Shown: positions 1 to 64,000 of the stretch, one piece after another
Position numbering within the stretch: position 1 is the first letter of the stretch
Layout: each line of letters opens with the position of its first letter
DNA from: Sabellastarte sp. h YS-2021
Taxonomy: Eukaryota > Annelida > Polychaeta > Sabellida > Sabellidae
DNA length: 64,000 bases
Assembly: GCA_964017235.1 (NCBI GenBank)
Contig: OZ024929.1
Location: 59,739,603 to 59,803,602 of the forward strand
Direction of reading: 5' to 3'
Notes under the pieces: generated by a model
Told to the model about the DNA's origin: nothing
Seen by the model: only the letters and a program-made list of their open reading frames with translations
Database searches by the model: none
Made by a program: the position numbers and the translations under genes

Positions 1-690
1 ACATATTTATACGAAATTCTCTAAATGCAATAGTTTTCCAATTACAACTGATTTACTCAATAGTGAGAACTTCAAAGTAGCTATTACTCAGCTATGCAAT
101 GAGCCACAGATCTGAAACTTCACTATGTTTTAGCTGATCCCAAAATAGGTGAATAACATATTGAAACAAAATACTCTAAATGCAATAGTTTCCAAGTTAT
201 AAGCCATTTACTCAACAGTGATAACCTAAAAGTAGCTATTACTCAGCTATGCCATGAGCTACAGGTCTGAAATTTTACTATGTTATAGCTGACCCAAAAG
301 TAGCTGAATAACATATTTATACGAAATTCTCTAAATGCAATAGTTTTGAAGTTATAAACGATTTACTCAACAGTGATAACCTAAAAGTAGCTATTACTCA
401 GCTATGCCATGAGCTACAGGTCTAAAATTTTACTATGTTATAGCTGACCCAAAAGTAGCTGAATAACATATTTATACGAAATTCTCTAAATGCAATAGTT
501 TTTAAGTTACAAGTGATTCTACTCATGATGGAAGTTACTGAAAAGCCCAAAAGTAGCTATTACTCACTTAGCTATTGAGACAGGCACCCAACTTACTCAC
601 CATATTGTAGCTATGAAAAAAGTAGCTGAATAACATATTTTAACAAAATGCTCTAGATGCAACAGTTTTCAAGTTATAAATGATTTTGTG
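1..690. repeat. Tandem array of a ~155-166 bp unit with the TAGCTATTACTCAG motif
   Basis: About four diverged direct copies are visible. Each carries AGTAGCTATTACTCAGCTATG, shown here by its core GTAGCTATTACTCAG (near 78, 232, 386 and 552), followed by a shared stretch ending near TCTCTAAATGCAATAG. Spacing is about 154 bp between the first three copies and about 166 bp to the fourth. Related copies lie at 53,945-54,235 (element I) and 59,705-60,070 (element E2). The array enters the window from the left, so its 5' boundary is not visible. There is no coding signal. Confidence 0.75.
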
Positions 691-1110
691 CATGATTTCA
701 TGAATGTTTATGCATTAAAAATTATTAAAAAAATTTATTAAAAAAAAAGTAAGACAGATCCAGGTCTCATACTCACACAAGAGAATCTACCTGTGGCCTA
801 GTACATATATGCAAGATATGAGAGAAATCCCTGCAATAGTCACTGAGAAAATTGTGATTAAGTGTTGAAATTTTCACACTTTTGGTGGGGGTACCCCCCT
901 TGTAATGTCTCTAGCAAACAGACGAACAGACAGATTTGCATGCCTTGAACAATTTTTCATCCTCGATAGATAAGGTATCTTTTAAAAAAAACAGCACGTC
1001 TCTAGGCCTTGTAGTTTTGGAGGAGAAGTTGTTCACGCGGACGCGTACGCGTACGCCCACGCCGCAGAGTGACGACATAATGCCAGCTGACTGACAAGTC
1101 AGCTGACATA
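691..1110 (+). repeat. 3' tail of a Helentron-like element (family J) with terminal hairpin
   Basis: The tail contains a GC-rich ACGCGTACGCGTACG microsatellite-like run near 1,035-1,055 and then a strong hairpin at 1,081-1,108: arms TGCCAGCTGAC and GTCAGCTGACA around a six-base loop. A separate 12-bp palindrome GGGGGTACCCCC lies at 887-898. Hairpin after a microsatellite is the 3' layout seen in families A and G of this window. Family assignment is by this layout only. Element D1 begins immediately after the hairpin in an A-run. Part of the tail resembles the F1 segment near 13,010-13,090. Confidence 0.5.
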
Positions 1111-1114
1111 AAAA

Positions 1115-2149
1115 TAGCATCAGAGATGCCCGTACCCCACAGCCTGGGGAAACAGACCATGACATATAGAAGTAGTGAAACAGTACAAAGACCGGGATTA
1201 TACTTTCAGCGCAGTGTCACTTATATAAAGGTCCAAATAATGTTTAAGTAGAGAAAATACCATCTAAGAGAAAGAAGATGTATGTAAAGATAAAGTACTA
1301 AAACAAGACAATTCAATAGCAAGATGACAGCATTAATCAGTAAACTAAAAATATGAAGCTGTAAAATTTATTAATTGGAGAATAGCTGTCAATGGAAATA
1401 GCACAATTATTTAAAAGTGCATATAATAATCAGTTGCAGCAATCCATATATCTTCGTCATTAAGAGAAAGCTGTCTCAAATATGAAAGGTGAACACACTT
1501 TGGCAGAGCAAAAAGGTCCCACCATAATGCACACCTACACCCCCTAACCAATGTCCCTACCAAGTGTCAACCTTCTACACCTTCTGGAATCCAATAAATA
1601 GCCCAGACAAGATTTTACAACTCATGGTCACTATGACAAGGTCAAACGTCATATCACGGTCACACCATGATGTTGCACACCTACAACCCCTAACCAATAT
1701 ACCTACCAAGTATCAACTTCCTACACCTCATGGTTTCCAAGATATAGCTTGGACAAGATTTTATAGGTCAAGGTCACTACGGTAAGGTACAAGGTCAAAT
1801 CAAGGTCAGACCATGACACTGGACACCTACACCCCCCAACCAATGTCCCTACCAAGTATCAACTTCCCACACCTCACGGTTTCTGAGATATAGCCCAGAC
1901 AAGTTTTTCAAACTCAAGGTCACTACGGCACTACGGCAAGCCCCAAGGTCAAATCAAGGTCAAACCATGATGTTGCACACCTACACCTCCTAACCAATGT
2001 CCCCACTATGTATCAACTTCCTACGCCTTACTGTTTCTGAGATACAGCCCAGATACACTTTTTCCCGCCGCCCGCCTGCCCACTCGCCCACCCATCCGGA
2101 CACCATGAATGAAAACAATACCCCGACAGCCCTTAAGGGCTGTGGGGTA
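1115..2149 (+). mobile_element. Non-autonomous Helentron-like element, family D copy 1 (D1)
   Basis: The 5' end reads TAGCATCAGAGATGCCCGTA and is followed at once by CCCCACAGCC. The 3' end (2,119-2,149) is a hairpin with arms TACCCCGACAGCC and GGCTGTGGGGTA, so the 5' subterminal motif equals the left arm and pairs with the right arm. The interior (about 1,500-2,090) is an array of ~146-bp units rich in AGGTCA half-sites, each with a (C/T)TACGGTTTCYGAGATATAGC-like box. D2 and D3 share these ends. There is no ORF of interest. Assignment to Helentron-like elements is inference from end structure. Confidence 0.65.
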
Positions 2150-2371
2150 AAAACCATAACATCGCTCGTCCCCAAAAAAGTGTTTTTCCCCATAATATTT
2201 TACACATATTTTCGTACGTCAAAGGTACGTCAATGGCGTGCATGAATATTAGAAATTTGTTGAAAAAATGTTGTTTTTTTTTTTAAATGGCGAAAGAAAG
2301 ACACGGAATGAAAAGGTTACTGAGTAAAATATTCAAAATGCATCTGAAAACAGCAAGAAATGACCACTCAA
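2150..2371. other. Spacer with no recognised feature
   Basis: AT-rich single-copy-looking sequence between D1 and B1. I see a T-run near 2,274-2,284 and nothing I can assign. Confidence 0.4.
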
Positions 2372-2469
2372 AACTAGAAATAGGATGCATTGGCATGCGT
2401 AATGTCCACCCAAAGGGAAGCATGAGTTTTGCTTTAAAACTTGGATAAAATTGGCAAGAGTAGATTGGT

Positions 2470-3350
2470 GAGATACCCTGTGGATCGAAAATTTTGACGA
2501 AATCGCTCTATCTCGCACGGTTAAGGAGATAGAAGCAAATTTGTGTTTTTCCATTTTTGGCGAAAATTTGAAAATTCGAAATGGCCGTCATTTTTAAGGG
2601 GATGAAAATTTTTAGAAAATTACACAGAGTAGTTTGCTGAGATACCCTGTGGGTGGAAAATTTCTACGAAATCGCTCTATCTCGCACGGTTAAGAAGCTA
2701 GAAGCAAATTTGCGGTTTTCCATTTTTGGCAAAAATTCGAAAAATTCTCGGGAGAGTAAAATTTTTTGAAAATTGCCAACAGGACATTGCTTACCTACTA
2801 TGTGGATCGAAAATTTCGACGAAATGGCTCTATCTGGCACGGTTAAGGAGATAGAACCAAATTTGCATTGTTCCATTTTTGGCAAAAATTCGAAAATTCA
2901 AAATGACCGCCATTTTTCGGGAGAGGAAAATTTTTTGAAAATTACATTTGTACTTTTTTCAGATACCCTGTGGGTTGAAAATTTCGACGAAATCGCTCTA
3001 TCTCGCACGGTTAAGGAGTTAGAAGCAAATTTGCGTTTTTCCATTTTTGGCAAAAATTCGAAAATTCAAAATGGCCGCCATTTTTGAAGAGAGAAAATTT
3101 TTTTGAAAATTGACAATAGTACACTGCTTAGATCCCCTTTGGCTAAAAAATTTCGACAAAATCGCTCTATCTCGCACGGTTAAGGAGATAGAGGCAAATT
3201 TGTGCTTTTGCATTTTTGGCAAAAATTCAAAATGGCCACCATTTTTGGGGAGAGTAAAAGTTTTTGAAAATTGCCAAGTGTACATTACTTTGATACCCTG
3301 TGGGTCGAAAAGTTCGATGAAATCGCTCTATCTCGCACGGTTTTAGGAGA
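2470..3350 (+). repeat. 169-bp satellite array (five to six units)
   Basis: Direct repeats whose landmarks are GAAATCGCTCTATCTCGCAC, GGTTAAGGAGATAGAAGC and the dyad AAAATGGCCGCCATTTT. Unit length measured in the cleaner array at 47-49 kb is 169 bp. Because 169 is not a multiple of three, the short open frames seen on both strands restart in each unit and are not a polyprotein. Confidence 0.85.
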
Positions 3351-4082
3351 TAGACATATTTATGTTTCTGGCTGTGTAGCTATTACTCAGGAGATTAAAG
3401 CTTTTACCATCAACAACAATACCAAGCAAGCAATTGACGCTTTTAACCTTCACACCAAAATTTAAAAAGATGAGTTAAATATGTTTCCTTTAAAAGAGTG
3501 AAAACAGAAATGCAATTCAGAGTAGGCTCAAACTAGAAATAGGACGCCCTGTTGAGAGTAGCTGCGACATATGAATAGAAACACGATAGCATAGAAGAAC
3601 ACACATTATCATGTGTAATGTCCACCCCATGAACCTTTTGCCAAAATTGTACAGTAGTCTTACAAGACTCTGTTTCATTAATTTTGTAAAATAGATCAAT
3701 GATGCTTAAATATTTATTAGTGTACATGTAAATTATTTCAGCTTCATGCCTTTTGCATTGGTTCGGTCGAAAATTTTGACGAAATCACTCTATCTTGCAC
3801 GGTTAAGAAGATAGAAGGAAATTTCTGTTTTTCTATTTTTGGCAAAAATTTGAAAATTCAAAATGGCCGCCATTTTTGGGAAGAGGAAAATTTTTTGAAA
3901 ATTGCCAAGAGTACATTTCTTAGATACCCTATGGGTCGAAAATTTCAACGAAATAACTCTATTTTGCACGGTTAAGGCAAATTTGTGTTTTTTCCATTTT
4001 GGGCAAAAATTCGAAAATTCAAAATGGCCGCCACATGTGGGGAGCGGAAAATTTTTTGAAAATTGCCAAGAGTACATTTCTT

Positions 4083-4962
4083 CATGGCATCAAGGGATTT
4101 TTGGATCTCAAAATATAGGAATATAGGAAATTATCTAACGAAAATATAGGAGGTTTTGAGCAAATTATAGGAGATCTAATACCCTATTTCACTCATCAAT
4201 CTGATGAGAAATGCATGCTTTTTTAATATTATGGCCTCCTCCACCCCTTACAGCCATCGTTACCTCCTTTTTATTACAACTCTTATGAGATAAACACTTA
4301 GAGAAACACTGTTCAAGTGCATACTTTTGTGATAAGTTCACAAATTGATAGTTTATTATTGATCCTAGAAGTTTGCAATGTGAAACCAACTTGAAGGATA
4401 TTGTGGGCTGGGAATCTTCTGATGTCAGATTTGACCTTTGGCCCCTCCTTCAAGGTCAAATGATGGTTCACTGGCTTTGGTGAGTTGTCTTTCCGGTGGA
4501 TACAGATTTGCATTGGTTCTCCGATGCATAGGTCTAGTTAAAGTTGCCAATATAAATACAGGACTGATCATTTGTACTGTATTTATGCTGGAAGCATAGC
4601 TAAAGGTAGCACACATTACATGTATGGTACCTTATGGGTAAATCTAGCTACCAGTATTACATAAGTGAATCATCAAACATGAAGGGAAATACTGGTTAGC
4701 AATGAAGTTGAACACAAGACAAGCTATATTATGATCAGATATGCTGCATAGCAGCAAAAATTTTATCTGATATTGTTGCGGGAGTTGCTGTTTTGACACG
4801 GGGATACACAGCTCTAGAAATATAGGACACAATTCCTTAAAATATAGGAAATACAGGAGAATTTATGCAAAATATAGGAATTTTTTCCTTCCCTCTAAAA
4901 TATAGGATGTGAGCCTGAAATACAGGAGAATATAGGAAATATAGGATTACCTTGACGCCATG
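4083..4962. mobile_element. TIR DNA transposon (MITE-like) with TTTCTT target duplication
   Basis: The ends are inverted repeats, CATGGCATCAAGG at left and CCTTGACGCCATG at right (12 of 13 match). They are flanked by TTTCTT at 4,077-4,082 and at 4,963-4,968. Without the element the 169-bp satellite reads on smoothly (ACATTTCTTAGATACC), as in other units. Both subterminal zones are rich in AAATATAGGA and its variants, which could be transposase-binding repeats. A reversed fragment of family H lies inside. I cannot name the superfamily: a 6-bp duplication is known for Dada-type elements among others, but no transposase is present. Confidence 0.7.
4383..4558 (-). repeat. 5' fragment of a family H element, reverse orientation
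   Basis: Read on the minus strand, this starts AACTAGACCTATGCATCGG and continues to TGTATCCACCGG, the partner of the H1 3' hairpin (GTATCCAC / GTGGATAC at 51,315-51,343). It then runs into one diverged H unit with AAGGTCAAATCTGAC. It is cut off inside the surrounding TIR element. Confidence 0.55.
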
Positions 4963-4968
4963 TTTCTT

Positions 4969-5880
4969 AGATACCCTGTGGGTCGAAAATTTCGACGAAA
5001 TCGCTCTATCTCGCACGGTTAAGGAGATAGAAGCAATTTTGTGTTTTGCCATTTGGGGCAAAAATTCGAAAATTCAAAATGGCCGCCATATGTGGGAAGA
5101 GGAAAATTTTTGAAAATTGCCAAGAGTACATTGCTCAGATACCCTGTGGGTCGAAAATTTCGACAAAATCCCTCTAACTCACACGGTTAAGGAGATAGAA
5201 GCAATTTTGTGTTTTGCCATTTTTGGGGAAAATTCGAAAATTCAAAATGGCCGCCATTTTTGGGGAGGGGAAAATTTTTTGAAAATTGCCAAGAGTACAT
5301 TGCTCAGATACCCTGTTGCTTGATAATTTTGACGAAATCGCTCTATCTCGCACGGTTAAGGAGATAGAAGCAAATTCGTGTTTTGCCATTTTTGGCAAAA
5401 ATTTGAAAATTCAAAATGGTCGCCATTTTTGGGGAGGGGAAATTTTTTTGAAAATTGCTAAGAGTGCATTTCTGAGATAACCTGTGGGTCGAAAATTTTG
5501 ACGAAATCGCTCTGTCTCGCACGGTTAAGGAGATAGAAGCAAATTTGTGTTTTGCCATTTTTGGGAAAAATTCGAAAATTCAAAATGGCCGCCATTTTTG
5601 GGGAGGGGAAATTTTTTTTAAAATTGCCAAGAGTATGATGCTAAGATACCCTATGGGTTGAAAATTTCGACGAAATCGCTATATCTCGCACGGTTAAGGA
5701 GATAGAAGCAAATTTGTGTTTTGCCATTTTTGGAAAAAATTCGAAAATTCAAAATGGCCGCCATTTTTGGGGATGGGAAAATTTTTTGAAAATTGCCAAG
5801 AGTACAATGCTCGGATACCCTGTGGGTCGAAAATTTCGACGAAATTGCTCTATCTCGCACGGTTTAGGAGATATGAGCAC
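4969..5880 (+). repeat. 169-bp satellite array inside B2
   Basis: Five to six units with the same landmarks as the 2.5 kb array (CTATCTCGCACGGTTAAGG and AATGGCCGCCATTTTTGG). The run ends where the B-type tail with CAGTACTCAAAATAGCC begins. The same transition occurs in B3 near 49,240. Confidence 0.85.
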
Positions 5881-5922
5881 ATTTGCCTTTTTCAGTACTC
5901 AAAATAGCCAATTACTCATTTA

Positions 5923-5935
5923 TTTAATTAATTAC
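5923..5935 (+). other. Empty SINE target site (TTTAATTAATTAC)
   Basis: The single-copy 13-mer in B2 corresponds to the 13-bp duplication that flanks the SINE in B3 (49,271-49,283 and 49,436-49,448). Confidence 0.8.
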
Positions 5936-6708
5936 TCACTCATCTATGAAGCAATTCCCCCCAAAAGCAATCCCATACAGGCTATTAACCCAATGAACCT
6001 CCATCCCAAATTTCAGAAAGCTAGGCTGAATAGCATTCCTTAAAATGTCTGGAAACCAAAGAGATACTCAAAAGTAGCAAAGTAGCTATTACTCAGTTAG
6101 CTATAGAGCTATCATCACCAAAAGCAATCCCATACAAGCTATTAACCCAATAAACCTGCATGCCAAATTTGGTAAAGATAGGATAAGAACTGTTGCCTAA
6201 AATGTCTGGAAACCAAGTGTGACGCCGGACGCTGGAAAAAGCAAAAATAATATGTCCACCCCCTAGTGGGGTGGACATAATTAGCAAAGCAGCTATTACT
6301 CAGATAGCTACAAAGCTATCATCAACCAAAAGCTATCCTGGCCAAACTATTGACCAATTATCCTTCATATAATTTTTGTGAAGATAGAAAACATTGTTTC
6401 ATTAAAATGTCCAGAAAAAGTCAACTCAAAATAGCATAATAGCTATATAGCACAGTAGCTATTACTCAGTTAGCTATAAAGGTATTTTCACTAAAAGCAA
6501 TCCCAAGCAAGCTACTGATCCAATAATCCTCCAGCCCAAATTTTGTGAAGATAGGTGAAATATTTTTCCTTTAAAATGCTTAAAATAAAAAAGCTACTCA
6601 AAGTAGCTAAGTAGCTATTACTCAGTGAGTTACATAGCTATTATCACTAAAAGCAATCCCAAGCAAGCTATTGACCTAACTATTGCTCATACCAAATTTG
6701 GTAAAGAT

Positions 6709-7181
6709 TAGGGACGTCACGACTCCAAATATTTCATGTCGACTAATCGGTAAGTACTATTCATGTCGACACCGAATAGCCGTCGAATTTATAAAACAAC
6801 CAAAAATCATAAGTTTCATATTGTAAAAAGCATTGAAAACGATAAATATGTGAAATAAAAAGAAAGTATAGGTATATAATCTGTAAAGTTTAATAACTTT
6901 GCCGTTTTCTTGCAACTTCTGCTTCCTTTATTTCAGACAGGAAGTGGGCGATATAAGAGCTAGATGGTACTTCCAGTTTTATGTGAATCCATAGACAATG
7001 CAGAAAACGTGGCTGTTTTGGATTTAAGCTTATTTTATGTGACAATTTGGACATACTTAATAGATTCAGACCTTCTGCCATCTTTTACACTACATTGAGC
7101 GATTGTTCTGACTTTAAAATATGAACCGGTTAATAGCACTATTCTAACCGGTGTCGATTAGTCGGCTAGTCGTGACGCCTA
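6709..7181. mobile_element. hAT-type MITE with a perfect 8-bp target duplication
   Basis: Flanked by GTAAAGAT at 6,701-6,708 and 7,182-7,189. Terminal inverted repeats are TAGGGACGTCACGACT at left and, on the opposite strand at right, TAGGCGTCACGACTAGCC. The 8-bp duplication and the TAGGG...GTCACGA type terminus are typical of hAT elements. The flanks belong to the family B repeat, where the empty form reads TTTGGTAAAGATAGGA (for example near 6,165). No transposase is encoded; the short minus-strand frame inside has no recognisable domain. Confidence 0.85.
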
Positions 7182-7448
7182 GTAAAGATATGTCAAATAT
7201 TTTTCCTTAAAATGCCCGGAAACAAAAGAAGTATACAAAAGTAGCTAAGTAGCTATTCCTCAGTTAGCTTTAGAGCTATCTTCACCAAAAGCAATCCCAT
7301 GCAAGCTATTAACCCAAAAAAACACTCATATCAAATTTGGTAAAGATAAGATCAATACTTTTCCTTGATATGACCGGAAACCAAGTGTGACGTCGGATGC
7401 CAGAAAAAGCAAAAATAATATGTCCACCCCACTGGCGGGGTGGACATA

Positions 7449-7812
7449 AGTTACATAATTACTGCAATTTGCAGTTAAACGGTCCAGGAAAACCTAGTGT
7501 AACCTCTTGAGTTGGTGTATGTGTTTATGAGAATAAAAGTTAAAATTCCTCACACACAGAAGTTTCAAGGGTTTTGAATGGCTGAGCTGTGGCACATACA
7601 TTTGATTGGTTGTCTGTAGATGAGCAATAAATCTATTTTATCAAGACAATTACTGGGATTTAAGACCTGGATTGTTGAATTAAACTGAATTTTACTTTAA
7701 TTGAAGTTGAATTATTTTGTAATATTGTGAGGGATGCTGTTTAATCTATTTATATGTGGTGGTTTTCATCATGTTTACAGGCATTTACAGGTTTGATTAT
7801 GTTCAGCTATAT
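7449..7812. other. Spacer with no recognised feature
   Basis: AT-rich sequence between the B1 hairpin and the first DIRS repeat. I see no coding, repeat or RNA signal. Confidence 0.4.
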
Positions 7813-7985
7813 GTCAATGCTTGCAATTGCTTTACTGGTTGGCGTGACCAGTCCCGCCAAACGCCAGAAAAAGATGTCCTGTATATACTACCGGCAGGAC
7901 CGGTCACGGAGTATGCATTCGCTAGGTGGCGCATCATACTTCCTTCCTGTCTAGACATTATGACGTCATATCATCTTTTTTGTGT
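7813..7985 (+). repeat. Inverted terminal repeat of DIRS-A (3' side)
   Basis: Inverted match to 26,225-26,425. Shared blocks include GGCAGGACCGGTCACGGAGT and TGCATTCGCTAGGTGGCGC. A third copy lies at 41,610-41,805. The repeat is rich in CCGGT motifs and holds GTATATAC, a possible TATA-like site. Confidence 0.75.
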
Positions 7986-8037
7986 CTAGTCCTATTAAGA
8001 CCCCTAGTAAGCTGATGGCGGGGCCAGATGGGTGGGC

Positions 8038-8140
8038 CTTGCCTGTCCATTGGATAGGGTATTAACTTATAAAAATTTAATTTACTTCTTAAATTTGCAA
8101 TTTTATTGCATTAATACCTCCTATCCAATGAACAATTGCT
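8038..8140. repeat. Internal complementary region of DIRS-A
   Basis: Contains two back-to-back versions of the element terminus, CCATTGGATAGGGTATTAA and TTAATACCTCCTATCCAATG, in opposite orientation around an AT-rich centre. A patch complementary to both ends is the hallmark of DIRS elements, where it is thought to guide formation of a circular intermediate. The same layout is clearer in the second DIRS element at 14,107-14,203. Confidence 0.6.
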
Positions 8141-8299
8141 GAATAACTACCGCTTGGTAGGCGGGTAAGGTACTAGGGACTCAAGTGAACTTATAAACAG
8201 AACAAAACTGAGAAGGCCCGGTTTGACCTAGGGTCAGAGAACCCTGTAAGGTCAAGGTCGGCTACCACTAACCTGTTACCCGGAAGTCTACCAACATTG

Positions 8300-8319
8300 C
8301 CCCCCCCCCCCCCCCCCCC
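8300..8319. repeat. Poly-C tract (20 bp)
   Basis: Uninterrupted C run inside DIRS-A. A shorter C run occupies the comparable place in DIRS-B near 62,051. Length is uncertain because homopolymers are prone to assembly error. Confidence 0.8.
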
Positions 8320-9855
8320 TTCTCAGACCTGCTCTGAGAATAGGAAGAGAGGGTTGAGTTCAGTCCCATAAGAAATAAACTTCCCAAAGGAAGCAAGTCA
8401 CAGTTTGTCTTTTTACTTAAGTATTATATGCAAATATACACCATATGTACATATATACATAATTACATATCTCCTCATTTTTGGGTTTGGTGGTGGACCT
8501 ATGACCTGCTGAGCAGCTACCACTGGGCCCAAATGAAAAAGCTTTGTATCAGCCCAAGCCACATCCTTCAAATAGAACTGTGTGAAGGTGTTATGGGATT
8601 TCCAGTGGCAGGCTGACAAAATTTGCTCTAAGGAGACCCCCGACCTTAGAGGCAGGCTCTGACACCATTGGGCTTTAACCTGATGCAGTGTGAGGGCCTC
8701 CTGATCACAGAGCTCATAACATAGGATCACAGTCTGCTTGATCCATGAGGAGATGGTGGCAGGTGAGATGTCCTTATCAAAACCTTTCTTGAAGGAAACA
8801 AAGATTAACTCCTTATTCTGCCTAAGATCTGAGGTCCTGTCCAAGTAATAGCGAAGGGCTCTGACTGGACATAGGGACCTGTCACCCTTGAGTGACTTAT
8901 CCAGAGTGGGGGCCAGGGCTGGTATGACCAGTGGGACCACACTATCTGGACCCTCCTTAGCCAGCTGGTTCTTGGATAGAAAGCTGGGTGAGGGGTACAA
9001 GGACACCTTAGACAAGTCTAACTGGTGTCTGATGTTTTTATGTAACCAAGCATGGATCTGACTCCTGCGTTTACCAGAACACAGGGCCAGGAGAAAAACA
9101 GTCTTGAAAGTCAAGTGTTTTAGTGAGGCCTCTTTTAAGGGTTCAAAGGGAGCCTTTGTCAGCTGGTGCAGAACCAGTGAGAGGTTCCAGGAGGGAATGC
9201 CCCTCCTGCCCTTGGGTCTGTCTCTGTGGAAACTATCCAGGAGACGGGTGAGATTCTCATCTTTGCTGACATTAATGGGGGAGTTGCCCAACTTGTCAGC
9301 AATGGCTGATCTGTAGCCATCAATGGTACCTGGCTATAACTTTCTGTCCTGAAACACGTACAGAAGGAAGTCAGCTGTGGCTTTCAGAGGTGGTGCCCTG
9401 AAGTCCACCTGATTACTGAGGCACCACCTTGTAAAAATGGTCCACTATGCCTCATAGACGGATAGGGTTGATCCTCTTTGAGGAGCCTCAATTCGTGCTG
9501 CCACTGCCTCAGAGAAGCCCTGTTCCTTGATTGTTGTGGCTCTAGAAGCCAGGCATGAAGGTTCAGGTTTGACAGGTTCTTGTGTAGGGTCTGGTTGAAT
9601 GGCTGAGTTACCACATTGGGCAGGTTGGGTAGGCACAGTGGGATCTGACTGGATATGTCCACTAGGTCCCAGAAACAGGGCATGTTGGGCCAACCCGGTG
9701 CAATCAGAACTAGAAAAATATTTTTGCTGACAAAAACGAAGCGACCCTGATCAAAAAGTGCGAAGTAATCTGTAAAAGATGTCAAGATATGCATGATAAG
9801 GAATAGAAAATGTAAAGTTTATTGCATTGTGTATGTTACTATATTTAACAGAAAT

Positions 9856-10211
9856 TGTAGGTGTGAAATTTACTTCTCAAAAGAATGTATGTCCGATGCG
9901 CGGAAAAAATGCCTCATAGAAAATATGTCTCCTAGGAAATATACCTCCTAGAATGAATGCCTCCTGAATAATTTGTGACCAGGAAAATACCTCCTAAGAA
10001 AAAAAAAGTTCTTTCAAGTATCATAACACTACAGGTTCACATTACAACTTCAGAGGCATCTTCATTTTTCCACTTGAGTCTTATAGTCGCCAATGCCTGT
10101 CAAAAATTCACAGTCTTTTACCCATTTTGCTTAGCTGTACAAAGGTACGTAAGTTTCTCTTGTAAGGTTTTGCTGGTGCTTCTCACTCTTTTGCCTGGCT
10201 GTTCGAATCCA
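9856..10211. other. Sequence of unknown origin inside F1
   Basis: Not present in F2, where F sequence jumps from the equivalent of 9,855 to 12,845. Contains several CTCCTA(G/A)GAA-like short repeats near 9,915-10,000. No gene recognised. Confidence 0.35.
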
Positions 10212-11457
10212 GGAAAAAACCCCTCACAAAATGAGCTCTCAGGAGAAAACCCTCAGGAGAAGACCCCTCAAAAGTCTCCTGTGGAGAAAACCCCTCACCC
10301 TATTTTGGGGCTTGTGGAGAAAACCCCTCGTGTTATTTTCAGGCTTGTGGAGAAAACCCCTCAACTTTATAAAAAGCCCTCATTTTGGAAATTTGGAATA
10401 TTCATTCATTTACACATAGAAAATCATGTATAACAAAGAAGAATTTTATTAAGTCATACACACCTTTAAAATCACATTAAAATCACATAGCACTTTGAAA
10501 AGTGGGCAATACTGGGCAATATTATTTTTAACCCAAATTTGGGGAAAAACCAATGATGCACTTTATTTAAGCTTCATAAAACTCTTTATTCAGCTAAATG
10601 TGTGCAAGGTTTTATTATAAGTATATAGCATATAAATGACAGTACATGAATATAATATTTAAATGGAATGAAATATATCAGCACTGAATGAGCACATAAA
10701 TACAATTGTACATAACAACTTAGGCATTAGGGTCATTTGAGGATTAGAATAGCTTCTACTTATTTCTATCCACTCACTGCCAGTGAAGCCATACTGTTAA
10801 TGCAGTGTCTCAAACCTTATTACTGACAAGCCAGAGTTAAGCTGACAAGCCAGAGTTTATACTGCCTGATGATAGCCCTAGAATAGTGGGCTAAATAGTT
10901 TAATTGCAATTATGAAAGGGACAAGTATAAACCCTTCTTTTTTATATTATACTTGAAAGTGACACAATAGGGGACATGTTTGATTGTTTATATATGCTAA
11001 TGTATACAGTTTTAATTCTGTCCACTGATTTAAGTTTTGAAACAATAGACCAAAACATAATATTCATCTTCAATTCAAAGTGATCAATCACCTGAGTAGT
11101 GCAATCCTGAGCACATTTCAAAGAAAAGCATTCTTTGTATATATTTTCAGATTTTACAACAAAGGACAACATTTTTTTAAAATTAGAATCACATTTGAAT
11201 TCAATTTAAAATGTCAAAAGTTCCAATCCACAGGCCTGAAAATAGAATATAGGATGGGGTGCTTGAGTACAAGTTAAATAAAAATATAGGGTTAAATAAA
11301 AAATGAGGGCTTTTTAAGTTTAGGGGTTTTCTCCACAAGCCTGAAAATAACATGAGGGGTTTTCTCCACAAGCCCCAAAATAGGGTGAGGGGTTTTCTCC
11401 ACAGGAGACTTTTGAGGGGTTTTCTCCTGAGAGCTCATTTTGTGAGGGGTTTTTTCC
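10212..11457. repeat. Foldback: ~170-bp inverted repeats built from AAAACCCCTC units
   Basis: The left arm (10,212-10,386) and right arm (11,299-11,457) are near-exact inverted copies. Each holds about five copies of GTGGAGAAAACCCCTC or variants, including GGAAAAAACCCCTCAC at the outer edge. The ~910-bp centre is AT-rich with no ORF that I recognise. No target duplication is evident. It could be a foldback transposon or an inverted duplication of a minisatellite. Confidence 0.75.
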
Positions 11458-12600
11458 GTCTCCCACACCATCCCTGGTTTCCATTATGACAGGTGTTGTG
11501 TTTTTCTTGTAATTACATTTCTGCCCCTCCTAGTGCATCTAACTGCAATCACCTCCTTACAGAGGGGTTAACCTATGTTGTAATTTCATAAGAATCCATA
11601 TTGTAAGCCATAAAGGCCACAACTATTTCAGCAAGAAACCTTACAGCCATAAATCCTGCTTTTAAACTGGTCCAGAGTACAGCTGAAGGGATACCCTTTC
11701 AAGAAGATATTTGTAATTTGTACTTTGTGATATTGTACGTTCTGGTTTTGACTGTACATATTTGAAATTAACATGTTTTTGATATTATACGTTATAGGTT
11801 TCATATGTAACATGTTTACAAGTTGAAAATATAGAAAGAAAGTGTATAATAAACGGGACATGGTATATTTCTTTGCAACCTGCACACCAATAACCCTTTT
11901 GACCAATCAAGAAATTGTTGAATAGAATATATTAGTGAAACACCCTCTTTACCCAGTCATTTTAGACAAAGACTTTTAAAGGCAAAGACCTTTATTTGAA
12001 AAAGTAGAAAAGGACAAAGGCTTTCAGGATTAAAAAACAAAAGGGTACAAATTGTAAGTTATGTTTGAAGCACTGTAGTGTCATAAAGAAGGAATGAATT
12101 TCCACACAATTCATAATTGCAAAGGTATAAAACACTCAAGATATTGATAAGAGTGCTTTTTGTTGCACACTGAAAATCACAAACCAAACCTTGTAAACAA
12201 ACATAAGCTTTTGTTTAAAAGAGGCCAGGGAAGAGGTAAAATAGCAGACACATTATGTAACAGAGGAAGCACAGCAGGGCTTAAGTGAGTGGAGGAGGGG
12301 CTTTAAATGAATGTCCTTCCCAGATAGATAGAACACACAAGCCAATACAGAGTAGTGCAGTAGCAGAAAGAAGGAAAGGGGCAACTTATTCATTTTCAAT
12401 TAGCTGGAGCTCTGTAAAATACTGTATAAGCAAGACATGGCCATGAGAAATCCCCCATACAGAGAGGCAATTCTTGTGTCCCATGCATTTTTATTTAAGT
12501 GAGGGGAATGCGGGATGGAGCAGATGAGAATAGAAGAAAGAGTCACTGAAATAAAATGCAGATGTAAGGAAAAGATTATTTACTGCAGTAGAATGTTTAG
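11458..12600. other. Unassigned AT-rich sequence inside F1
   Basis: No convincing ORF, repeat or RNA signal. Absent from F2, so it is either an insertion in F1 or a loss from F2. Confidence 0.35.
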
Positions 12601-13074
12601 GTTTCACAGCAATTACTTAATTATGCAAGGAGCTACAGATCTGAAACTTTACTACGGCTAAACCCCCTTTTTTGACATAAAGGTGACCTTAAGATTGGAG
12701 ATACAGGGCTGAAACTTCGGCATGTGAAAGATTATCCAAAAATAGCTGAATAAGTTATTGCAACAAAACGCCGAAATCCTGACCATTTCTGAGATACGGA
12801 CCAAGTACCCATTTTTACAAAATTTACGAAAACAAAACGCCTACCATTCAGATGTCTATGGTCCGATTGATGAGAAAATCCTTTCCGACCTTCTAAATTT
12901 GGTGTAGAATGTACGTGATAAATTTTATAACACAGGTGTGTGCGCTTTTTCCCAAAATGTGATGACCGGTTTTTATGAAAAATGCTTAAGGTTATGGAAA
13001 AATAACATATTTGAACAAAATGCTCTAAGCACAAGACTTTTCAAGTTATAAGTGATTTAGTGCATGATCTGAGG

Positions 13075-13610
13075 AATATTAATGCATTAAAATTTCCAAA
13101 ATTCATTTCCAACTTGAGCTTAATTTTATTAAATTTACAAAATGGAAGAAAGTAAAAGAAAAGAATACACATTCTAAAGAACAGCATAAACAGCTTGACT
13201 TTTTTGTTTCCATGAAGTGCACACACACATATATTTATATCTCTATCTATCATCTAAACCACACTAATACCCACTCTCCCTCCATCCACCCCCACATATA
13301 GAGGCAAATATTTTTTTCACCTGCATGTTAGTGCACTAAAGGAGAATTTCCAAAATTCATTTCCAACTTGATCTTAATTTTATTAAATGTACAAGTGTCA
13401 CACAAAATGGAAGAAAGTAAAAGAAAACAATACACATTCTAAAGAACAGCATAAACAGCTAGACTTTTTGGTTTCCATGAAGTGCACACACACATATATT
13501 TATATCTCTATCTATCATCTAAACCACACTAATACCCACTCTCCCCCCATCCACCCCCCACATATAGAGGCAAATCTTTTTTCACCTGCATGTTAGTGCA
13601 CTAAAGGAGA
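13075..13610 (+). repeat. Two tandem copies of a ~260-bp unit
   Basis: Both copies run from TTTCCAAAATTCATTTCCAAC to CACCTGCATGTTAGTGCAC, of which GTTAGTGCACTAAAGGAGA closes each unit. The same pair occurs in F2 (51,960-52,490). Copy 2 in F1 is followed by a G run of about 22 bp; in F2 the run is 7 bp. Confidence 0.8.
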
Positions 13611-13890
13611 GTGGGGGGGGGGGGGGGGGGGGGTTCTTTCTGGTTAGAAAGACTTTCCGTGAATGCAACTCTAGATAGATATCACACCAAAGCAAATACA
13701 GAGTTTGAGGAGGAAGCAGAAAGAGACAACTCATTCATTCATTTCCACTTAGTTGGAGCTACATAAAATACTGTACAAGAAAAACTGTTTATGAGAGAGT
13801 GCTTTTTTTTACAGTCATCTTATATTCTGAATGAAGTCAAGTCTATAAATTTGGAAAATTTAATAGTAATTTAAATTTTTATTAGAAATA

Positions 13891-14062
13891 CTTACCATTT
13901 CCTAACAGTAGCTATTTGTTGGAGCCATCCAACCCAATGGCCAACGCAGAGATGCGATTTTAAGGTTATGTAACAACCTTAACCAAGCCATTGGGTTACA
14001 GTAGTCCGTCCTCTCGCCAATTAGGTCACATGACCACATTGTTTACTTCATTATTTTTGTTG
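13891..14062 (+). repeat. Left inverted terminal repeat of DIRS-2
   Basis: From CTTACCATTTCCTAACAGTA to CATTATTTTTGTTG, matching the complement of 19,126-19,297 almost base for base over about 172 bp. Confidence 0.9.
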
Positions 14063-14106
14063 CAAGTAAAAGAATGACTTGCGGGGAGGCGGGAGGGAAA
14101 TATGAG

Positions 14107-14203
14107 TGTTAGGAAATGGTAAGTATTTCTAATAAAAATTTAAATTACTATTAAATTTTCCAATTTTATAGCGAAATACCCTTACCATTTCCTAACAGTA
14201 GCT
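14107..14203. repeat. Internal complementary region of DIRS-2
   Basis: The first half (14,107-14,161) is the complement of the left tip, 13,854-13,907. The second half (14,162-14,203) is the complement of the right tip, about 19,271-19,317. The seam reads ATTTTCC then AATTTTATAGCG. This is the circle-junction patch expected of a DIRS element. Confidence 0.9.
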
Positions 14204-17200
14204 GAATTCAGCCTTGTAGGATGGAGGGAATTCTTTTAAGAAAAACCACTACCCAACCTACAACTAAACAACATGAGAACTTCACAATGGAATTTACAGG
14301 CATTAATAACATATAAACTTCCAACAATCACAACATACAACTCCCAAAAAACTGAAAGTATGTAGTTGTAGTTCTCACAACTGCTGACAATGTTGGTGTT
14401 GCAGAAGGATGTCATACATAGATATCCCATCTACATTGTAACATCCGACCTCAAGACAAGGTCAAACCAACCTGAAAGTGTCATCAGCATAATGCCTAAT
14501 CCTTCCCAAGAAAGATTTAGGCAAGATTGATATCTAACTACAAACATCCAGCATTGCAGACATACCAGCCACAAACTGCAAATGTACCAATATAAGTATG
14601 AAACACATACTTATAAAGTAACAAAACTGTAACTGCAACTGTAGGACCCAATTTCAAATCTGACCCTATGACAACAGAGGTTTTTCAGATAGAAATTAGT
14701 ATACATACAATGCAATTTCCAATAACATGTATCAAGAAACTCATGTAAGGAAATCACCTATAAACTAAAGATGCAATCAAAAACCTACATCAATAGTTTC
14801 CGTGACTCAATCTTGACTCAATCAAGATGAAATAGGTGCCAAAAGATAAGTCTTATTAAGAAACTTTCTTAATGGCAGTAAAAACAAAAAATTTTGTTCT
14901 ATCCCAAACCTTTTGATTACCACCCCTAACAGGAACAGACAGACCCACATTGAGTCAAACTGATGTCCAAAGAGGCTAAGAGCTGGCATGACCACAGGCT
15001 TAATTGCAGTAGACCCATCCAAAGCAAACTGGATCTGGCAATTGATGGGCCAGAGTTACTTGTGACCAATTCTCCTTATAACTAAAGGAGGAATATGTCC
15101 AAGCATTAATGTCACTCCATTACCATGAATCCACAGAGACAAAAACCACTGACTCAGTTGCAGTAATTGCAGTAGGCCCATCTGAAACCAACTGGTTCAT
15201 GGCCAAAAAAGGCAGTTAATGACCAAAGTTACTTGTGACCAATCCTCCCTACAAGTAAGGGAAGCATGAATGTCACTACTTACTTGAAACCAAGACCAAA
15301 CATCTTGAAAGATAATAACTTCAAAAAAGCCTTCCTCACAAGCCCAACGGCTGTTTGATAAGAGCCTGAAGGACCAATGACAAAATCCAAAACTATTGGT
15401 TTGTCCCTTTTTAAAAGTTGCTAATCTAATATTAGCTCAACTTTTAGATACTTTTTACCCTTTCAGCGCCAAACCATCCGTAATTGCTGTTCTATAGCCC
15501 AGAATAGAGGATGGTATTAGTATGTTCCTTAAACTAGAATTTCAGGAAATTGCTCAATGTGGAATAGTGGGGTCTGAGATATAAACCTGGCTCTCTTCAC
15601 ACCACTTCCCAAAAAAGAACAATTGCTTCTCAGATTCTCCTTGAGGAGTGCTCCTTCATTGTTTCACCACTTCCTCTGGGAATCTTTCATAATATTCATG
15701 CCTGACTCCAGATGCCAATCATGAAGATTCAAATAGGCTAGATTGTTGTGAAGTCTGTTGCTGAAAAATTGAACTAACAGATTCACCCATTTAGGAGTCT
15801 TTGTGGAACAGATTCATAAGACACAAAAAACAAGATATCCCTGGCCACCCAATCATGATGATTCTACACCTGTAGGTGGTCATTAGTTGAATCACCTGAG
15901 GGATGAGGGCCACTGGACATAACTGACCAGACCCTCCCCCTGACATTCAATGCATCTGTTCCCCAAGCCCGACTGTCTGGGACATGAGACAGACACATTT
16001 ACATTACCTGCAGGACCAAGGCCCTGGGCAAAACATGTCTAATTGATTGAAAACCTGGCGACTCATAGCCCCTTTGGTTTGAATAACTAAACTTCTAGAC
16101 AAGGAATCTGGCAGAACATCTAGATTCCCTAGGATGTACTTTCGTGAATGTGAATCATTCTGGCATTTAATTAAACCATGATTATGCAGATTAAGGTACA
16201 TGTTACCTAAGAGTGGATGCCTCCCTGTCTGTTCATATAGGCAACCACTAATAAATTGTCAAGAGAAAATGAAACTGATTTCAATCCAGAAACTGACTTC
16301 TGAATCATTTTTTAAAATAACAACATTGCTTCCAATGTTATGTAATGTGGAGTCTTGACTCTTCCTGATGCCACAGACCAATGGCTGTGGATGACTCAAG
16401 AAGCACCCCAACCCATTAGGGAAGCTTCTGTGAATGGAGAGAAAACTGTGCTCCTGAAGGAGTGGTGAGTCCTCCTTCAAAATTGAACTAGAGGTCCACC
16501 ACTGAAGATGATCCCTGAACCAAAAAACCCAAGAAATGGGACATCCAGAGACTGAAGATATCAGCAGTGTTTCCAGATACCATTGGAATGACTTCATGTT
16601 CAGATAACCCAATGGTATGGTATTCTCCATTGAAGCCATGCTTTCAAAGTGACATGAGCTTCCCTGGAGATAAACGAGAAGCTTCCAACATGGTAACTGT
16701 CCTTGCCAGAAGACAATAGATTTCCTCTGAGTTGGGAAGACTAGCGCTACTCTGAGGTCGAATTGTAAACCAACAATTCGATTACTGGAGTTGGAAATAA
16801 ATCTGACTTTAGAAATTGTGATCCAACCCAAGCTTTCAACAAGATGCACCAACCAATAGATGTTTTCTTGGCATTGCTATCTACCCTGAGGTCGACTGTT
16901 TTGAATTTGTTCTCATTAGCCAACCGTCTATATACTGGCGAATACTGATGCCTTCTGCACGAGCCATCAGCTTCACCACTTTTGCTACCTTGGTGAACTG
17001 GAGAGGAACTGTAGCCATATTGCAGGGTAAGGCAGTGAACTGGTAGAATCTGTAGCCTCCAGCTGAGTCTACCGGTGACGAGTGTGTACCCATAAGAGTC
17101 GAGTGACGTCATCCACTCTCGTTATATAGACGAATTCCAAATATTAAACAATTCATATTGAGTAAGGTACATGCAAAGCTTGTTTACCTGACCTTAAGTA

Positions 17201-19125
17201 TACTGACAGTCATTTCTTCTTCACTAACCCCAAGAAATAGACTGTAACTGTAAACTTCCAACGATGTGACTGGTGATATCGCCCTTTTGTCGATCATTTC
17301 ATAAACAGCTTTTATCAAAATTGCTGTTTCTCCCGTTTTCTTTTCTTTTTTTTTTTTTTTAAACTTCTGCCAACCTCACTTCTAAAAAGTCTGGCTGAAT
17401 ATTCTTCTTTCCCAGGACTTGTATAGTACCAAACTGGAGAAAGGTTCCTTGAAACCACAGGAAGCCAGCTATCATCCCTGCTTCCATAGGCCTGTATAAG
17501 TAAGATCCACTCCCCTTTTAACCAGCTGAGGAGTAGGAGGCACTTGTAACTCTATTCCATGGTTTATTAGACCAGAACTAGAAGCATGCTCACTTCTAGA
17601 GTTACTAATCCTTGTTAATTATTTCCATGAAAACACTAGATGAAAATCCTCTGAACATCTAATTTGCCAGCAAGAGAACATCATTAGGAGTGAAAAATGC
17701 ATTGTAGGTTTGCTAAAGACATTCTAATTACATCCCTCCTGTTGAGTCACATGTTCTCAGACATGGGCAAACTGCAACAAGAAGATTTGGACACCAACTG
17801 GTTGACTGGACTAGAAATGCAAACATCATTGCACCCAGTCCAAAGCATAATGAAGTCTATAACATATCATAGTGATCCCTAGGATCCTCTAAATATGACC
17901 TGAACTGAAGGAGTGAGAATATACACGCTTCTTCTCTCTTACAGTCCCCTACCAGGGACCCTGTTTGAAAAGTGTCTGAAAGGTCATGTTCCTCCTGCAG
18001 ACCTGCTGTAACTAAGGAGCTGTCCAGGAAAGTAATGTATGTAAGGAAGTGCAAGCAAAACTTCTTCCTGCATAGCTGCTCTTTAAAACATCAGAGGCTT
18101 CAAACTCCTTGAAACCCAACATAAAAGCCACATTTCAATGCTGGCTGTTCACCCAAGGAATGTAAATGTGACCAAACAAAGGAGCATTCACAGAAACTGT
18201 GCCTGTTAAATCAATCCCTAGCCACTCAATAACAGTCAAGCAAAAGTAAAATAAGGAATAGATTCCTTGTAATGAGATGAATCATAATCACCATCTCCTG
18301 ACAACCTGAATTCTAAACCTTTTGAGAGGTATAGAAACCCGATTGTACTAAATTCTTGTGCAAAACCATAGAATCAAAAGCCTCTCCTTGTAGATATGAA
18401 TGACACTCCCGGACATCTGACAACCCGAATTCTGACCTTCTGAGAGGTATAGAATACTCGATTGTGCATGACCTCACACAGGTATTTCCTCTGGTGAATG
18501 TTTTGACTGGACCTCGACGGAAGAGTTTTCCGAAGAAGTAGTATTTCCTGCATTCAAAACTCCTCCACGATGCCGTGTCCATGGCAACGTAAATGGCCGC
18601 CCCCAAGGGAGATTCCTTCTACTGACTCGTCGACAATCAATTCGACTGGGATGTATATTGTGATAAAAAAACTGCTTTCAACGCCTGGCTATTAGAACCC
18701 GACGTGAACAGCCATAACGGCCACTCGAATTGTCATTCTCATCCAAGATGGCGTCTTCCAGATCGCTTCTGTTATTGAAGAGTACATTCTTTGTAAACAT
18801 GTATGCTGCAAAATTATAGCTTCCAACGTCCAGCAAACTGAACCGAACGACTGGCAAGCTAAATAAAAATATTATTGTTGCATAATGACCCTCTTTATGT
18901 TAATGTATTTCCTCGAGGTTGAAGACGATGAAACCTCGAAGTCACCATCCAAAAGTCCTTTATTTGCATAAAATAATGCATACCTTCGAAGATTTAACAA
19001 AGGTATAAGTTCTGTATGATATACATTAAAATAATAAGTGAGATTGACTGTAAAATCTCAAGAAATAAATAAAACCTTGACAAAAACTTCTCCTAATTTC
19101 CAAAGACGTCCTTACTGATGATGGC

Positions 19126-19297
19126 CAACAAAAATAATGAAGTAAACAATGTGGTCATGTGACCTAATTGGCGGGAGGACGGACTACTGTAACCCAATGG
19201 CTTGGTTAAGGTTGTTACATAACCTTAAAATCGCATCTCTGCGTTGGCCATTGGGTTGGATGGCTCCAACAAATAGCTACTGTTAGGAAATGGTAAG
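19126..19297 (-). repeat. Right inverted terminal repeat of DIRS-2
   Basis: Complement of 13,891-14,062. The outer tip after it (19,298-19,317, ending in CGCTATAAAATTG) differs from the left tip, as is normal for the order. Confidence 0.9.
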
Positions 19298-19843
19298 GGT
19301 ATTTCGCTATAAAATTGACCAATTTACATAGTCTATGTGAACAAGTGAATTTCGAAAAAGTACCTACATCCTCAACTTCTTCTGCAAAAGAAAAGTTGAA
19401 TAAATTAAAGCTTTTTTCCAAAAAGAAAAAGTTATATCCCCACAATTCCAACACTGATCAGTTGCAATATGTTAATAACCACATCAGTGCATCATAAATA
19501 CCTCATTTTTGTCTTTGAATATGTCATAACATCATAAACACTAAGAGATTAGGTTTGCCAGATAGCATAAATATTTTTTGAGTATACATATGCCAGGTGA
19601 GGTTTTAAAAAGTGTTAAAATAAATGAGGAGGGAGGAAGAAGTATATATTTATCATGTAAAGATGGGCAAAAGCTCTTAAGTACAGGAATTTTAAGTGAA
19701 ACATTATACAAAATCTTACTTAAGTATAATCAATGTCAAGTTAAAGTGAGCATAAATATTTTTGAAGTATACATATGCCAGGTGTGGTTTTAAAAAGTGC
19801 TAAAATAAATGAGGAGGGAGCGAGAAGTATATATTTATCGTGT

Positions 19844-20181
19844 ATTTATCGTATCTGCCACTGTGGCCTAGCGGGTAACACACTTGTCTAGGAACTCAGA
19901 GGACGTGGGTTCAATCCCAGGTACAGGCAGATACATAGTGGCTCGGATGACCACTTAAAATGGCGGTCCTCTGTCATTGGGTCCTATCCCCAGTGGCAGG
20001 TTAAAGAACCTCAAGGACGTTGATAAATGGTCATCCTTGAGCCTCTATCTTCCAGTTAGGGGAATGTCAGTTACTTGTGAGTTGGGGCTGTACCTGTACA
20101 GTTGGATTGGTTAAATAGCGCTTTGAGTCCTGTAGTATATGGAGATATTGCGCTGAGTATAAATACACAATACAAAAGTGT
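19844..20181 (+). mobile_element. tRNA-derived SINE
   Basis: A tRNA-like head at 19,854-19,931 has pairing ends TCTGCC and GGCAGA, an A-box-like TGGCCTAGCGG and a B box GGGTTCAATCCC. The body runs to a 3' part with AAATAGCGCTTTGAGTCC and an A-rich end ACACAATACAAAA, a layout common in animal SINEs. F2 carries the empty site (TTTATCGTGTTAAGACGG, near 53,232); here GTGT occurs on both sides, a very short duplication. It would be transcribed by RNA polymerase III from the internal boxes. I cannot assign a tRNA isotype. Confidence 0.8.
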
Positions 20182-21220
20182 TAAGACGGCCAAAGCCTCT
20201 TAAGTACAGGAATTTTAAGTGAAATGTTATACAAAGTGTTACTTAAGTATAATCCATGTCAAGTTAAACTGATGTTACTGAACAGTTAATCAGTTAGGGG
20301 TGGAAAACCCTCATTTTCACGTCAAGATGGCCATGACTGTACTTGTATTGGAACTCCAAGGTGGAAAGCAAATAAGAATGTCCCTATTGTCATCTTTAAA
20401 AGTGTAGAAAATTTAACCGAGCATAAAGTTTAGCTCAGGTCAGTTGAACAATAAGATAGCTGGAGGCTGAAACTTCCTTTTTCACTGTAAGGTGACCATA
20501 ACTTCATTCATATTGCAACTTTAAGGTGACCATAATATGAGAACGTCCCTTCAATATCAATATATGTTAGATATGGAAAAAGAAAGGAGCCAGACGGCTT
20601 TACTCAAATTTTATGACTTTAAGCAGGCCATATGTCCATTAACATTTTGAGTTTAAGGTCACCATAAAGTCAGGATATTCCTTTGGCAAATCGTAATATA
20701 TGTGGCAAGTTTGGCTGAAAAAGTGAAAAACTAAGTGAACTGGAGGGCTAAAACCCCCTTTTTTGACATTAAGGCGACCTAGGCGACCTTAAGATTGCAA
20801 ATACAGGGCTAAAACTTCGCCATGTGAAAGATTATCAAAAAGTAGCTGAATAAGTTATTCCAACAAAACGCCGAAATCCTCACCGTTTTTGAGATACAGA
20901 CCAAGTACCCATTTTTAAAAAATTTACGAAAATAAAACGCCTCCCATTCAGGCATCTATGGTCCGATTGATGAGAAAATCCTTTCCGACCTTGGAAATTT
21001 GGTGTAGAATGTACGTGATAAATTTTATAATACAGGTGTGTGTCCTTTTTTCCAAAACGCGATGACGGGGTGTTTTGGAGTTATGCTTAAGGTTACCTTA
21101 AGTAAAGCTTAAGGTCTGCGCAAAGTATCCCAAAAATTTTTCCCGCCCGTATAGTTTTAAAGAAAGGTAAGAAGGAAAGAAAAATATGAAAGGCTAAGAA
21201 GTTATTCAAGGGAGACCATA
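20182..21220 (+). repeat. 3' part of F1 (shared with F3)
   Basis: Matches 57,481-58,130 from AAAGGAGCCAGA onward, including CTCACCGTTTTTGAGATACA and AAGTTATTCAAGGGAGACCA. It stops at the DIRS-A junction before the F3 hairpin sequence. Confidence 0.75.
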
Positions 21221-24200
21221 GTCCTGCAACTTCTCCACCACTTTACTCAAGATGGCTGCTGGTGGGAAGGCATATGGATCCTGATTCTCCCAGGACAGGC
21301 TGGGTGCATCCACTACCCATGCTTGGGGGTCTGGAACCGGTGAAACAAATTGTTGAACCTGGTGAAAAACAGGTCCACTTGGGGCTGGTGCCACCGGGAA
21401 CAAATGGCTTGGAAGACCTCTGGGTGAAGGGACCATTCTGTTTGAATGGTTTGGCCTAGTCTGGATAGTTTGTCTGCTATCACATTCAACCGGCCTGGGA
21501 TGTTTCGAGCTTTGAGTGTTACCTGTCTCCTGGTACACCAGGTCAGGATTCTCCACAGACTTCATCCCCCCCTTCCTTGTTGATATAGGCAGCCACTGTT
21601 GTGTTGTCTGTGGCCACCAGGATTATATTGTTTCAACAGAGGTCTCGGAACTCTTTTAGGGCCAGAAAGACCGTCTTTAGTTCCAAGTGGTTTCTATGCA
21701 ACCTGCTTTCTGGAAGGGACCAGGTTCCCCTTGCAGTGCGCTCGTTTAAGTGAGTGCCAACCCTTCTTTTGATGTGTCTGTAAATATCTGCAGAGCATGT
21801 TTTAGTGGGTGTAATGGTTGACCTGGTAGTACATTGCTTTCCTCCAGCCACCACCTTAAGTGGGGGTGGAGCGACCTGGGGACTGGTATCACCTTTTCTA
21901 GTGATTTCTGGTAACCTCCAGTTGTTCTTCAAGTGCAACTGTATGGGTCTGATATGAAGTCGACCTAGATGGACCTGCTTTTCTGTGACTGTCAGAAGCC
22001 CTATGAGGCACATGAACTGCTGGACCGGACACACCAGACCAGACAGAACTGTCTGAATTTTGTGTGTCAAGGCCTGCCAACGCTCTGGTGTGGGTCTGAC
22101 CTTGCCCTCTTTCAAGTCGAACTGGTAACCTACGAACTTAAGTTGAAAACCTGTTTTGGATCCAGTTCTGACTTCCTTGTTCATCAGCCAACCTAGTTCT
22201 CGACAGAGAGCCACCAAGGTCTGTGTATGCTAGAGACAAGTTTGGTGGGATGTTGCTCTCACCAACCAGTCGTCTAGGTACTAGTGGATTCTTATACCCC
22301 TCTGTAAGGCCATCAGTTTGACCTCTTTGGCCACCACTGTGAGCTCCATGGGTGCTGTGGTCAGATCAAAGGGCAGGGCCTTGAATTGGTAGGAGCGACC
22401 CTGGACGTGAAAACGCATGTACTTCCTGGACTGACTGTGAATTGGTATGTGGAAGTATGCGTCCTTGAAATCTATGGAGGTTACCCACTCCCTGCCTGTA
22501 GGGAGGTTCTTATTGTCTCTGGTGTCTCCATATTGAACGACTCTGTGTTTAGGAAGGTGTTCAAGGTGCTCAGGTCCAAGATAGGTCTCCTCCGGTTGTT
22601 GGGTTTGGTTACCAAAAATAACCGGTTGTAAAACCCCAGGGAGTTTTGGTTTTCTATGGTTCTACTGCATTTTTGTTCACCAGCTGATACAGTGCCTCCA
22701 AACAGTTGAGATTTTTGTGAGGGTTGGTACAGCTGCTTACGACAGTTGGTGATCTGGTTAGGTTGGGTCTGAACCGGAAGGAAAGGGTGTAGTCGTCTCC
22801 CAGTGCTGTTACTACCTTTGGACTCGCCCCCAGGGTTTCCCATTTTTCCCCAAACTGGTGCAGCCTTGCCCCTACAGGTAGATCTATGGCAGCAATTGTG
22901 ACATTTGTGACAAGATTTACAGAGCTCAAGTGACCTACACATTTTCACAGATTTTATTTCTGTATAATTTTGACAATAATTGGGATTTACGCCTTTCTTT
23001 TGTGGCAACCCTCTAACAGAATGAGCATTTGCAACACAAGTAAATTTACAGTCTCGCTCTTGTTGGTCAAGTCTCTGTCCTTGGCTGTCACTGGTGAAGG
23101 GTTCAAACCTCTCTGACCGGGCACACGTACACAGTCCTTCAGCCCGGTAACACACTTTACACAGTGATTGTCACTTACAATTTTTAGAACCCTTGGCCAG
23201 TTTCTGTGAGAAAGTTGTAGGCTTGCCACGACCTTTCTTTCCCTGCTGGCGCTCACGTATTTGCTTCCAAGCTGGGATAGAAGACTTCCTGTCCGGTTGA
23301 TGAGAAGGTTTGTCATTGCAAGCATATGGATAGAAACGACTGGGTTTCCTGTGTGACTGGTTAGAAGAACGCCTCTCCTCACTTCTAGAAACCTCTTCCT
23401 CAGCTTTAATGAGAAGCTGGTCTGGGAAAAGTGACTGTAAATGTACTGGAGCAGTGCGCAGTGCAGTGAGCATATCTTGCTTCACACCAGCATGTAAATA
23501 ATCCAGGTAGCTGTCTCTACGCGCAAAAGTGAAATTTGCGGCACTAATGAACACACCTTCTGATAAGTCCTGTATTGTCCTGGCAATGGCTTCGGAGATT
23601 GACCGGTTAAATGTAACCAAATACTCCAGTTCATCCACAGCTTGCTGCATTCTTTCAGAGGACTTGCCCTTGCTTTTGTCCATGTGCAAGCTCTTGAGTT
23701 GTGTAGACATCGCGTCCTGTACTCTAGTTAAACACCTTGACAACCCCGGCAGCCTGATTGCACATTACAGTCTGTTCCCTGGCTGCTCTTTCCCAGCGTC
23801 TCAAAATGTCCTGGCTAAGGGGCCTGGAGGGTGGGGCAGCAGGTAAATTACTTCTGGCCACCCTAATGAATACACTATTCAGCTTTGCCAGTTCAGGAGA
23901 CCAGGAACACACAGTGGACAAATCAGAGTCTTTCTTGTCAGCATGCATGTTGTACCATCTAGAGGACCTGGGTGGCTTGACAAACTGGTCCCTGAGAAGC
24001 CCAGCAGTTTCTGTGTTCCTTGTGGGGTAGCCTTCAGTGATGGTGAGGTTCAACTTTTCCACCTTCCTGCAAAGCCAGTCATCTACAGGTAATTTCACAG
24101 ATACCTTCCCGGTTGGCTGGACTCGGGAACCCGCTAAAAGATTATTATCTGAAGATAAAACACTGTCGAATTCAGGGATCTTGTGCCAGTCCATGAATGA

Positions 24201-24627
24201 CCTCACTCCTCTGATGGTCTTCCTCAGAGAGTTCTTGGTCACCGGAATTTTCTTTGTCTGGGGAGCCGTACCGGAAGTTGTCACCAACAGGGGAACCAGG
24301 CTCACTCTGCAGATCTTCCTCACTGTCAGACTGCACAGCAATACCGGTACCAGATAGCATAACCTCAGGACCCGCATCGGGAGCCTCAACAGGCTGGGTG
24401 GCCATCCCTGCACCGGGAGCATCAACAGACTGGATGGCATTCTGTTGGATCTCATCTCCCCTTCTCACCACTTCAGTACCGGGACCCTCAACAGGGCGGG
24501 TAGCACTCTTACTGGCTGCTTCACTGACAAACACAGCTTCACTGGTGGTCTGAGCAAGACTGGGACCGGCACCCTTAACAGTCACACCAGAGGACAAGCC
24601 ACTGGTGGAGGTTCCAGGATAAAAAAA

Positions 24628-25602
24628 TAGCATCAGAGATGCCCGTACCCCACAGCCTAGGGAAATATTTTTAACACCATGAGATATAGAAGTACTGTAA
24701 CAGTACAAAGTTCAGGATACTTTCAGAGCACTCTCAGTTATATAAAGCTCCAAACAATGTTTAAAAAGAGAAAATAATGTCCATGAGAAAGATAATGCAT
24801 GTAAAGATGAAGTATTAAAACAAGACCAGTGAATAACAAGATGACAGCATTAATCAGTAAACTAAACATGACGACACTCTTTATCCACATCTGGCATGGC
24901 CGAATTATGGTTTGGATGTTTTGAATATTACCATGCATACAGAAGTGGTAATACATTCAATGAATGCTTATGTGTGGTGTTGGAGCAAAATCTGTGGCTC
25001 ACTTGATAAAATTCTATCTGTTACAATGGGAAGTTGTAAATGTGAATTCTAATATGACTTTAACAGTGCTTAATCTGCAACAAAAGAGAGACCCAAAGGT
25101 GCAACAAGATTTTAAAGGTCAAGGTCACTACAACAAGGTCAAAGGTCAAATCAAGGTCACACCATGATGCTGCACACCTACAACCCCTAACCAATGTCCC
25201 TACCAAGTATCAACTTCCTACACCTTACAGTTTCTGAGATATAACCCGGACAAGATTTTATAGGTCAAGGCCACTACGGCAAGGTCAAATCAAGGTCACA
25301 CCATGACGTTGCACACATACACCCCCTAACCAATGTCCCTACCAAGTATCAACTTCCTACACCTTACGGTTTCCGAGATATGACCCGGACAAGATTTTCA
25401 AACTCAAGGTCACTACGGCAAGGTCAAAGGTCAAATCAAGGTCAGACCATGACGTTGCACACCTACACATCCTAACCAATGTCCCTACCAAGTATCAACT
25501 TCCTACACCTTACGATTTCTGAGATACAGCCCGGACAAACTTTTTTCCGCTGCCCACCCGCCGACCTGGACACCATGGGTGAAAACAATACCCCTGTGGG
25601 GT
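24628..25602 (+). mobile_element. Helentron-like element, family D copy 2 (D2), inserted in DIRS-A
   Basis: The 5' end TAGCATCAGAGATGCCCGTA lies after an A7 run. The 3' end TACCCCTGTGGGGTA (25,589-25,602) has a shorter stem than in D1 and D3 and is followed by A5. The core (25,100-25,540) has about three ~146-bp units with AGGTCA motifs. DIRS gag-like sequence stands on both sides. It is oriented opposite to its host element. Confidence 0.7.
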
Positions 25603-26224
25603 AAAAAGGGCTGATCACTGGTAACCACTGAAGAGGGTTTCTTCACAGGCTCCACACGGAGAGCAAACGTCTTGGAGAGTAACATAGCCTCCAGTCTGGC
25701 AAAACATTCTCCCCACTTCTCATCTAGGTCCCTGAGTTCATCGGACCTGGGTTTGTTGCTGGATTTGGATTTCTTACTGCTTGGCTTGGGTGAGTCGTCG
25801 TTCTTTTCTTCTTGCCAGCAGGGGGTTCAGACTTCTTTGCAGTCTTCTCTCTGTTCACAAGTCCCAACACATTGACATGTGAAGGGTCCACGAGAGTGGG
25901 GGTGGTGGAGGCAGAAACCTTCTTGTCTTTGTTCTTCCTATCTCTGTAGGTGGGGTGGAAAGCTGAAGATTCTGCTCTGGAGTAAACGCCTTGCAAATTG
26001 GACAATCTTTCTTGAGGACACATGGATTGTCTGCCAACCCCCTTATCTCTACATCTAGCGCACTTGAGGTGGCCATCAAACACAGCCATAACATGGCCAC
26101 ACGTGCCTCTTTTCTGTCCAGGAGACGACATAATGATCAGTAATTCAGTAGAAATATGTAGATTTAATCAAAAGTTTATAAAATGGTTGAATTCATTGTA
26201 AAACTTCAAAAACATTTCTCTGCA

Positions 26225-26445
26225 GAAAACACATCTGCACACTCCACACGCCAAATGAAAAAGATGATATGACGTCACGATGCCTAGACAGGAAAGAAGT
26301 ACAATGCGCCACCTAGCGAATGCACACTCCGTGACCGGTCCTGCCGGTAGTATATACAGGACGTCCTTTTCTGGCATTTGGCGGGACCGGTCACGCTGAC
26401 CGGTAAAGCAATTGTCCACTGGATAGGATGTATTAACACAATAAA
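26225..26445 (-). repeat. 5' inverted terminal repeat and leader of DIRS-A
   Basis: The outer part reads, on the plus strand, GCAATTGTCCACTGGATAGG then ATGTATTAACACAATAAAA, and the inner part holds the CCGGT-rich block shared with 7,813-7,985. The first gag-like ATG lies further in, near 26,130. Confidence 0.75.
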
Positions 26446-27490
26446 AAGATAGTTTATTTATTATAGTGACATGTACTTACAAGTATAAATACAGAGTCCA
26501 TTATAACAGATGGAGTTGTACACAGCCCTCCATGGGCTTATATGTCACCTATACCAACTGTAGGTATGAAGACCTATACATTGTCATAATCTTAAAATAC
26601 ATTATCATATGCAAACTCGTAACATTTACCTCTTTTTTTCTCGTTGATACTTGGAATATGGGTAGCAATTTAAACATTATCAATTATATAAAATACTCTT
26701 TCTCTTTTCGCAGGAAAAAATATATATATTGGGCTAGATTTTTTTTTGACAGATCTGGTTGATAAATATAAATTTCTCTTCCATGGTCATTGTGCTAAAT
26801 TCATGTGATACTAATGCTGTTGAATAAATTTGCCCTATAGTCATTATAAGCAGGACATACCAATAGAAAATGGAATTCATTTTCCATTTCCTGAGAGTTA
26901 CACATTTGGCAGGTGCGTTTTTTGACTTGAAGGTGCCCAACATTGCCATTTTCTATATCATTTTTAACATGGAATCCACCTGTTTCAATCCTCAATGGTA
27001 GGATACCAGCCCTAAATTGAAACAATAGGGAGTACTGGTATTTTGTCATATACAACTTCAAGTATTCTGTATGACACTTCACCTTAAACTGTATATATGA
27101 TCTTTGTTTTGTTTTGATGTGGATAATCTGTCTCCACTCTTCTTCACATTCAAGCCTTAAGTTTTTCATTTACTACCTCAAGGTTGCACAGCTGTTTTGG
27201 TCATAAAGATTCTGTAAATCTAAAGTACTAAAGATCTTCATAATGTTGTTTGACTAATTTTTATATGATTTTTATAATGCCATAAAAATACCTGCTTTGT
27301 TAGTTTTTCACTTAACATTTTAAGCAAACGGTTCCAAAATCTTATTAGGGATAATTGCCTCCTGTACTTATCTCTCACCCATGCTGTATCCCCAAATAAC
27401 AGTGCATTTGAACAGTACCAATGAACACCTAGTATGCTGCTTCATTTAGAACAATATCGGGTGTTTTTAGGCTAAATTAACCCCATATAA
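26446..27490 (-). mobile_element. LINE 3' part (post-RT region and 3' tail), minus strand
   Basis: The minus-strand translation shows features of LINE ORF2 C-termini: LGVHWYCSNALLFGDTAW and RFWNRLLKML from about 27,440-27,330, then LFRAGILPLRIETG-like sequence and a CxxC...H...C block, RTCQMCNSQEMENEFHFLLV, at about 26,930-26,860. The longest open stretch is 26,801-27,169. The 3' end near 26,446 includes TATAGTGACATGT, which recurs at the tip of the LINE fragment at 43,728. The frame changes more than once and the RT domain itself is absent, so this is a 5'-truncated dead copy. I do not assign the clade with confidence. Confidence 0.75.
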
Positions 27491-28018
27491 TGCCCCTGTT
27501 CCACCAAAGGACTAAGTCCCGATCCTGTCCGCGACCCTTAATCGTGGACAATCGGTGAAAAAAAAGGTAAAATGGGCGGGAATACTGAATCAGTATTAAA
27601 GCCTGGGATTACAATCGGCCTCAGGAAGCCTGAGGAGGCCCCAGGTGGCCCCACACAGTCCCCGACTGTTTTGCGACTAGGAACCGATTAAGCCATTTTT
27701 CTGGTTGGTTTGAACCATGATCTTGTCGTAGACATACCGACTGGGTCCCAGGACGCCTCAGGCCTCCTGAGACTAAGCCCCGACTAACCACCGACTAAGT
27801 CCCAGCTTCCTCAGGCGTCCTGGGGGCCTCCTCAGTGTTCCCCAGACCAAGATGGCCGATTCTTGTTTGGCAAAAAACTGGATTTTCTGGGTATATATAT
27901 AAATTCCGGGATGTAATTATCATTACTTTTCTAGGAACACAGCAGGATGACACGTTTCAATGGAAGACAGCTTCAGCAACAATTTAGGGCTTTTTAAGTT
28001 TTTATTCAGTTACATATA

Positions 28019-29254
28019 ATGATGTATTTGCTATTTATATGTCGACCACAGCAACCACCACCACCAGCAGCACCTCCACCACCACCAGCCAGACAGAGAC
28101 CTAGAAGAAGGCACAACATGTGGGTCAGGCCATGGCTACTACAGAGAGAGGAGAGGGGGGGCTACCACAACATTATGGCTGAACTGTATGCCACAGACAT
28201 TCCAGGATTCACCAATTTCATGAGGATGACCCCAGAATACTTTGAAATGATAAAGACCAGACTGGAACCACATCTAGCCAGGCAGGCCACCAACTACAGA
28301 GCTCCAATCAGTGTGGGGGAAAAGTTAGCCCTCACCATCAGATATCTGGCTACTGGAGAGTCGTACACATCATTACCCTGTCAGTTCAGGGTTGGCAGAT
28401 CCACCATTTCCAAGTTTCTACCAGAGGTCTGCAGGGCCATCCAGGATGAGTTCACCAGAGAGTAACTCAGATGTCCTACTACTCCAGATGAGTGGAAAGA
28501 ACTGGAAATGGAATTCAGGATCAGGTGGAACGTTCCACATGCCCTGGGTGCCCTTGATGGCAAGCATGTGGCCCTGAAGAAACCCAAGAACTCTGGAGCC
28601 CTGTACCACAACTATGAGGGATTCTTTTCAATAGTAATGTTGGCCTTGGTTGATGGACAGTACAAGTTCAGATGGGTGGATGTGGGTACAGCAGGATCAT
28701 GCTCAGATACCCAGATATTTAATACCTGTCACCTGAAGAGGAAGATTGATGATGGCAGGATAGGTTTCCTTGACCCAGCACCTATAACCCAGGGTGGTTG
28801 AGATGTCCCCTACTTCATTCTGGCAGATGACGCGTTTGCCCTGAAGACCTGGCTGATGAAACCCTATGGCAGAAGGATGTTAACAAGAGAGGAAAGGATT
28901 GCCAACTACAGAATATCAAGGGGCAGGAGAGTTGTTGAGAACGCTGTTGGCATCCTGGTCTCAAGATCCAGAGTGATGATGACCACTATTGAACTACCCC
29001 CACAAACAGTGAGGGATGTGGTCTTGACCTGTGTGGTTCTGCACAACATACTGAGAAGCCAGTATCAAGGTCAACACGGTGGTCAACAGCCTGGTGATGA
29101 TGATGATGTGCCTGGTGATGGTCGCTTGATTGGTGCTGCTGCTGATGGTGGTCGCGACAGAAACCCTGCCAGAGAAGCCAAAAGACTGAGGGATTACCTC
29201 ATGGACTACTTCAATAATGAGGTAGCAGTGGCCTGGCAAGATGGCAGAATATAA
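28019..29254 (+). pseudogene. PIF/Harbinger transposase (DDE_Tnp_4 type), two in-frame stops
   Basis: The enzyme cuts and rejoins Harbinger DNA in the nucleus. One frame of 411 codons covers the family plan: a Pro-rich and Arg-rich start (residues 9-31), the MWVRPWLLQREERGGYHN block at 34, a helix-turn-helix-like region (about 95-140, YLATGESYTSL...VGRSTISKF), then the catalytic domain. Catalytic candidates are D180 in ALDGKHV, D230 in GSCSDTQIF and E307 in RRVVENAVG. Two stops interrupt it: TAA at 28,463-28,465, where relatives usually have an aromatic residue before LRCP, and TGA at 28,799-28,801. The rest reads without frameshift, so decay is recent. The true start is uncertain: the ATG at 28,019 lies just upstream of a CCACAG that could be a splice acceptor. 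Confidence 0.9.
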
Positions 29255-29267
29255 CTGCTACTGCAGT

Positions 29268-29333
29268 AACCAGTCCTTTTCAGGACTAATAACCAGTCCT
29301 TTTCAGGACTAATAACCAGTCCTTTTCAGGACT
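29268..29333 (+). repeat. Three tandem copies of a 23-bp unit with a dyad
   Basis: AACCAGTCCTTTTCAGGACT repeated three times just after the transposase stop codon. The AGTCCT...AGGACT arms could form a small hairpin in each unit. Confidence 0.8.
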
Positions 29334-30549
29334 ACCGAATATTCCAAAAACAACTAGATTGGGCCAACTCGGCGCCAACATATCCCCAGACAGGTCATCA
29401 CTCACGCCACAGGTTTTGATCGGGAATTTTTTAAAGCATAATTACCCATTATTATATGAACTTCAGCACATCAATCTACTCTGTTTGTATCTTCCCAAGA
29501 AGATGGTGTATCCCCAGACGCCGAATACATAACTCAAATTATATTTTCAATCTTCCTGCAATGATAACTCTAAACCTATTTTCAAAGTATTTATTAATAA
29601 ATGATTGATGATTGAATGTCCATTCTAAAATAATAATCCCAAAAGAGCATATCTCTTTCTATATTTGTTGACAAATAAAATATTATTTTTAACTCAACAT
29701 CATACTTTTCAATCTTCCTGCAATGATAACTCTTAACCTAATTTCAAAGTATTTAAATGATTGATGATTGAATGTCCATTCTAAAATTCATAATCCCAAA
29801 AGCGCATATCTGTTTCTATATTTGTTCACAAATAAAATATTATTTAAAAAAAAATTATTTATATTATTATTTTATTATATTATTTATAGAATTTGTAAAT
29901 TGTTTTCAGTTATTCATTTCCTCTATTCCTACATATGTGGTCCATATATATGCAACCTAAATATGTGACACAATCTCAGTTCTGACTCCCCTTTGTGTTA
30001 TATGATGAAGCCCACCACCTCCTACCCCACCCCTCTCCCCTTCTCCATACCTCTCTCACTATTACACAAGATCTGCAACCCCATTGAGTTCTTTGTTTCT
30101 CATTTGATATCACTAAATACCTTTGTTTATTTAGTGTCACTCAATATAGCTGGAGGTCCCAGAGGTGGGTGGGGGATGTGGGTTGGGACTACAGCATAAA
30201 TGGTAAACAAACAATCTGATATATATCAAAGGGGTAATCAAATACAAAAAGAATTGAGAATTTTAAGTATGTGATTATCAACTGAAATGAGTTCATAACT
30301 GTAGGAGCTGTGTCAAAATTAACTGAGGCAAGTTGAATAAAACTGGGCTAGTTGAGGGTTAAAAATCCCCTAGTTTTACTACATAAGGATATACTTTTAT
30401 TAATATTGGGACTTAAAGCTCACCAGAAAATAACAGTGTCCATTTTGCCTACTTGAATATGTTTAACCAGTTTCATTTTAAAGAGTTAAAAACTCAGCAA
30501 GCAGAGGTACAACACACAAAAATAAGTTCTTAAAAGACTAAGATAGCCA

Positions 30550-32400
30550 TAACATCATTAATATTCAAAATTTAAAGAGACAGGCACTTCCTTTTAAAAA
30601 TTCAAAGATTTCAGCTCTATGACCCACATAGTTTGACAGTTACAGGGCTTTAAAGTGGCATAATGTCCATAAATTGGGTTTCTGTGGGCATTTTACAATT
30701 GTTAAAGAGACCTTAGCAATTAAACTACAGATCTGAAACTTTTTGGGGGACATACATAACAAACAAAAATTAGATATAATACAGTTTAAGACTTGTCACA
30801 CTAAGCATTTCCAAATTACAGGGCAAAATACAGTAGAAAATGTCAAAAAAGGTCACTTGGATGAGTGTCTATGGTCGTCATACACAGGTTTAATGTCTAC
30901 TACAGGCCTTGATGTTCGGTACATGGAAAAAGAAGACGCTTAATAATGTATTCCTAGTTGAGATTTCAGCCCTGTCAGTCACATAGTTTAACAGTCACAG
31001 GGCTGAAAAGTGGCAAAAAGTCCAAATATTGGGTCTCTGTGGGCCTTTTAGAGACCTCAATGTGACCTTCAAATTGAAGCTTCAGACTTAAAATCTTTCA
31101 CAATCAGAGATTATACATAGAATGTATATCTAATATAGTTTGAAACTTCTCAGACTTACCATTCCAAGTTACAAGGCAAAATATGTAAAAAATGTCTAAA
31201 AAGGGTCACTCGGGTGAGTATCTATGGTCGTCATACACAGGTTAAATATCTACTAAAGGCCTTGATGTTCAGCACATGTAAAAAGAACATAATAATATAT
31301 TCCCAGATGAGATTTCAGCTCTATCAGTCACATAGTTTAACAGTCACAGGGCTTAAAAGTGGCAAAAAGTCCAAATATTGGGTCTCTGTGGGCCTTTTAG
31401 AGACCTCAATGTGAACTTTAAATCAAAGCTTCAGATTTAAAATCTTTCACAATCAAAGGTTACACATAGAATGTATATCTAATACAGTTTGAAACTTCTC
31501 AAGACTTACCATTTCCAAGTTACAGGGAAAAATATGTGAAAAATGTCTAAAAAGGGTCACTCGGGTGGGTGTTATGGTCCTCACACACAGGTTAAATGTC
31601 TACTTAAAGCCTTTATTTCTGGCACATGTAAAAATGACATAATGATATATTCCCAGGTGAGATTTCAGCTCTATCAGTAACATAGTTTAACAGTCACAGG
31701 GCTTAAAAGTGGCAAAAAGGCAAAATATCGGGTCTCTGTGGGCCTTTTAGAGACCTCAATGTGACCTTCAAATCAAAGCTTCAGACTAAAAATCTTTCAC
31801 ATTCAAAGGTTACACATAGAATGTATATCTAATACAGTTTGAAACTTCTCAGACTTACCATTTCCAAGTTACAGGGAAAAATATGTGAAAAATGTCTTAT
31901 AAGGGTCACTCGGGTGGGTGTTTATGGTCCTCACACACAGGTTAAATGTCTATTAAAGGCCTAAATTTTGGGGCAGATATAAGAAAACACATAGATATAT
32001 TCTCAGATGATATTTAACTTAGATGAGAGACATAGTTTGAAAGCTACAGTGCTCGAAAGTGGCAAAAAGTGCATAAATTGGGTCTCTGTGGGCACTTTTG
32101 AGACCTTAAGTCGACCCCTTTGGGTAAACCTACAGCCCTAAAATTTTCTACAGACAAGGATTACATATCAAAGTTATACCTAGTGCAGTTTGAGACTCAT
32201 CAGAGTTACCACTTCCAAATTATAGGGCAAAATATGTGAAAAATATAGCAAAAAATCCCTAAGTGGGGGTCTTTATGGGCCTCAAACACAATTTTCTCCT
32301 CAACTTAAAGTCGTGATTTTCGGCACATGTACTAAGAACATATTAATGTGTTCTCAGGTGAAATTTCAGCCAGCTGAGCATCATAGTTTCTGACCTAGAG
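30550..32400 (+). repeat. ~350-bp tandem repeat core of A1
   Basis: The landmark GATTTCAGCTCTATCAGTCA begins at about 30,962 (variant), 31,311 and 31,661, giving 349-350 bp. Other landmarks are TTGGGTCTCTGTGGGC and TTTCCAAGTTACAGGG. Outer units are more diverged than the central ones. Confidence 0.85.
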
Positions 32401-32580
32401 GGCTCTTAGTGGCCAAAAGTGCAATTTCTGACCTTAAGGTGGCCATAAGTTCTCTTTTATTGGGAGTTTAAGGTCACCTTAAAATAGGGATCTTCCTTTG
32501 GACACCCTTAACATGTGTACCAAGTTTGAAAAAAAAATATTAATTTGTTTTTGAGTTATCGCGTCCACAAGGAAATTTCT

Positions 32581-32581
<1 letters not shown>

Positions 32582-32622
<41 letters not shown>
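32582..32622 (+). repeat. (GGC)n microsatellite before the A1 hairpin
   Basis: About 13 triplets. The matching tract in A2 (46,551-46,586) is shorter. Confidence 0.95.
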
Positions 32623-32623
<1 letters not shown>

Positions 32624-32696
32624 GACGGACCTGAATCCAATATATCCCCGACTTTCGTCTGGGGATATAATTAATCAGATGTGCTTGTTCCAAATA

Positions 32697-33345
32697 ACCC
32701 AACCATTTGCAAACATAAGTCCCCCAACCAACAAACGGACAAACCCAATGCCAAACATAAGTCCCCCAACAAACAAACAGACAAACCCAATGCCAAACAT
32801 AAGTCCGCCAACCAACAAACAGATAAACCCAATGCCAAACATAAGTCCCCCAACCAACAAACAGACAAACTCAATGCCAAACATAAGGTCCCCAACCAAC
32901 AAACAGACAAACGCAATGCCAAACATAACTTGCGAAATGGAATAATATTGCATACATTTTGAAATCTACACCCTAATTTGAGTTAAAATTTTCTTGTCTT
33001 CTGGAAAACTAACTGAAACTAAAAGTTTTTCCTTTATTGCAAATCTCAAAATAAAATCTTTTTCCTTTACTTCAAGAAAATTTAGAAAATATAACCACCC
33101 AAATGGTTCTCTTTAGAGTATGGTTTATCTGTTTGTTGGTTGGGGAGAGTTATGTTTGCAAACTGGTTTGTCCGTTGGTTGGGGGGGGGGGGGGGGCGGG
33201 GGGAGTTATGTTTGGGGGGAGTTATGTTTGCAAATTGGTTTGTCTGTTGGTTGGGGGAGTTATGTTTGCAAATTGGTTTGTCAGTCCGTTGGTTGGGGGT
33301 TATGTTTGCTATTGGGTTTGTCTGTTTGTTGGTTGGTGGCTATGT
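32697..33345. repeat. Inverted pair of 42-bp minisatellite arrays
   Basis: The left array (32,697-32,934) has about 5.5 direct copies of a 42-bp unit containing CAAACATAAGTCCCCCAACC. The right array (33,115-33,345) holds the same unit in the opposite direction (GGTTGGGGGAGTTATGTTTG) with irregular spacing and a G run at 33,179-33,196. The ~180-bp spacer is AT-rich. As 42 is divisible by three, several frames stay open with 14-residue repeats, but both strands do so equally and there is no sign of coding. It lies between A1 and the Harbinger accessory gene. Confidence 0.85.
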
Positions 33346-33820
33346 GATAGCATAATATCTTTAACTCTAGGGATGGTGTCAGTGTTGGACTTTTTTATTA
33401 CAAATTTAAACCAATCCCATGGATTTTAAGCTACAAATGGGCAGATTATTGGCCATATTTGGATTTCATTTATCAATTTTTTTTCTATGTGGCCTTCTGT
33501 TGTTATGTGTATTACCATGGGTTATTTTTTTCATGTTTGGGCTGGTGTGGGTGCTTTTTTTTGTGATAAGTATTTGTACTGAACTGTTATGTTTTGGGAG
33601 GGGAATTTGAATATCAACAACACGTAGCTATTAATTGTTTTTGGAATATTTGGGTGGCCCTGAAAAGGGCCTATGGGGGGTCGCCGACCAACCCTGACTG
33701 GCTGGCTACTGAGGAGGCTGCTGCTGTTGAGGCCGTGCTGTGGTGGTGATGGTATAGAGCTGCTCAATGATCTATGTTGTTAGATCTGGTAGCTGGCTTA
33801 GTATTCCACTTAGGTTGTGT
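33346..33820. other. Non-coding interior of the Harbinger element
   Basis: T-rich sequence followed by the 3' flank of the minus-strand accessory gene. Nothing else recognised. Confidence 0.4.
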
Positions 33821-34825
33821 CTACTGCCCTCGTCCTGTACTGTAGACGTAACTGTTGGAACTGCTTCCTGCTGCTGCCTGGGTGGAACTAGATGCCTGTT
33901 GAGTGGTTGGTGGCAGTATCCCAACCCTCTGTGACTCTTTGGTAATAGTGGCTGATCTCCTGGGTAGTACTTGACATCTATGAGTGTTCTTTACTGCTTC
34001 AATGTCTCTAAAAATCCTGCCCTTGAGGTCCTCAAACTCCTCTTGGGTCATCTTTTCAGCCTCTGATGCCACGTAGTCAAAGAAGGGTTGCCTGTCTGAC
34101 TTCTGCTGCAGGAAACCTGAGATCAGTGTCCTCATCTGGTCAAAGTGCTGGAGTATGTTGGAATCTGTAGAAACTGGTGTAGATGTAAGTATTGGTTGAC
34201 TCCTACTCTCCCTCAGGACACTGGTCTCTAGATGTTCTGTATCAGTAGTAGATCCACGAGATTCTTCATGCCTGCTGGTGTTGGGACTGGCCTCGAACCC
34301 AGAGCTTCTGTTGGCCCCCTTGCGTTTGATGTGCGTCTTAAGGAAACCGATCTGCTGGTAGACCCAGGACTGTCTCTTGGTCATCTCCCTTGGGGCTTGG
34401 CCAGACTGTTGCTTGGACAGCTTGCCATAACGAGTTCTCTCAGACTCAAACCACCTTCTCACATCAAAGGGCTGGAGCTTCAGTTCTGCATAGATTTCTG
34501 CCCAGAGAGCCTCCTTCCTCTGTCTGTCATGGAAACGTCCATTCTCCTTGTCGTACAGCTCTGGGTGCTGCTTCACAAACTCTACAATGGCATTTTCTTG
34601 GCTGTCACTGAATGTAGTACAGACCCTGGCTCTCTTGGCTGCTGAGTGGCACTCTGCTTCTTCCTCATCACACCTCTCATCTTCTTCGCAAGCTTCCTCA
34701 GTAACTTCTAAACCGTCCTCTGTATCCTCTATCCTCTCTTCTGTCTCTTCTGTCCCCTCCTCTGTCCTTTCTTCTGTCCTCTCCTCCAACTCTCCAACTT
34801 CCTTCTCCCTCTCCCCTTGCTCCAT
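33821..34825 (-). CDS. Harbinger accessory DNA-binding protein, MADF/Myb-SANT-like, intact frame
   Basis: A complete 334-codon frame from ATG at 34,825 to the stop at 33,821. In PIF/Harbinger elements a protein of this kind helps carry the transposase to the nucleus and to the element ends (known for the family). Residues 1-60 are very acidic, with Glu/Thr-rich repeats such as ERTEERTEEGTEETEER. A MADF/Myb-like domain follows at about 74-150: ENAIVEFVKQHPELYD, an ALWAEIYAEL helix, and WFESERTRYGKL. A Ser/Thr-rich linker and a second helical region (about 225-275, LQHFDQMRTLI...MTQEEFEDLKG) precede a Ser/Gln-rich tail. Transcribed toward the transposase gene. Unlike the transposase it shows no stop or frameshift. 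A domesticated host gene is an alternative, but the flanking Harbinger ends favour the transposon. Confidence 0.85.
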   Translation of the reverse strand: MEQGEREKEVGELEERTEERTEEGTEETEERIEDTEDGLEVTEEACEEDERCDEEEAECHSAAKRARVCTTFSDSQENAIVEFVKQHPELYDKENGRFHDRQRKEALWAEIYAELKLQPFDVRRWFESERTRYGKLSKQQSGQAPREMTKRQSWVYQQIGFLKTHIKRKGANRSSGFEASPNTSRHEESRGSTTDTEHLETSVLRESRSQPILTSTPVSTDSNILQHFDQMRTLISGFLQQKSDRQPFFDYVASEAEKMTQEEFEDLKGRIFRDIEAVKNTHRCQVLPRRSATITKESQRVGILPPTTQQASSSTQAAAGSSSNSYVYSTGRGQ

Positions 34826-34984
34826 TAAATATAAAAAAAGTTAAAAAAATAGAATGTCTCGCCTAACTGTGAAATTTGCTCTATGCTCAAGTATAAAATA
34901 TAATAAAAAAAAATGAAAACCCCTAGCAGAAGGTGACACACGTCTTTCAGTAGCCAACCAGTCAATAACACTGAAAACGTGTGC

Positions 34985-35040
34985 GCGGTCACTTATATCA
35001 TACCCAGACCCCCCCCCACCCCCCCCCCCCCCCACCCCCG
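34985..35040. repeat. C-rich low-complexity tract
   Basis: Runs of 8-15 C separated by single A, upstream of the accessory gene start. Possibly affected by assembly error. Confidence 0.8.
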
Positions 35041-35389
35041 CTTGCCTCTTTTGTGTATACGCACGCGGAAAAGAGTCGGTACTTAGTCCCACGCCACCTG
35101 GGGCGTCCTCAGACCGTCGCAGACTAAATTTGTGTGGTCCCAGGGGCCTGAGGAGGCCGGCTCGGATCGGTTTGGATCGGCTTCTCTTAGTCGGGGCTTA
35201 GACCCACACTAATAAAACCGATTCTTTTTCACACGCATGAAATTTTATGGATCTGTTATGAGTCGGGGACTGGCAACAGGATTCCTGGGACTAAGCTAGG
35301 GACACCTGGGACTAAGGGTCACAGGAGGCCTGAGACAACATAGGACTGTGTAAATTTGGGTCTGGGGAGGCCTGAGGAAGTCTGAGACT

Positions 35390-36305
35390 GGTCGAGATAT
35401 ACGTATTTTTGTGTTTTGCAATTTTTGCAAAAAATTCGAAAATTCAAAATGGCCGCCATTTTTGGCGAGACAAAATTTTTTTGAAAATTAAGATAGCTAC
35501 TCTGCAGAGATACCCTGTGGGTCAAAAATTTCGTCAAAATCGTTCTATCTAGCACGGTTTTTGAGATATAAGCATTTTTGTGTTTTACACTTTTTGTGAA
35601 AAATTTGAAAATTCAAAATGGCCACCATTTTTGGCGAGACAATTTTTTTTTGAACAATGGGATATCTACTCTGCAGAGATATCCTGGAGGTCAAAAATTT
35701 TATCGAAATCACTCTATATAGCACGGTTTTCGAGATATAAGCATTGTGTTTTGCAATTTTTGCGAAAAATTCGAAAATTATAAATGGCCGCCATTTTTGG
35801 CGAGACAAATTTTTTTTTTGAAAATTAGGATAGCTACTCTGCAGAGATACCCTGCGGATTAAAAATTTCGTCGAAATCACTCACTCTATCTAGCACGGTT
35901 TTCGAGATATAAGCATTTTTGTGTTTTCCTTATTTGGAAAATTCGTAATGATTAATTAATCATTAATTACTCAGTCATTTCTTAACCAATCAATGCCAAA
36001 ATCTAATGATTTCCAGATTTTAACAGAATGAATATATTTGCCAAGTTTCAGGTGAATTGATAAAACCCCTTTCAATTTATCATCCGGACAAACTTACCCA
36101 TCGAAAAAAGACATTTTTGGTCATGTGACCTCTCTGACTGGTCAAAATGTCACTGCAGCATATTCAAAAAAATTCCCCAGGGCTACTGCATACACCTGGC
36201 AAATTTGAAAAGAATCCGCCCAACGGTCACTGAGTTATGAGGAAAAGAAAACGCGGAGCTCACGGAGCCGGCAGAGCCAGATATCCTCCCATATACAAAC
36301 AAGTG
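35390..36305 (+). repeat. Partial satellite element related to family G
   Basis: About three ~170-bp units with TAGCACGGTTTTCGAGATAT and AATGGCCACCATTTTTGGCG, then a tail (35,940-36,250) matching 57,070-57,290: ATCCGGACAAAC against ATCCAGACAAGC, then TTTTTGGTCATGTGACCT in both. Its left edge cuts the Harbinger flank and its right edge meets a LINE fragment. No terminal hairpin is evident. Confidence 0.6.
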
Positions 36306-36570
36306 TACCTTGCGGGACGCTTAATAATGTAGGCGAGTGTGTCTCCTCGCCTTACTCCAGAATTTACTCCAAACCATTCTGTGAGGAAGTTATTAATTTT
36401 TAAACAAGAAAATGTATTTGTGTACATTGCTTTAATTGCAAAATAAACTTTGCCATCAATATTTAACTTAAGCACTGCATAAAGTAAAAGATCTCTATCC
36501 ACCCAATCAAAGGCTTTCTCGAGATCAATAAAATGATAACTGCAAGTGCTTTTTCTAATGCACATATTGA
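36306..36570 (-). mobile_element. LINE reverse transcriptase scrap
   Basis: The minus-strand frame contains the RT motif-A region FIDLEKAFDWVDRDLL and, about 45 residues on, WFGVNSGVRRGDTL, matching the common LINE motif GV.QGD.LSP. Only about 85 codons of RT survive. The frame then runs into unrelated sequence. It may come from the same LINE group as the 26.4 kb and 43.7 kb pieces, but they share no overlapping segment. Confidence 0.75.
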
Positions 36571-36950
36571 ATGGCTGTGATGGATATTATGAGGGGTCCC
36601 AGGGCAGTGATTCATTAATCTACTTAAACCAGTTGTGCATTGTTACCAACTAGTTAATCTTGCTATGAAAAAAATATTTTGATTCCATCATCAAATTTAC
36701 TGAAGTGATGCAGACTGAAACATATCTGCTAGACAATACATTACTAACCTTTCTTCTAGTTGTTTTAAAGTTGCACCAGCTTGTTTCTGTTCATTTTTCC
36801 TTTGCCAGTTTATCTCTTGTATTTGTTTTCTGAAAAAAAAATAACACTAATAAATTTCAAGGATATCTCTTCAATTTTATCTCTTGTATTTCTTTTCTGA
36901 AAAAAATAACAATAAATTTCAAGGATATGTCCGATTTAGAAACTTAAATA
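36571..36950. other. AT-rich spacer with a short duplication
   Basis: TATCTCTTGTATTT(G/C)TTTTCTGAAAAAA occurs twice (about 36,811 and 36,880), each followed by AATAAATTTCAAGGATAT. Nothing else recognised. Confidence 0.45.
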
Positions 36951-37774
36951 CAGTAGAACCTTGATTATCTGGCCTTCTATTATCTGAATCTCTGGATTAA
37001 CAAAACCGAAATTGCATAATGTACCATCTACCATGTATAATGTACCATCTACCATGAGCGATAATAGAGGATTTTACACAGTCTCGGAAACTATTAATTC
37101 TAGTGCTTTATAAAACGTACCATTCACAGAAACGCCTAACTTCTTTGATCTTTATCACCATTGTTACAATAGGGGAGGGATTAATTAAATTACACGACCC
37201 CACTACACAACTTCTTTCATAATGCGCTAATCAATGAAAGCGTGTTCGATTGGGTTTCACAATTTATAATCTCCCGGAGCAGGTTCACAGACTGACAACG
37301 TGCATAAAAGGAAAGACGTCAACAATGCATTACCAACCAAACACACCTACATGTATTACTGAAGGCGTGTTTGCTTGGGGTTTTACAATAAATAATCTCC
37401 CAGAGTTTTTCAGTTGACAAACTGCATAACGATGTTTAATCTAAAATTAAAACGTCAACATTTATGTACCAAACCGAACATGCCCAGCTCAAGTCCGCAT
37501 AATATTTTAAACAAAAATAATAATTTACATGGATACGGAGCAAATAAGTGACAATTGAAAGGTCATTTATATTATATGACACAAATATATTAAATTATTT
37601 TATCAATGACCACCAACGTCTATGTTTATTGTACAAAAACAACAATTCTTCAATTATCGCCCACTCTGTAACCCATAGACTGTGAATTTCGGCTTCCTTC
37701 ATCTATCCGAACCCCTCGATTATCCGGCCGGATTGTATGTCTCACATGGGGTTTGGATAATCGAGGTTTTACTG
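36951..37774. mobile_element. pogo/Tigger-like MITE
   Basis: Terminal inverted repeats CAGTAGAACCTTGATTATCT at left and CAGTAAAACCTCGATTATCC on the opposite strand at right, flanked by TA on both sides (36,949-36,950 and 37,775-37,776). This terminus is characteristic of pogo/Tigger elements of the Tc1/mariner superfamily. The 824-bp interior has no transposase. Confidence 0.85.
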
Positions 37775-37839
37775 TACAATATATGAACAATTAAGAATAG
37801 AAATCCTTACATATCTTTTAAGTATTCATTTATATATGA

Positions 37840-39420
37840 CCAAATAAGATTTCACCTCTATCAGTCACAAAGTTTCACAGCCATAGGGCTTTAAAGAGCC
37901 AAAAAGTCCATAAATTGGGTCTCTGTGGGCATTTAGGAGACCTCAGGAAGACTTTAAAATGAAAGCTACAGACTTCAAATTTTCTACAGGCAAAAATGAC
38001 ATATAGCAATTATATCTCATACAGTTTGATACTTTTCCTACTTACTATTTCCAAGTTACAGGACAAAATATGTGGAAAAATGGTGGCTCGGGTGGGTGTT
38101 TAGGGTCCTCATACTCAAGTTAAATGTCCATTTAAAGTCTTGAAGTTTGGCACATGTTAAAAGAACATATTAATATATTCCCAGATGAGATCAGTCACAT
38201 AATTTGACAGCTATAGGGCTTACAAGTGGCAAAAAGTCCATAAACTGGGTCTCTGTACGCATTTTAGAGACCTCAAGCACATTTTAGAGACCTCAAGGTG
38301 ACCTTAAAATCAAAGCTACAAGCTTTACATTTTTCACAAAGACTGCAAATAGAAGATATATCTAAGGCAGTTTGAAACTTTTCAGACTTAACAATTCCAA
38401 GTCCTTGTACAGAGGCTAAATGTCTATTTAAAGCCTTGACTTTTGGTACATGTAAACAGAACATTATATTAATATATTGAGAGAAAATATGGCAGCTCTA
38501 TCAGTCGCATAGTATGACACCTATAGGTAGTGTTGTTAACAGTTTTCCGGTATGTGGTATTTCGTTTTGTTTCAGTAGAAAAGAATATTTGGGAACTGGT
38601 CATCGAAAATGTTATTATTTAGGCTTTCTAATGGCTGATACTTCATCAAAATGACAAAAAATAAACATATTGTGTTAAATATGTCACATTTTTACTTTAT
38701 ATTGAGCAAAAATCATTTTTACATACTTATTAATATCTCTCGAAAGACACTTCTTTTCCAAGTTAATGCTCATGTACGCCTGCGAATAATTTTCAATGCA
38801 CAGAACAAGAATACAAAATACCGGATTTCATTTCGTTTCAAAGCCCCGGTAACCAGTTTCAATTTCTGTAAATGATGCCACCACTAACTACAGGGCTTAA
38901 AAGTGGCAAAAATTCTAATATGTAAAAAATGTGTGAAAACGTCACTTGACTGGGGTGTTCAAGGTCCTTATACACAGGTTAAATGTCTATTAAAGGCCTA
39001 GATCTTTGAACCATGTAATAACATACTAATATGTTCCCTGATGATATTTCATCTAGAGGAGAGACATAATTTGAAAGCTATGGGGCTTATAAATGGCAAA
39101 AAGTCCATAAACTGGGTCCCTGTGGGCAATTTTGAGACCTTAAGGTGACCTTAAAATTAAAGCTAGAGGCCTCAAATTTTTCACAAATATTACATATAGA
39201 ACTTATATCTAGTACAATAGACTCAACATAATTACCACTTTCAAATTACAGGGCAAAATATGTGCAAAATGTAGAAAAAAACGGTAAGTGGGGGCTTTAT
39301 GGGCCTCAAACACAATTTTATCCTTAACATACATAAAGTCTTGATGTATGAAGAATATATTAAGGTGTTTTCTGGTTAAATTTTAGCCACATGAACCTCA
39401 TAGTTTGCTTGTTTGCTTTG
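37840..39420 (+). repeat. Diverged family A tandem array (A3), no ends
   Basis: Four or five diverged copies of the A1/A2 ~350-bp unit (AGATTTCACCTCTATCAGTC, TTGGGTCTCTGTGGGC). It lacks both the AACTAGATTGGG start and the (GGC)n-hairpin end. An hAT MITE interrupts it at 38,528-38,886. It is more diverged than A1 and A2 are from each other, so it is an older copy. Confidence 0.75.
38528..38886. mobile_element. hAT-type MITE (359 bp)
   Basis: Ends TAGTGTTGTTAACAG at left and TAGTGGTGGCATC on the opposite strand at right. The flanks CCTATAGG and ACTACAGG match at six of eight positions, an aged 8-bp duplication. The family A unit reads across when the element is removed. Its CCGG(A/T)-type interior motifs resemble those of the MITE at 54,321. 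Confidence 0.65.
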
Positions 39421-39529
39421 TTGCAATGTTTAAGTACAGAAAAGAATGAAGAGAAATATAATGTATGCAAAGATAAAGTATTAAAACAAGACCACTGCCG
39501 CGGTGTGCATCTCCCACCGAGCATTAAAA

Positions 39530-40620
39530 GGGTAGAAATACCTTTTTCGAGATATTCACAATTTTTCATTTTCCGCTAAAATCCAAGATGGCCACCAAAT
39601 GTGGCGAAATTGAAATTTTTCCCCTTTACATAGGATACTCTTGTACTATCCTGCGGTTCAAAAATTCGCTCGAAATCGCTCTATCTCGTACGGTTTTCGA
39701 GATATTCACACTTTTCCATTTTCTGCAAAAATCCAAGATGGCCGCCAAAAGTGGCGAAAATTGAAATTTTTCCCCTTGGCATAGGATAATCTGATACTAC
39801 CCTGCAGGTCAAAAATTCGCTCGAAATCACTCTATCTCGTACGGTTTTCGAGATATTCACACTTTTTCAATTTTTCGCAAAAATCCAAGATGGCCGCCAA
39901 AAGTGGTGAAAATTGAAATTTTTCCCCTTGGCATAGGATAATCTGGTACTACCCTGCAGGTCAAAAATTCGCTCGAAATTGCTCTATCTCATACGGTTCG
40001 AGATATTCACACTTTTTCATTTTCTGCAAAAATCCAAGATGGCCACCAAAAGTGGCAAAAATTGAAATTTTCTAATACTCTTGTACTACCCTGTGGGTCA
40101 AAAATTCACTCGAAATTGCTCTATCTCGTACGGTTTTCAAGATATTCACACTTTTTCATTTTCCGCTAAAATCCAAGATGGCCGCCAAATGTGGCGAAAA
40201 TTGAAAATGTTCCTCTTTGCATAGTATACTCTTGTACTACCCTGTGGGTCAAAAATTCGCTCGAAATCGCTCTATCTCGTACGGTTTTTTTGATATATTC
40301 ACACTTTTTCATTTTCCCGCTAAAATCCAAGATGGCCAACAAAAGTTGCAAAATTTGAAATTTTTCCCCTTTGCATAGGATACTCTTGTAGTACCCTGTG
40401 GGTCAAAAATTCACTCGAAATCGCTCTATCTCTTGACAGTTTTCGAGATATTCACACTTTTTCCATTTTCCGCTAAAATCCAAGATGGCCGCCAAAAGTG
40501 CCGAAAATTGAAATTTTTCCCCTTTGCATAGGATGCCCTGTCGTTCAAAAATTCGCTCGAAATCGCTCTATCTCTTACGGTTTTCGAGATATTCACACTT
40601 TTTCATTTGCCACAAAAATC
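39530..40620 (+). repeat. ~150-bp satellite array (seven units) of E1
   Basis: GAGATATTCACACTTTTTCA recurs every ~150 bp (about 39,550, 39,700, 39,850, 40,000). Each unit has TCGCTCGAAATCGCTCTATC, CGTACGGTTTTCGAGATATT and AATCCAAGATGGCCGCCA. It is clearly related to the 169-bp satellite across the CGCTCTATCTCG...GAGATA block. The array resumes at 41,828. Confidence 0.85.
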
Positions 40621-40624
40621 CAGT

Positions 40625-41827
40625 GTAGCCGGCACCCAGTGGGTAGGCTCTGTAACCGGTATGGTAGGCAGCATAAACTCAGTGGCCTGGACAGCTAGCT
40701 GGAGCAACTTTTATAACCGGTTCTCAGTAGGCCCATCCTCTGTAACCGGTTGGTAGATCTTCTTACTCTCAACCTGCCCCAGTACCCGTACCAAGGTAAG
40801 GTCAAAGGGGGGGAGGGGAAGAGGGCTAACTGGAGACCCCACTGGTAGTCTGAGCAGAGCTGGTACCGGTAAAATTCAGCACAAGGGGTCTAGACCTGGT
40901 CATCTTCTTGCTAGCTGAACCGGTCACACTTGGGGATCTGTGGAGCCACAATTTCTTCAGAACAATAGACGAGTCACTGGATTTCTTCTGCTAGCCTTGC
41001 CGGTCGTGTACGGAGATCTGTGAAGTCACATGACCGGCACTTCAAAAAACACGCAGATTGCTGTGACCAAATGTCATCTAATTTCTTCACACCAACAGAC
41101 GAGTTTCCTTTATTTCTGGCTAGATAAAATGGGTGAAATAAATGGACGTCCTGTCTTTTTCTCATTTAATTTCTATGCTAAAAACAGCATATAAACACGA
41201 TTCCTCCATTGAGTATCACGTAACCAGACAGTGTCACGTGACAAGCATAAGCTGGAAGTGATGATGTAAGACGATGCATTCTTCTTTCCTTCTAATTTCT
41301 TCTCATCGACATAAACGCAGTGTTACTCGACACTGTAGAATTAAATGGAGGGAGACTCGTGGTAAACAAACACTTCTAAACAGAAAAAGGAATGCTGCAG
41401 GGACGACACACAACCTCTCACCCACGACTTTGTCTCGACGACAAGCACAAAGAAAATCTTCAAAACTGGCCAAAAAATGTTGGATACTGCCTCGTTTAAG
41501 TCCTGGAGAGGCCATGATATGTAACTAACACAATATTTATATTTTCAGATGAAAATAAGGTTAAATTCATAGAAAAATCCATCTTTTCTTCAAACTTCGA
41601 GATCACTTCAAAAACATGTCTGCACACTACACGCACCAAACGAAAAAGATGAACTAACGTCACTCTGTCTAGAAAGGAAGCAAGTATCATATGTGCCACC
41701 TAGCGAATGCACACTACTGACCGGTCCTGCCGGTATTATATACAGGACGTCTTTTTCTGGCGATTGGCTGGACAGGTCACACCCACCGGTAAAGCAATTG
41801 TCCATTGGATAGGATATATTAACGCAA
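40625..41827 (-). mobile_element. DIRS-type fossil fragment (5' end), inside E1
   Basis: Holds the DIRS inverted terminal repeat (about 41,610-41,827, including GCAATTGTCCATTGGATAGG and CCACCTAGCGAATGCACACT), a leader, and a decayed gag-like start near 41,515 that resembles the start in DIRS-A. The remainder to 40,625 is CCGGT-rich, gag-like and not well resolved. No RT or recombinase part is present. Broken; only the 5' fifth or so of an element remains. Confidence 0.6.
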
Positions 41828-42617
41828 TAAAATTGAAATTTTTCCCCTTTGCATAGGATACTCTTGTACTACTCTGTGGGTAAAAAATTCGCTCGAAATC
41901 GCTCTATCTCGTACGGTTTTTGAGATATTCACACTTTTTCATTTTCCGCAAAAGTCCAAGATGGCCACCAAAAGTGGCGAAAATTGAAATTTTTCCCGTT
42001 GGAATAGGACACTCTTGTACTACCCTGCGAGTCACAAATTCGCTCAAAATCACTCTCGTACAGTTTTCGAGATATTCACACTTTTTCATTTTCCGCTAAA
42101 ATCCAAGATGGCCGCCAAAAGTGGCAAAAATTGAAAATTTTCCCCTTTGCATAGTATACTCTTGAACTACCGTGTGGGTCAAAAATCGCTCGAAATCGCT
42201 CTATCTCGTACAGTTTTCGAGATATTCACACTTTTTCATTTTCCCGCTAAAATCCAAGATGGCCAACAAAAGTGGCGAAAATCAAAATTTTTCCCCCTTG
42301 CATAGGATACTCTTGTACTACCCTGTGGGTAAAAAATTTGCTCGAAATCGCTCTATCTCTTACGGTTTTCGAGATATTTGTGATTTTTTTTCACATTTCC
42401 AGTAAAAGTAGCAATAAAGTAGCCATTACTCACTTGTACATTGAGCAACAGGTGTGAAGCTTAAATATGTCACAGTTCACAACAAAGTAGATGAACGACA
42501 TATTTGAGAGAAATTGTGTAGCTGCAATATTTTTGAAACCCAAAAAATATTGAAGAGCGTAAAAATTCATTAGGACAAGTAATTTACCAAAAATGTGTAA
42601 CTGTAGTAGTTTCAGAG

Positions 42618-42621
42618 AAAA
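42618..42621 (+). other. Empty D-element target site (AAAA)
   Basis: E1 reads TTTCAGAGAAAACTGCGTGA here. In E2 the same sequence is split by D3 after TTTCAGAGAAAA (60,174) and resumes at AAAAACTGCGTGA (61,762). Confidence 0.85.
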
Positions 42622-42897
42622 CTGCGTGACACACTCACGCACGCACACACATGGTGCAAATTATAATCTCCCGCCGGCGAGCCGGGTGGGAGATAACAAA
42701 ACACAGCTCTTTGTTTGAAATAATAAAGTGAAAATGGTATGGCTTTGTTCAATGTAAATCCCTTGAGAACAGGTTTGGAGCCCAAATCCAGCCAATGGTA
42801 AAGAACCCTATCTTGGTTACAGGAGTACTTGTTACTTTGAATTGGTGTTTATAAGTTATAGTTAGATATGAAGACTGGCCTTCAAAACCTAGAAATT

Positions 42898-45800
42898 AAC
42901 TAGATTGGGCCAACTCGGCGCCAACATATCCCCAGACAGGTCATCACTCACGCCACAGGTTTTGATCGGGAATTTTTAAAAACATAATTACCCATTATTA
43001 TGTGAACTTCAGCACATCAATCTACTCTGTTTACATCTTCCCAAGGAAGATGGTGTATCCCCAGACGCCGAATACATAACTCAAATTATATTTTCAATCT
43101 TCCTGCAATGATAACTCTAAACCTATTTTCAAAGTATTTAAATGATTGATGATTGAATGTCCATTCTAAAATAATAATCCCAAAAGAGCATATCTGTTTC
43201 TATATTTGTTGACAAATAAAATATTATTTTTAACTCAACTCATCATACTTTTCAATCTTCCTTCAAAGTATTTAAATGATTGATGATTCAATGTCCATTG
43301 TAAAATTCATAATCCCAAAAGCGCATATCTGTTTCTATATTTGTTCACAAATAAAATATTATTTAAAAAAAAATTATTTATATTATTATTTTATTATATT
43401 ATTTTTAGAATTTGCAAATTGTTTTCAGTTATTCATTTCCTCTATACCTATATATGTGGTCCATATATATGCAACCTAAATATGTGACACAATCTCAGTT
43501 CTGACTCCCCTTTGTGTTATATGTAATGAAGCCCACCACCTCCCACCCCCACCCCTCTCCCCTTCTCCACACCTCTCTCACTATTACACAAGATCTGCAA
43601 CCCCATTGAGTTCTTTGTTTCTCATCTGATATCATTAAATACCTTTGTTTATTTAGTGTCACTCAATATAGCTGGAGGTCCCAGAGGTGGGTGGGGGGAA
43701 TCCGGGTGGGGGATGTGGGTTGGGACTTAGTTTAGTTTATTAGTTTATTATAGTGACATGTATTATGTTGACAAGGATTATACAAAAACTATTGAAGTAA
43801 TACCCAGCCCTATATGGGCTTATAAGTCACTTTAAATAGAGAGTTAATAACAAACAGAGCAAACATATTTTGAGGTAAGATACAGTAAATAAAGACAGCA
43901 ATTCAATACATAAAAATTAACAATATAATTTACTTTTTCTTTCTTGCCACAAATCAAAAATAAAATTAATAACCATATTGACATTCATATGAGTTAATAC
44001 CCTTGATAATTGATCTATTAATAATTCAGATTTATCTATATTTAAAATTTTGAAATATTTCATACGAATCAGCTCTAAAGCTGGACAAACACAAACAAAA
44101 TGTATCTCATCTTCTACATCTTTTTTACACAGTTTACATGTTCTCTCAAAGAGATGGAGTGCTACAGCATAAATGGTAAACAAACAATCTATATAAAAGG
44201 GGTACTCAAATACAAAAAGAATTGAGAATTTTAAGTATGTGATTATCAACTGAAATGAGTTCATAACTGTAGGAGCTGTGTCAAAATTAACTGAGGCAAG
44301 TTGAATAAAACTGGGCTAGTTGAGGGTTAAAATCCCCTAGTTTTACTACATACGGATATAATTTCATTAATATTGGGACTTAAAGCTCACTTAAAGTGTC
44401 CATTTTGTCTACTCGAATATGTTTAACCGGCGTTTAACCAGTTTCATTTTAAAAAGTTAAAAACTCAGCAAGCAGAGGTATAACACACAAAAATAAGTTC
44501 TTAAAAGACTAAGAGAGCCATAACATTATTAATATTCAAAATTTAAATAGACAGGCATTTCCTTTTACAAATTCAAAGATTTCAGCTCTATAACCCACAT
44601 AGTTTGACAGTTACTGGGCTTTAAAGTGGTATAATGTCCATAAATTGGGTTTCTGTGGGCATTTTACAATTGTTAAAGAGACCTTAGCAATTAAACTACA
44701 GATCTGAAACTTTTTGGGGGACATACATAACAAACAAAAATTATATATAATACAGTTTAAGACTTGTCACACCAAGCATTTCCAAATAACAGGGCAAAAT
44801 ACGGAAAAAATGTCCAAAAAGGCACTTGGGCGAGTGTCTATGGCCCTCATACACAGGTTAAATGTCTACTAAAAACCTTGATTTTCGCCATATGTAAAAA
44901 GGACATAATAATGCATTCCCAGATGGGATTTCAGCTCCATCAATCACATAGTTTAACAGTCACAGGGCTTAAAGGTGGCAAAAAGTCCAAATATTGGGTC
45001 TCTGTGGGCCTTTTAGAGATCTCGATGTGGCTTTCAAATTAAAGCTTCAGACTTAAAATTTGTTACATACTAAGATTACACATAGAATATGTATCTAATA
45101 AAGTTTGAAACTTCTCAGACTTACCATTTCCAAGTTACAGAGCAAAATATGTGAAAAATGTCTTAAAAGGGTCAGTCAGGTGGGTGTTTAAGGTCCTCAT
45201 ACACAGGTTAAATGTCTACTTGAAGCCTTGATTTTTGGCACATGTAAAAAGAACATAATAATGTATTCCCAGATGAGATTTCAGCTCTATCAGTCACATA
45301 GTTTAACAGTCACAGGCCTTAAAATTGGCAAAAAGTCCAAATACTGGGTCTTTATGGGGCCTTCTAGAGACCTAAATGAGGCCTTCAAATTAAAGCTTCA
45401 GACTTAAAATTTGTCACATACTAAGATTACACATAGAATATGCATCTAATACAGTTTGAAACTTCTTAGACTTACCATTTCCAAGTTACAGGGCAAAATA
45501 TGTGAAAAATGTCTAAAAATGGTCACTCGGGTGGGGATTTATGGTCCTGATACACAGGTTAAATGTCTTCTTAAAGCCTTAATTTTTGGCACATATATAA
45601 ATAACATACTAATATCTTCCCAGATAGGATTTGAGCTCTATCAGTCACATAGTTTGACAGTCACAGGGCTTAAAAGTAGCAAAAAGTCCAAATATTGGGT
45701 CTTTGGGAGCCTTTTAGAGACCTCAATTTGACCTTCAAAATTAAAGCTTCAGACTTAAAATCTGTTACATACTAAGAATACACACAGAATATATATCTAA

Positions 45801-46548
45801 TACAGTTTGAAACTTCTCAGACTTACCATTTCCAAGTTACAGGGAAAAAGATGTGAAAAATGTCTTATAAGGGTCACTCGGGTGGGTGTTTATGGTCCTG
45901 ATACACAGGTTAACTGTCTATTAAAGGCCTAAATGTTGGGGCACATATAAGAAAACACATAGATATATTCCCAGATGATATTTAACTTAGATGAGAGACA
46001 TAGTTTGAAAGCTACAGTGCTTGAAAGTGGCAAAAAGTGCATAAATTGGGTCTCTGTGGGCACTTTTGAGACCTTAAGTCGACCCCTTTGGGTAAACCTA
46101 CAGCCCTAAAATTTTCTACAGACAAGGATTACATATCAAAGTTATACCTAGCGCAGTTTGAGACTCATCAGAATTACCACTTCCAAATTATAGGGCAAAA
46201 TATGTGAAAAGTATAGCAAAAAATCCCTAAGTGGGGGTATTTATGGGCCTCAAACACAATTTTCTCCTCAACTTAAAGTCGTGATTTTCGGCACATGTAC
46301 TAAGAACATATTAATGTGTTGTCAGGTAAAATTTCAGCCAGCTGAGCATCATAGTTTGTGACCTACAGGGCTCTAAGTGGCCAAAAGTCCAATTTCTGAC
46401 CTTAAGGTGGCCATAAGTTCTTTTTTACTGGGAGTTTAAGGTCACCTTAAAATAGGGATCTTCCTTTGGGCACCCTTAACATGTGTACCAAGTTTGAAAA
46501 AAAAATATTAATTTGTTTTTGAGTTATCGCGTCCACAAGGAAATTTCT

Positions 46549-46588
<40 letters not shown>

Positions 46589-46634
46589 GACGGACCTGAA
46601 TCCAATATATCCCCGACTTTCGTCTGGGGATATA
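42898..46634 (+). mobile_element. Helentron-like element, family A copy 2 (A2)
   Basis: Same ends as A1: AACTAGATTGGGCCAACTCG at 42,898, (GGC)n at 46,551-46,586, and the hairpin TATATCCCC...GGGGATATA at 46,606-46,634. Core units of ~350 bp lie at 44,580-46,380. A LINE fragment is inserted at 43,728-44,163; without it the length is about 3.3 kb, like A1. The first ~800 bp are nearly identical to A1 apart from short indels, so the two copies are young. Confidence 0.8.
43728..44163 (-). mobile_element. Short LINE 3' fragment inserted in A2
   Basis: A1 reads GTTGGGACTACAGCATAAAT without a break; in A2, 436 bp separate GTTGGGACT from ACAGCATAAAT. The minus strand encodes a LINE C-terminal zinc-knuckle-like block (ERTCKLCKKDVEDEIHFVCV, near 44,080-44,140) and ends with TTTATTATAGTGACATGT, like the LINE at 26,446. 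The target duplication is at most 2-3 bp. It is a strongly 5'-truncated retrotransposition. Confidence 0.8.
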
Positions 46635-46989
46635 ATAAACAAAAAATAATAGAATTTGGATAGGATAAATCAAGAAATAGAATAAAACTAATAGAATCAA
46701 AACTAAATCTGATGTATCCACCAGAAAAGGCCAACTAACATAGTTTAGAAGATAAACAGCATTTTTCAATAACTAGAAATAGGACGCCCTGTTGATAGTA
46801 GCTGCGACATATGAATAGAAACAGGATAGCATAGGAGAACACACATTATCATGTGTAATGTCCACCCCATGAACCTTTTGCCAAAATTGTACAGTAGTCT
46901 TACAAGACCCTGTTTCATTTGTAAAATATATCAATGATGCTTAAATATTTATTAGTGTACATGTAAATTATTTCAGCTTCATGCCTTTT

Positions 46990-49250
46990 TGCATTGGTTG
47001 GGTCGAAAATTTTGACAAAATCACTCTATCTTGCACGGTTAAGAAGATAGAAGCAAATTTCTGTTTTTCTATTTTTGGCAAAAATTTGAAAATTCAAAAT
47101 AGCCGCCATTTTTGGGAAAAGGAAATTTTTTTGAAAATTGCCAAGAGTACATTTCTTAGATACCCTATGGGTCGTAAATTTCAACGAAATAACTCTATTT
47201 TGCACAGTTAAGGCAAATATGTGTTTTTTTCCATTTTGGGCAAAAATTCGAAAATTCAAAATGGCTGCCATATGTGGGGAGGGGAAAATTTACATTGTTC
47301 AGATACCCTGTGGGTCGAAAATTTCGACGAAATCCTTCTATCTCACACGGTTAAGGAGATAGAAGCAATTTAGTGTTTTGCCATTTTTGGGAAAAATTCG
47401 AAAATTCAAAATGGCTGCCATTTTTGGGAAGGGGAAAATTTTTTTGAAAATTGCCAACAGTACATTGGTCAGATACCCTATTGCTTGATAATTTCAACGA
47501 AATCGCTCTATCTCGCACGGTTAAGGTGATAGAAGCAAATTCGTGTTTTGCCATTTTTGGCAAAAATTCGAAAATTCAAAATGGTCGCCATTTTTGGGGA
47601 GGGGAAATTTTTTTGAAAATTGCTAAGAGTGCATTTCTGAGATAACCTGTGGGTCGAAAATTTCGACGAAATCGCTCTATTTCGCATGGTTAAGGAGATA
47701 GAAGCAATTTTGTGTTTTGCCATTTTTGGCAAAAATTCGAAAATTCAAAATGGCCGCCATTTTGGGGGAGGGCAAATTTTTTTAAAAATTCGCAAGAGTA
47801 CAATGCTCAGATACCCTATGGGTCGAAAATTTTGACGAAATCGCTCTATCTCGCATGGTTAAGGAGATAGAAGCAAATTTGTGCTTTGCCATTTTTGGCA
47901 AAAATTCCAAAATTCAAAATGGCCGCCATTTTTGGGGAGGGGAAAATTTTTTGAAAATTGCAAAGAGTACATTCCTTAGATAACCTGTGGGTCGAAAATT
48001 TCGACGAAATCGCTCTATTTCGCATGGTTAAGGAGATAGAAGCAATTTTGTGTTTTGCCATTTTTGGCAAAAATTCGAAAATTCAAAATGGCCGCCATTT
48101 TTGGGGAGGGGAAAATTTTTTAAAAATTGGCAAGAGTACAATGCTCAAGTACCCTGTGGGTCGAAACATTTGACGAAATCGCTCTATCTCGCACGGTTAA
48201 GGAGATAGAAGGAAATTTGTGTTTTGCCATTTTGGGCAAATATTCGAAAATTCAAATTGGCCGCCAATTTTGAGAAGGGGAAAATTTTTTGAAAATTGCA
48301 AAGAGTACATTCCTTAGATACCCTCTGGGTCGAAAATTTTGACGAAATCGCTCTATCTCGCACGGTTAAGGAGATAGAAGGAAATTTGTGTTTTGCCATT
48401 TTGGGCAAATATTCGAAAATTCAAATTGGCCGCCAATTTTGAGAAGGGGAAAATTTTTTGAAAATTGCAAAGAGTACATTCCTTAGATACCCTCTGGGTC
48501 GAAAATTTTGACGAAATCGCTCTATCTCGCACGGTTAAGGAGATAGAAGCAAATTTGTGTTTTGCCATTTTTGGCAAAAATTCGAAAAATCAAAATGGCC
48601 GCCATTTTTGGGGATGGGAAAATTTTTTGAAAATTGCAAAGAGTACATTCCTTAGATACTCTGTGGGTTGAAAATTTCGACGAAATCGCTCTATCTCGCA
48701 CGGTTAAGTAGATAGAAGCAAATTTGTGTTTTGCCATTTTTGGCAAAAATTTGAAAATTCAAAATGGCCGCCATTTTTGGGGAGGGCAAATTTTTTTAAA
48801 AATTGCCAAGAGTACAATGCTCAGATACCCTATGGGTCGAATATTTTGACGAAATCGCTCTATCTCGCATGGTTAAGGAGATAGAAGCAAATTTGTGCTT
48901 TGCCATTTTTGGCAAAAATTCGAAAATTCAAAATGGCCGCCATTTTTGGGGAGGGGAAAATTTTTTGAAAATTGCAAAGAGTACATTCCTTAGATACCCT
49001 GTGAGTTGAAAATTTTGACGAAATCGCTCTATCTCGCACGGTTAAGGAGATAGAAGCAAATTCGTGTTTTGCCATTTTTGGCAAAAATTCGAAAATTCAA
49101 AATGGCCGCCATTTTTGGGGAGGGGAAAATTTTTGGAAAATTGCAAAGAGTACATTCCTTAGATACCCTGTGGGTCGAAAATTTCGACAAAATCGCTCTA
49201 TCTCGCACGGTTAAGGAGATAGAAGCAAATTTGTGTTTTTCAGTATTCAA
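46990..49250 (+). repeat. 169-bp satellite array, best-preserved copy (about 13 units)
   Basis: Repeating frames on the minus strand start at 48,408, 48,577 and 48,746, exactly 169 bp apart, and others are multiples of 169 away. Units 48,180-48,348 and 48,349-48,517 appear identical, evidence of a recent single-unit duplication. Each unit carries AAAATGGCCGCCATTTT or a close variant. Confidence 0.9.
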
Positions 49251-49283
49251 AATAGCCAATTACTCATTTATTTAATTAATTAC

Positions 49284-49435
49284 AAAGTCAAAGTTGGGGT
49301 TTAACGTCCCGTTCAACAGCCAGGGTCATATTGGGACAGGTCCTCAGCATTGCCACTTGTGGGACTCGAACCCACAGAGGTGACAGCCTATGATTAGATG
49401 CCAAACTTGCTAACCACTAGGCCACTGAGGACCTC
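49284..49435 (-). mobile_element. tRNA-derived SINE with 13-bp target duplication
   Basis: On the minus strand the head has a perfect 7-bp acceptor-like pair GTCCTCA / TGAGGAC, A box TGGCCTAGTGGTTAGC and B box GGGTTCGAGTCCC. Spacing between the boxes suggests a class II (long variable arm) tRNA ancestor. The tail contains GGACGTTAAACCCCAAC. TTTAATTAATTAC flanks it on both sides (49,271-49,283 and 49,436-49,448). B2 has the empty site at 5,923-5,935. The full, precise duplication suggests a fairly young insertion. Internal boxes would direct RNA polymerase III. Confidence 0.9.
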
Positions 49436-49771
49436 TTTAATTAATTACTCACTCATCTATGAAGCAATTCCCCCCAAAAGCAATCCCATACAAGCTATTA
49501 ACCCAATGAACCTCCATACCAAATTTCAGAAAGCTAGGCTTAATAGCATTCCTTAAAATGTCTGGAAACCAAAGAGCTACTCAAAAGTAGCAAAGTAGCT
49601 ATTACTCAGTTAGCTATAGAGCTATCATCACCAAAAGCAATCCCATACAAGCTATTAACCCAATAAACCTGCATGCCAAATTTGGTAAAGATAGGATAAG
49701 AACTGTTGCCTAAAATGTCTGGAAACCAAGTGGGACGCCGGACGCCGGAAAAAGCAAAAATAATATGTCCA

Positions 49772-51346
49772 GATAATAATAAGCAAGTTGAAAGCACTTT
49801 TAAGTTTGGCTGCCCTCATTTGACCTCGAAGCAGAGGCCCAAGGTCAAATCTGACCACATCAGAAGATGTGCAGCCCATGACTTCCTATAGTTTGGTTTC
49901 ACATTGCAAACCTCTAGGACCAATAATAAGTGAGTTATAAGCACTTTTAAGTTTGGCTATCCTCATTTGACCTTGAAGGAGGGGCCCAAGGTCAAATCTG
50001 ACCACATCAAAAGATTCGCAGCCCATGATTTCCTATAAGTTGTTTTCATATTGCAAACCTGTGGGACCAATAATAAGCGAGTTATAAGCACTTTTAAGTT
50101 TGGCTATCCTCGTTTGACCTTGAAGGAGAGGTCCAAGGTCAAATCTGACCACATCAGAAGATTTCTATCCCATGATTTCCCATAAGTTGGTTTCACATTG
50201 CTAACCTCTAGGGCCCATAATAAGCGAGTTATAAACACTTTTAAGTTTGGCTATCCTCGTTTCACCTTGAACGAGAGGCCCAAGGTCAAATCTGACCACA
50301 CCAAACGATTCCCAGCCCATGATTTCCTATAGGTTGGTTTACCATCCCAAACCTCTAGGACCAATAATAAGCGAGTTATAAGCACTTTTAAGTTTGACTA
50401 TCCTCGTTTGACCTTGAAGGAGGAGCCCAAGGTCAAATCCAACCACACCAAAAGATTCCCAGCCCATGATTTCCTATATGTTGGTTTACCATCCCAAACT
50501 TGTAGGACCAATAATAAGCGAGTTATAAGCACTTTTAAGTTTGGCTATCCTTGTTTGACCTTAAAGGAGGGGCCCAAGGTCAAATCTGACCACATCAGAA
50601 AACTCACAGCCCATGATTTCCTATAGGTTGGTTTACCATCCCAAACCTCTAGGACCAATAATAAGCAAGTTATAAACACTTTTAAGTTTGGCTATCCTCG
50701 TTTGACCTTGAAGGGGGGGCCCAAGGTCAAATCCGAACACACCAGAAGATTCCCAGCCCATGATTTCTTATAGATTGGTTTACCATCCCAAATCTCTAGG
50801 ACCAATAATAAACAAGTTGTAAGCACTTTTAAGTTTGCCTATCCTCGTTTGACCTTGAAGGGGTGGCCCAAGGTCAAATCCGACCACACCAGAAGATTCG
50901 CAGCCCATGATTTCCTATAGGTTGGTTAGACATTCCAAACCTCTAGGACAAATGATGAGGGAGATATAAGTACTTTTTATGACTGAAAAGAAACGCCCGT
51001 GGTGGCCATCTTGTTTTTCAAAATGAGGCCAAAAATATTTTCAGTCAAGACTTTGTAATGATGAACATATCCTGCAAATTTGAGATCTCTACCTATAATT
51101 CCCTTTGTTCTAGAGGGCCAACAAAACTCCTTGCTGAAAGTCGAAAAACGCCCGTGGCGGCCATCATGTTTTTCAAAATGAGGCCAAAAATATTTTATGG
51201 TTATGAATATAACCTGAAAATTTGAGAAGTCTACCTATAATACCCTGGCCTCTAGAGGGGTAACGAGAAAATCTCTACACACTGCGGTGGCGGCATACTC
51301 ATGCGTAATCCATAGTATCCACAGGATGCTATCCGGTGGATACAAT
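49772..51346 (+). mobile_element. Helentron-like element, family H copy 1 (H1), 5' truncated
   Basis: The core is eight units of 147 bp (AAGCACTTTTAAGTTTGGCT at 49,792, 49,939, 50,086 and 50,233). Each holds GTTTGACCTTGAAGGAGGGG, CCAAGGTCAAATC and AGCGAGTTATAAGC. After the array come two diverged units with ACGCCCGTGG(T/C)GGCCATC and a 3' hairpin at 51,315-51,343 (GTATCCAC / GTGGATAC), followed by AATTA. The 5' end of this family is visible only in the reversed fragment at 4,383-4,558. Confidence 0.7.
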
Positions 51347-51535
51347 TATACACCAATACTTCATAACTTGAATATATGGCGCATCTTCCTTCATACATTT
51401 TTCACTTCAAGGTGACCTGACCCTGAAGTTATCACACTCACAGGCAGCACAATAACCTTATGTATGTACAGTAACCTGTGGAATAACTGACCTTAGTTTA
51501 TATTTGCAACACAATCATTATCACAAACTAGAAAA
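51347..51535. other. Spacer with no recognised feature
   Basis: AT-rich sequence between the H1 hairpin and F2. Nothing assigned. Confidence 0.4.
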
Positions 51536-53892
51536 ATGTTTTTGCTGACAAAAACGAAGCGGCCCTGATGAAAAAGTGCGAAGTAATCTGTAAAAGATGT
51601 CAAGATATGCATGATAAGGAATAGAAAATGTAAAGTTTATTGCATTGTGTATGTTACTATATTTAACAAATGAAAGAACGACCACAGCTTGGCAGAAGAG
51701 AAATTGTAGGTGTCATTCAGATGTCTATGGTCCGATTGATGAGAAAATCCTTTCCGACCTTCTAAATTTGGTGTAGAATGTACGTGATAAATTTTATAGC
51801 ACATGTGTGTGCACTTTTTCCCAAAACGTGATGACCGGTTTTTATGAAAAATGCTCAAGGTTATGGAAAAATAACATATTTGAACAAAATGCTCTAAACA
51901 CAAGACTTTTCAAGTTATAAGTGATTTAGTGCATGATCTGAGGAATATTAATGCATTAAAATTTCCAAAATTCATTTCCAACTTGAGCTTAATTTTATTA
52001 AATGTACAAAATGGAAGAAAGTAAAAGAAAAGAATACACATTCTAAAGAACAGCATAAACAGCTTGACGTTTTTGTTTCCATGAAGTGCACACACACATA
52101 TATTTATATCTCTATCTATCATCCAAACCACACTAATACCCACTCTCCCTCCATCCACCCCCCACCCCCCACATATAGAGGCAAATATTTTTTTCACCTG
52201 CATGTTAGTGCACTAAAGGAGAATTTCCAAAATTCATTTCCAACTTGATCTTAATTTTATTAAATGTACAAGTGTCACACAAAATGGAAGAAAGTAAAAG
52301 AAAACAATACACATTCTAAAGAACAGCATAAACAGCTAGACTTTTTGGTTTCCATGAAGTGCACACACACATATATTTATATCTCTATCTATCATCTAAA
52401 CCACACTAATACCCACTCTCCCTCCATCCACCCCCCACATATAGAGGCAAATCTTTTTTCACCTGCATGTTAGTGCACTAAAGGAGAGTTGGGGGGGTTC
52501 TTTCTGGTTAGAAAGACTTTCCATGAATTTAACTCTAGATAGATATCACACCAAAGCAAATACAGAGTTTGAGGAGGAAGCAGAAAGAGACAACTCATTC
52601 ATTTCCACTTTAAGTTGGAGCTACATAAAATACTGTACAAGAAAAACTGTTTATGAGAGAGTGCTTTTTTTACAGTCATCTTATATTCTGAAAGAAGTCA
52701 AGTCTATAAATTTGACCAATTTACATAGTCTATGTGAACAAGTGAATTTCGAACAAGTACCTACATCCTCAACTTCTTCTGCAAAAGAAAAGTTGAATAA
52801 ATAGAAGCTTTTTTCCAAAAAGAAAAAGTTATATCCCCACAATTCCAACACTGATCAGTTGCAATATGTTAATAACCACATCAGTGGATCATAAATACCT
52901 CATTTTTGTCTTTGAAGATGTCATAACATCATAAACACTAAGAGATTAGGTTTGCCAGATAGCATAAATATTTTTTAAGTATACATATGCCAGGTGAGGT
53001 TTTAAAAAGTGTTAAAATAAATGAGGAGGGAGGAAGAAGTATATATTTATCATGTAAAGATGGGCAAAGGCTCTTAAGTACAGGAATTTTAAGTGAAACG
53101 TTATACAAAATCTTACTTAAGTATAATCAATGTCAAGTTAAAGTGAGCATAAATATTTTTGAAGTATACATATGCCAGGTGTGGTTTTAAAAAGTGCTAA
53201 AATAAATGAGGAGGGAGCAAGAAGTATATATTTATCGTGTTAAGACGGCCAAAGCCTCTTAAGTACAGGAATTTTAAGTGAAATGTTATACAAAGTGTTA
53301 CTTAAGTATAATCAATGTCAAGTTAAACTGATGTTACTGAACAGTTAATCAGTTAGGGGCGGAAAACCCTCATTTTCACGTCAAGATGGCCATGACTGTA
53401 CTTGTATTGGAACTCCAAGGTGGAAAGCAAATAAGAATGTCCCTATTGTCATCTTTAAAAGTGTAGAAAATTTAACCGAGCATAAAGTTTAGCTCAGGTC
53501 AGTTGAACAATAAGATAGCTGGAGGCTGAAACTTCCTTTTTCACTGTAAGGTGACCATAACTTCATTCATATTGCAACTTTAAGGTGACCATAATATGAG
53601 AACGTCCCTTCAATATCAATATATGTTAGATATGGAAAAAGAAAGGAGCCAGACGGCTTTACTGCTATATTAACAGTTTAAGGTCACCATAAAGTCAGGA
53701 TAACCCTTTGGTTTGCCATTCTTTATAGGTGTGCAAAGTTTAACTGAGGTCAGTCGAACAATAAGATACTTGGAGGCTGAAAACCTCCTTATTTCAGTTT
53801 AAGGTGGCTACAACTCCATTCCTACTGAGAGTTTAAGGTGACCATAAGTATTATTTTTATCTAGTTTAATACCAGTGATAATTTCGATATAA
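51536..53892 (+). mobile_element. Helentron-like element, family F copy 2 (F2)
   Basis: Begins AACTAGAAAAATGTTTTTGC with CGAAGCGGCCCTGATGA. It matches F1 through 51,705, then continues with the part equivalent to 12,845-13,853 and 19,318-20,610 of F1. It contains neither DIRS-2 nor the SINE, so it supplies the empty sites for both. It ends near element I without a visible hairpin; the 53,650-53,890 stretch has AAGGTGACCATAA repeats. Confidence 0.7.
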
Positions 53893-54320
53893 AACTAGAC
53901 CAAGGACGCATCTGTGGCCAGATGCAAAATGTATTCACCAGCAAAGGCAAAAGTAGCTATTACTCGGCTATGCCACGAGCTGGAGGTCTGAAATTTTATT
54001 ATGTTATAGCTGACCCAAAAGTAGGTGAATAACAGATTTGCACCAAATTCTCTAAATGCAATAGTTTTCAAGTTACAAGTGATTTTACTCATGATGGAAG
54101 TTAGTGAAAAGTCCAAAAGTAGGTATTACTCACTTAGCTATTGAGATAGACACCCAAGTTACTGACCATGTTGTTGCTATGGAAAAAGTAGATGAATAAC
54201 ATATTTTAACAAAATGCTGTAAATGCAATACTTTTCTAGTTAACGCTCGACAATAGGAGAGGGTTATTGTGATCAGTTTGTTTCTGTCTGTCTGTCTGTG
54301 CACCGTTTCACCCTTATAAC
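53893..54320 (+). repeat. Element I 5' part with a hairpin and TAGCTATTACTC units
   Basis: Starts AACTAGACCAAGGACGC and carries a small palindrome GCATCTGTGGCCAGATGC at about 53,908-53,925. Two units of the 155-166 bp repeat (as at 1-690) follow. It ends in GTCTGTCTGTCTGTG near 54,283-54,300, where an hAT MITE begins. The 3' end is unknown. Confidence 0.5.
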
Positions 54321-54699
54321 TAGTGTTACGATCGAAAGTAAATATGGAAACCGGGTCCCGAAAACAAAAATTCGGTTAAAACCGGATTCGTTCGAATTAG
54401 TATACACCCAACTGTAGTCAAGCTGTAAAACTTTCGGTGCGTGTACATGAACCATTATTTCAACTAAGATGTGGTTTATTTGATGATAAAACAGACGTTT
54501 TGGATATTATTTCATTGTATATTGGGAAAATATTACAGAAGTAAATATTTTTAAACGTTTCTGTGCAATATTTTATAGGTTTTGATGTGAAATATATAAC
54601 GTTTCGGGAACCGGTTCTTGGACTTTTGTCACCGGATTTCGTTTACGTTTACATAAATCGAATAGAAACCAACTATCCGGTTTGCCGTCTTTATCACTA
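54321..54699. mobile_element. hAT-type MITE with perfect 8-bp duplication (379 bp)
   Basis: CTTATAAC occurs at 54,313-54,320 and 54,700-54,707. Termini are TAGTGTTACGATCG at left and TAGTGATAAAGACGG on the opposite strand at right. The interior has AAACCGG and ACCGGATTTCG motifs shared with the MITE at 38,528. No coding sequence. Confidence 0.8.
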
Positions 54700-54714
54700 C
54701 TTATAACTCAAATA

Positions 54715-57477
54715 GAAATAGGACGGTTGGGTCGAAAATTTTGACGGTTAATCTTGCACGGTTAAGGAGATAAGGAAATTTTTGTTTTTCCATTTTTTTT
54801 TTCATTTCTTACATACCCTGTGGGTCGAAAATTTCGACGAAATCGCTCTATCTCGCACGGTTTAGGAGATAGAAGCAATTTTGTGTTTTGCCATTTTAGG
54901 CAAAAATTCGAAAATTCAAAATGGCCGCCATTTTTGGGGAGGGGAAAATTTTTTGAAAATTGCCAAAAGTACATTCCTTAGATACCCTGTGGGTAAAAAA
55001 TTTCGACGAAATCGCTCTATCTCGCACGGTTAAGGACATAGAAGCAATTTTGTGTTTTGCCATTTTTGGCAAAAATTCGAAAATTCAAAAAGGCCACCAT
55101 TTTTGGGGAGGGGAAAATTTTTTGAAAATTGCCAAGAGTACATTCCTTATATACCCTGTGGGTTGAAAATTCCGACGAAATCGCTCTATCTCGCACGGTT
55201 TAGGAGATAGAAGCAATTTTGTGTTTTTCCATTTCAGGCGAAAATTCGAAAATTCAAAATGGCCGCCATTTTTGGGGAGGGGAAAATTTTTTGAAAATTG
55301 CCAAGAGTACATTTCTGAGATACCTGTGGGTTGAAAATTTCGACGAAATCGCTCTATCTCGCACGGTTAAGGAGATAGAAGCAATTTTGTGTTTTTCCAT
55401 TTTTAGTAAAAATTTGAAAATTCAAAATGGCTGCCATTTTTGGGAAGGGGAAATTTTTTTGAAAATTGGCAAGACTACATTCCTTAAATACCTTGTGGGT
55501 CGAAAATTTTGACGAAATCGCTCTATCTCGCACGGTTAAGGAGATAGAAGCAAATTTGTGTTTTGCCATTTTTGGCAAAAATTCAAAAAGGCCGCCATTT
55601 TTGGGGAGGGGAAAATTTTTTGAAAATTGCAAGAGTACATTCCTTAGATACTCTGTGGGTTGAATATTCTGACGAAATCGCTCTATCTCGCACGGTTTAG
55701 GAGATAGAAGCAATTTTGTGTTTTTCCATTTTTGGCCAAAATTCGAAAATTCAAAATGGCCGCCATTTTTGGGAAGGGGAAAATTTTTTGAAAATTGGCA
55801 AGACTACATTCCTTAGATACCCTGTGGGTCGAAAATTTTGACGAAATCGCTCTATCTCGCACGGTTAAGGGGATAGAAGCAATTTTGTGTTTTGCCATTT
55901 TGGGCAAAAATTCAAAATGGCCGCCATTTTTGGGGAGGGGAAAATTTTTTGAAAATTGCCAAGAGTACATTCCTTAGATACCTTCTGGGTCGAAAATTTC
56001 AACGAAATCTCTCTATCTCGCACAGTTAAGGAGATAGAAGGAATTTTGTGTTTTTCCATTTTTGGCAAAAATTCGAAAATTCAAAATGGCCGCCATTTTT
56101 GAAAAGGGGAAAATTTTTTTGAAAATTGGCAAGAGTACATTTCTTAGATACCCCATGGGTCGAAAATTTCGACGAAATCGCTCTATCTCGCACGGTTAAG
56201 GAGATAGAAGGAATTTTGTGTTTTGCCGTTTTTGGCAAAAATTCGAAAATTCAAAATGGCCGCCATTTTTGGAGAGGGGAAAATTTTTTGAAAATTGCCA
56301 AAAGTACATTTCTTAGATACCCTGTGGGTCAAAAATTTCGACGAAATCGCTCTATCTGGCACGGTTAAGGAGATAGAAGCAATTTTGTGTTTTTCCATTT
56401 TTGGCAAAAATTCGAAAATGGCCGCCATTTTTGAGGAGGGGAAAATTTTTTGAAAATTGGCAAGAGTACACTTCTTATATACCCTGTGGGTCGAAAATTT
56501 CGACGAAATCGCTCTATCTCGCACGGTTAAGGAGATACAAGCAATTTTGTGTTTTTCCATTTTTGGCCAAAATTCGAAAATTCAAAATGACCGCCATTTT
56601 TGGGGAGGGGAAAATTTTTTGAAAAATCCAAAGAGTACGCTCCTTACAAACCCTGGGGGTCGAAAATTTCGACGAAATCGCTCTATCTCGCACGGTTAAG
56701 GAGATACAAGCAATTTTGTGTTTTTCCATTTTTGGCCAAAATTCGAAAATTCAAAATGACCGCCATTTTTGGGGAGGGGAAAATTTTTTGAAAAATCCAA
56801 AGAGTACGCTCCTTACAAACCCTGTGGGTCGAAAATTTCGACAAAATCGCTCTATCTCGCACCGTTAAGGAGATACAAGCAATTTTGTGTTTTTCCATTT
56901 TTGGCCAAAATTCGAAAATTCAAAATGGCCGCCATTTTTGGGGAGGGGAAAATTTTTTGAAAAATCCAAAGAGTACGCTCCTTAGAAACCCTGGGGGTCG
57001 AAAATTTCGACGAAAACGCTCTATCTCGCACCGTTTCTGAGATAAACACGTTTTTGTTTTTTCATTTTTCAAGAAAAATCGAGACATTTAGTAAATTATT
57101 AATAAGTCGGCCATTTTGTATTGGATCACTTCGAAAAGTTATTGATTTCCAGACATGTATATAACGAACCTACTTGCAAAATTTCATGTGAATAGGTGAA
57201 GCACCTTTTACGTTATCATCCAGACAAGCACACCCTTTTGAAAAACATGTTTTTGGTCATGTGACCTTCTCTGATTGGTTGAAAAACATGCAATGAGGAA
57301 AAATGATAGTCCTCTACCCAAGGAAGCTCCATACCAAATTTCAAAGAAATCGGTGCAGTAGTTTCTGAGGAGAAGAGGCTGGAAAAAATTGTTGACAAAA
57401 ACAACAACAACTACAACAACAACAACGAAGACGACGCCAGGCCATGCCATCAGCTTACGGCCGTTGGCCAGTAAGCT
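54715..57477 (+). mobile_element. Helentron-like element, family G, with 169-bp satellite core
   Basis: About 14 units of the 169-bp satellite (54,720-57,060), then a unique tail, a (CAA)n-like stretch at 57,398-57,424, and a terminal hairpin at 57,452-57,477 (AGCTTACGGCC / GGCCAGTAAGCT). The tail matches 35,940-36,250. The start is AAATAGAAATAGGACGG, resembling a shortened family B start, so the 5' end may be truncated or recombined. Units near 56,510 and 56,679 are almost identical. Confidence 0.6.
54720..57060 (+). repeat. 169-bp satellite array of element G
   Basis: Same unit as in B1-B3, with more AAGCAATTTTGTG variants and, toward the right end, ATCCAAAGAGTACGCTCCTT in place of ATTGCCAAGAGTACATTCCT. 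The last unit changes from GGTTAAGGAGATA to CCGTTTCTGAGATAAACACG. Confidence 0.9.
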
Positions 57478-57480
57478 AAA

Positions 57481-58200
57481 AATGGAAAAAAAAGGAGCCA
57501 GAGGATTTTATTCCAATTTGATGACTTTAAACAGGCCATATGTCCATCAACATTTTGAGTTTTATGGTCACCATAAAGTCAGGATATTCCTTTGGTAAAT
57601 CGTAATATATGTGGCAAGTTTGGCTGAAAAAAGTGAAAAACTAAGTGAACTGGAGGGCTAAAACCCCCTTTTTTGACATTAAGGCGACCTAGGCGACCTT
57701 AAGATTGCAGATACAGGGCTAAAACTTCGCCATGTGAAAGATTATCAAAAAGTAGCTGAATAAGCTATTCCAACAAAACGCCGAAATCCTCACCGTTTTT
57801 GAGATACAGACCAAGTACGCATTTTAAAAAAAATTTACGAAAATAAAACGTCTCCCATTCAGGCATCTATGGCCCGATTGATGAGAAAATCCTTTCCGAC
57901 CTTGGAAATTTGGTCTAGAATGTATGTGATAAATTTTATAGCACAGGTGTGTGTGCTTTTTTCCGAAACGCGATGACGGGGTGTTTTGGAGTTATGCTTA
58001 AGGTTACCTTAAGTAAAGCTTAAGGTCTGCGCAAAGTATCCCAAAAAATTTTCCCGCGCCTATAGTTTTAAAGAAAGGTAACAAGGAAAGAAAAATATGA
58101 AAGGCTAAGAAGTTATTCAAGGGAGACCATAATCCTGTGGCGGCGGTGATCAGTCGAACTTCGGTGAAAACAAATAAGCGTCCCTCACGGGCAGCTTAAT
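57481..58200 (+). mobile_element. Family F copy 3 (F3): 3' part with terminal hairpin
   Basis: Matches F1 from about 20,570 (AAAGGAGCCAGA) to 21,220 and then continues past the point where F1 is cut. It shows TGATCAGTCGAACTTCG, complementary to the F 5' motif CGAAGCGACCCTGATCA, and a hairpin AAGCGTCCC...GGGCAGCTT at 58,176-58,197. It abuts the G hairpin at its left. Confidence 0.65.
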
Positions 58201-59132
58201 TAGTGTAATCACCACATGTACATAAGATAGGTTCCACATGATTTAATATAAATTGACCAATCTTAAACTGATATAACTTGTTTTGCAAAGACACAGGTGT
58301 ACTTAGACATATTTAAATTAAGGCAAACTTTCATGTCAAGATAACCTGTTACTTCTATCTGGATACCCTTTTCAGTGAACACAGCTTACACACAACAGAC
58401 AGAAAAGCCATCATTGTAGTATCCAGCTGTGTGTTTAAGTTGCTAGCCTTATTCTTACACAAAATTAAAATGCAATTGAACTAGACAATATACACCACAC
58501 CATTGTCAAAACTGCCTTCTTACACAACCTTATTTATTTAAATATATGCATCATCAGCAAATTATTAGAGCGTAACTGAATATACCTGTTACTCTGAGAA
58601 TAAAAACTTGTAACATGTAATTATGTGGATAGGAAAGTTTTTTCAGAGCTTTATGATTTGGTATGTAACAGCTTAGTTATCAGCCAATTATTGAGAAAGA
58701 ACAGCCTTTCAAGAAGACTATGAAATTGTGTCCACTGTATTAAATGTTTCATTATCTTCCCCATCACATAAAATCTTCCCTAGTTTGTACAACTGCACTA
58801 AAATGTGGAGATTCATGCAGATGATGCACATTGTTACTTTACAGTTTTATTCATCCGTTAATATATGATACAACCAAATGAAAAAATAGTATTATTATGT
58901 TCAAATTATTTTTGTTTTTTGCCAATATTGGTTTGCCATGATATTTCATGTTCTTAGTATTACTTTTCCATAATATTGTAGATCCACAAATGTCACGACC
59001 AGCCTAATAGTAATATTTTTTTTAATGTTGCAAACAAAAGTATATAATTTATATAGTTACATGAATTTAGACAGTGAGGACTGACAAGTAAAGGTCATAT
59101 GCTGCCTCACATGGACTCGATCTTAATATAGA
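58201..59132. other. AT-rich sequence with no recognised feature
   Basis: About 930 bp without repeats shared elsewhere in the window, ORFs or RNA signals that I can support. It is the longest unexplained single-copy-looking stretch in the right half. Confidence 0.4.
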
Positions 59133-59465
59133 GTCCATGGTCAACCATGAATACTTAATTGCAGTTCACGGTCAACCATGGACCAGAGGACAGAGTCCAT
59201 TGTCAACCATGGACCAGAGAACAAAGTCCATGGTCAACCATGGACACTTGAATGTAGTCCATGGTCAATCATGGACAACTAGACTGAGTCCATGGTCTAA
59301 CATGGACGCTTACATGCAGTCCATGTTCAGGACATGAAAAACCATCATGTCCATGGTTTTTGATGGTCTGGTCCTTCATACGAGTATAGATTTTGATGGT
59401 CGTTCATGAATATCCATGGTCGACCATCAAATACCATGCAGTCCATGGTCATTCATGGTCACCAT
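59133..59465. repeat. Array of 20-nt palindromes at 31-bp spacing
   Basis: The consensus GTCCATGGTCAACCATGGAC is a 9-bp stem with a 2-nt centre. Copies start at 59,133, 59,164, 59,195, 59,226, 59,257, 59,288 and 59,319, exactly 31 bp apart, with 11-nt spacers that differ from copy to copy. Beyond 59,349 are looser copies (GTCCATGGTTTTTGATGG, CATGGTCGACCATC and others) to about 59,465. Stem changes are partly balanced by changes on the other arm. It abuts element E2. No coding sense is likely. Confidence 0.9.
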
Positions 59466-61826
59466 TTCGCCGGGGTACTCTTCTACTACCCTATGGGTCA
59501 AAAATTCGCTCGAAATCGCTCTATCTCTTACGGTTTTGGGGTTATTCACACTTTTTCATTTTCCGCTAAAATCCAAGATGGCCAACAAAAGTGGCGAAAA
59601 TTGAAATTTTTCCCCTTGGCATAGGATACTCTTATACTACTCTGTGGATCAAAAATTCGCTCGAAATTGCTCTATCTCTTAACGGTTTTTGAGATATTTG
59701 TGATTTTTCACATTTTCACTAAAAGTAGCGATAAAGTAGCCATTACTCACTTGTACATTGAGCAACAGTTGTGAAACTTAAATATGTTACAGTTCACAAA
59801 AAAGTAGATGAACAACATATTTGAGAGAAATTATGTAGCTGCAATACTTTTGAAGATACAAGCCATTTACTCATTATGGTTATCATTAAAAATTAACAAA
59901 GTAGCTATTACTCACTTAGCTATGGAGATACACTTCTAAACTACTGACCATGTTGTAGCTGTGGAGAAAGTAGCTGAACAACATATTGCAACAAAATACT
60001 CTAAATGCAATAGTTTGAGAGTTATAAATCATATAATCATATTAGGTAAAAGTGCTATTACTCACTCAAAAGTAGGCCAAAGTTCACCAAACCCTAAAAA
60101 TATTGAGGAGCGTAAAAATTCATTAGGACAAGTAATTTACCAAAAATGTGTAACTGTAGTAGTTTCAGAGAAAATAGCATCAGAGATGCCCGTAACCCAC
60201 AGCCTAGGGAAATATTTTGAACACTATGAGATATAGAAGTACTGTATCAGTACAAAGTTCAGGATACTTTCAGAGCACTGTCAATTATATAAAGGTCCAA
60301 ACAATGTTTAAATAGAGAAAATAATGTCTAATAGAAAGATAATGCATGTAAAAATGAAGTATTAAAACAAGATAATTCAATAACAATATGACAGCATTAA
60401 TCAGTAAACTAAAATTACAACACTCTTTATCTACATCTGCATGGCCGAATTATGGTTTAGATGTTTTGTATATTACCATGCATACAGAAGTGGTAATACA
60501 TTCAATGAATGCTTATATGTGGTGTTAGAGCAAAATCTGTGGCTCACTTGATGAAATTCCATCTGTTACAGTGGGAAGTTATAAACGTAAAATTCTTAAT
60601 AAATTCTAATATTACTTTAACAGTGCTTAATCTGCATCAAAAACAGACCCAAAGGTGCAACAAGATTTTAAAGGTCAAGGTCACTACGACAAGGTCAAAG
60701 TTCAAATTAAGGTCACACCATGATAATGCACACCTATAACCCCTAACCAATGTCCCTACCAAATATCAACTTCCTACACCTTACGGTTTTCGAGATATAG
60801 CCCGAACAAGATTTTATAGGTCAAGGTCACTACGGCAAGGTCAAAGGTCAAATCAAGGTCAGACCATGATGTTGCACACCTACACCCCCTAACCAATGTC
60901 CCTACATAGTATCAACTTCCTACACCTTACAGTTTTCGAGATATAGCCCGGACAAGATTTTATAGGTCAAGGTCACTACAGCAAGGTCAAAGGTCAAATC
61001 AAGGTCAGACCATGACGTTGCACACCTACACCCCCTAACCAATGTCCCTACCAAATATCAACTTCCTACACCTTTCAGTTTCCGAGATATAGCCCGGACA
61101 AGATTTTATAGGTCAAGGTCACTACGGAAAGGTCAAAGGTCAAATCAAGGTCACACCATGACATTGCACAACTACATCCCCTAACCAATGTTCCTACCAA
61201 ATATCAACTTCCTACACCTTACGGTTTCCGAGATATAGCCCGGACAAGATTTTCAAACTCAAGGTCACTACGGCAAGGTCAAAGGTCAAATCAAGGTCAG
61301 ACCATGACGTTGCACACCTACACCCCCTAACCAATGTCCCTACCAAATATCAACTTCCTACACCTTTCAGTTTCCGAGATATAGCCCGGACAAGATTTTA
61401 TAGGTCAAGGTCACTACGGAAAGGTCAAAGGTCAAATCAAGGTCACACCATGACATTGCACAACTACATCCCCTAACCAATGTTCCTACCAAATATCAAC
61501 TTCCTACACCTTACGGTTTCCGAGATATAGCCCAGACAAGATTTTCAAACTCAAGGTCACTACGGGAAGGTCAAAGGTCAAATCAAGGTCAGACCATGAC
61601 GTTGCACACCTACACATCCTAACCAATGTCCCTACCAAGTATCAACTTCCTACACCTTACGGTTTCTGAGATACAGCCCGGACAAACTTTTTCCCGCCAC
61701 CTGCCCATCATGACACCATGGGTGAAAACAATACCCTGACAGCCTTTAAGGTCTGTGGAGTAAAAACTGCGTGACCCACGCACGCACATACATGGTGTAA
61801 ATTATAATCTCCGGCCCAGCTCGATT
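59466..61826 (+). mobile_element. Helentron-like element, family E copy 2 (E2), split by D3
   Basis: Two ~150-bp units (59,475-59,700), then TAGCTATTACTC-type sequence and a 3' part matching E1 from about 42,540. D3 interrupts at 60,175-61,762. The 3' end reads ATAATCTCCGGCCCAGC and is cut by DIRS-B at about 61,827, before the full hairpin. The 5' end is not visible and the palindrome array lies in its place. Confidence 0.6.
60175..61762 (+). mobile_element. Helentron-like element, family D copy 3 (D3)
   Basis: The 5' end TAGCATCAGAGATGCCCGTA is followed by ACCCACAGCC. The 3' hairpin at 61,732-61,762 is imperfect (TACCCTGACAGCC / GGTCTGTGGAGTA). About seven ~146-bp units lie between 60,660 and 61,700; two-unit blocks repeat (about 291 bp), showing recent expansion. 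The insertion is in an AAAA tract of E2 and the empty site is at 42,618-42,621. Each unit has AGGTCAAGGTCA, AGGTCAAAGGTCA and TCAAGGTCAGACC. Confidence 0.8.
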
Positions 61827-64000
61827 CTTATTAAATTTGCAATTTTATTGCGTTAATACATCCTATCCAATGGACAATTGCTGAATAACTACCGCTTGGG
61901 CGGCGTGTAAGTTATTAGGGACTTAAGTGAACTCCTAAACAAACTAACAAAAAATTCTCCAGGCCTGGGTCGACTTTGAGGTTAGGAGACCTTTATAAGG
62001 CCATAGTCGGATAGCAGTGGCCAGTTATCCGGGCTATGCTGACGTTAACCGCCCCCCCCTTCCTTTTGACAGACCTGGTCTGAGGTTAGGGAGGAGAGGG
62101 ATGAGTTCAGTCCTATAAGAAGGAAATAAACATCCCAAAGGAAGCACGTCAGTTTTTTTGGTTTTTTTTTCATTTAACTATGTACAAACTATTTATATAT
62201 ATACATATCTCCTCAAAATCCAGGTTACTGGTGGATCTGCTGAGCAGCCACTACCGGACCCAGGTGATAAAGCTCTGAGTCAGCCCAAGCCACATCCTTC
62301 AAGTAGAATTGGGTGAAGTTGTTGTGAGACTTCCAATGGCAGGCTGATAATATCTCCTCCAGTGAGACTCCTGACTGGAAGGCCTTGGAAGCAGCAAAGG
62401 CCCCGACATCATGGGCTTTAACCTGATGTAGGGTGAGGGCTTCCTGGTCTGAGAGCTCGTTGCACAGGATCACAGTTTGTTTGATCCATGAGGAGATGGT
62501 GGTAGGTGAGATGTCCTTGTCAGAACCTTTCTTGAAGGAGACAAAGACCAACTCCTTATTCTGCCTGAGGTCTAAGGTCCTGTCCAAATAGTAGCGCAAA
62601 GCTCTGACCGGACAGAGGGACCTGTCAGACTTGAGGGACCTATCCAGAGTTGGGACTAGGGCTGGTATAACCACTGGGGCCACACTGTCTGGACCCTCTT
62701 TGGCCAGCTGATTCTTGGATAGAAAACTGGGTGATGGATACAGACACCTTTGACCAATCAGATTGGTGTCTAATATTTCTGTTTTGCCAAGCATGAATCT
62801 CACTTCTGCGCTTGCCCGACACAAGGGCCAAGAGGAAAACAGTCTTGAAGGTCAACCTTGGTCAACTGATGCAAGACCAGTGAGAGGTTCCAGGAGGGGA
62901 TACCCCTACTGCCTTTGGGTCTGTTTCTATGGAAACTATCCAGGAGACGAGTGAGATTTTCGTCCTTTCTGATGTTCAAGGGTGAGTTTCCCAGCTTATC
63001 AGCAATGGCTGACCTATAACCATCAATGGTGCTGGGCTGTAGCTTCCTGTCCTGAAATAGGTACATAAGGAAGTCAGCAACTGACTTTACAGGGGGTGCC
63101 CTGAAGTACACCTGATTAGTGACGCACCACTTTGTAAAAATGGTCCACTTTGCCTCATAGACTGATCTGGTGGATCCTCTTTGAGGAGCCTCAATTCTTG
63201 CTGCCACTGCTTCAGAGAAGCCCTGCTCCTTGATTGCTGAGGCTCTAGGAGCCATGCATGGAGATTTAGGTTTGGGATCTGATTGAAACGTTGTGTTAAC
63301 AGGCTGGGCAAGAAAGGCAGGCTCAGTGGGATCTGACTGGACATGGTCACTAGGTCCCAAAACCAAGGCATGTTGGGCCACCCCGGAGCAATCAGTATGA
63401 TTCTCTTGCATGGGGAGTCCTGCAACTTCTCCACCACTTTGCCCAAGATGGCTGCTGGTGGGAAGGCATATGCGTCCAGATCCTCCCATGGCAGACTGAG
63501 TGCATCCACTGCTGTGGCCAGGGGATCCGGTACCAGTGACACAAACAGGCAAGTTGTTGTTGAACCTCATGGCAAATAGGTTTATTTGAGGCCGGTGCCA
63601 CCTGCTGCATATTGCTTGGAAGACCTCTGGAAGGAGAGACCACTCTGTTTGGATGGTCTGGCCTAGTCTCGATAGCTTGTCTGCTACCACGTTCAGCCGG
63701 CCTGGAATGTGTCGGGCTTTGAGGGTCACTTGCTTCTGGGTACACCAGGTCAAGATTCTCCATAGTAGGGCACAAAGTGGGCCCGACCTCATGCCTCCTT
63801 CCTTGTTTATGTATGACACTACTGTAGTGTTGTCGGTTGCTACAAGTACTACCTTGTCAGTGCAGAGGTCTTGGAACTCTTTCAAAGCTAGAAAGACTGC
63901 TTTTAGTTCCAGATAGTTTATACGCAGCTTGCTTTCTGGCAGTGACCAGGACCCCCTTGCAGTGTGTTCGTTTAAGTGAGCACCCCACCCTTCTTTTCAT
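61827..64000 (-). mobile_element. DIRS-type tyrosine-recombinase retroelement (DIRS-B), 3' half, continues beyond window
   Basis: Minus strand. From the window edge inward: RNase H (about 63,960-63,640, with DNTTVVSYINKEGG and ARHIPGRLNVVADKLSRLG), a linker, then tyrosine recombinase (about 63,220-62,230, with KNQLAKEGPDS, CPVRALRYYLD and SACHWKSHNNFTQFYL, the last resembling the H-x-x-R...H/Y part of the catalytic site). At 61,827-61,895 is part of the internal complementary region (GTTAATACATCCTATCCAAT). It resembles DIRS-A closely. It is broken, with only a few breaks in the visible half, so it is younger-looking than DIRS-2. The 3' inverted repeat is not seen where expected. Confidence 0.8.

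Follow-up and report, generated by a model that had tools for sequence, protein, structure and literature searches.

Helitron2 elements, as described by Bao and Jurka (PMC3627910, 2013), carry a 5'-ATIR situated 0–2 bp from the 5' end, where it forms a 5' hairpin, and a 3'-ATIR that directly precedes a hairpin and lies approximately 20–30 bp from the 3' end; these authors proposed that pairing of one ATIR with the other undoes the 5' hairpin, and compensatory changes are reported there in one pair of related elements. The HINE/DINE-1 elements and Helentrons of mite, mosquito and flies (PMC4067079, 2014) are described with subTIRs of about 11–15 bp, a 3' stem-loop, variable flanking Ts, insertion at TT without target duplication and a Rep/Helicase/endonuclease partner. 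The repeat families found in a stretch of 64,000 nucleotides of Sabellastarte DNA (the window) are compared here with these systems. Their basic design is known already from oysters, flies and mites, and they are very probably HINEs, i.e. non-autonomous Helentrons of the Helitron2 group of rolling-circle DNA transposons, in which the hairpin end is the true 5' end. The non-autonomous, Helentron-like nature proposed by the initial annotation is well supported by ATIR/subTIR ends, by an exact empty site that shows insertion at TT with no long target duplication, by a Helentron gene sharing this end design and by a decayed Rep gene flanked by B-type 5' and I-type 3' sequences. The polarity given there has, in our reading, to be turned round: the hairpin assigned there to the 3' side marks the 5' end, and "ACTAGA" the 3' end (...TCTAG/TT, the slash here and below separating element from flank). 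With this reversal, the parts of the elements fit the published Helitron2/Helentron anatomy.

Terminal repeats, hairpins and cores of the window families

Most elements in the window lie on the minus strand. Family I was placed at 2374 from its ACTAGA start, the initial annotation giving no family coordinates. The elements are:

29354–32668, minus: family A element, copy 1, ends backed by other copies and the empty site; 5' hairpin 32643–32667, then (CCG)n microsatellite; 350-bp array 30606–32244; 3'-ATIR 29381–29391; 3' end TCTAG/TT
42900–46633, minus: family A element, copy 2, 98.8–99.5% identical to the copy within the C11 Rep-Helicase gene
3533–6278, minus: family B element with 169-bp array; 5' hairpin 6253–6277, 3'-ATIR 3619–3628, end CTAG/TT; an H 3' end lies inside it
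46773–49771, minus: family B element, 3' end present (ATIR 46859–46868), 5' hairpin cut off at 49771, at the start of the H array
7203–7448, minus: family B 5' end fragment, hairpin 7421–7446
2374–3367, minus: family I 3' part; 3'-ATIR 2403–2412, hairpin, CTAG/TT, B-like 168-bp array
1115–2149, minus: family D element; 5' hairpin 2119–2149, 146-bp array, 3'-ATIR 1133–1144, 3' hairpin GCATC-TCT-GATGC, end GCTA/TTTT
24628–25603, minus: family D element, decayed, 5' hairpin shortened
60175–61762, minus: family D element, mismatches in both ends
39487–42694, minus: family E element; 5' hairpin 42666–42694, 3'-ATIR 39509–39518, end CTTG/TT; 151-bp array in two pieces with about 1.2 kb of other sequence in between
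49775–51343, minus: family H 5' part, hairpin 51315–51343, 147-bp array, without 3' end
4493–4537, plus: family H 3' end; ATIR CCGGTGGATAC, hairpin, TCTAG/TT
9710–9850, minus: family F 3' end; ATIR AGGGTCGCTT, CTAG/TT
51528–51668, minus: family F 3' end, second copy
58176–58197, minus: putative decayed family F 5' hairpin, then AATTA

In families A, B, D, E and H, and in part in F and I, one short sequence occurs at both ends in inverted orientation, and for the first five the motifs and hairpins are present as originally described; for F the 3' end is clear (9710, 51528), whereas the only 5' candidate (58176) is decayed and weak. For A, D, H and for Hel-TAGG, a coding element, the exact inverted match is 12 bp long, within the published subTIR range (PMC4067079); with 10 bp, B and E fall just below it. 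Comparison of the ends of A, B, D, E, H and Hel-TAGG, with the two ends of B and of H taken from different copies, gave longest exact matches of 10–12 bp within a family and at most 8 bp between families. When dinucleotide shuffling was applied 2000 times to each 3' piece, the observed length was seldom reached (once for A, 3 times for B, 10 times for E and never for D, H and Hel-TAGG); the end-to-end ATIR match is beyond chance.

In A, B, D, E and H the 5'-ATIR, which is part of the 5' hairpin as in Helitron2 (PMC3627910), is separated from the flanking TT by 0–1 nt, the exact terminus being fixed for A alone. The 3'-ATIR is found about 18–34 nt from the 3' terminus in five of six families, depending on how flanking Ts are counted, beside a hairpin and likewise in agreement with that description; family B differs from it with about 87 nt, yet here too the hairpin follows directly after the ATIR. 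The small 3' hairpins were equalled by few of 500 base shuffles in A (15), B (1), D (6), F (7), H (2) and Hel-TAGG (11), which thus possess the 3' stem-loop of Helentrons and HINEs (PMC4067079); the hairpin of I is weak by this measure (28/500) and that of E no better than shuffles (245/500). The CTAG ends previously noticed are those of A, B, F, H and I; D ends in GCTA/T(n) and E in CTTG/T.

Concerning the interior of the elements, a microsatellite following the 5' hairpin is demonstrated for A. The tandem cores had been called unrelated, which is only partly right: the arrays of B, I and E and those at 35392–35927 and 54803–57069 show 61–91% mutual identity. A search of the window with frames longer than 150 aa from six coding loci yielded one match only (36323–36532; 70 aa, 30% identity, E 3.5e-7), so that the window elements carry no clear Rep-Helicase remains.

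Coding elements and polarity

Hel-TAGG is a Rep-Helicase element sharing the end design of the window families. Matches to Helitron_like_N, PIF1 and Exo_endo_phos, from which the protein family is putatively assigned, lie within one open frame of 2245 aa (scanned as two pieces), the last of them, with E 6.8e-5, just under Pfam's cut-off. In three of the four fetched copies an ATIR hairpin is located upstream and a 3'-ATIR downstream of the gene; in the fourth (L012) neither of its own ends was present within the 14.5 kb read. A second locus, L013, links a broken Rep gene to families B and I in one copy: upstream are a B-type 5' region (90% identity over 252 bp) and a 169-bp array, downstream 60 bp of an I-type 3' end (93%). 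It is decayed: Rep has four stops, no outer arm was seen on the 5' side, and the I-type 3' end lacks its final 12 bp, a B 5' end standing in their place.

The initial annotation proposed a search for Rep-Helicase genes flanked by the same hairpins. The decayed B/I locus is a candidate of this kind, and Hel-TAGG shows the design itself; for A, D, E, F and H no coding partner was found among the Rep-Helicase loci read, i.e. 24 Helitron_like_N matches, of which 9 were read over 14.5–20 kb, 4 with 5 kb more downstream and 11 with flanks of about 1.5 kb only. Several candidates were rejected: ends of A in H12 and H22, of D and H in H09 and of F in H16 are separate insertions, and a CTAG/TT site past the H09 gene (12317) is without a convincing ATIR. 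Screening nine coding loci for a hairpin with a downstream inverted 10-mer gave one weak pair each in H16 and H18, which lack a CTWG end and were taken as chance; since this filter also missed the known ends of Hel-TAGG, its negatives mean little. A separate Rep specificity for each family's hairpin is plausible.

The coding loci also bear on the polarity. That the same elements begin with ACTAGA and close with a classical Helitron 3' terminal hairpin is very unlikely: Helitrons classically have a hairpin close to their 3' end (PMC3627910), but the Rep-Helicase gene of Hel-TAGG reads away from the ATIR-hairpin end in all three copies with both ends, and so does that of L013. Moreover, the microsatellite of A follows the hairpin, as in the left flanks of oyster HINEs (PMC7492417), and a second small hairpin adjoins the CTAG end. 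Some Helentrons are reported to carry their gene reversed (PMC4067079, PMC3627910), so that polarity deduced from gene direction is strong, not absolute.

Insertion sites and genome-wide distribution

In other copies, the boundaries held for A, B, D and H; these copies were top-scoring or near-perfect matches, so that conservation within the query is partly due to selection, which does not apply to the flanks beyond it. The 3' end of B reads CTAG in 19 of 20 copies (CTAA in one) and is followed by TT in all 20, the window's copy counted. CTAG/TT was found in 8/8 copies of H and GCTA/TTTTT, with at least five Ts, in 10/10 of D, while in all ten copies of A the hairpin is preceded by TTA and CTAG is followed by TT. 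In E, TT follows CTTG in two of four fetched copies. Two of these four E copies have one common downstream flank and are not independent.

A family A copy interrupts a Rep-Helicase gene, for which three uninterrupted relatives provide the empty site: GTTTATTTTGG, compared with GTTTATT/ATATCCCC...TCTAG/TTTTGG in the filled gene. The insertion is at TT, with no more than two additional Ts. The long target duplications which, according to the initial annotation, would point to another transposon class are therefore absent at this one exact site, and together with the T flanks of A, B, D and H the insertion corresponds to that of Helentrons and HINEs (PMC4067079).

Searching the 1.79-Gb genome with the family ends recovered about 870 to 23,000 3' ends per family (51,391 altogether), control matches being zero. 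For 97 family A 5' ends (perfect matches, the first listed on C1), a 3' end within 5 kb lay downstream on the same strand in 76 cases, upstream on the same strand in 7 and on the opposite strand in none; 86 of the 97 pair within 15 kb, at a median of 3.27 kb. The A ends are paired as predicted. At C2:106.607–106.682 Mb, E 3' ends recur in a regular series; rolling-circle concatemers were considered and rejected, the E end running into other sequence, not into a 5' hairpin, and the series is a larger unit arrayed in tandem. The E 5' end was absent from the 2.3 kb upstream of four copies, in a comparison of two 3'-ATIR versions.

These data make it extremely improbable that satellite arrays were spread by recombination or by MITE-like cut-and-paste, the terminal repeats being incidental: satellite-like cores and short motifs speak for it, but the ends are conserved throughout the genome and pair in order, and target duplication amounts to no more than two T at the empty site. 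Equally hard to credit are canonical Helitron1 derivatives (5' TC, 3' CTRR, insertion between A and T). The CTAG ends of A, B, F, H and I fit CTRR, but D and E lack such an end, the 5' ends are A, T or G instead of TC, and the elements insert at TT and have 5' ATIR hairpins.

Proposed working of the ends and comparison with known systems

As HINEs, the window families are organized as follows. After a target TT, within 0–1 nt, comes the 5'-ATIR, which folds with the following bases into a hairpin, succeeded inward by a microsatellite (A) and a satellite-like tandem core; the 3' end consists of the 3'-ATIR, which repeats the 5'-ATIR in inverted form, then a small hairpin, CTAG, GCTA or CTTG, and T. 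We infer that a Rep-Helicase from elsewhere nicks the 5' end in the TT context and that the strand is copied out until replication halts on reaching the 3'-ATIR and terminal hairpin; the new copy would enter a T-rich site without long target duplication. It is possible, if rather doubtful, that two pairings compete for the 5'-ATIR, one inside the often imperfect 5' hairpin and a near-perfect one with the 3'-ATIR, the hairpin being kept weak and undone by the arriving 3' repeat, which would end replication; a private ATIR word would keep termination, and perhaps the choice of Rep, apart from other families. The motif had been said to match both hairpin arms: it is exact for the outer arm, whereas A, D, E and H have an imperfect inner arm, and in these four families the 3'-ATIR agrees exactly with the outer of the two differing arms (4/4). 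Calculated with DNA parameters, the stability of the ATIR duplex exceeds that of the 5' hairpin in 6/6 families, by 1.6–5.2 kcal/mol, although a duplex and a hairpin are not strictly comparable. Against such a switch, the decayed F candidate fits the inner arm better than the outer, and the 3'-ATIR of Hel-TAGG deviates from the outer arm at its first base. An exact ATIR match combined with an imperfect inner arm gives a testable form to the published idea that end pairing stops rolling-circle replication.

The algal Helitron2 examples insert after TTTT (PMC3627910). Fusarium FoHeli, a Helitron2-like element (PMC5148889, 2016), is described with ATIRs and hairpins at its ends as here, but with other end sequences and the target TNAT/T. 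The mite subTIRs are reported to be palindromic themselves, whereas in the window the 5' repeat pairs with a separate, often imperfect inner arm; this layout is nearer to that of the flies, with its inner inverted repeat (PMC4067079). The genome offers at least five parallel HINE families whose ends, cores and Rep-Helicase can be compared directly. The Cg_HINE elements of the Pacific oyster (PMC7492417, 2020), according to their description, share with the window families a left flank with subTIR, complementary repeat and microsatellite, a satellite-like tandem core (of 140–180 bp), a right flank with subTIR and palindrome, and a TT target; the GTCC-type microsatellites of Hel-TAGG also recall several oyster families. 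This likeness is one of layout, in another genome and with oyster ends compared by description only. As the oyster report also presents several families with unrelated ends, related cores being common to some of them, the coexistence of families with differing ends and cores in one genome, formerly regarded as a "modular amplification system", is no new mechanism.

End anatomy and polarity of the window families

Self-comparison of the window (C3:59,739,603-59,803,602, in a genome of 1.786 Gb and 647 contigs) reveals two full copies of family A, together with copies or pieces of B, D, E, F, H and I; tandem arrays accompany these families, and the motifs named in the initial annotation were found. 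The 5' and 3' ends match over 10-12 bp inside each family and over at most 8 bp across families (for B and H, ends were taken from different copies), the observed match length being reached by 0-10 of 2000 shuffles.

The orientation first assigned, with ACTAGA as the 5' end and the hairpin as the 3' end, has to be reversed: once reverse-complemented, the elements fit Helitron2/HINE anatomy, hairpin end first and CTAG end last. As far as the available text of PMC3627910 describes it, the 5'-ATIR of Helitron2 lies 0-2 bp from the 5' end and forms a hairpin with the following bases, and the 3'-ATIR, which adjoins another hairpin, is placed about 20-30 bp inside the 3' end. The corrected polarity is supported by Hel-TAGG, the coding Rep-Helicase element with the same end design, since in three copies (L014, L015, L017) its Rep-Helicase frame points away from the hairpin and the 3'-ATIR lies downstream of that frame.

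The inner arm of the 5' hairpin is one base shorter than the outer arm in A, contains one extra base in D and differs in E and H; in each of these four families the 3'-ATIR reproduces the outer arm. Hairpin arms match in B and also in Hel-TAGG, whose 3'-ATIR has a different first base and reaches two bases further. A decayed F candidate is contrary, its 3'-ATIR being nearer the inner arm (ends from different copies). The ATIR duplex was computed to be stronger than the 5' hairpin in six of six families. This and the outer-arm match fit the proposal, found in the available text of PMC3627910, that pairing between the two ATIRs opens the 5' hairpin and thereby ends replication; with few copies, this is an observation rather than a covariation test.

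Other features observed in the window are the following.
33630-33676, minus strand: Rfam Histone3 stem-loop (histone-type 3' UTR), 40.4 bits
33821-34825, minus strand: frame with a MADF DNA-binding domain, not a histone, ending about 145 bp upstream of this stem-loop
8085-9707 and 61827-63395, minus-strand frames: retroelement-like stretch in two copies, 77% alike
62800-63885, one of these frames: weak match to an RNase-H-type domain (PF13456), slightly under the cut-off

Boundaries, insertion and copy number

Among the 20 best full-length of 40 matches to the B 3' end, window copy included, TT comes next in all 20, with divergence beyond. ATTA directly precedes the B 5' end in 20 of 20 (from 40 matches, window copy excluded), partly by selection, ATTA being part of the query. 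TTA before and TT after were found in all 10 A copies with both ends perfect. Boundary samples comprised 8 copies for H and 10 for D, at plus-strand places among 100 listed. For E, TT comes next in two of four copies and the other two run into one common flank.

An exact insertion event was recovered in L012, where a family-A copy breaks another Hel-TAGG gene, the fourth of its kind (protein identity 98.5% over the longest piece). The uninterrupted site in L014, L015 and L017 reads GTTTATTTTGG, and the filled site reads GTTTATT / ATATCCCC ... CCAATCTAG / TTTTGG. The net gain outside the element is only two T, so that there is no long target duplication.

Genome matches to family end patterns (at most 3 mismatches; reversed-pattern control 0 for each)
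A 3' end: 8,255
A 5' end: 8,862
B 3' end: 9,787
D 3' end: 22,958
E 3' end: 9,521
H 3' end: 870

The 3' ends of these five families total 51,391, an average of 1.84 per 64 kb; the window contains nine and is thus a HINE-rich stretch. The elements are real, abundant and ordinary in kind: the families are new, but the type of element is known. Among the matches listed, at least 14 E 3' ends lie in one direction at C2:106,607,322-106,681,665, with 12 of 13 spacings at 4.0-5.4 kb and four at exactly 4,762 bp; here E forms part of a larger unit that is itself repeated in tandem.

At L078, a B element is inserted immediately behind the T-run that closes a D end, and the A copy at C1:2,672,384 (L093) directly follows an H-like 3' end; element ends can thus serve as landing sites for other HINEs. 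At L136 (about 3520-3560; C5 near 143,541,080), an I-type 3' end that breaks off within its hairpin or immediately beyond it runs straight into the inner arm of a B-type 5' end; this head-to-tail junction might reflect rolling-circle read-through or end-to-end insertion.

Rep-Helicase partners

The 2245-aa Hel-TAGG frame, scanned in two pieces, contains DUF6570, Helitron_like_N and PIF1, and an endonuclease/exonuclease/phosphatase domain just under cut-off. Its 5' hairpin has 4,437 genome matches (at most 3 mismatches; reversed-pattern control 0). Two such hairpins lie about 600-770 bp apart in three coding copies (L033, at 1616 and 2216; L035/L036; L041), and many of the 100 perfect matches listed are paired, some 430-780 bp apart. 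Several Helentron-type protein lineages occur side by side in the genome (L009-L032), most matched stretches outside Hel-TAGG copies being about 25-44% identical to its protein.

Among 24 Helitron_like_N matches, the decayed Rep locus L013 was the sole one seen with window-type ends. Upstream, a 169-bp array is present together with sequence of the B 5' type, 90% identical over 252 bp to window 7182-7430; the Rep holds 4 stops and is followed by an inserted array resembling window 53890-54242, then by a short endonuclease-region remnant. Downstream, 60 bp resemble the I 3' end (93%); they stop 12 bp before its terminus, at the start of a B 5' end. This I-type end comes close to the subfamily rule in the available text of PMC4067079 (80% over the last 60 bp), but its terminal bases are absent. 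No coding partner was seen for A, D, E, F or H at the 24 loci, 11 of them covered with short flanks only.

Cores and comparison with known elements

The cores had been described as unrelated. This holds for the A, D, H and F arrays, which, like the array at 1-525, showed no detected relation to the B/I/E group or to each other. It does not hold for the B, I and E arrays and those at 35392-35927 and 54803-57069, which are 61-91% related; cores are therefore partly common to families with differing ends.

Such core sharing is also reported for oyster HINEs in the available text of PMC7492417. There the left side consists of a subTIR, a complementary repeat and a microsatellite, and the right side of a subTIR and a palindrome; once our elements are reversed, the microsatellite first placed just before the hairpin likewise sits just after the 5' hairpin. 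The Hel-TAGG domain layout, with its endonuclease match just under cut-off, is that of Helentrons as described in the available text of PMC4067079.
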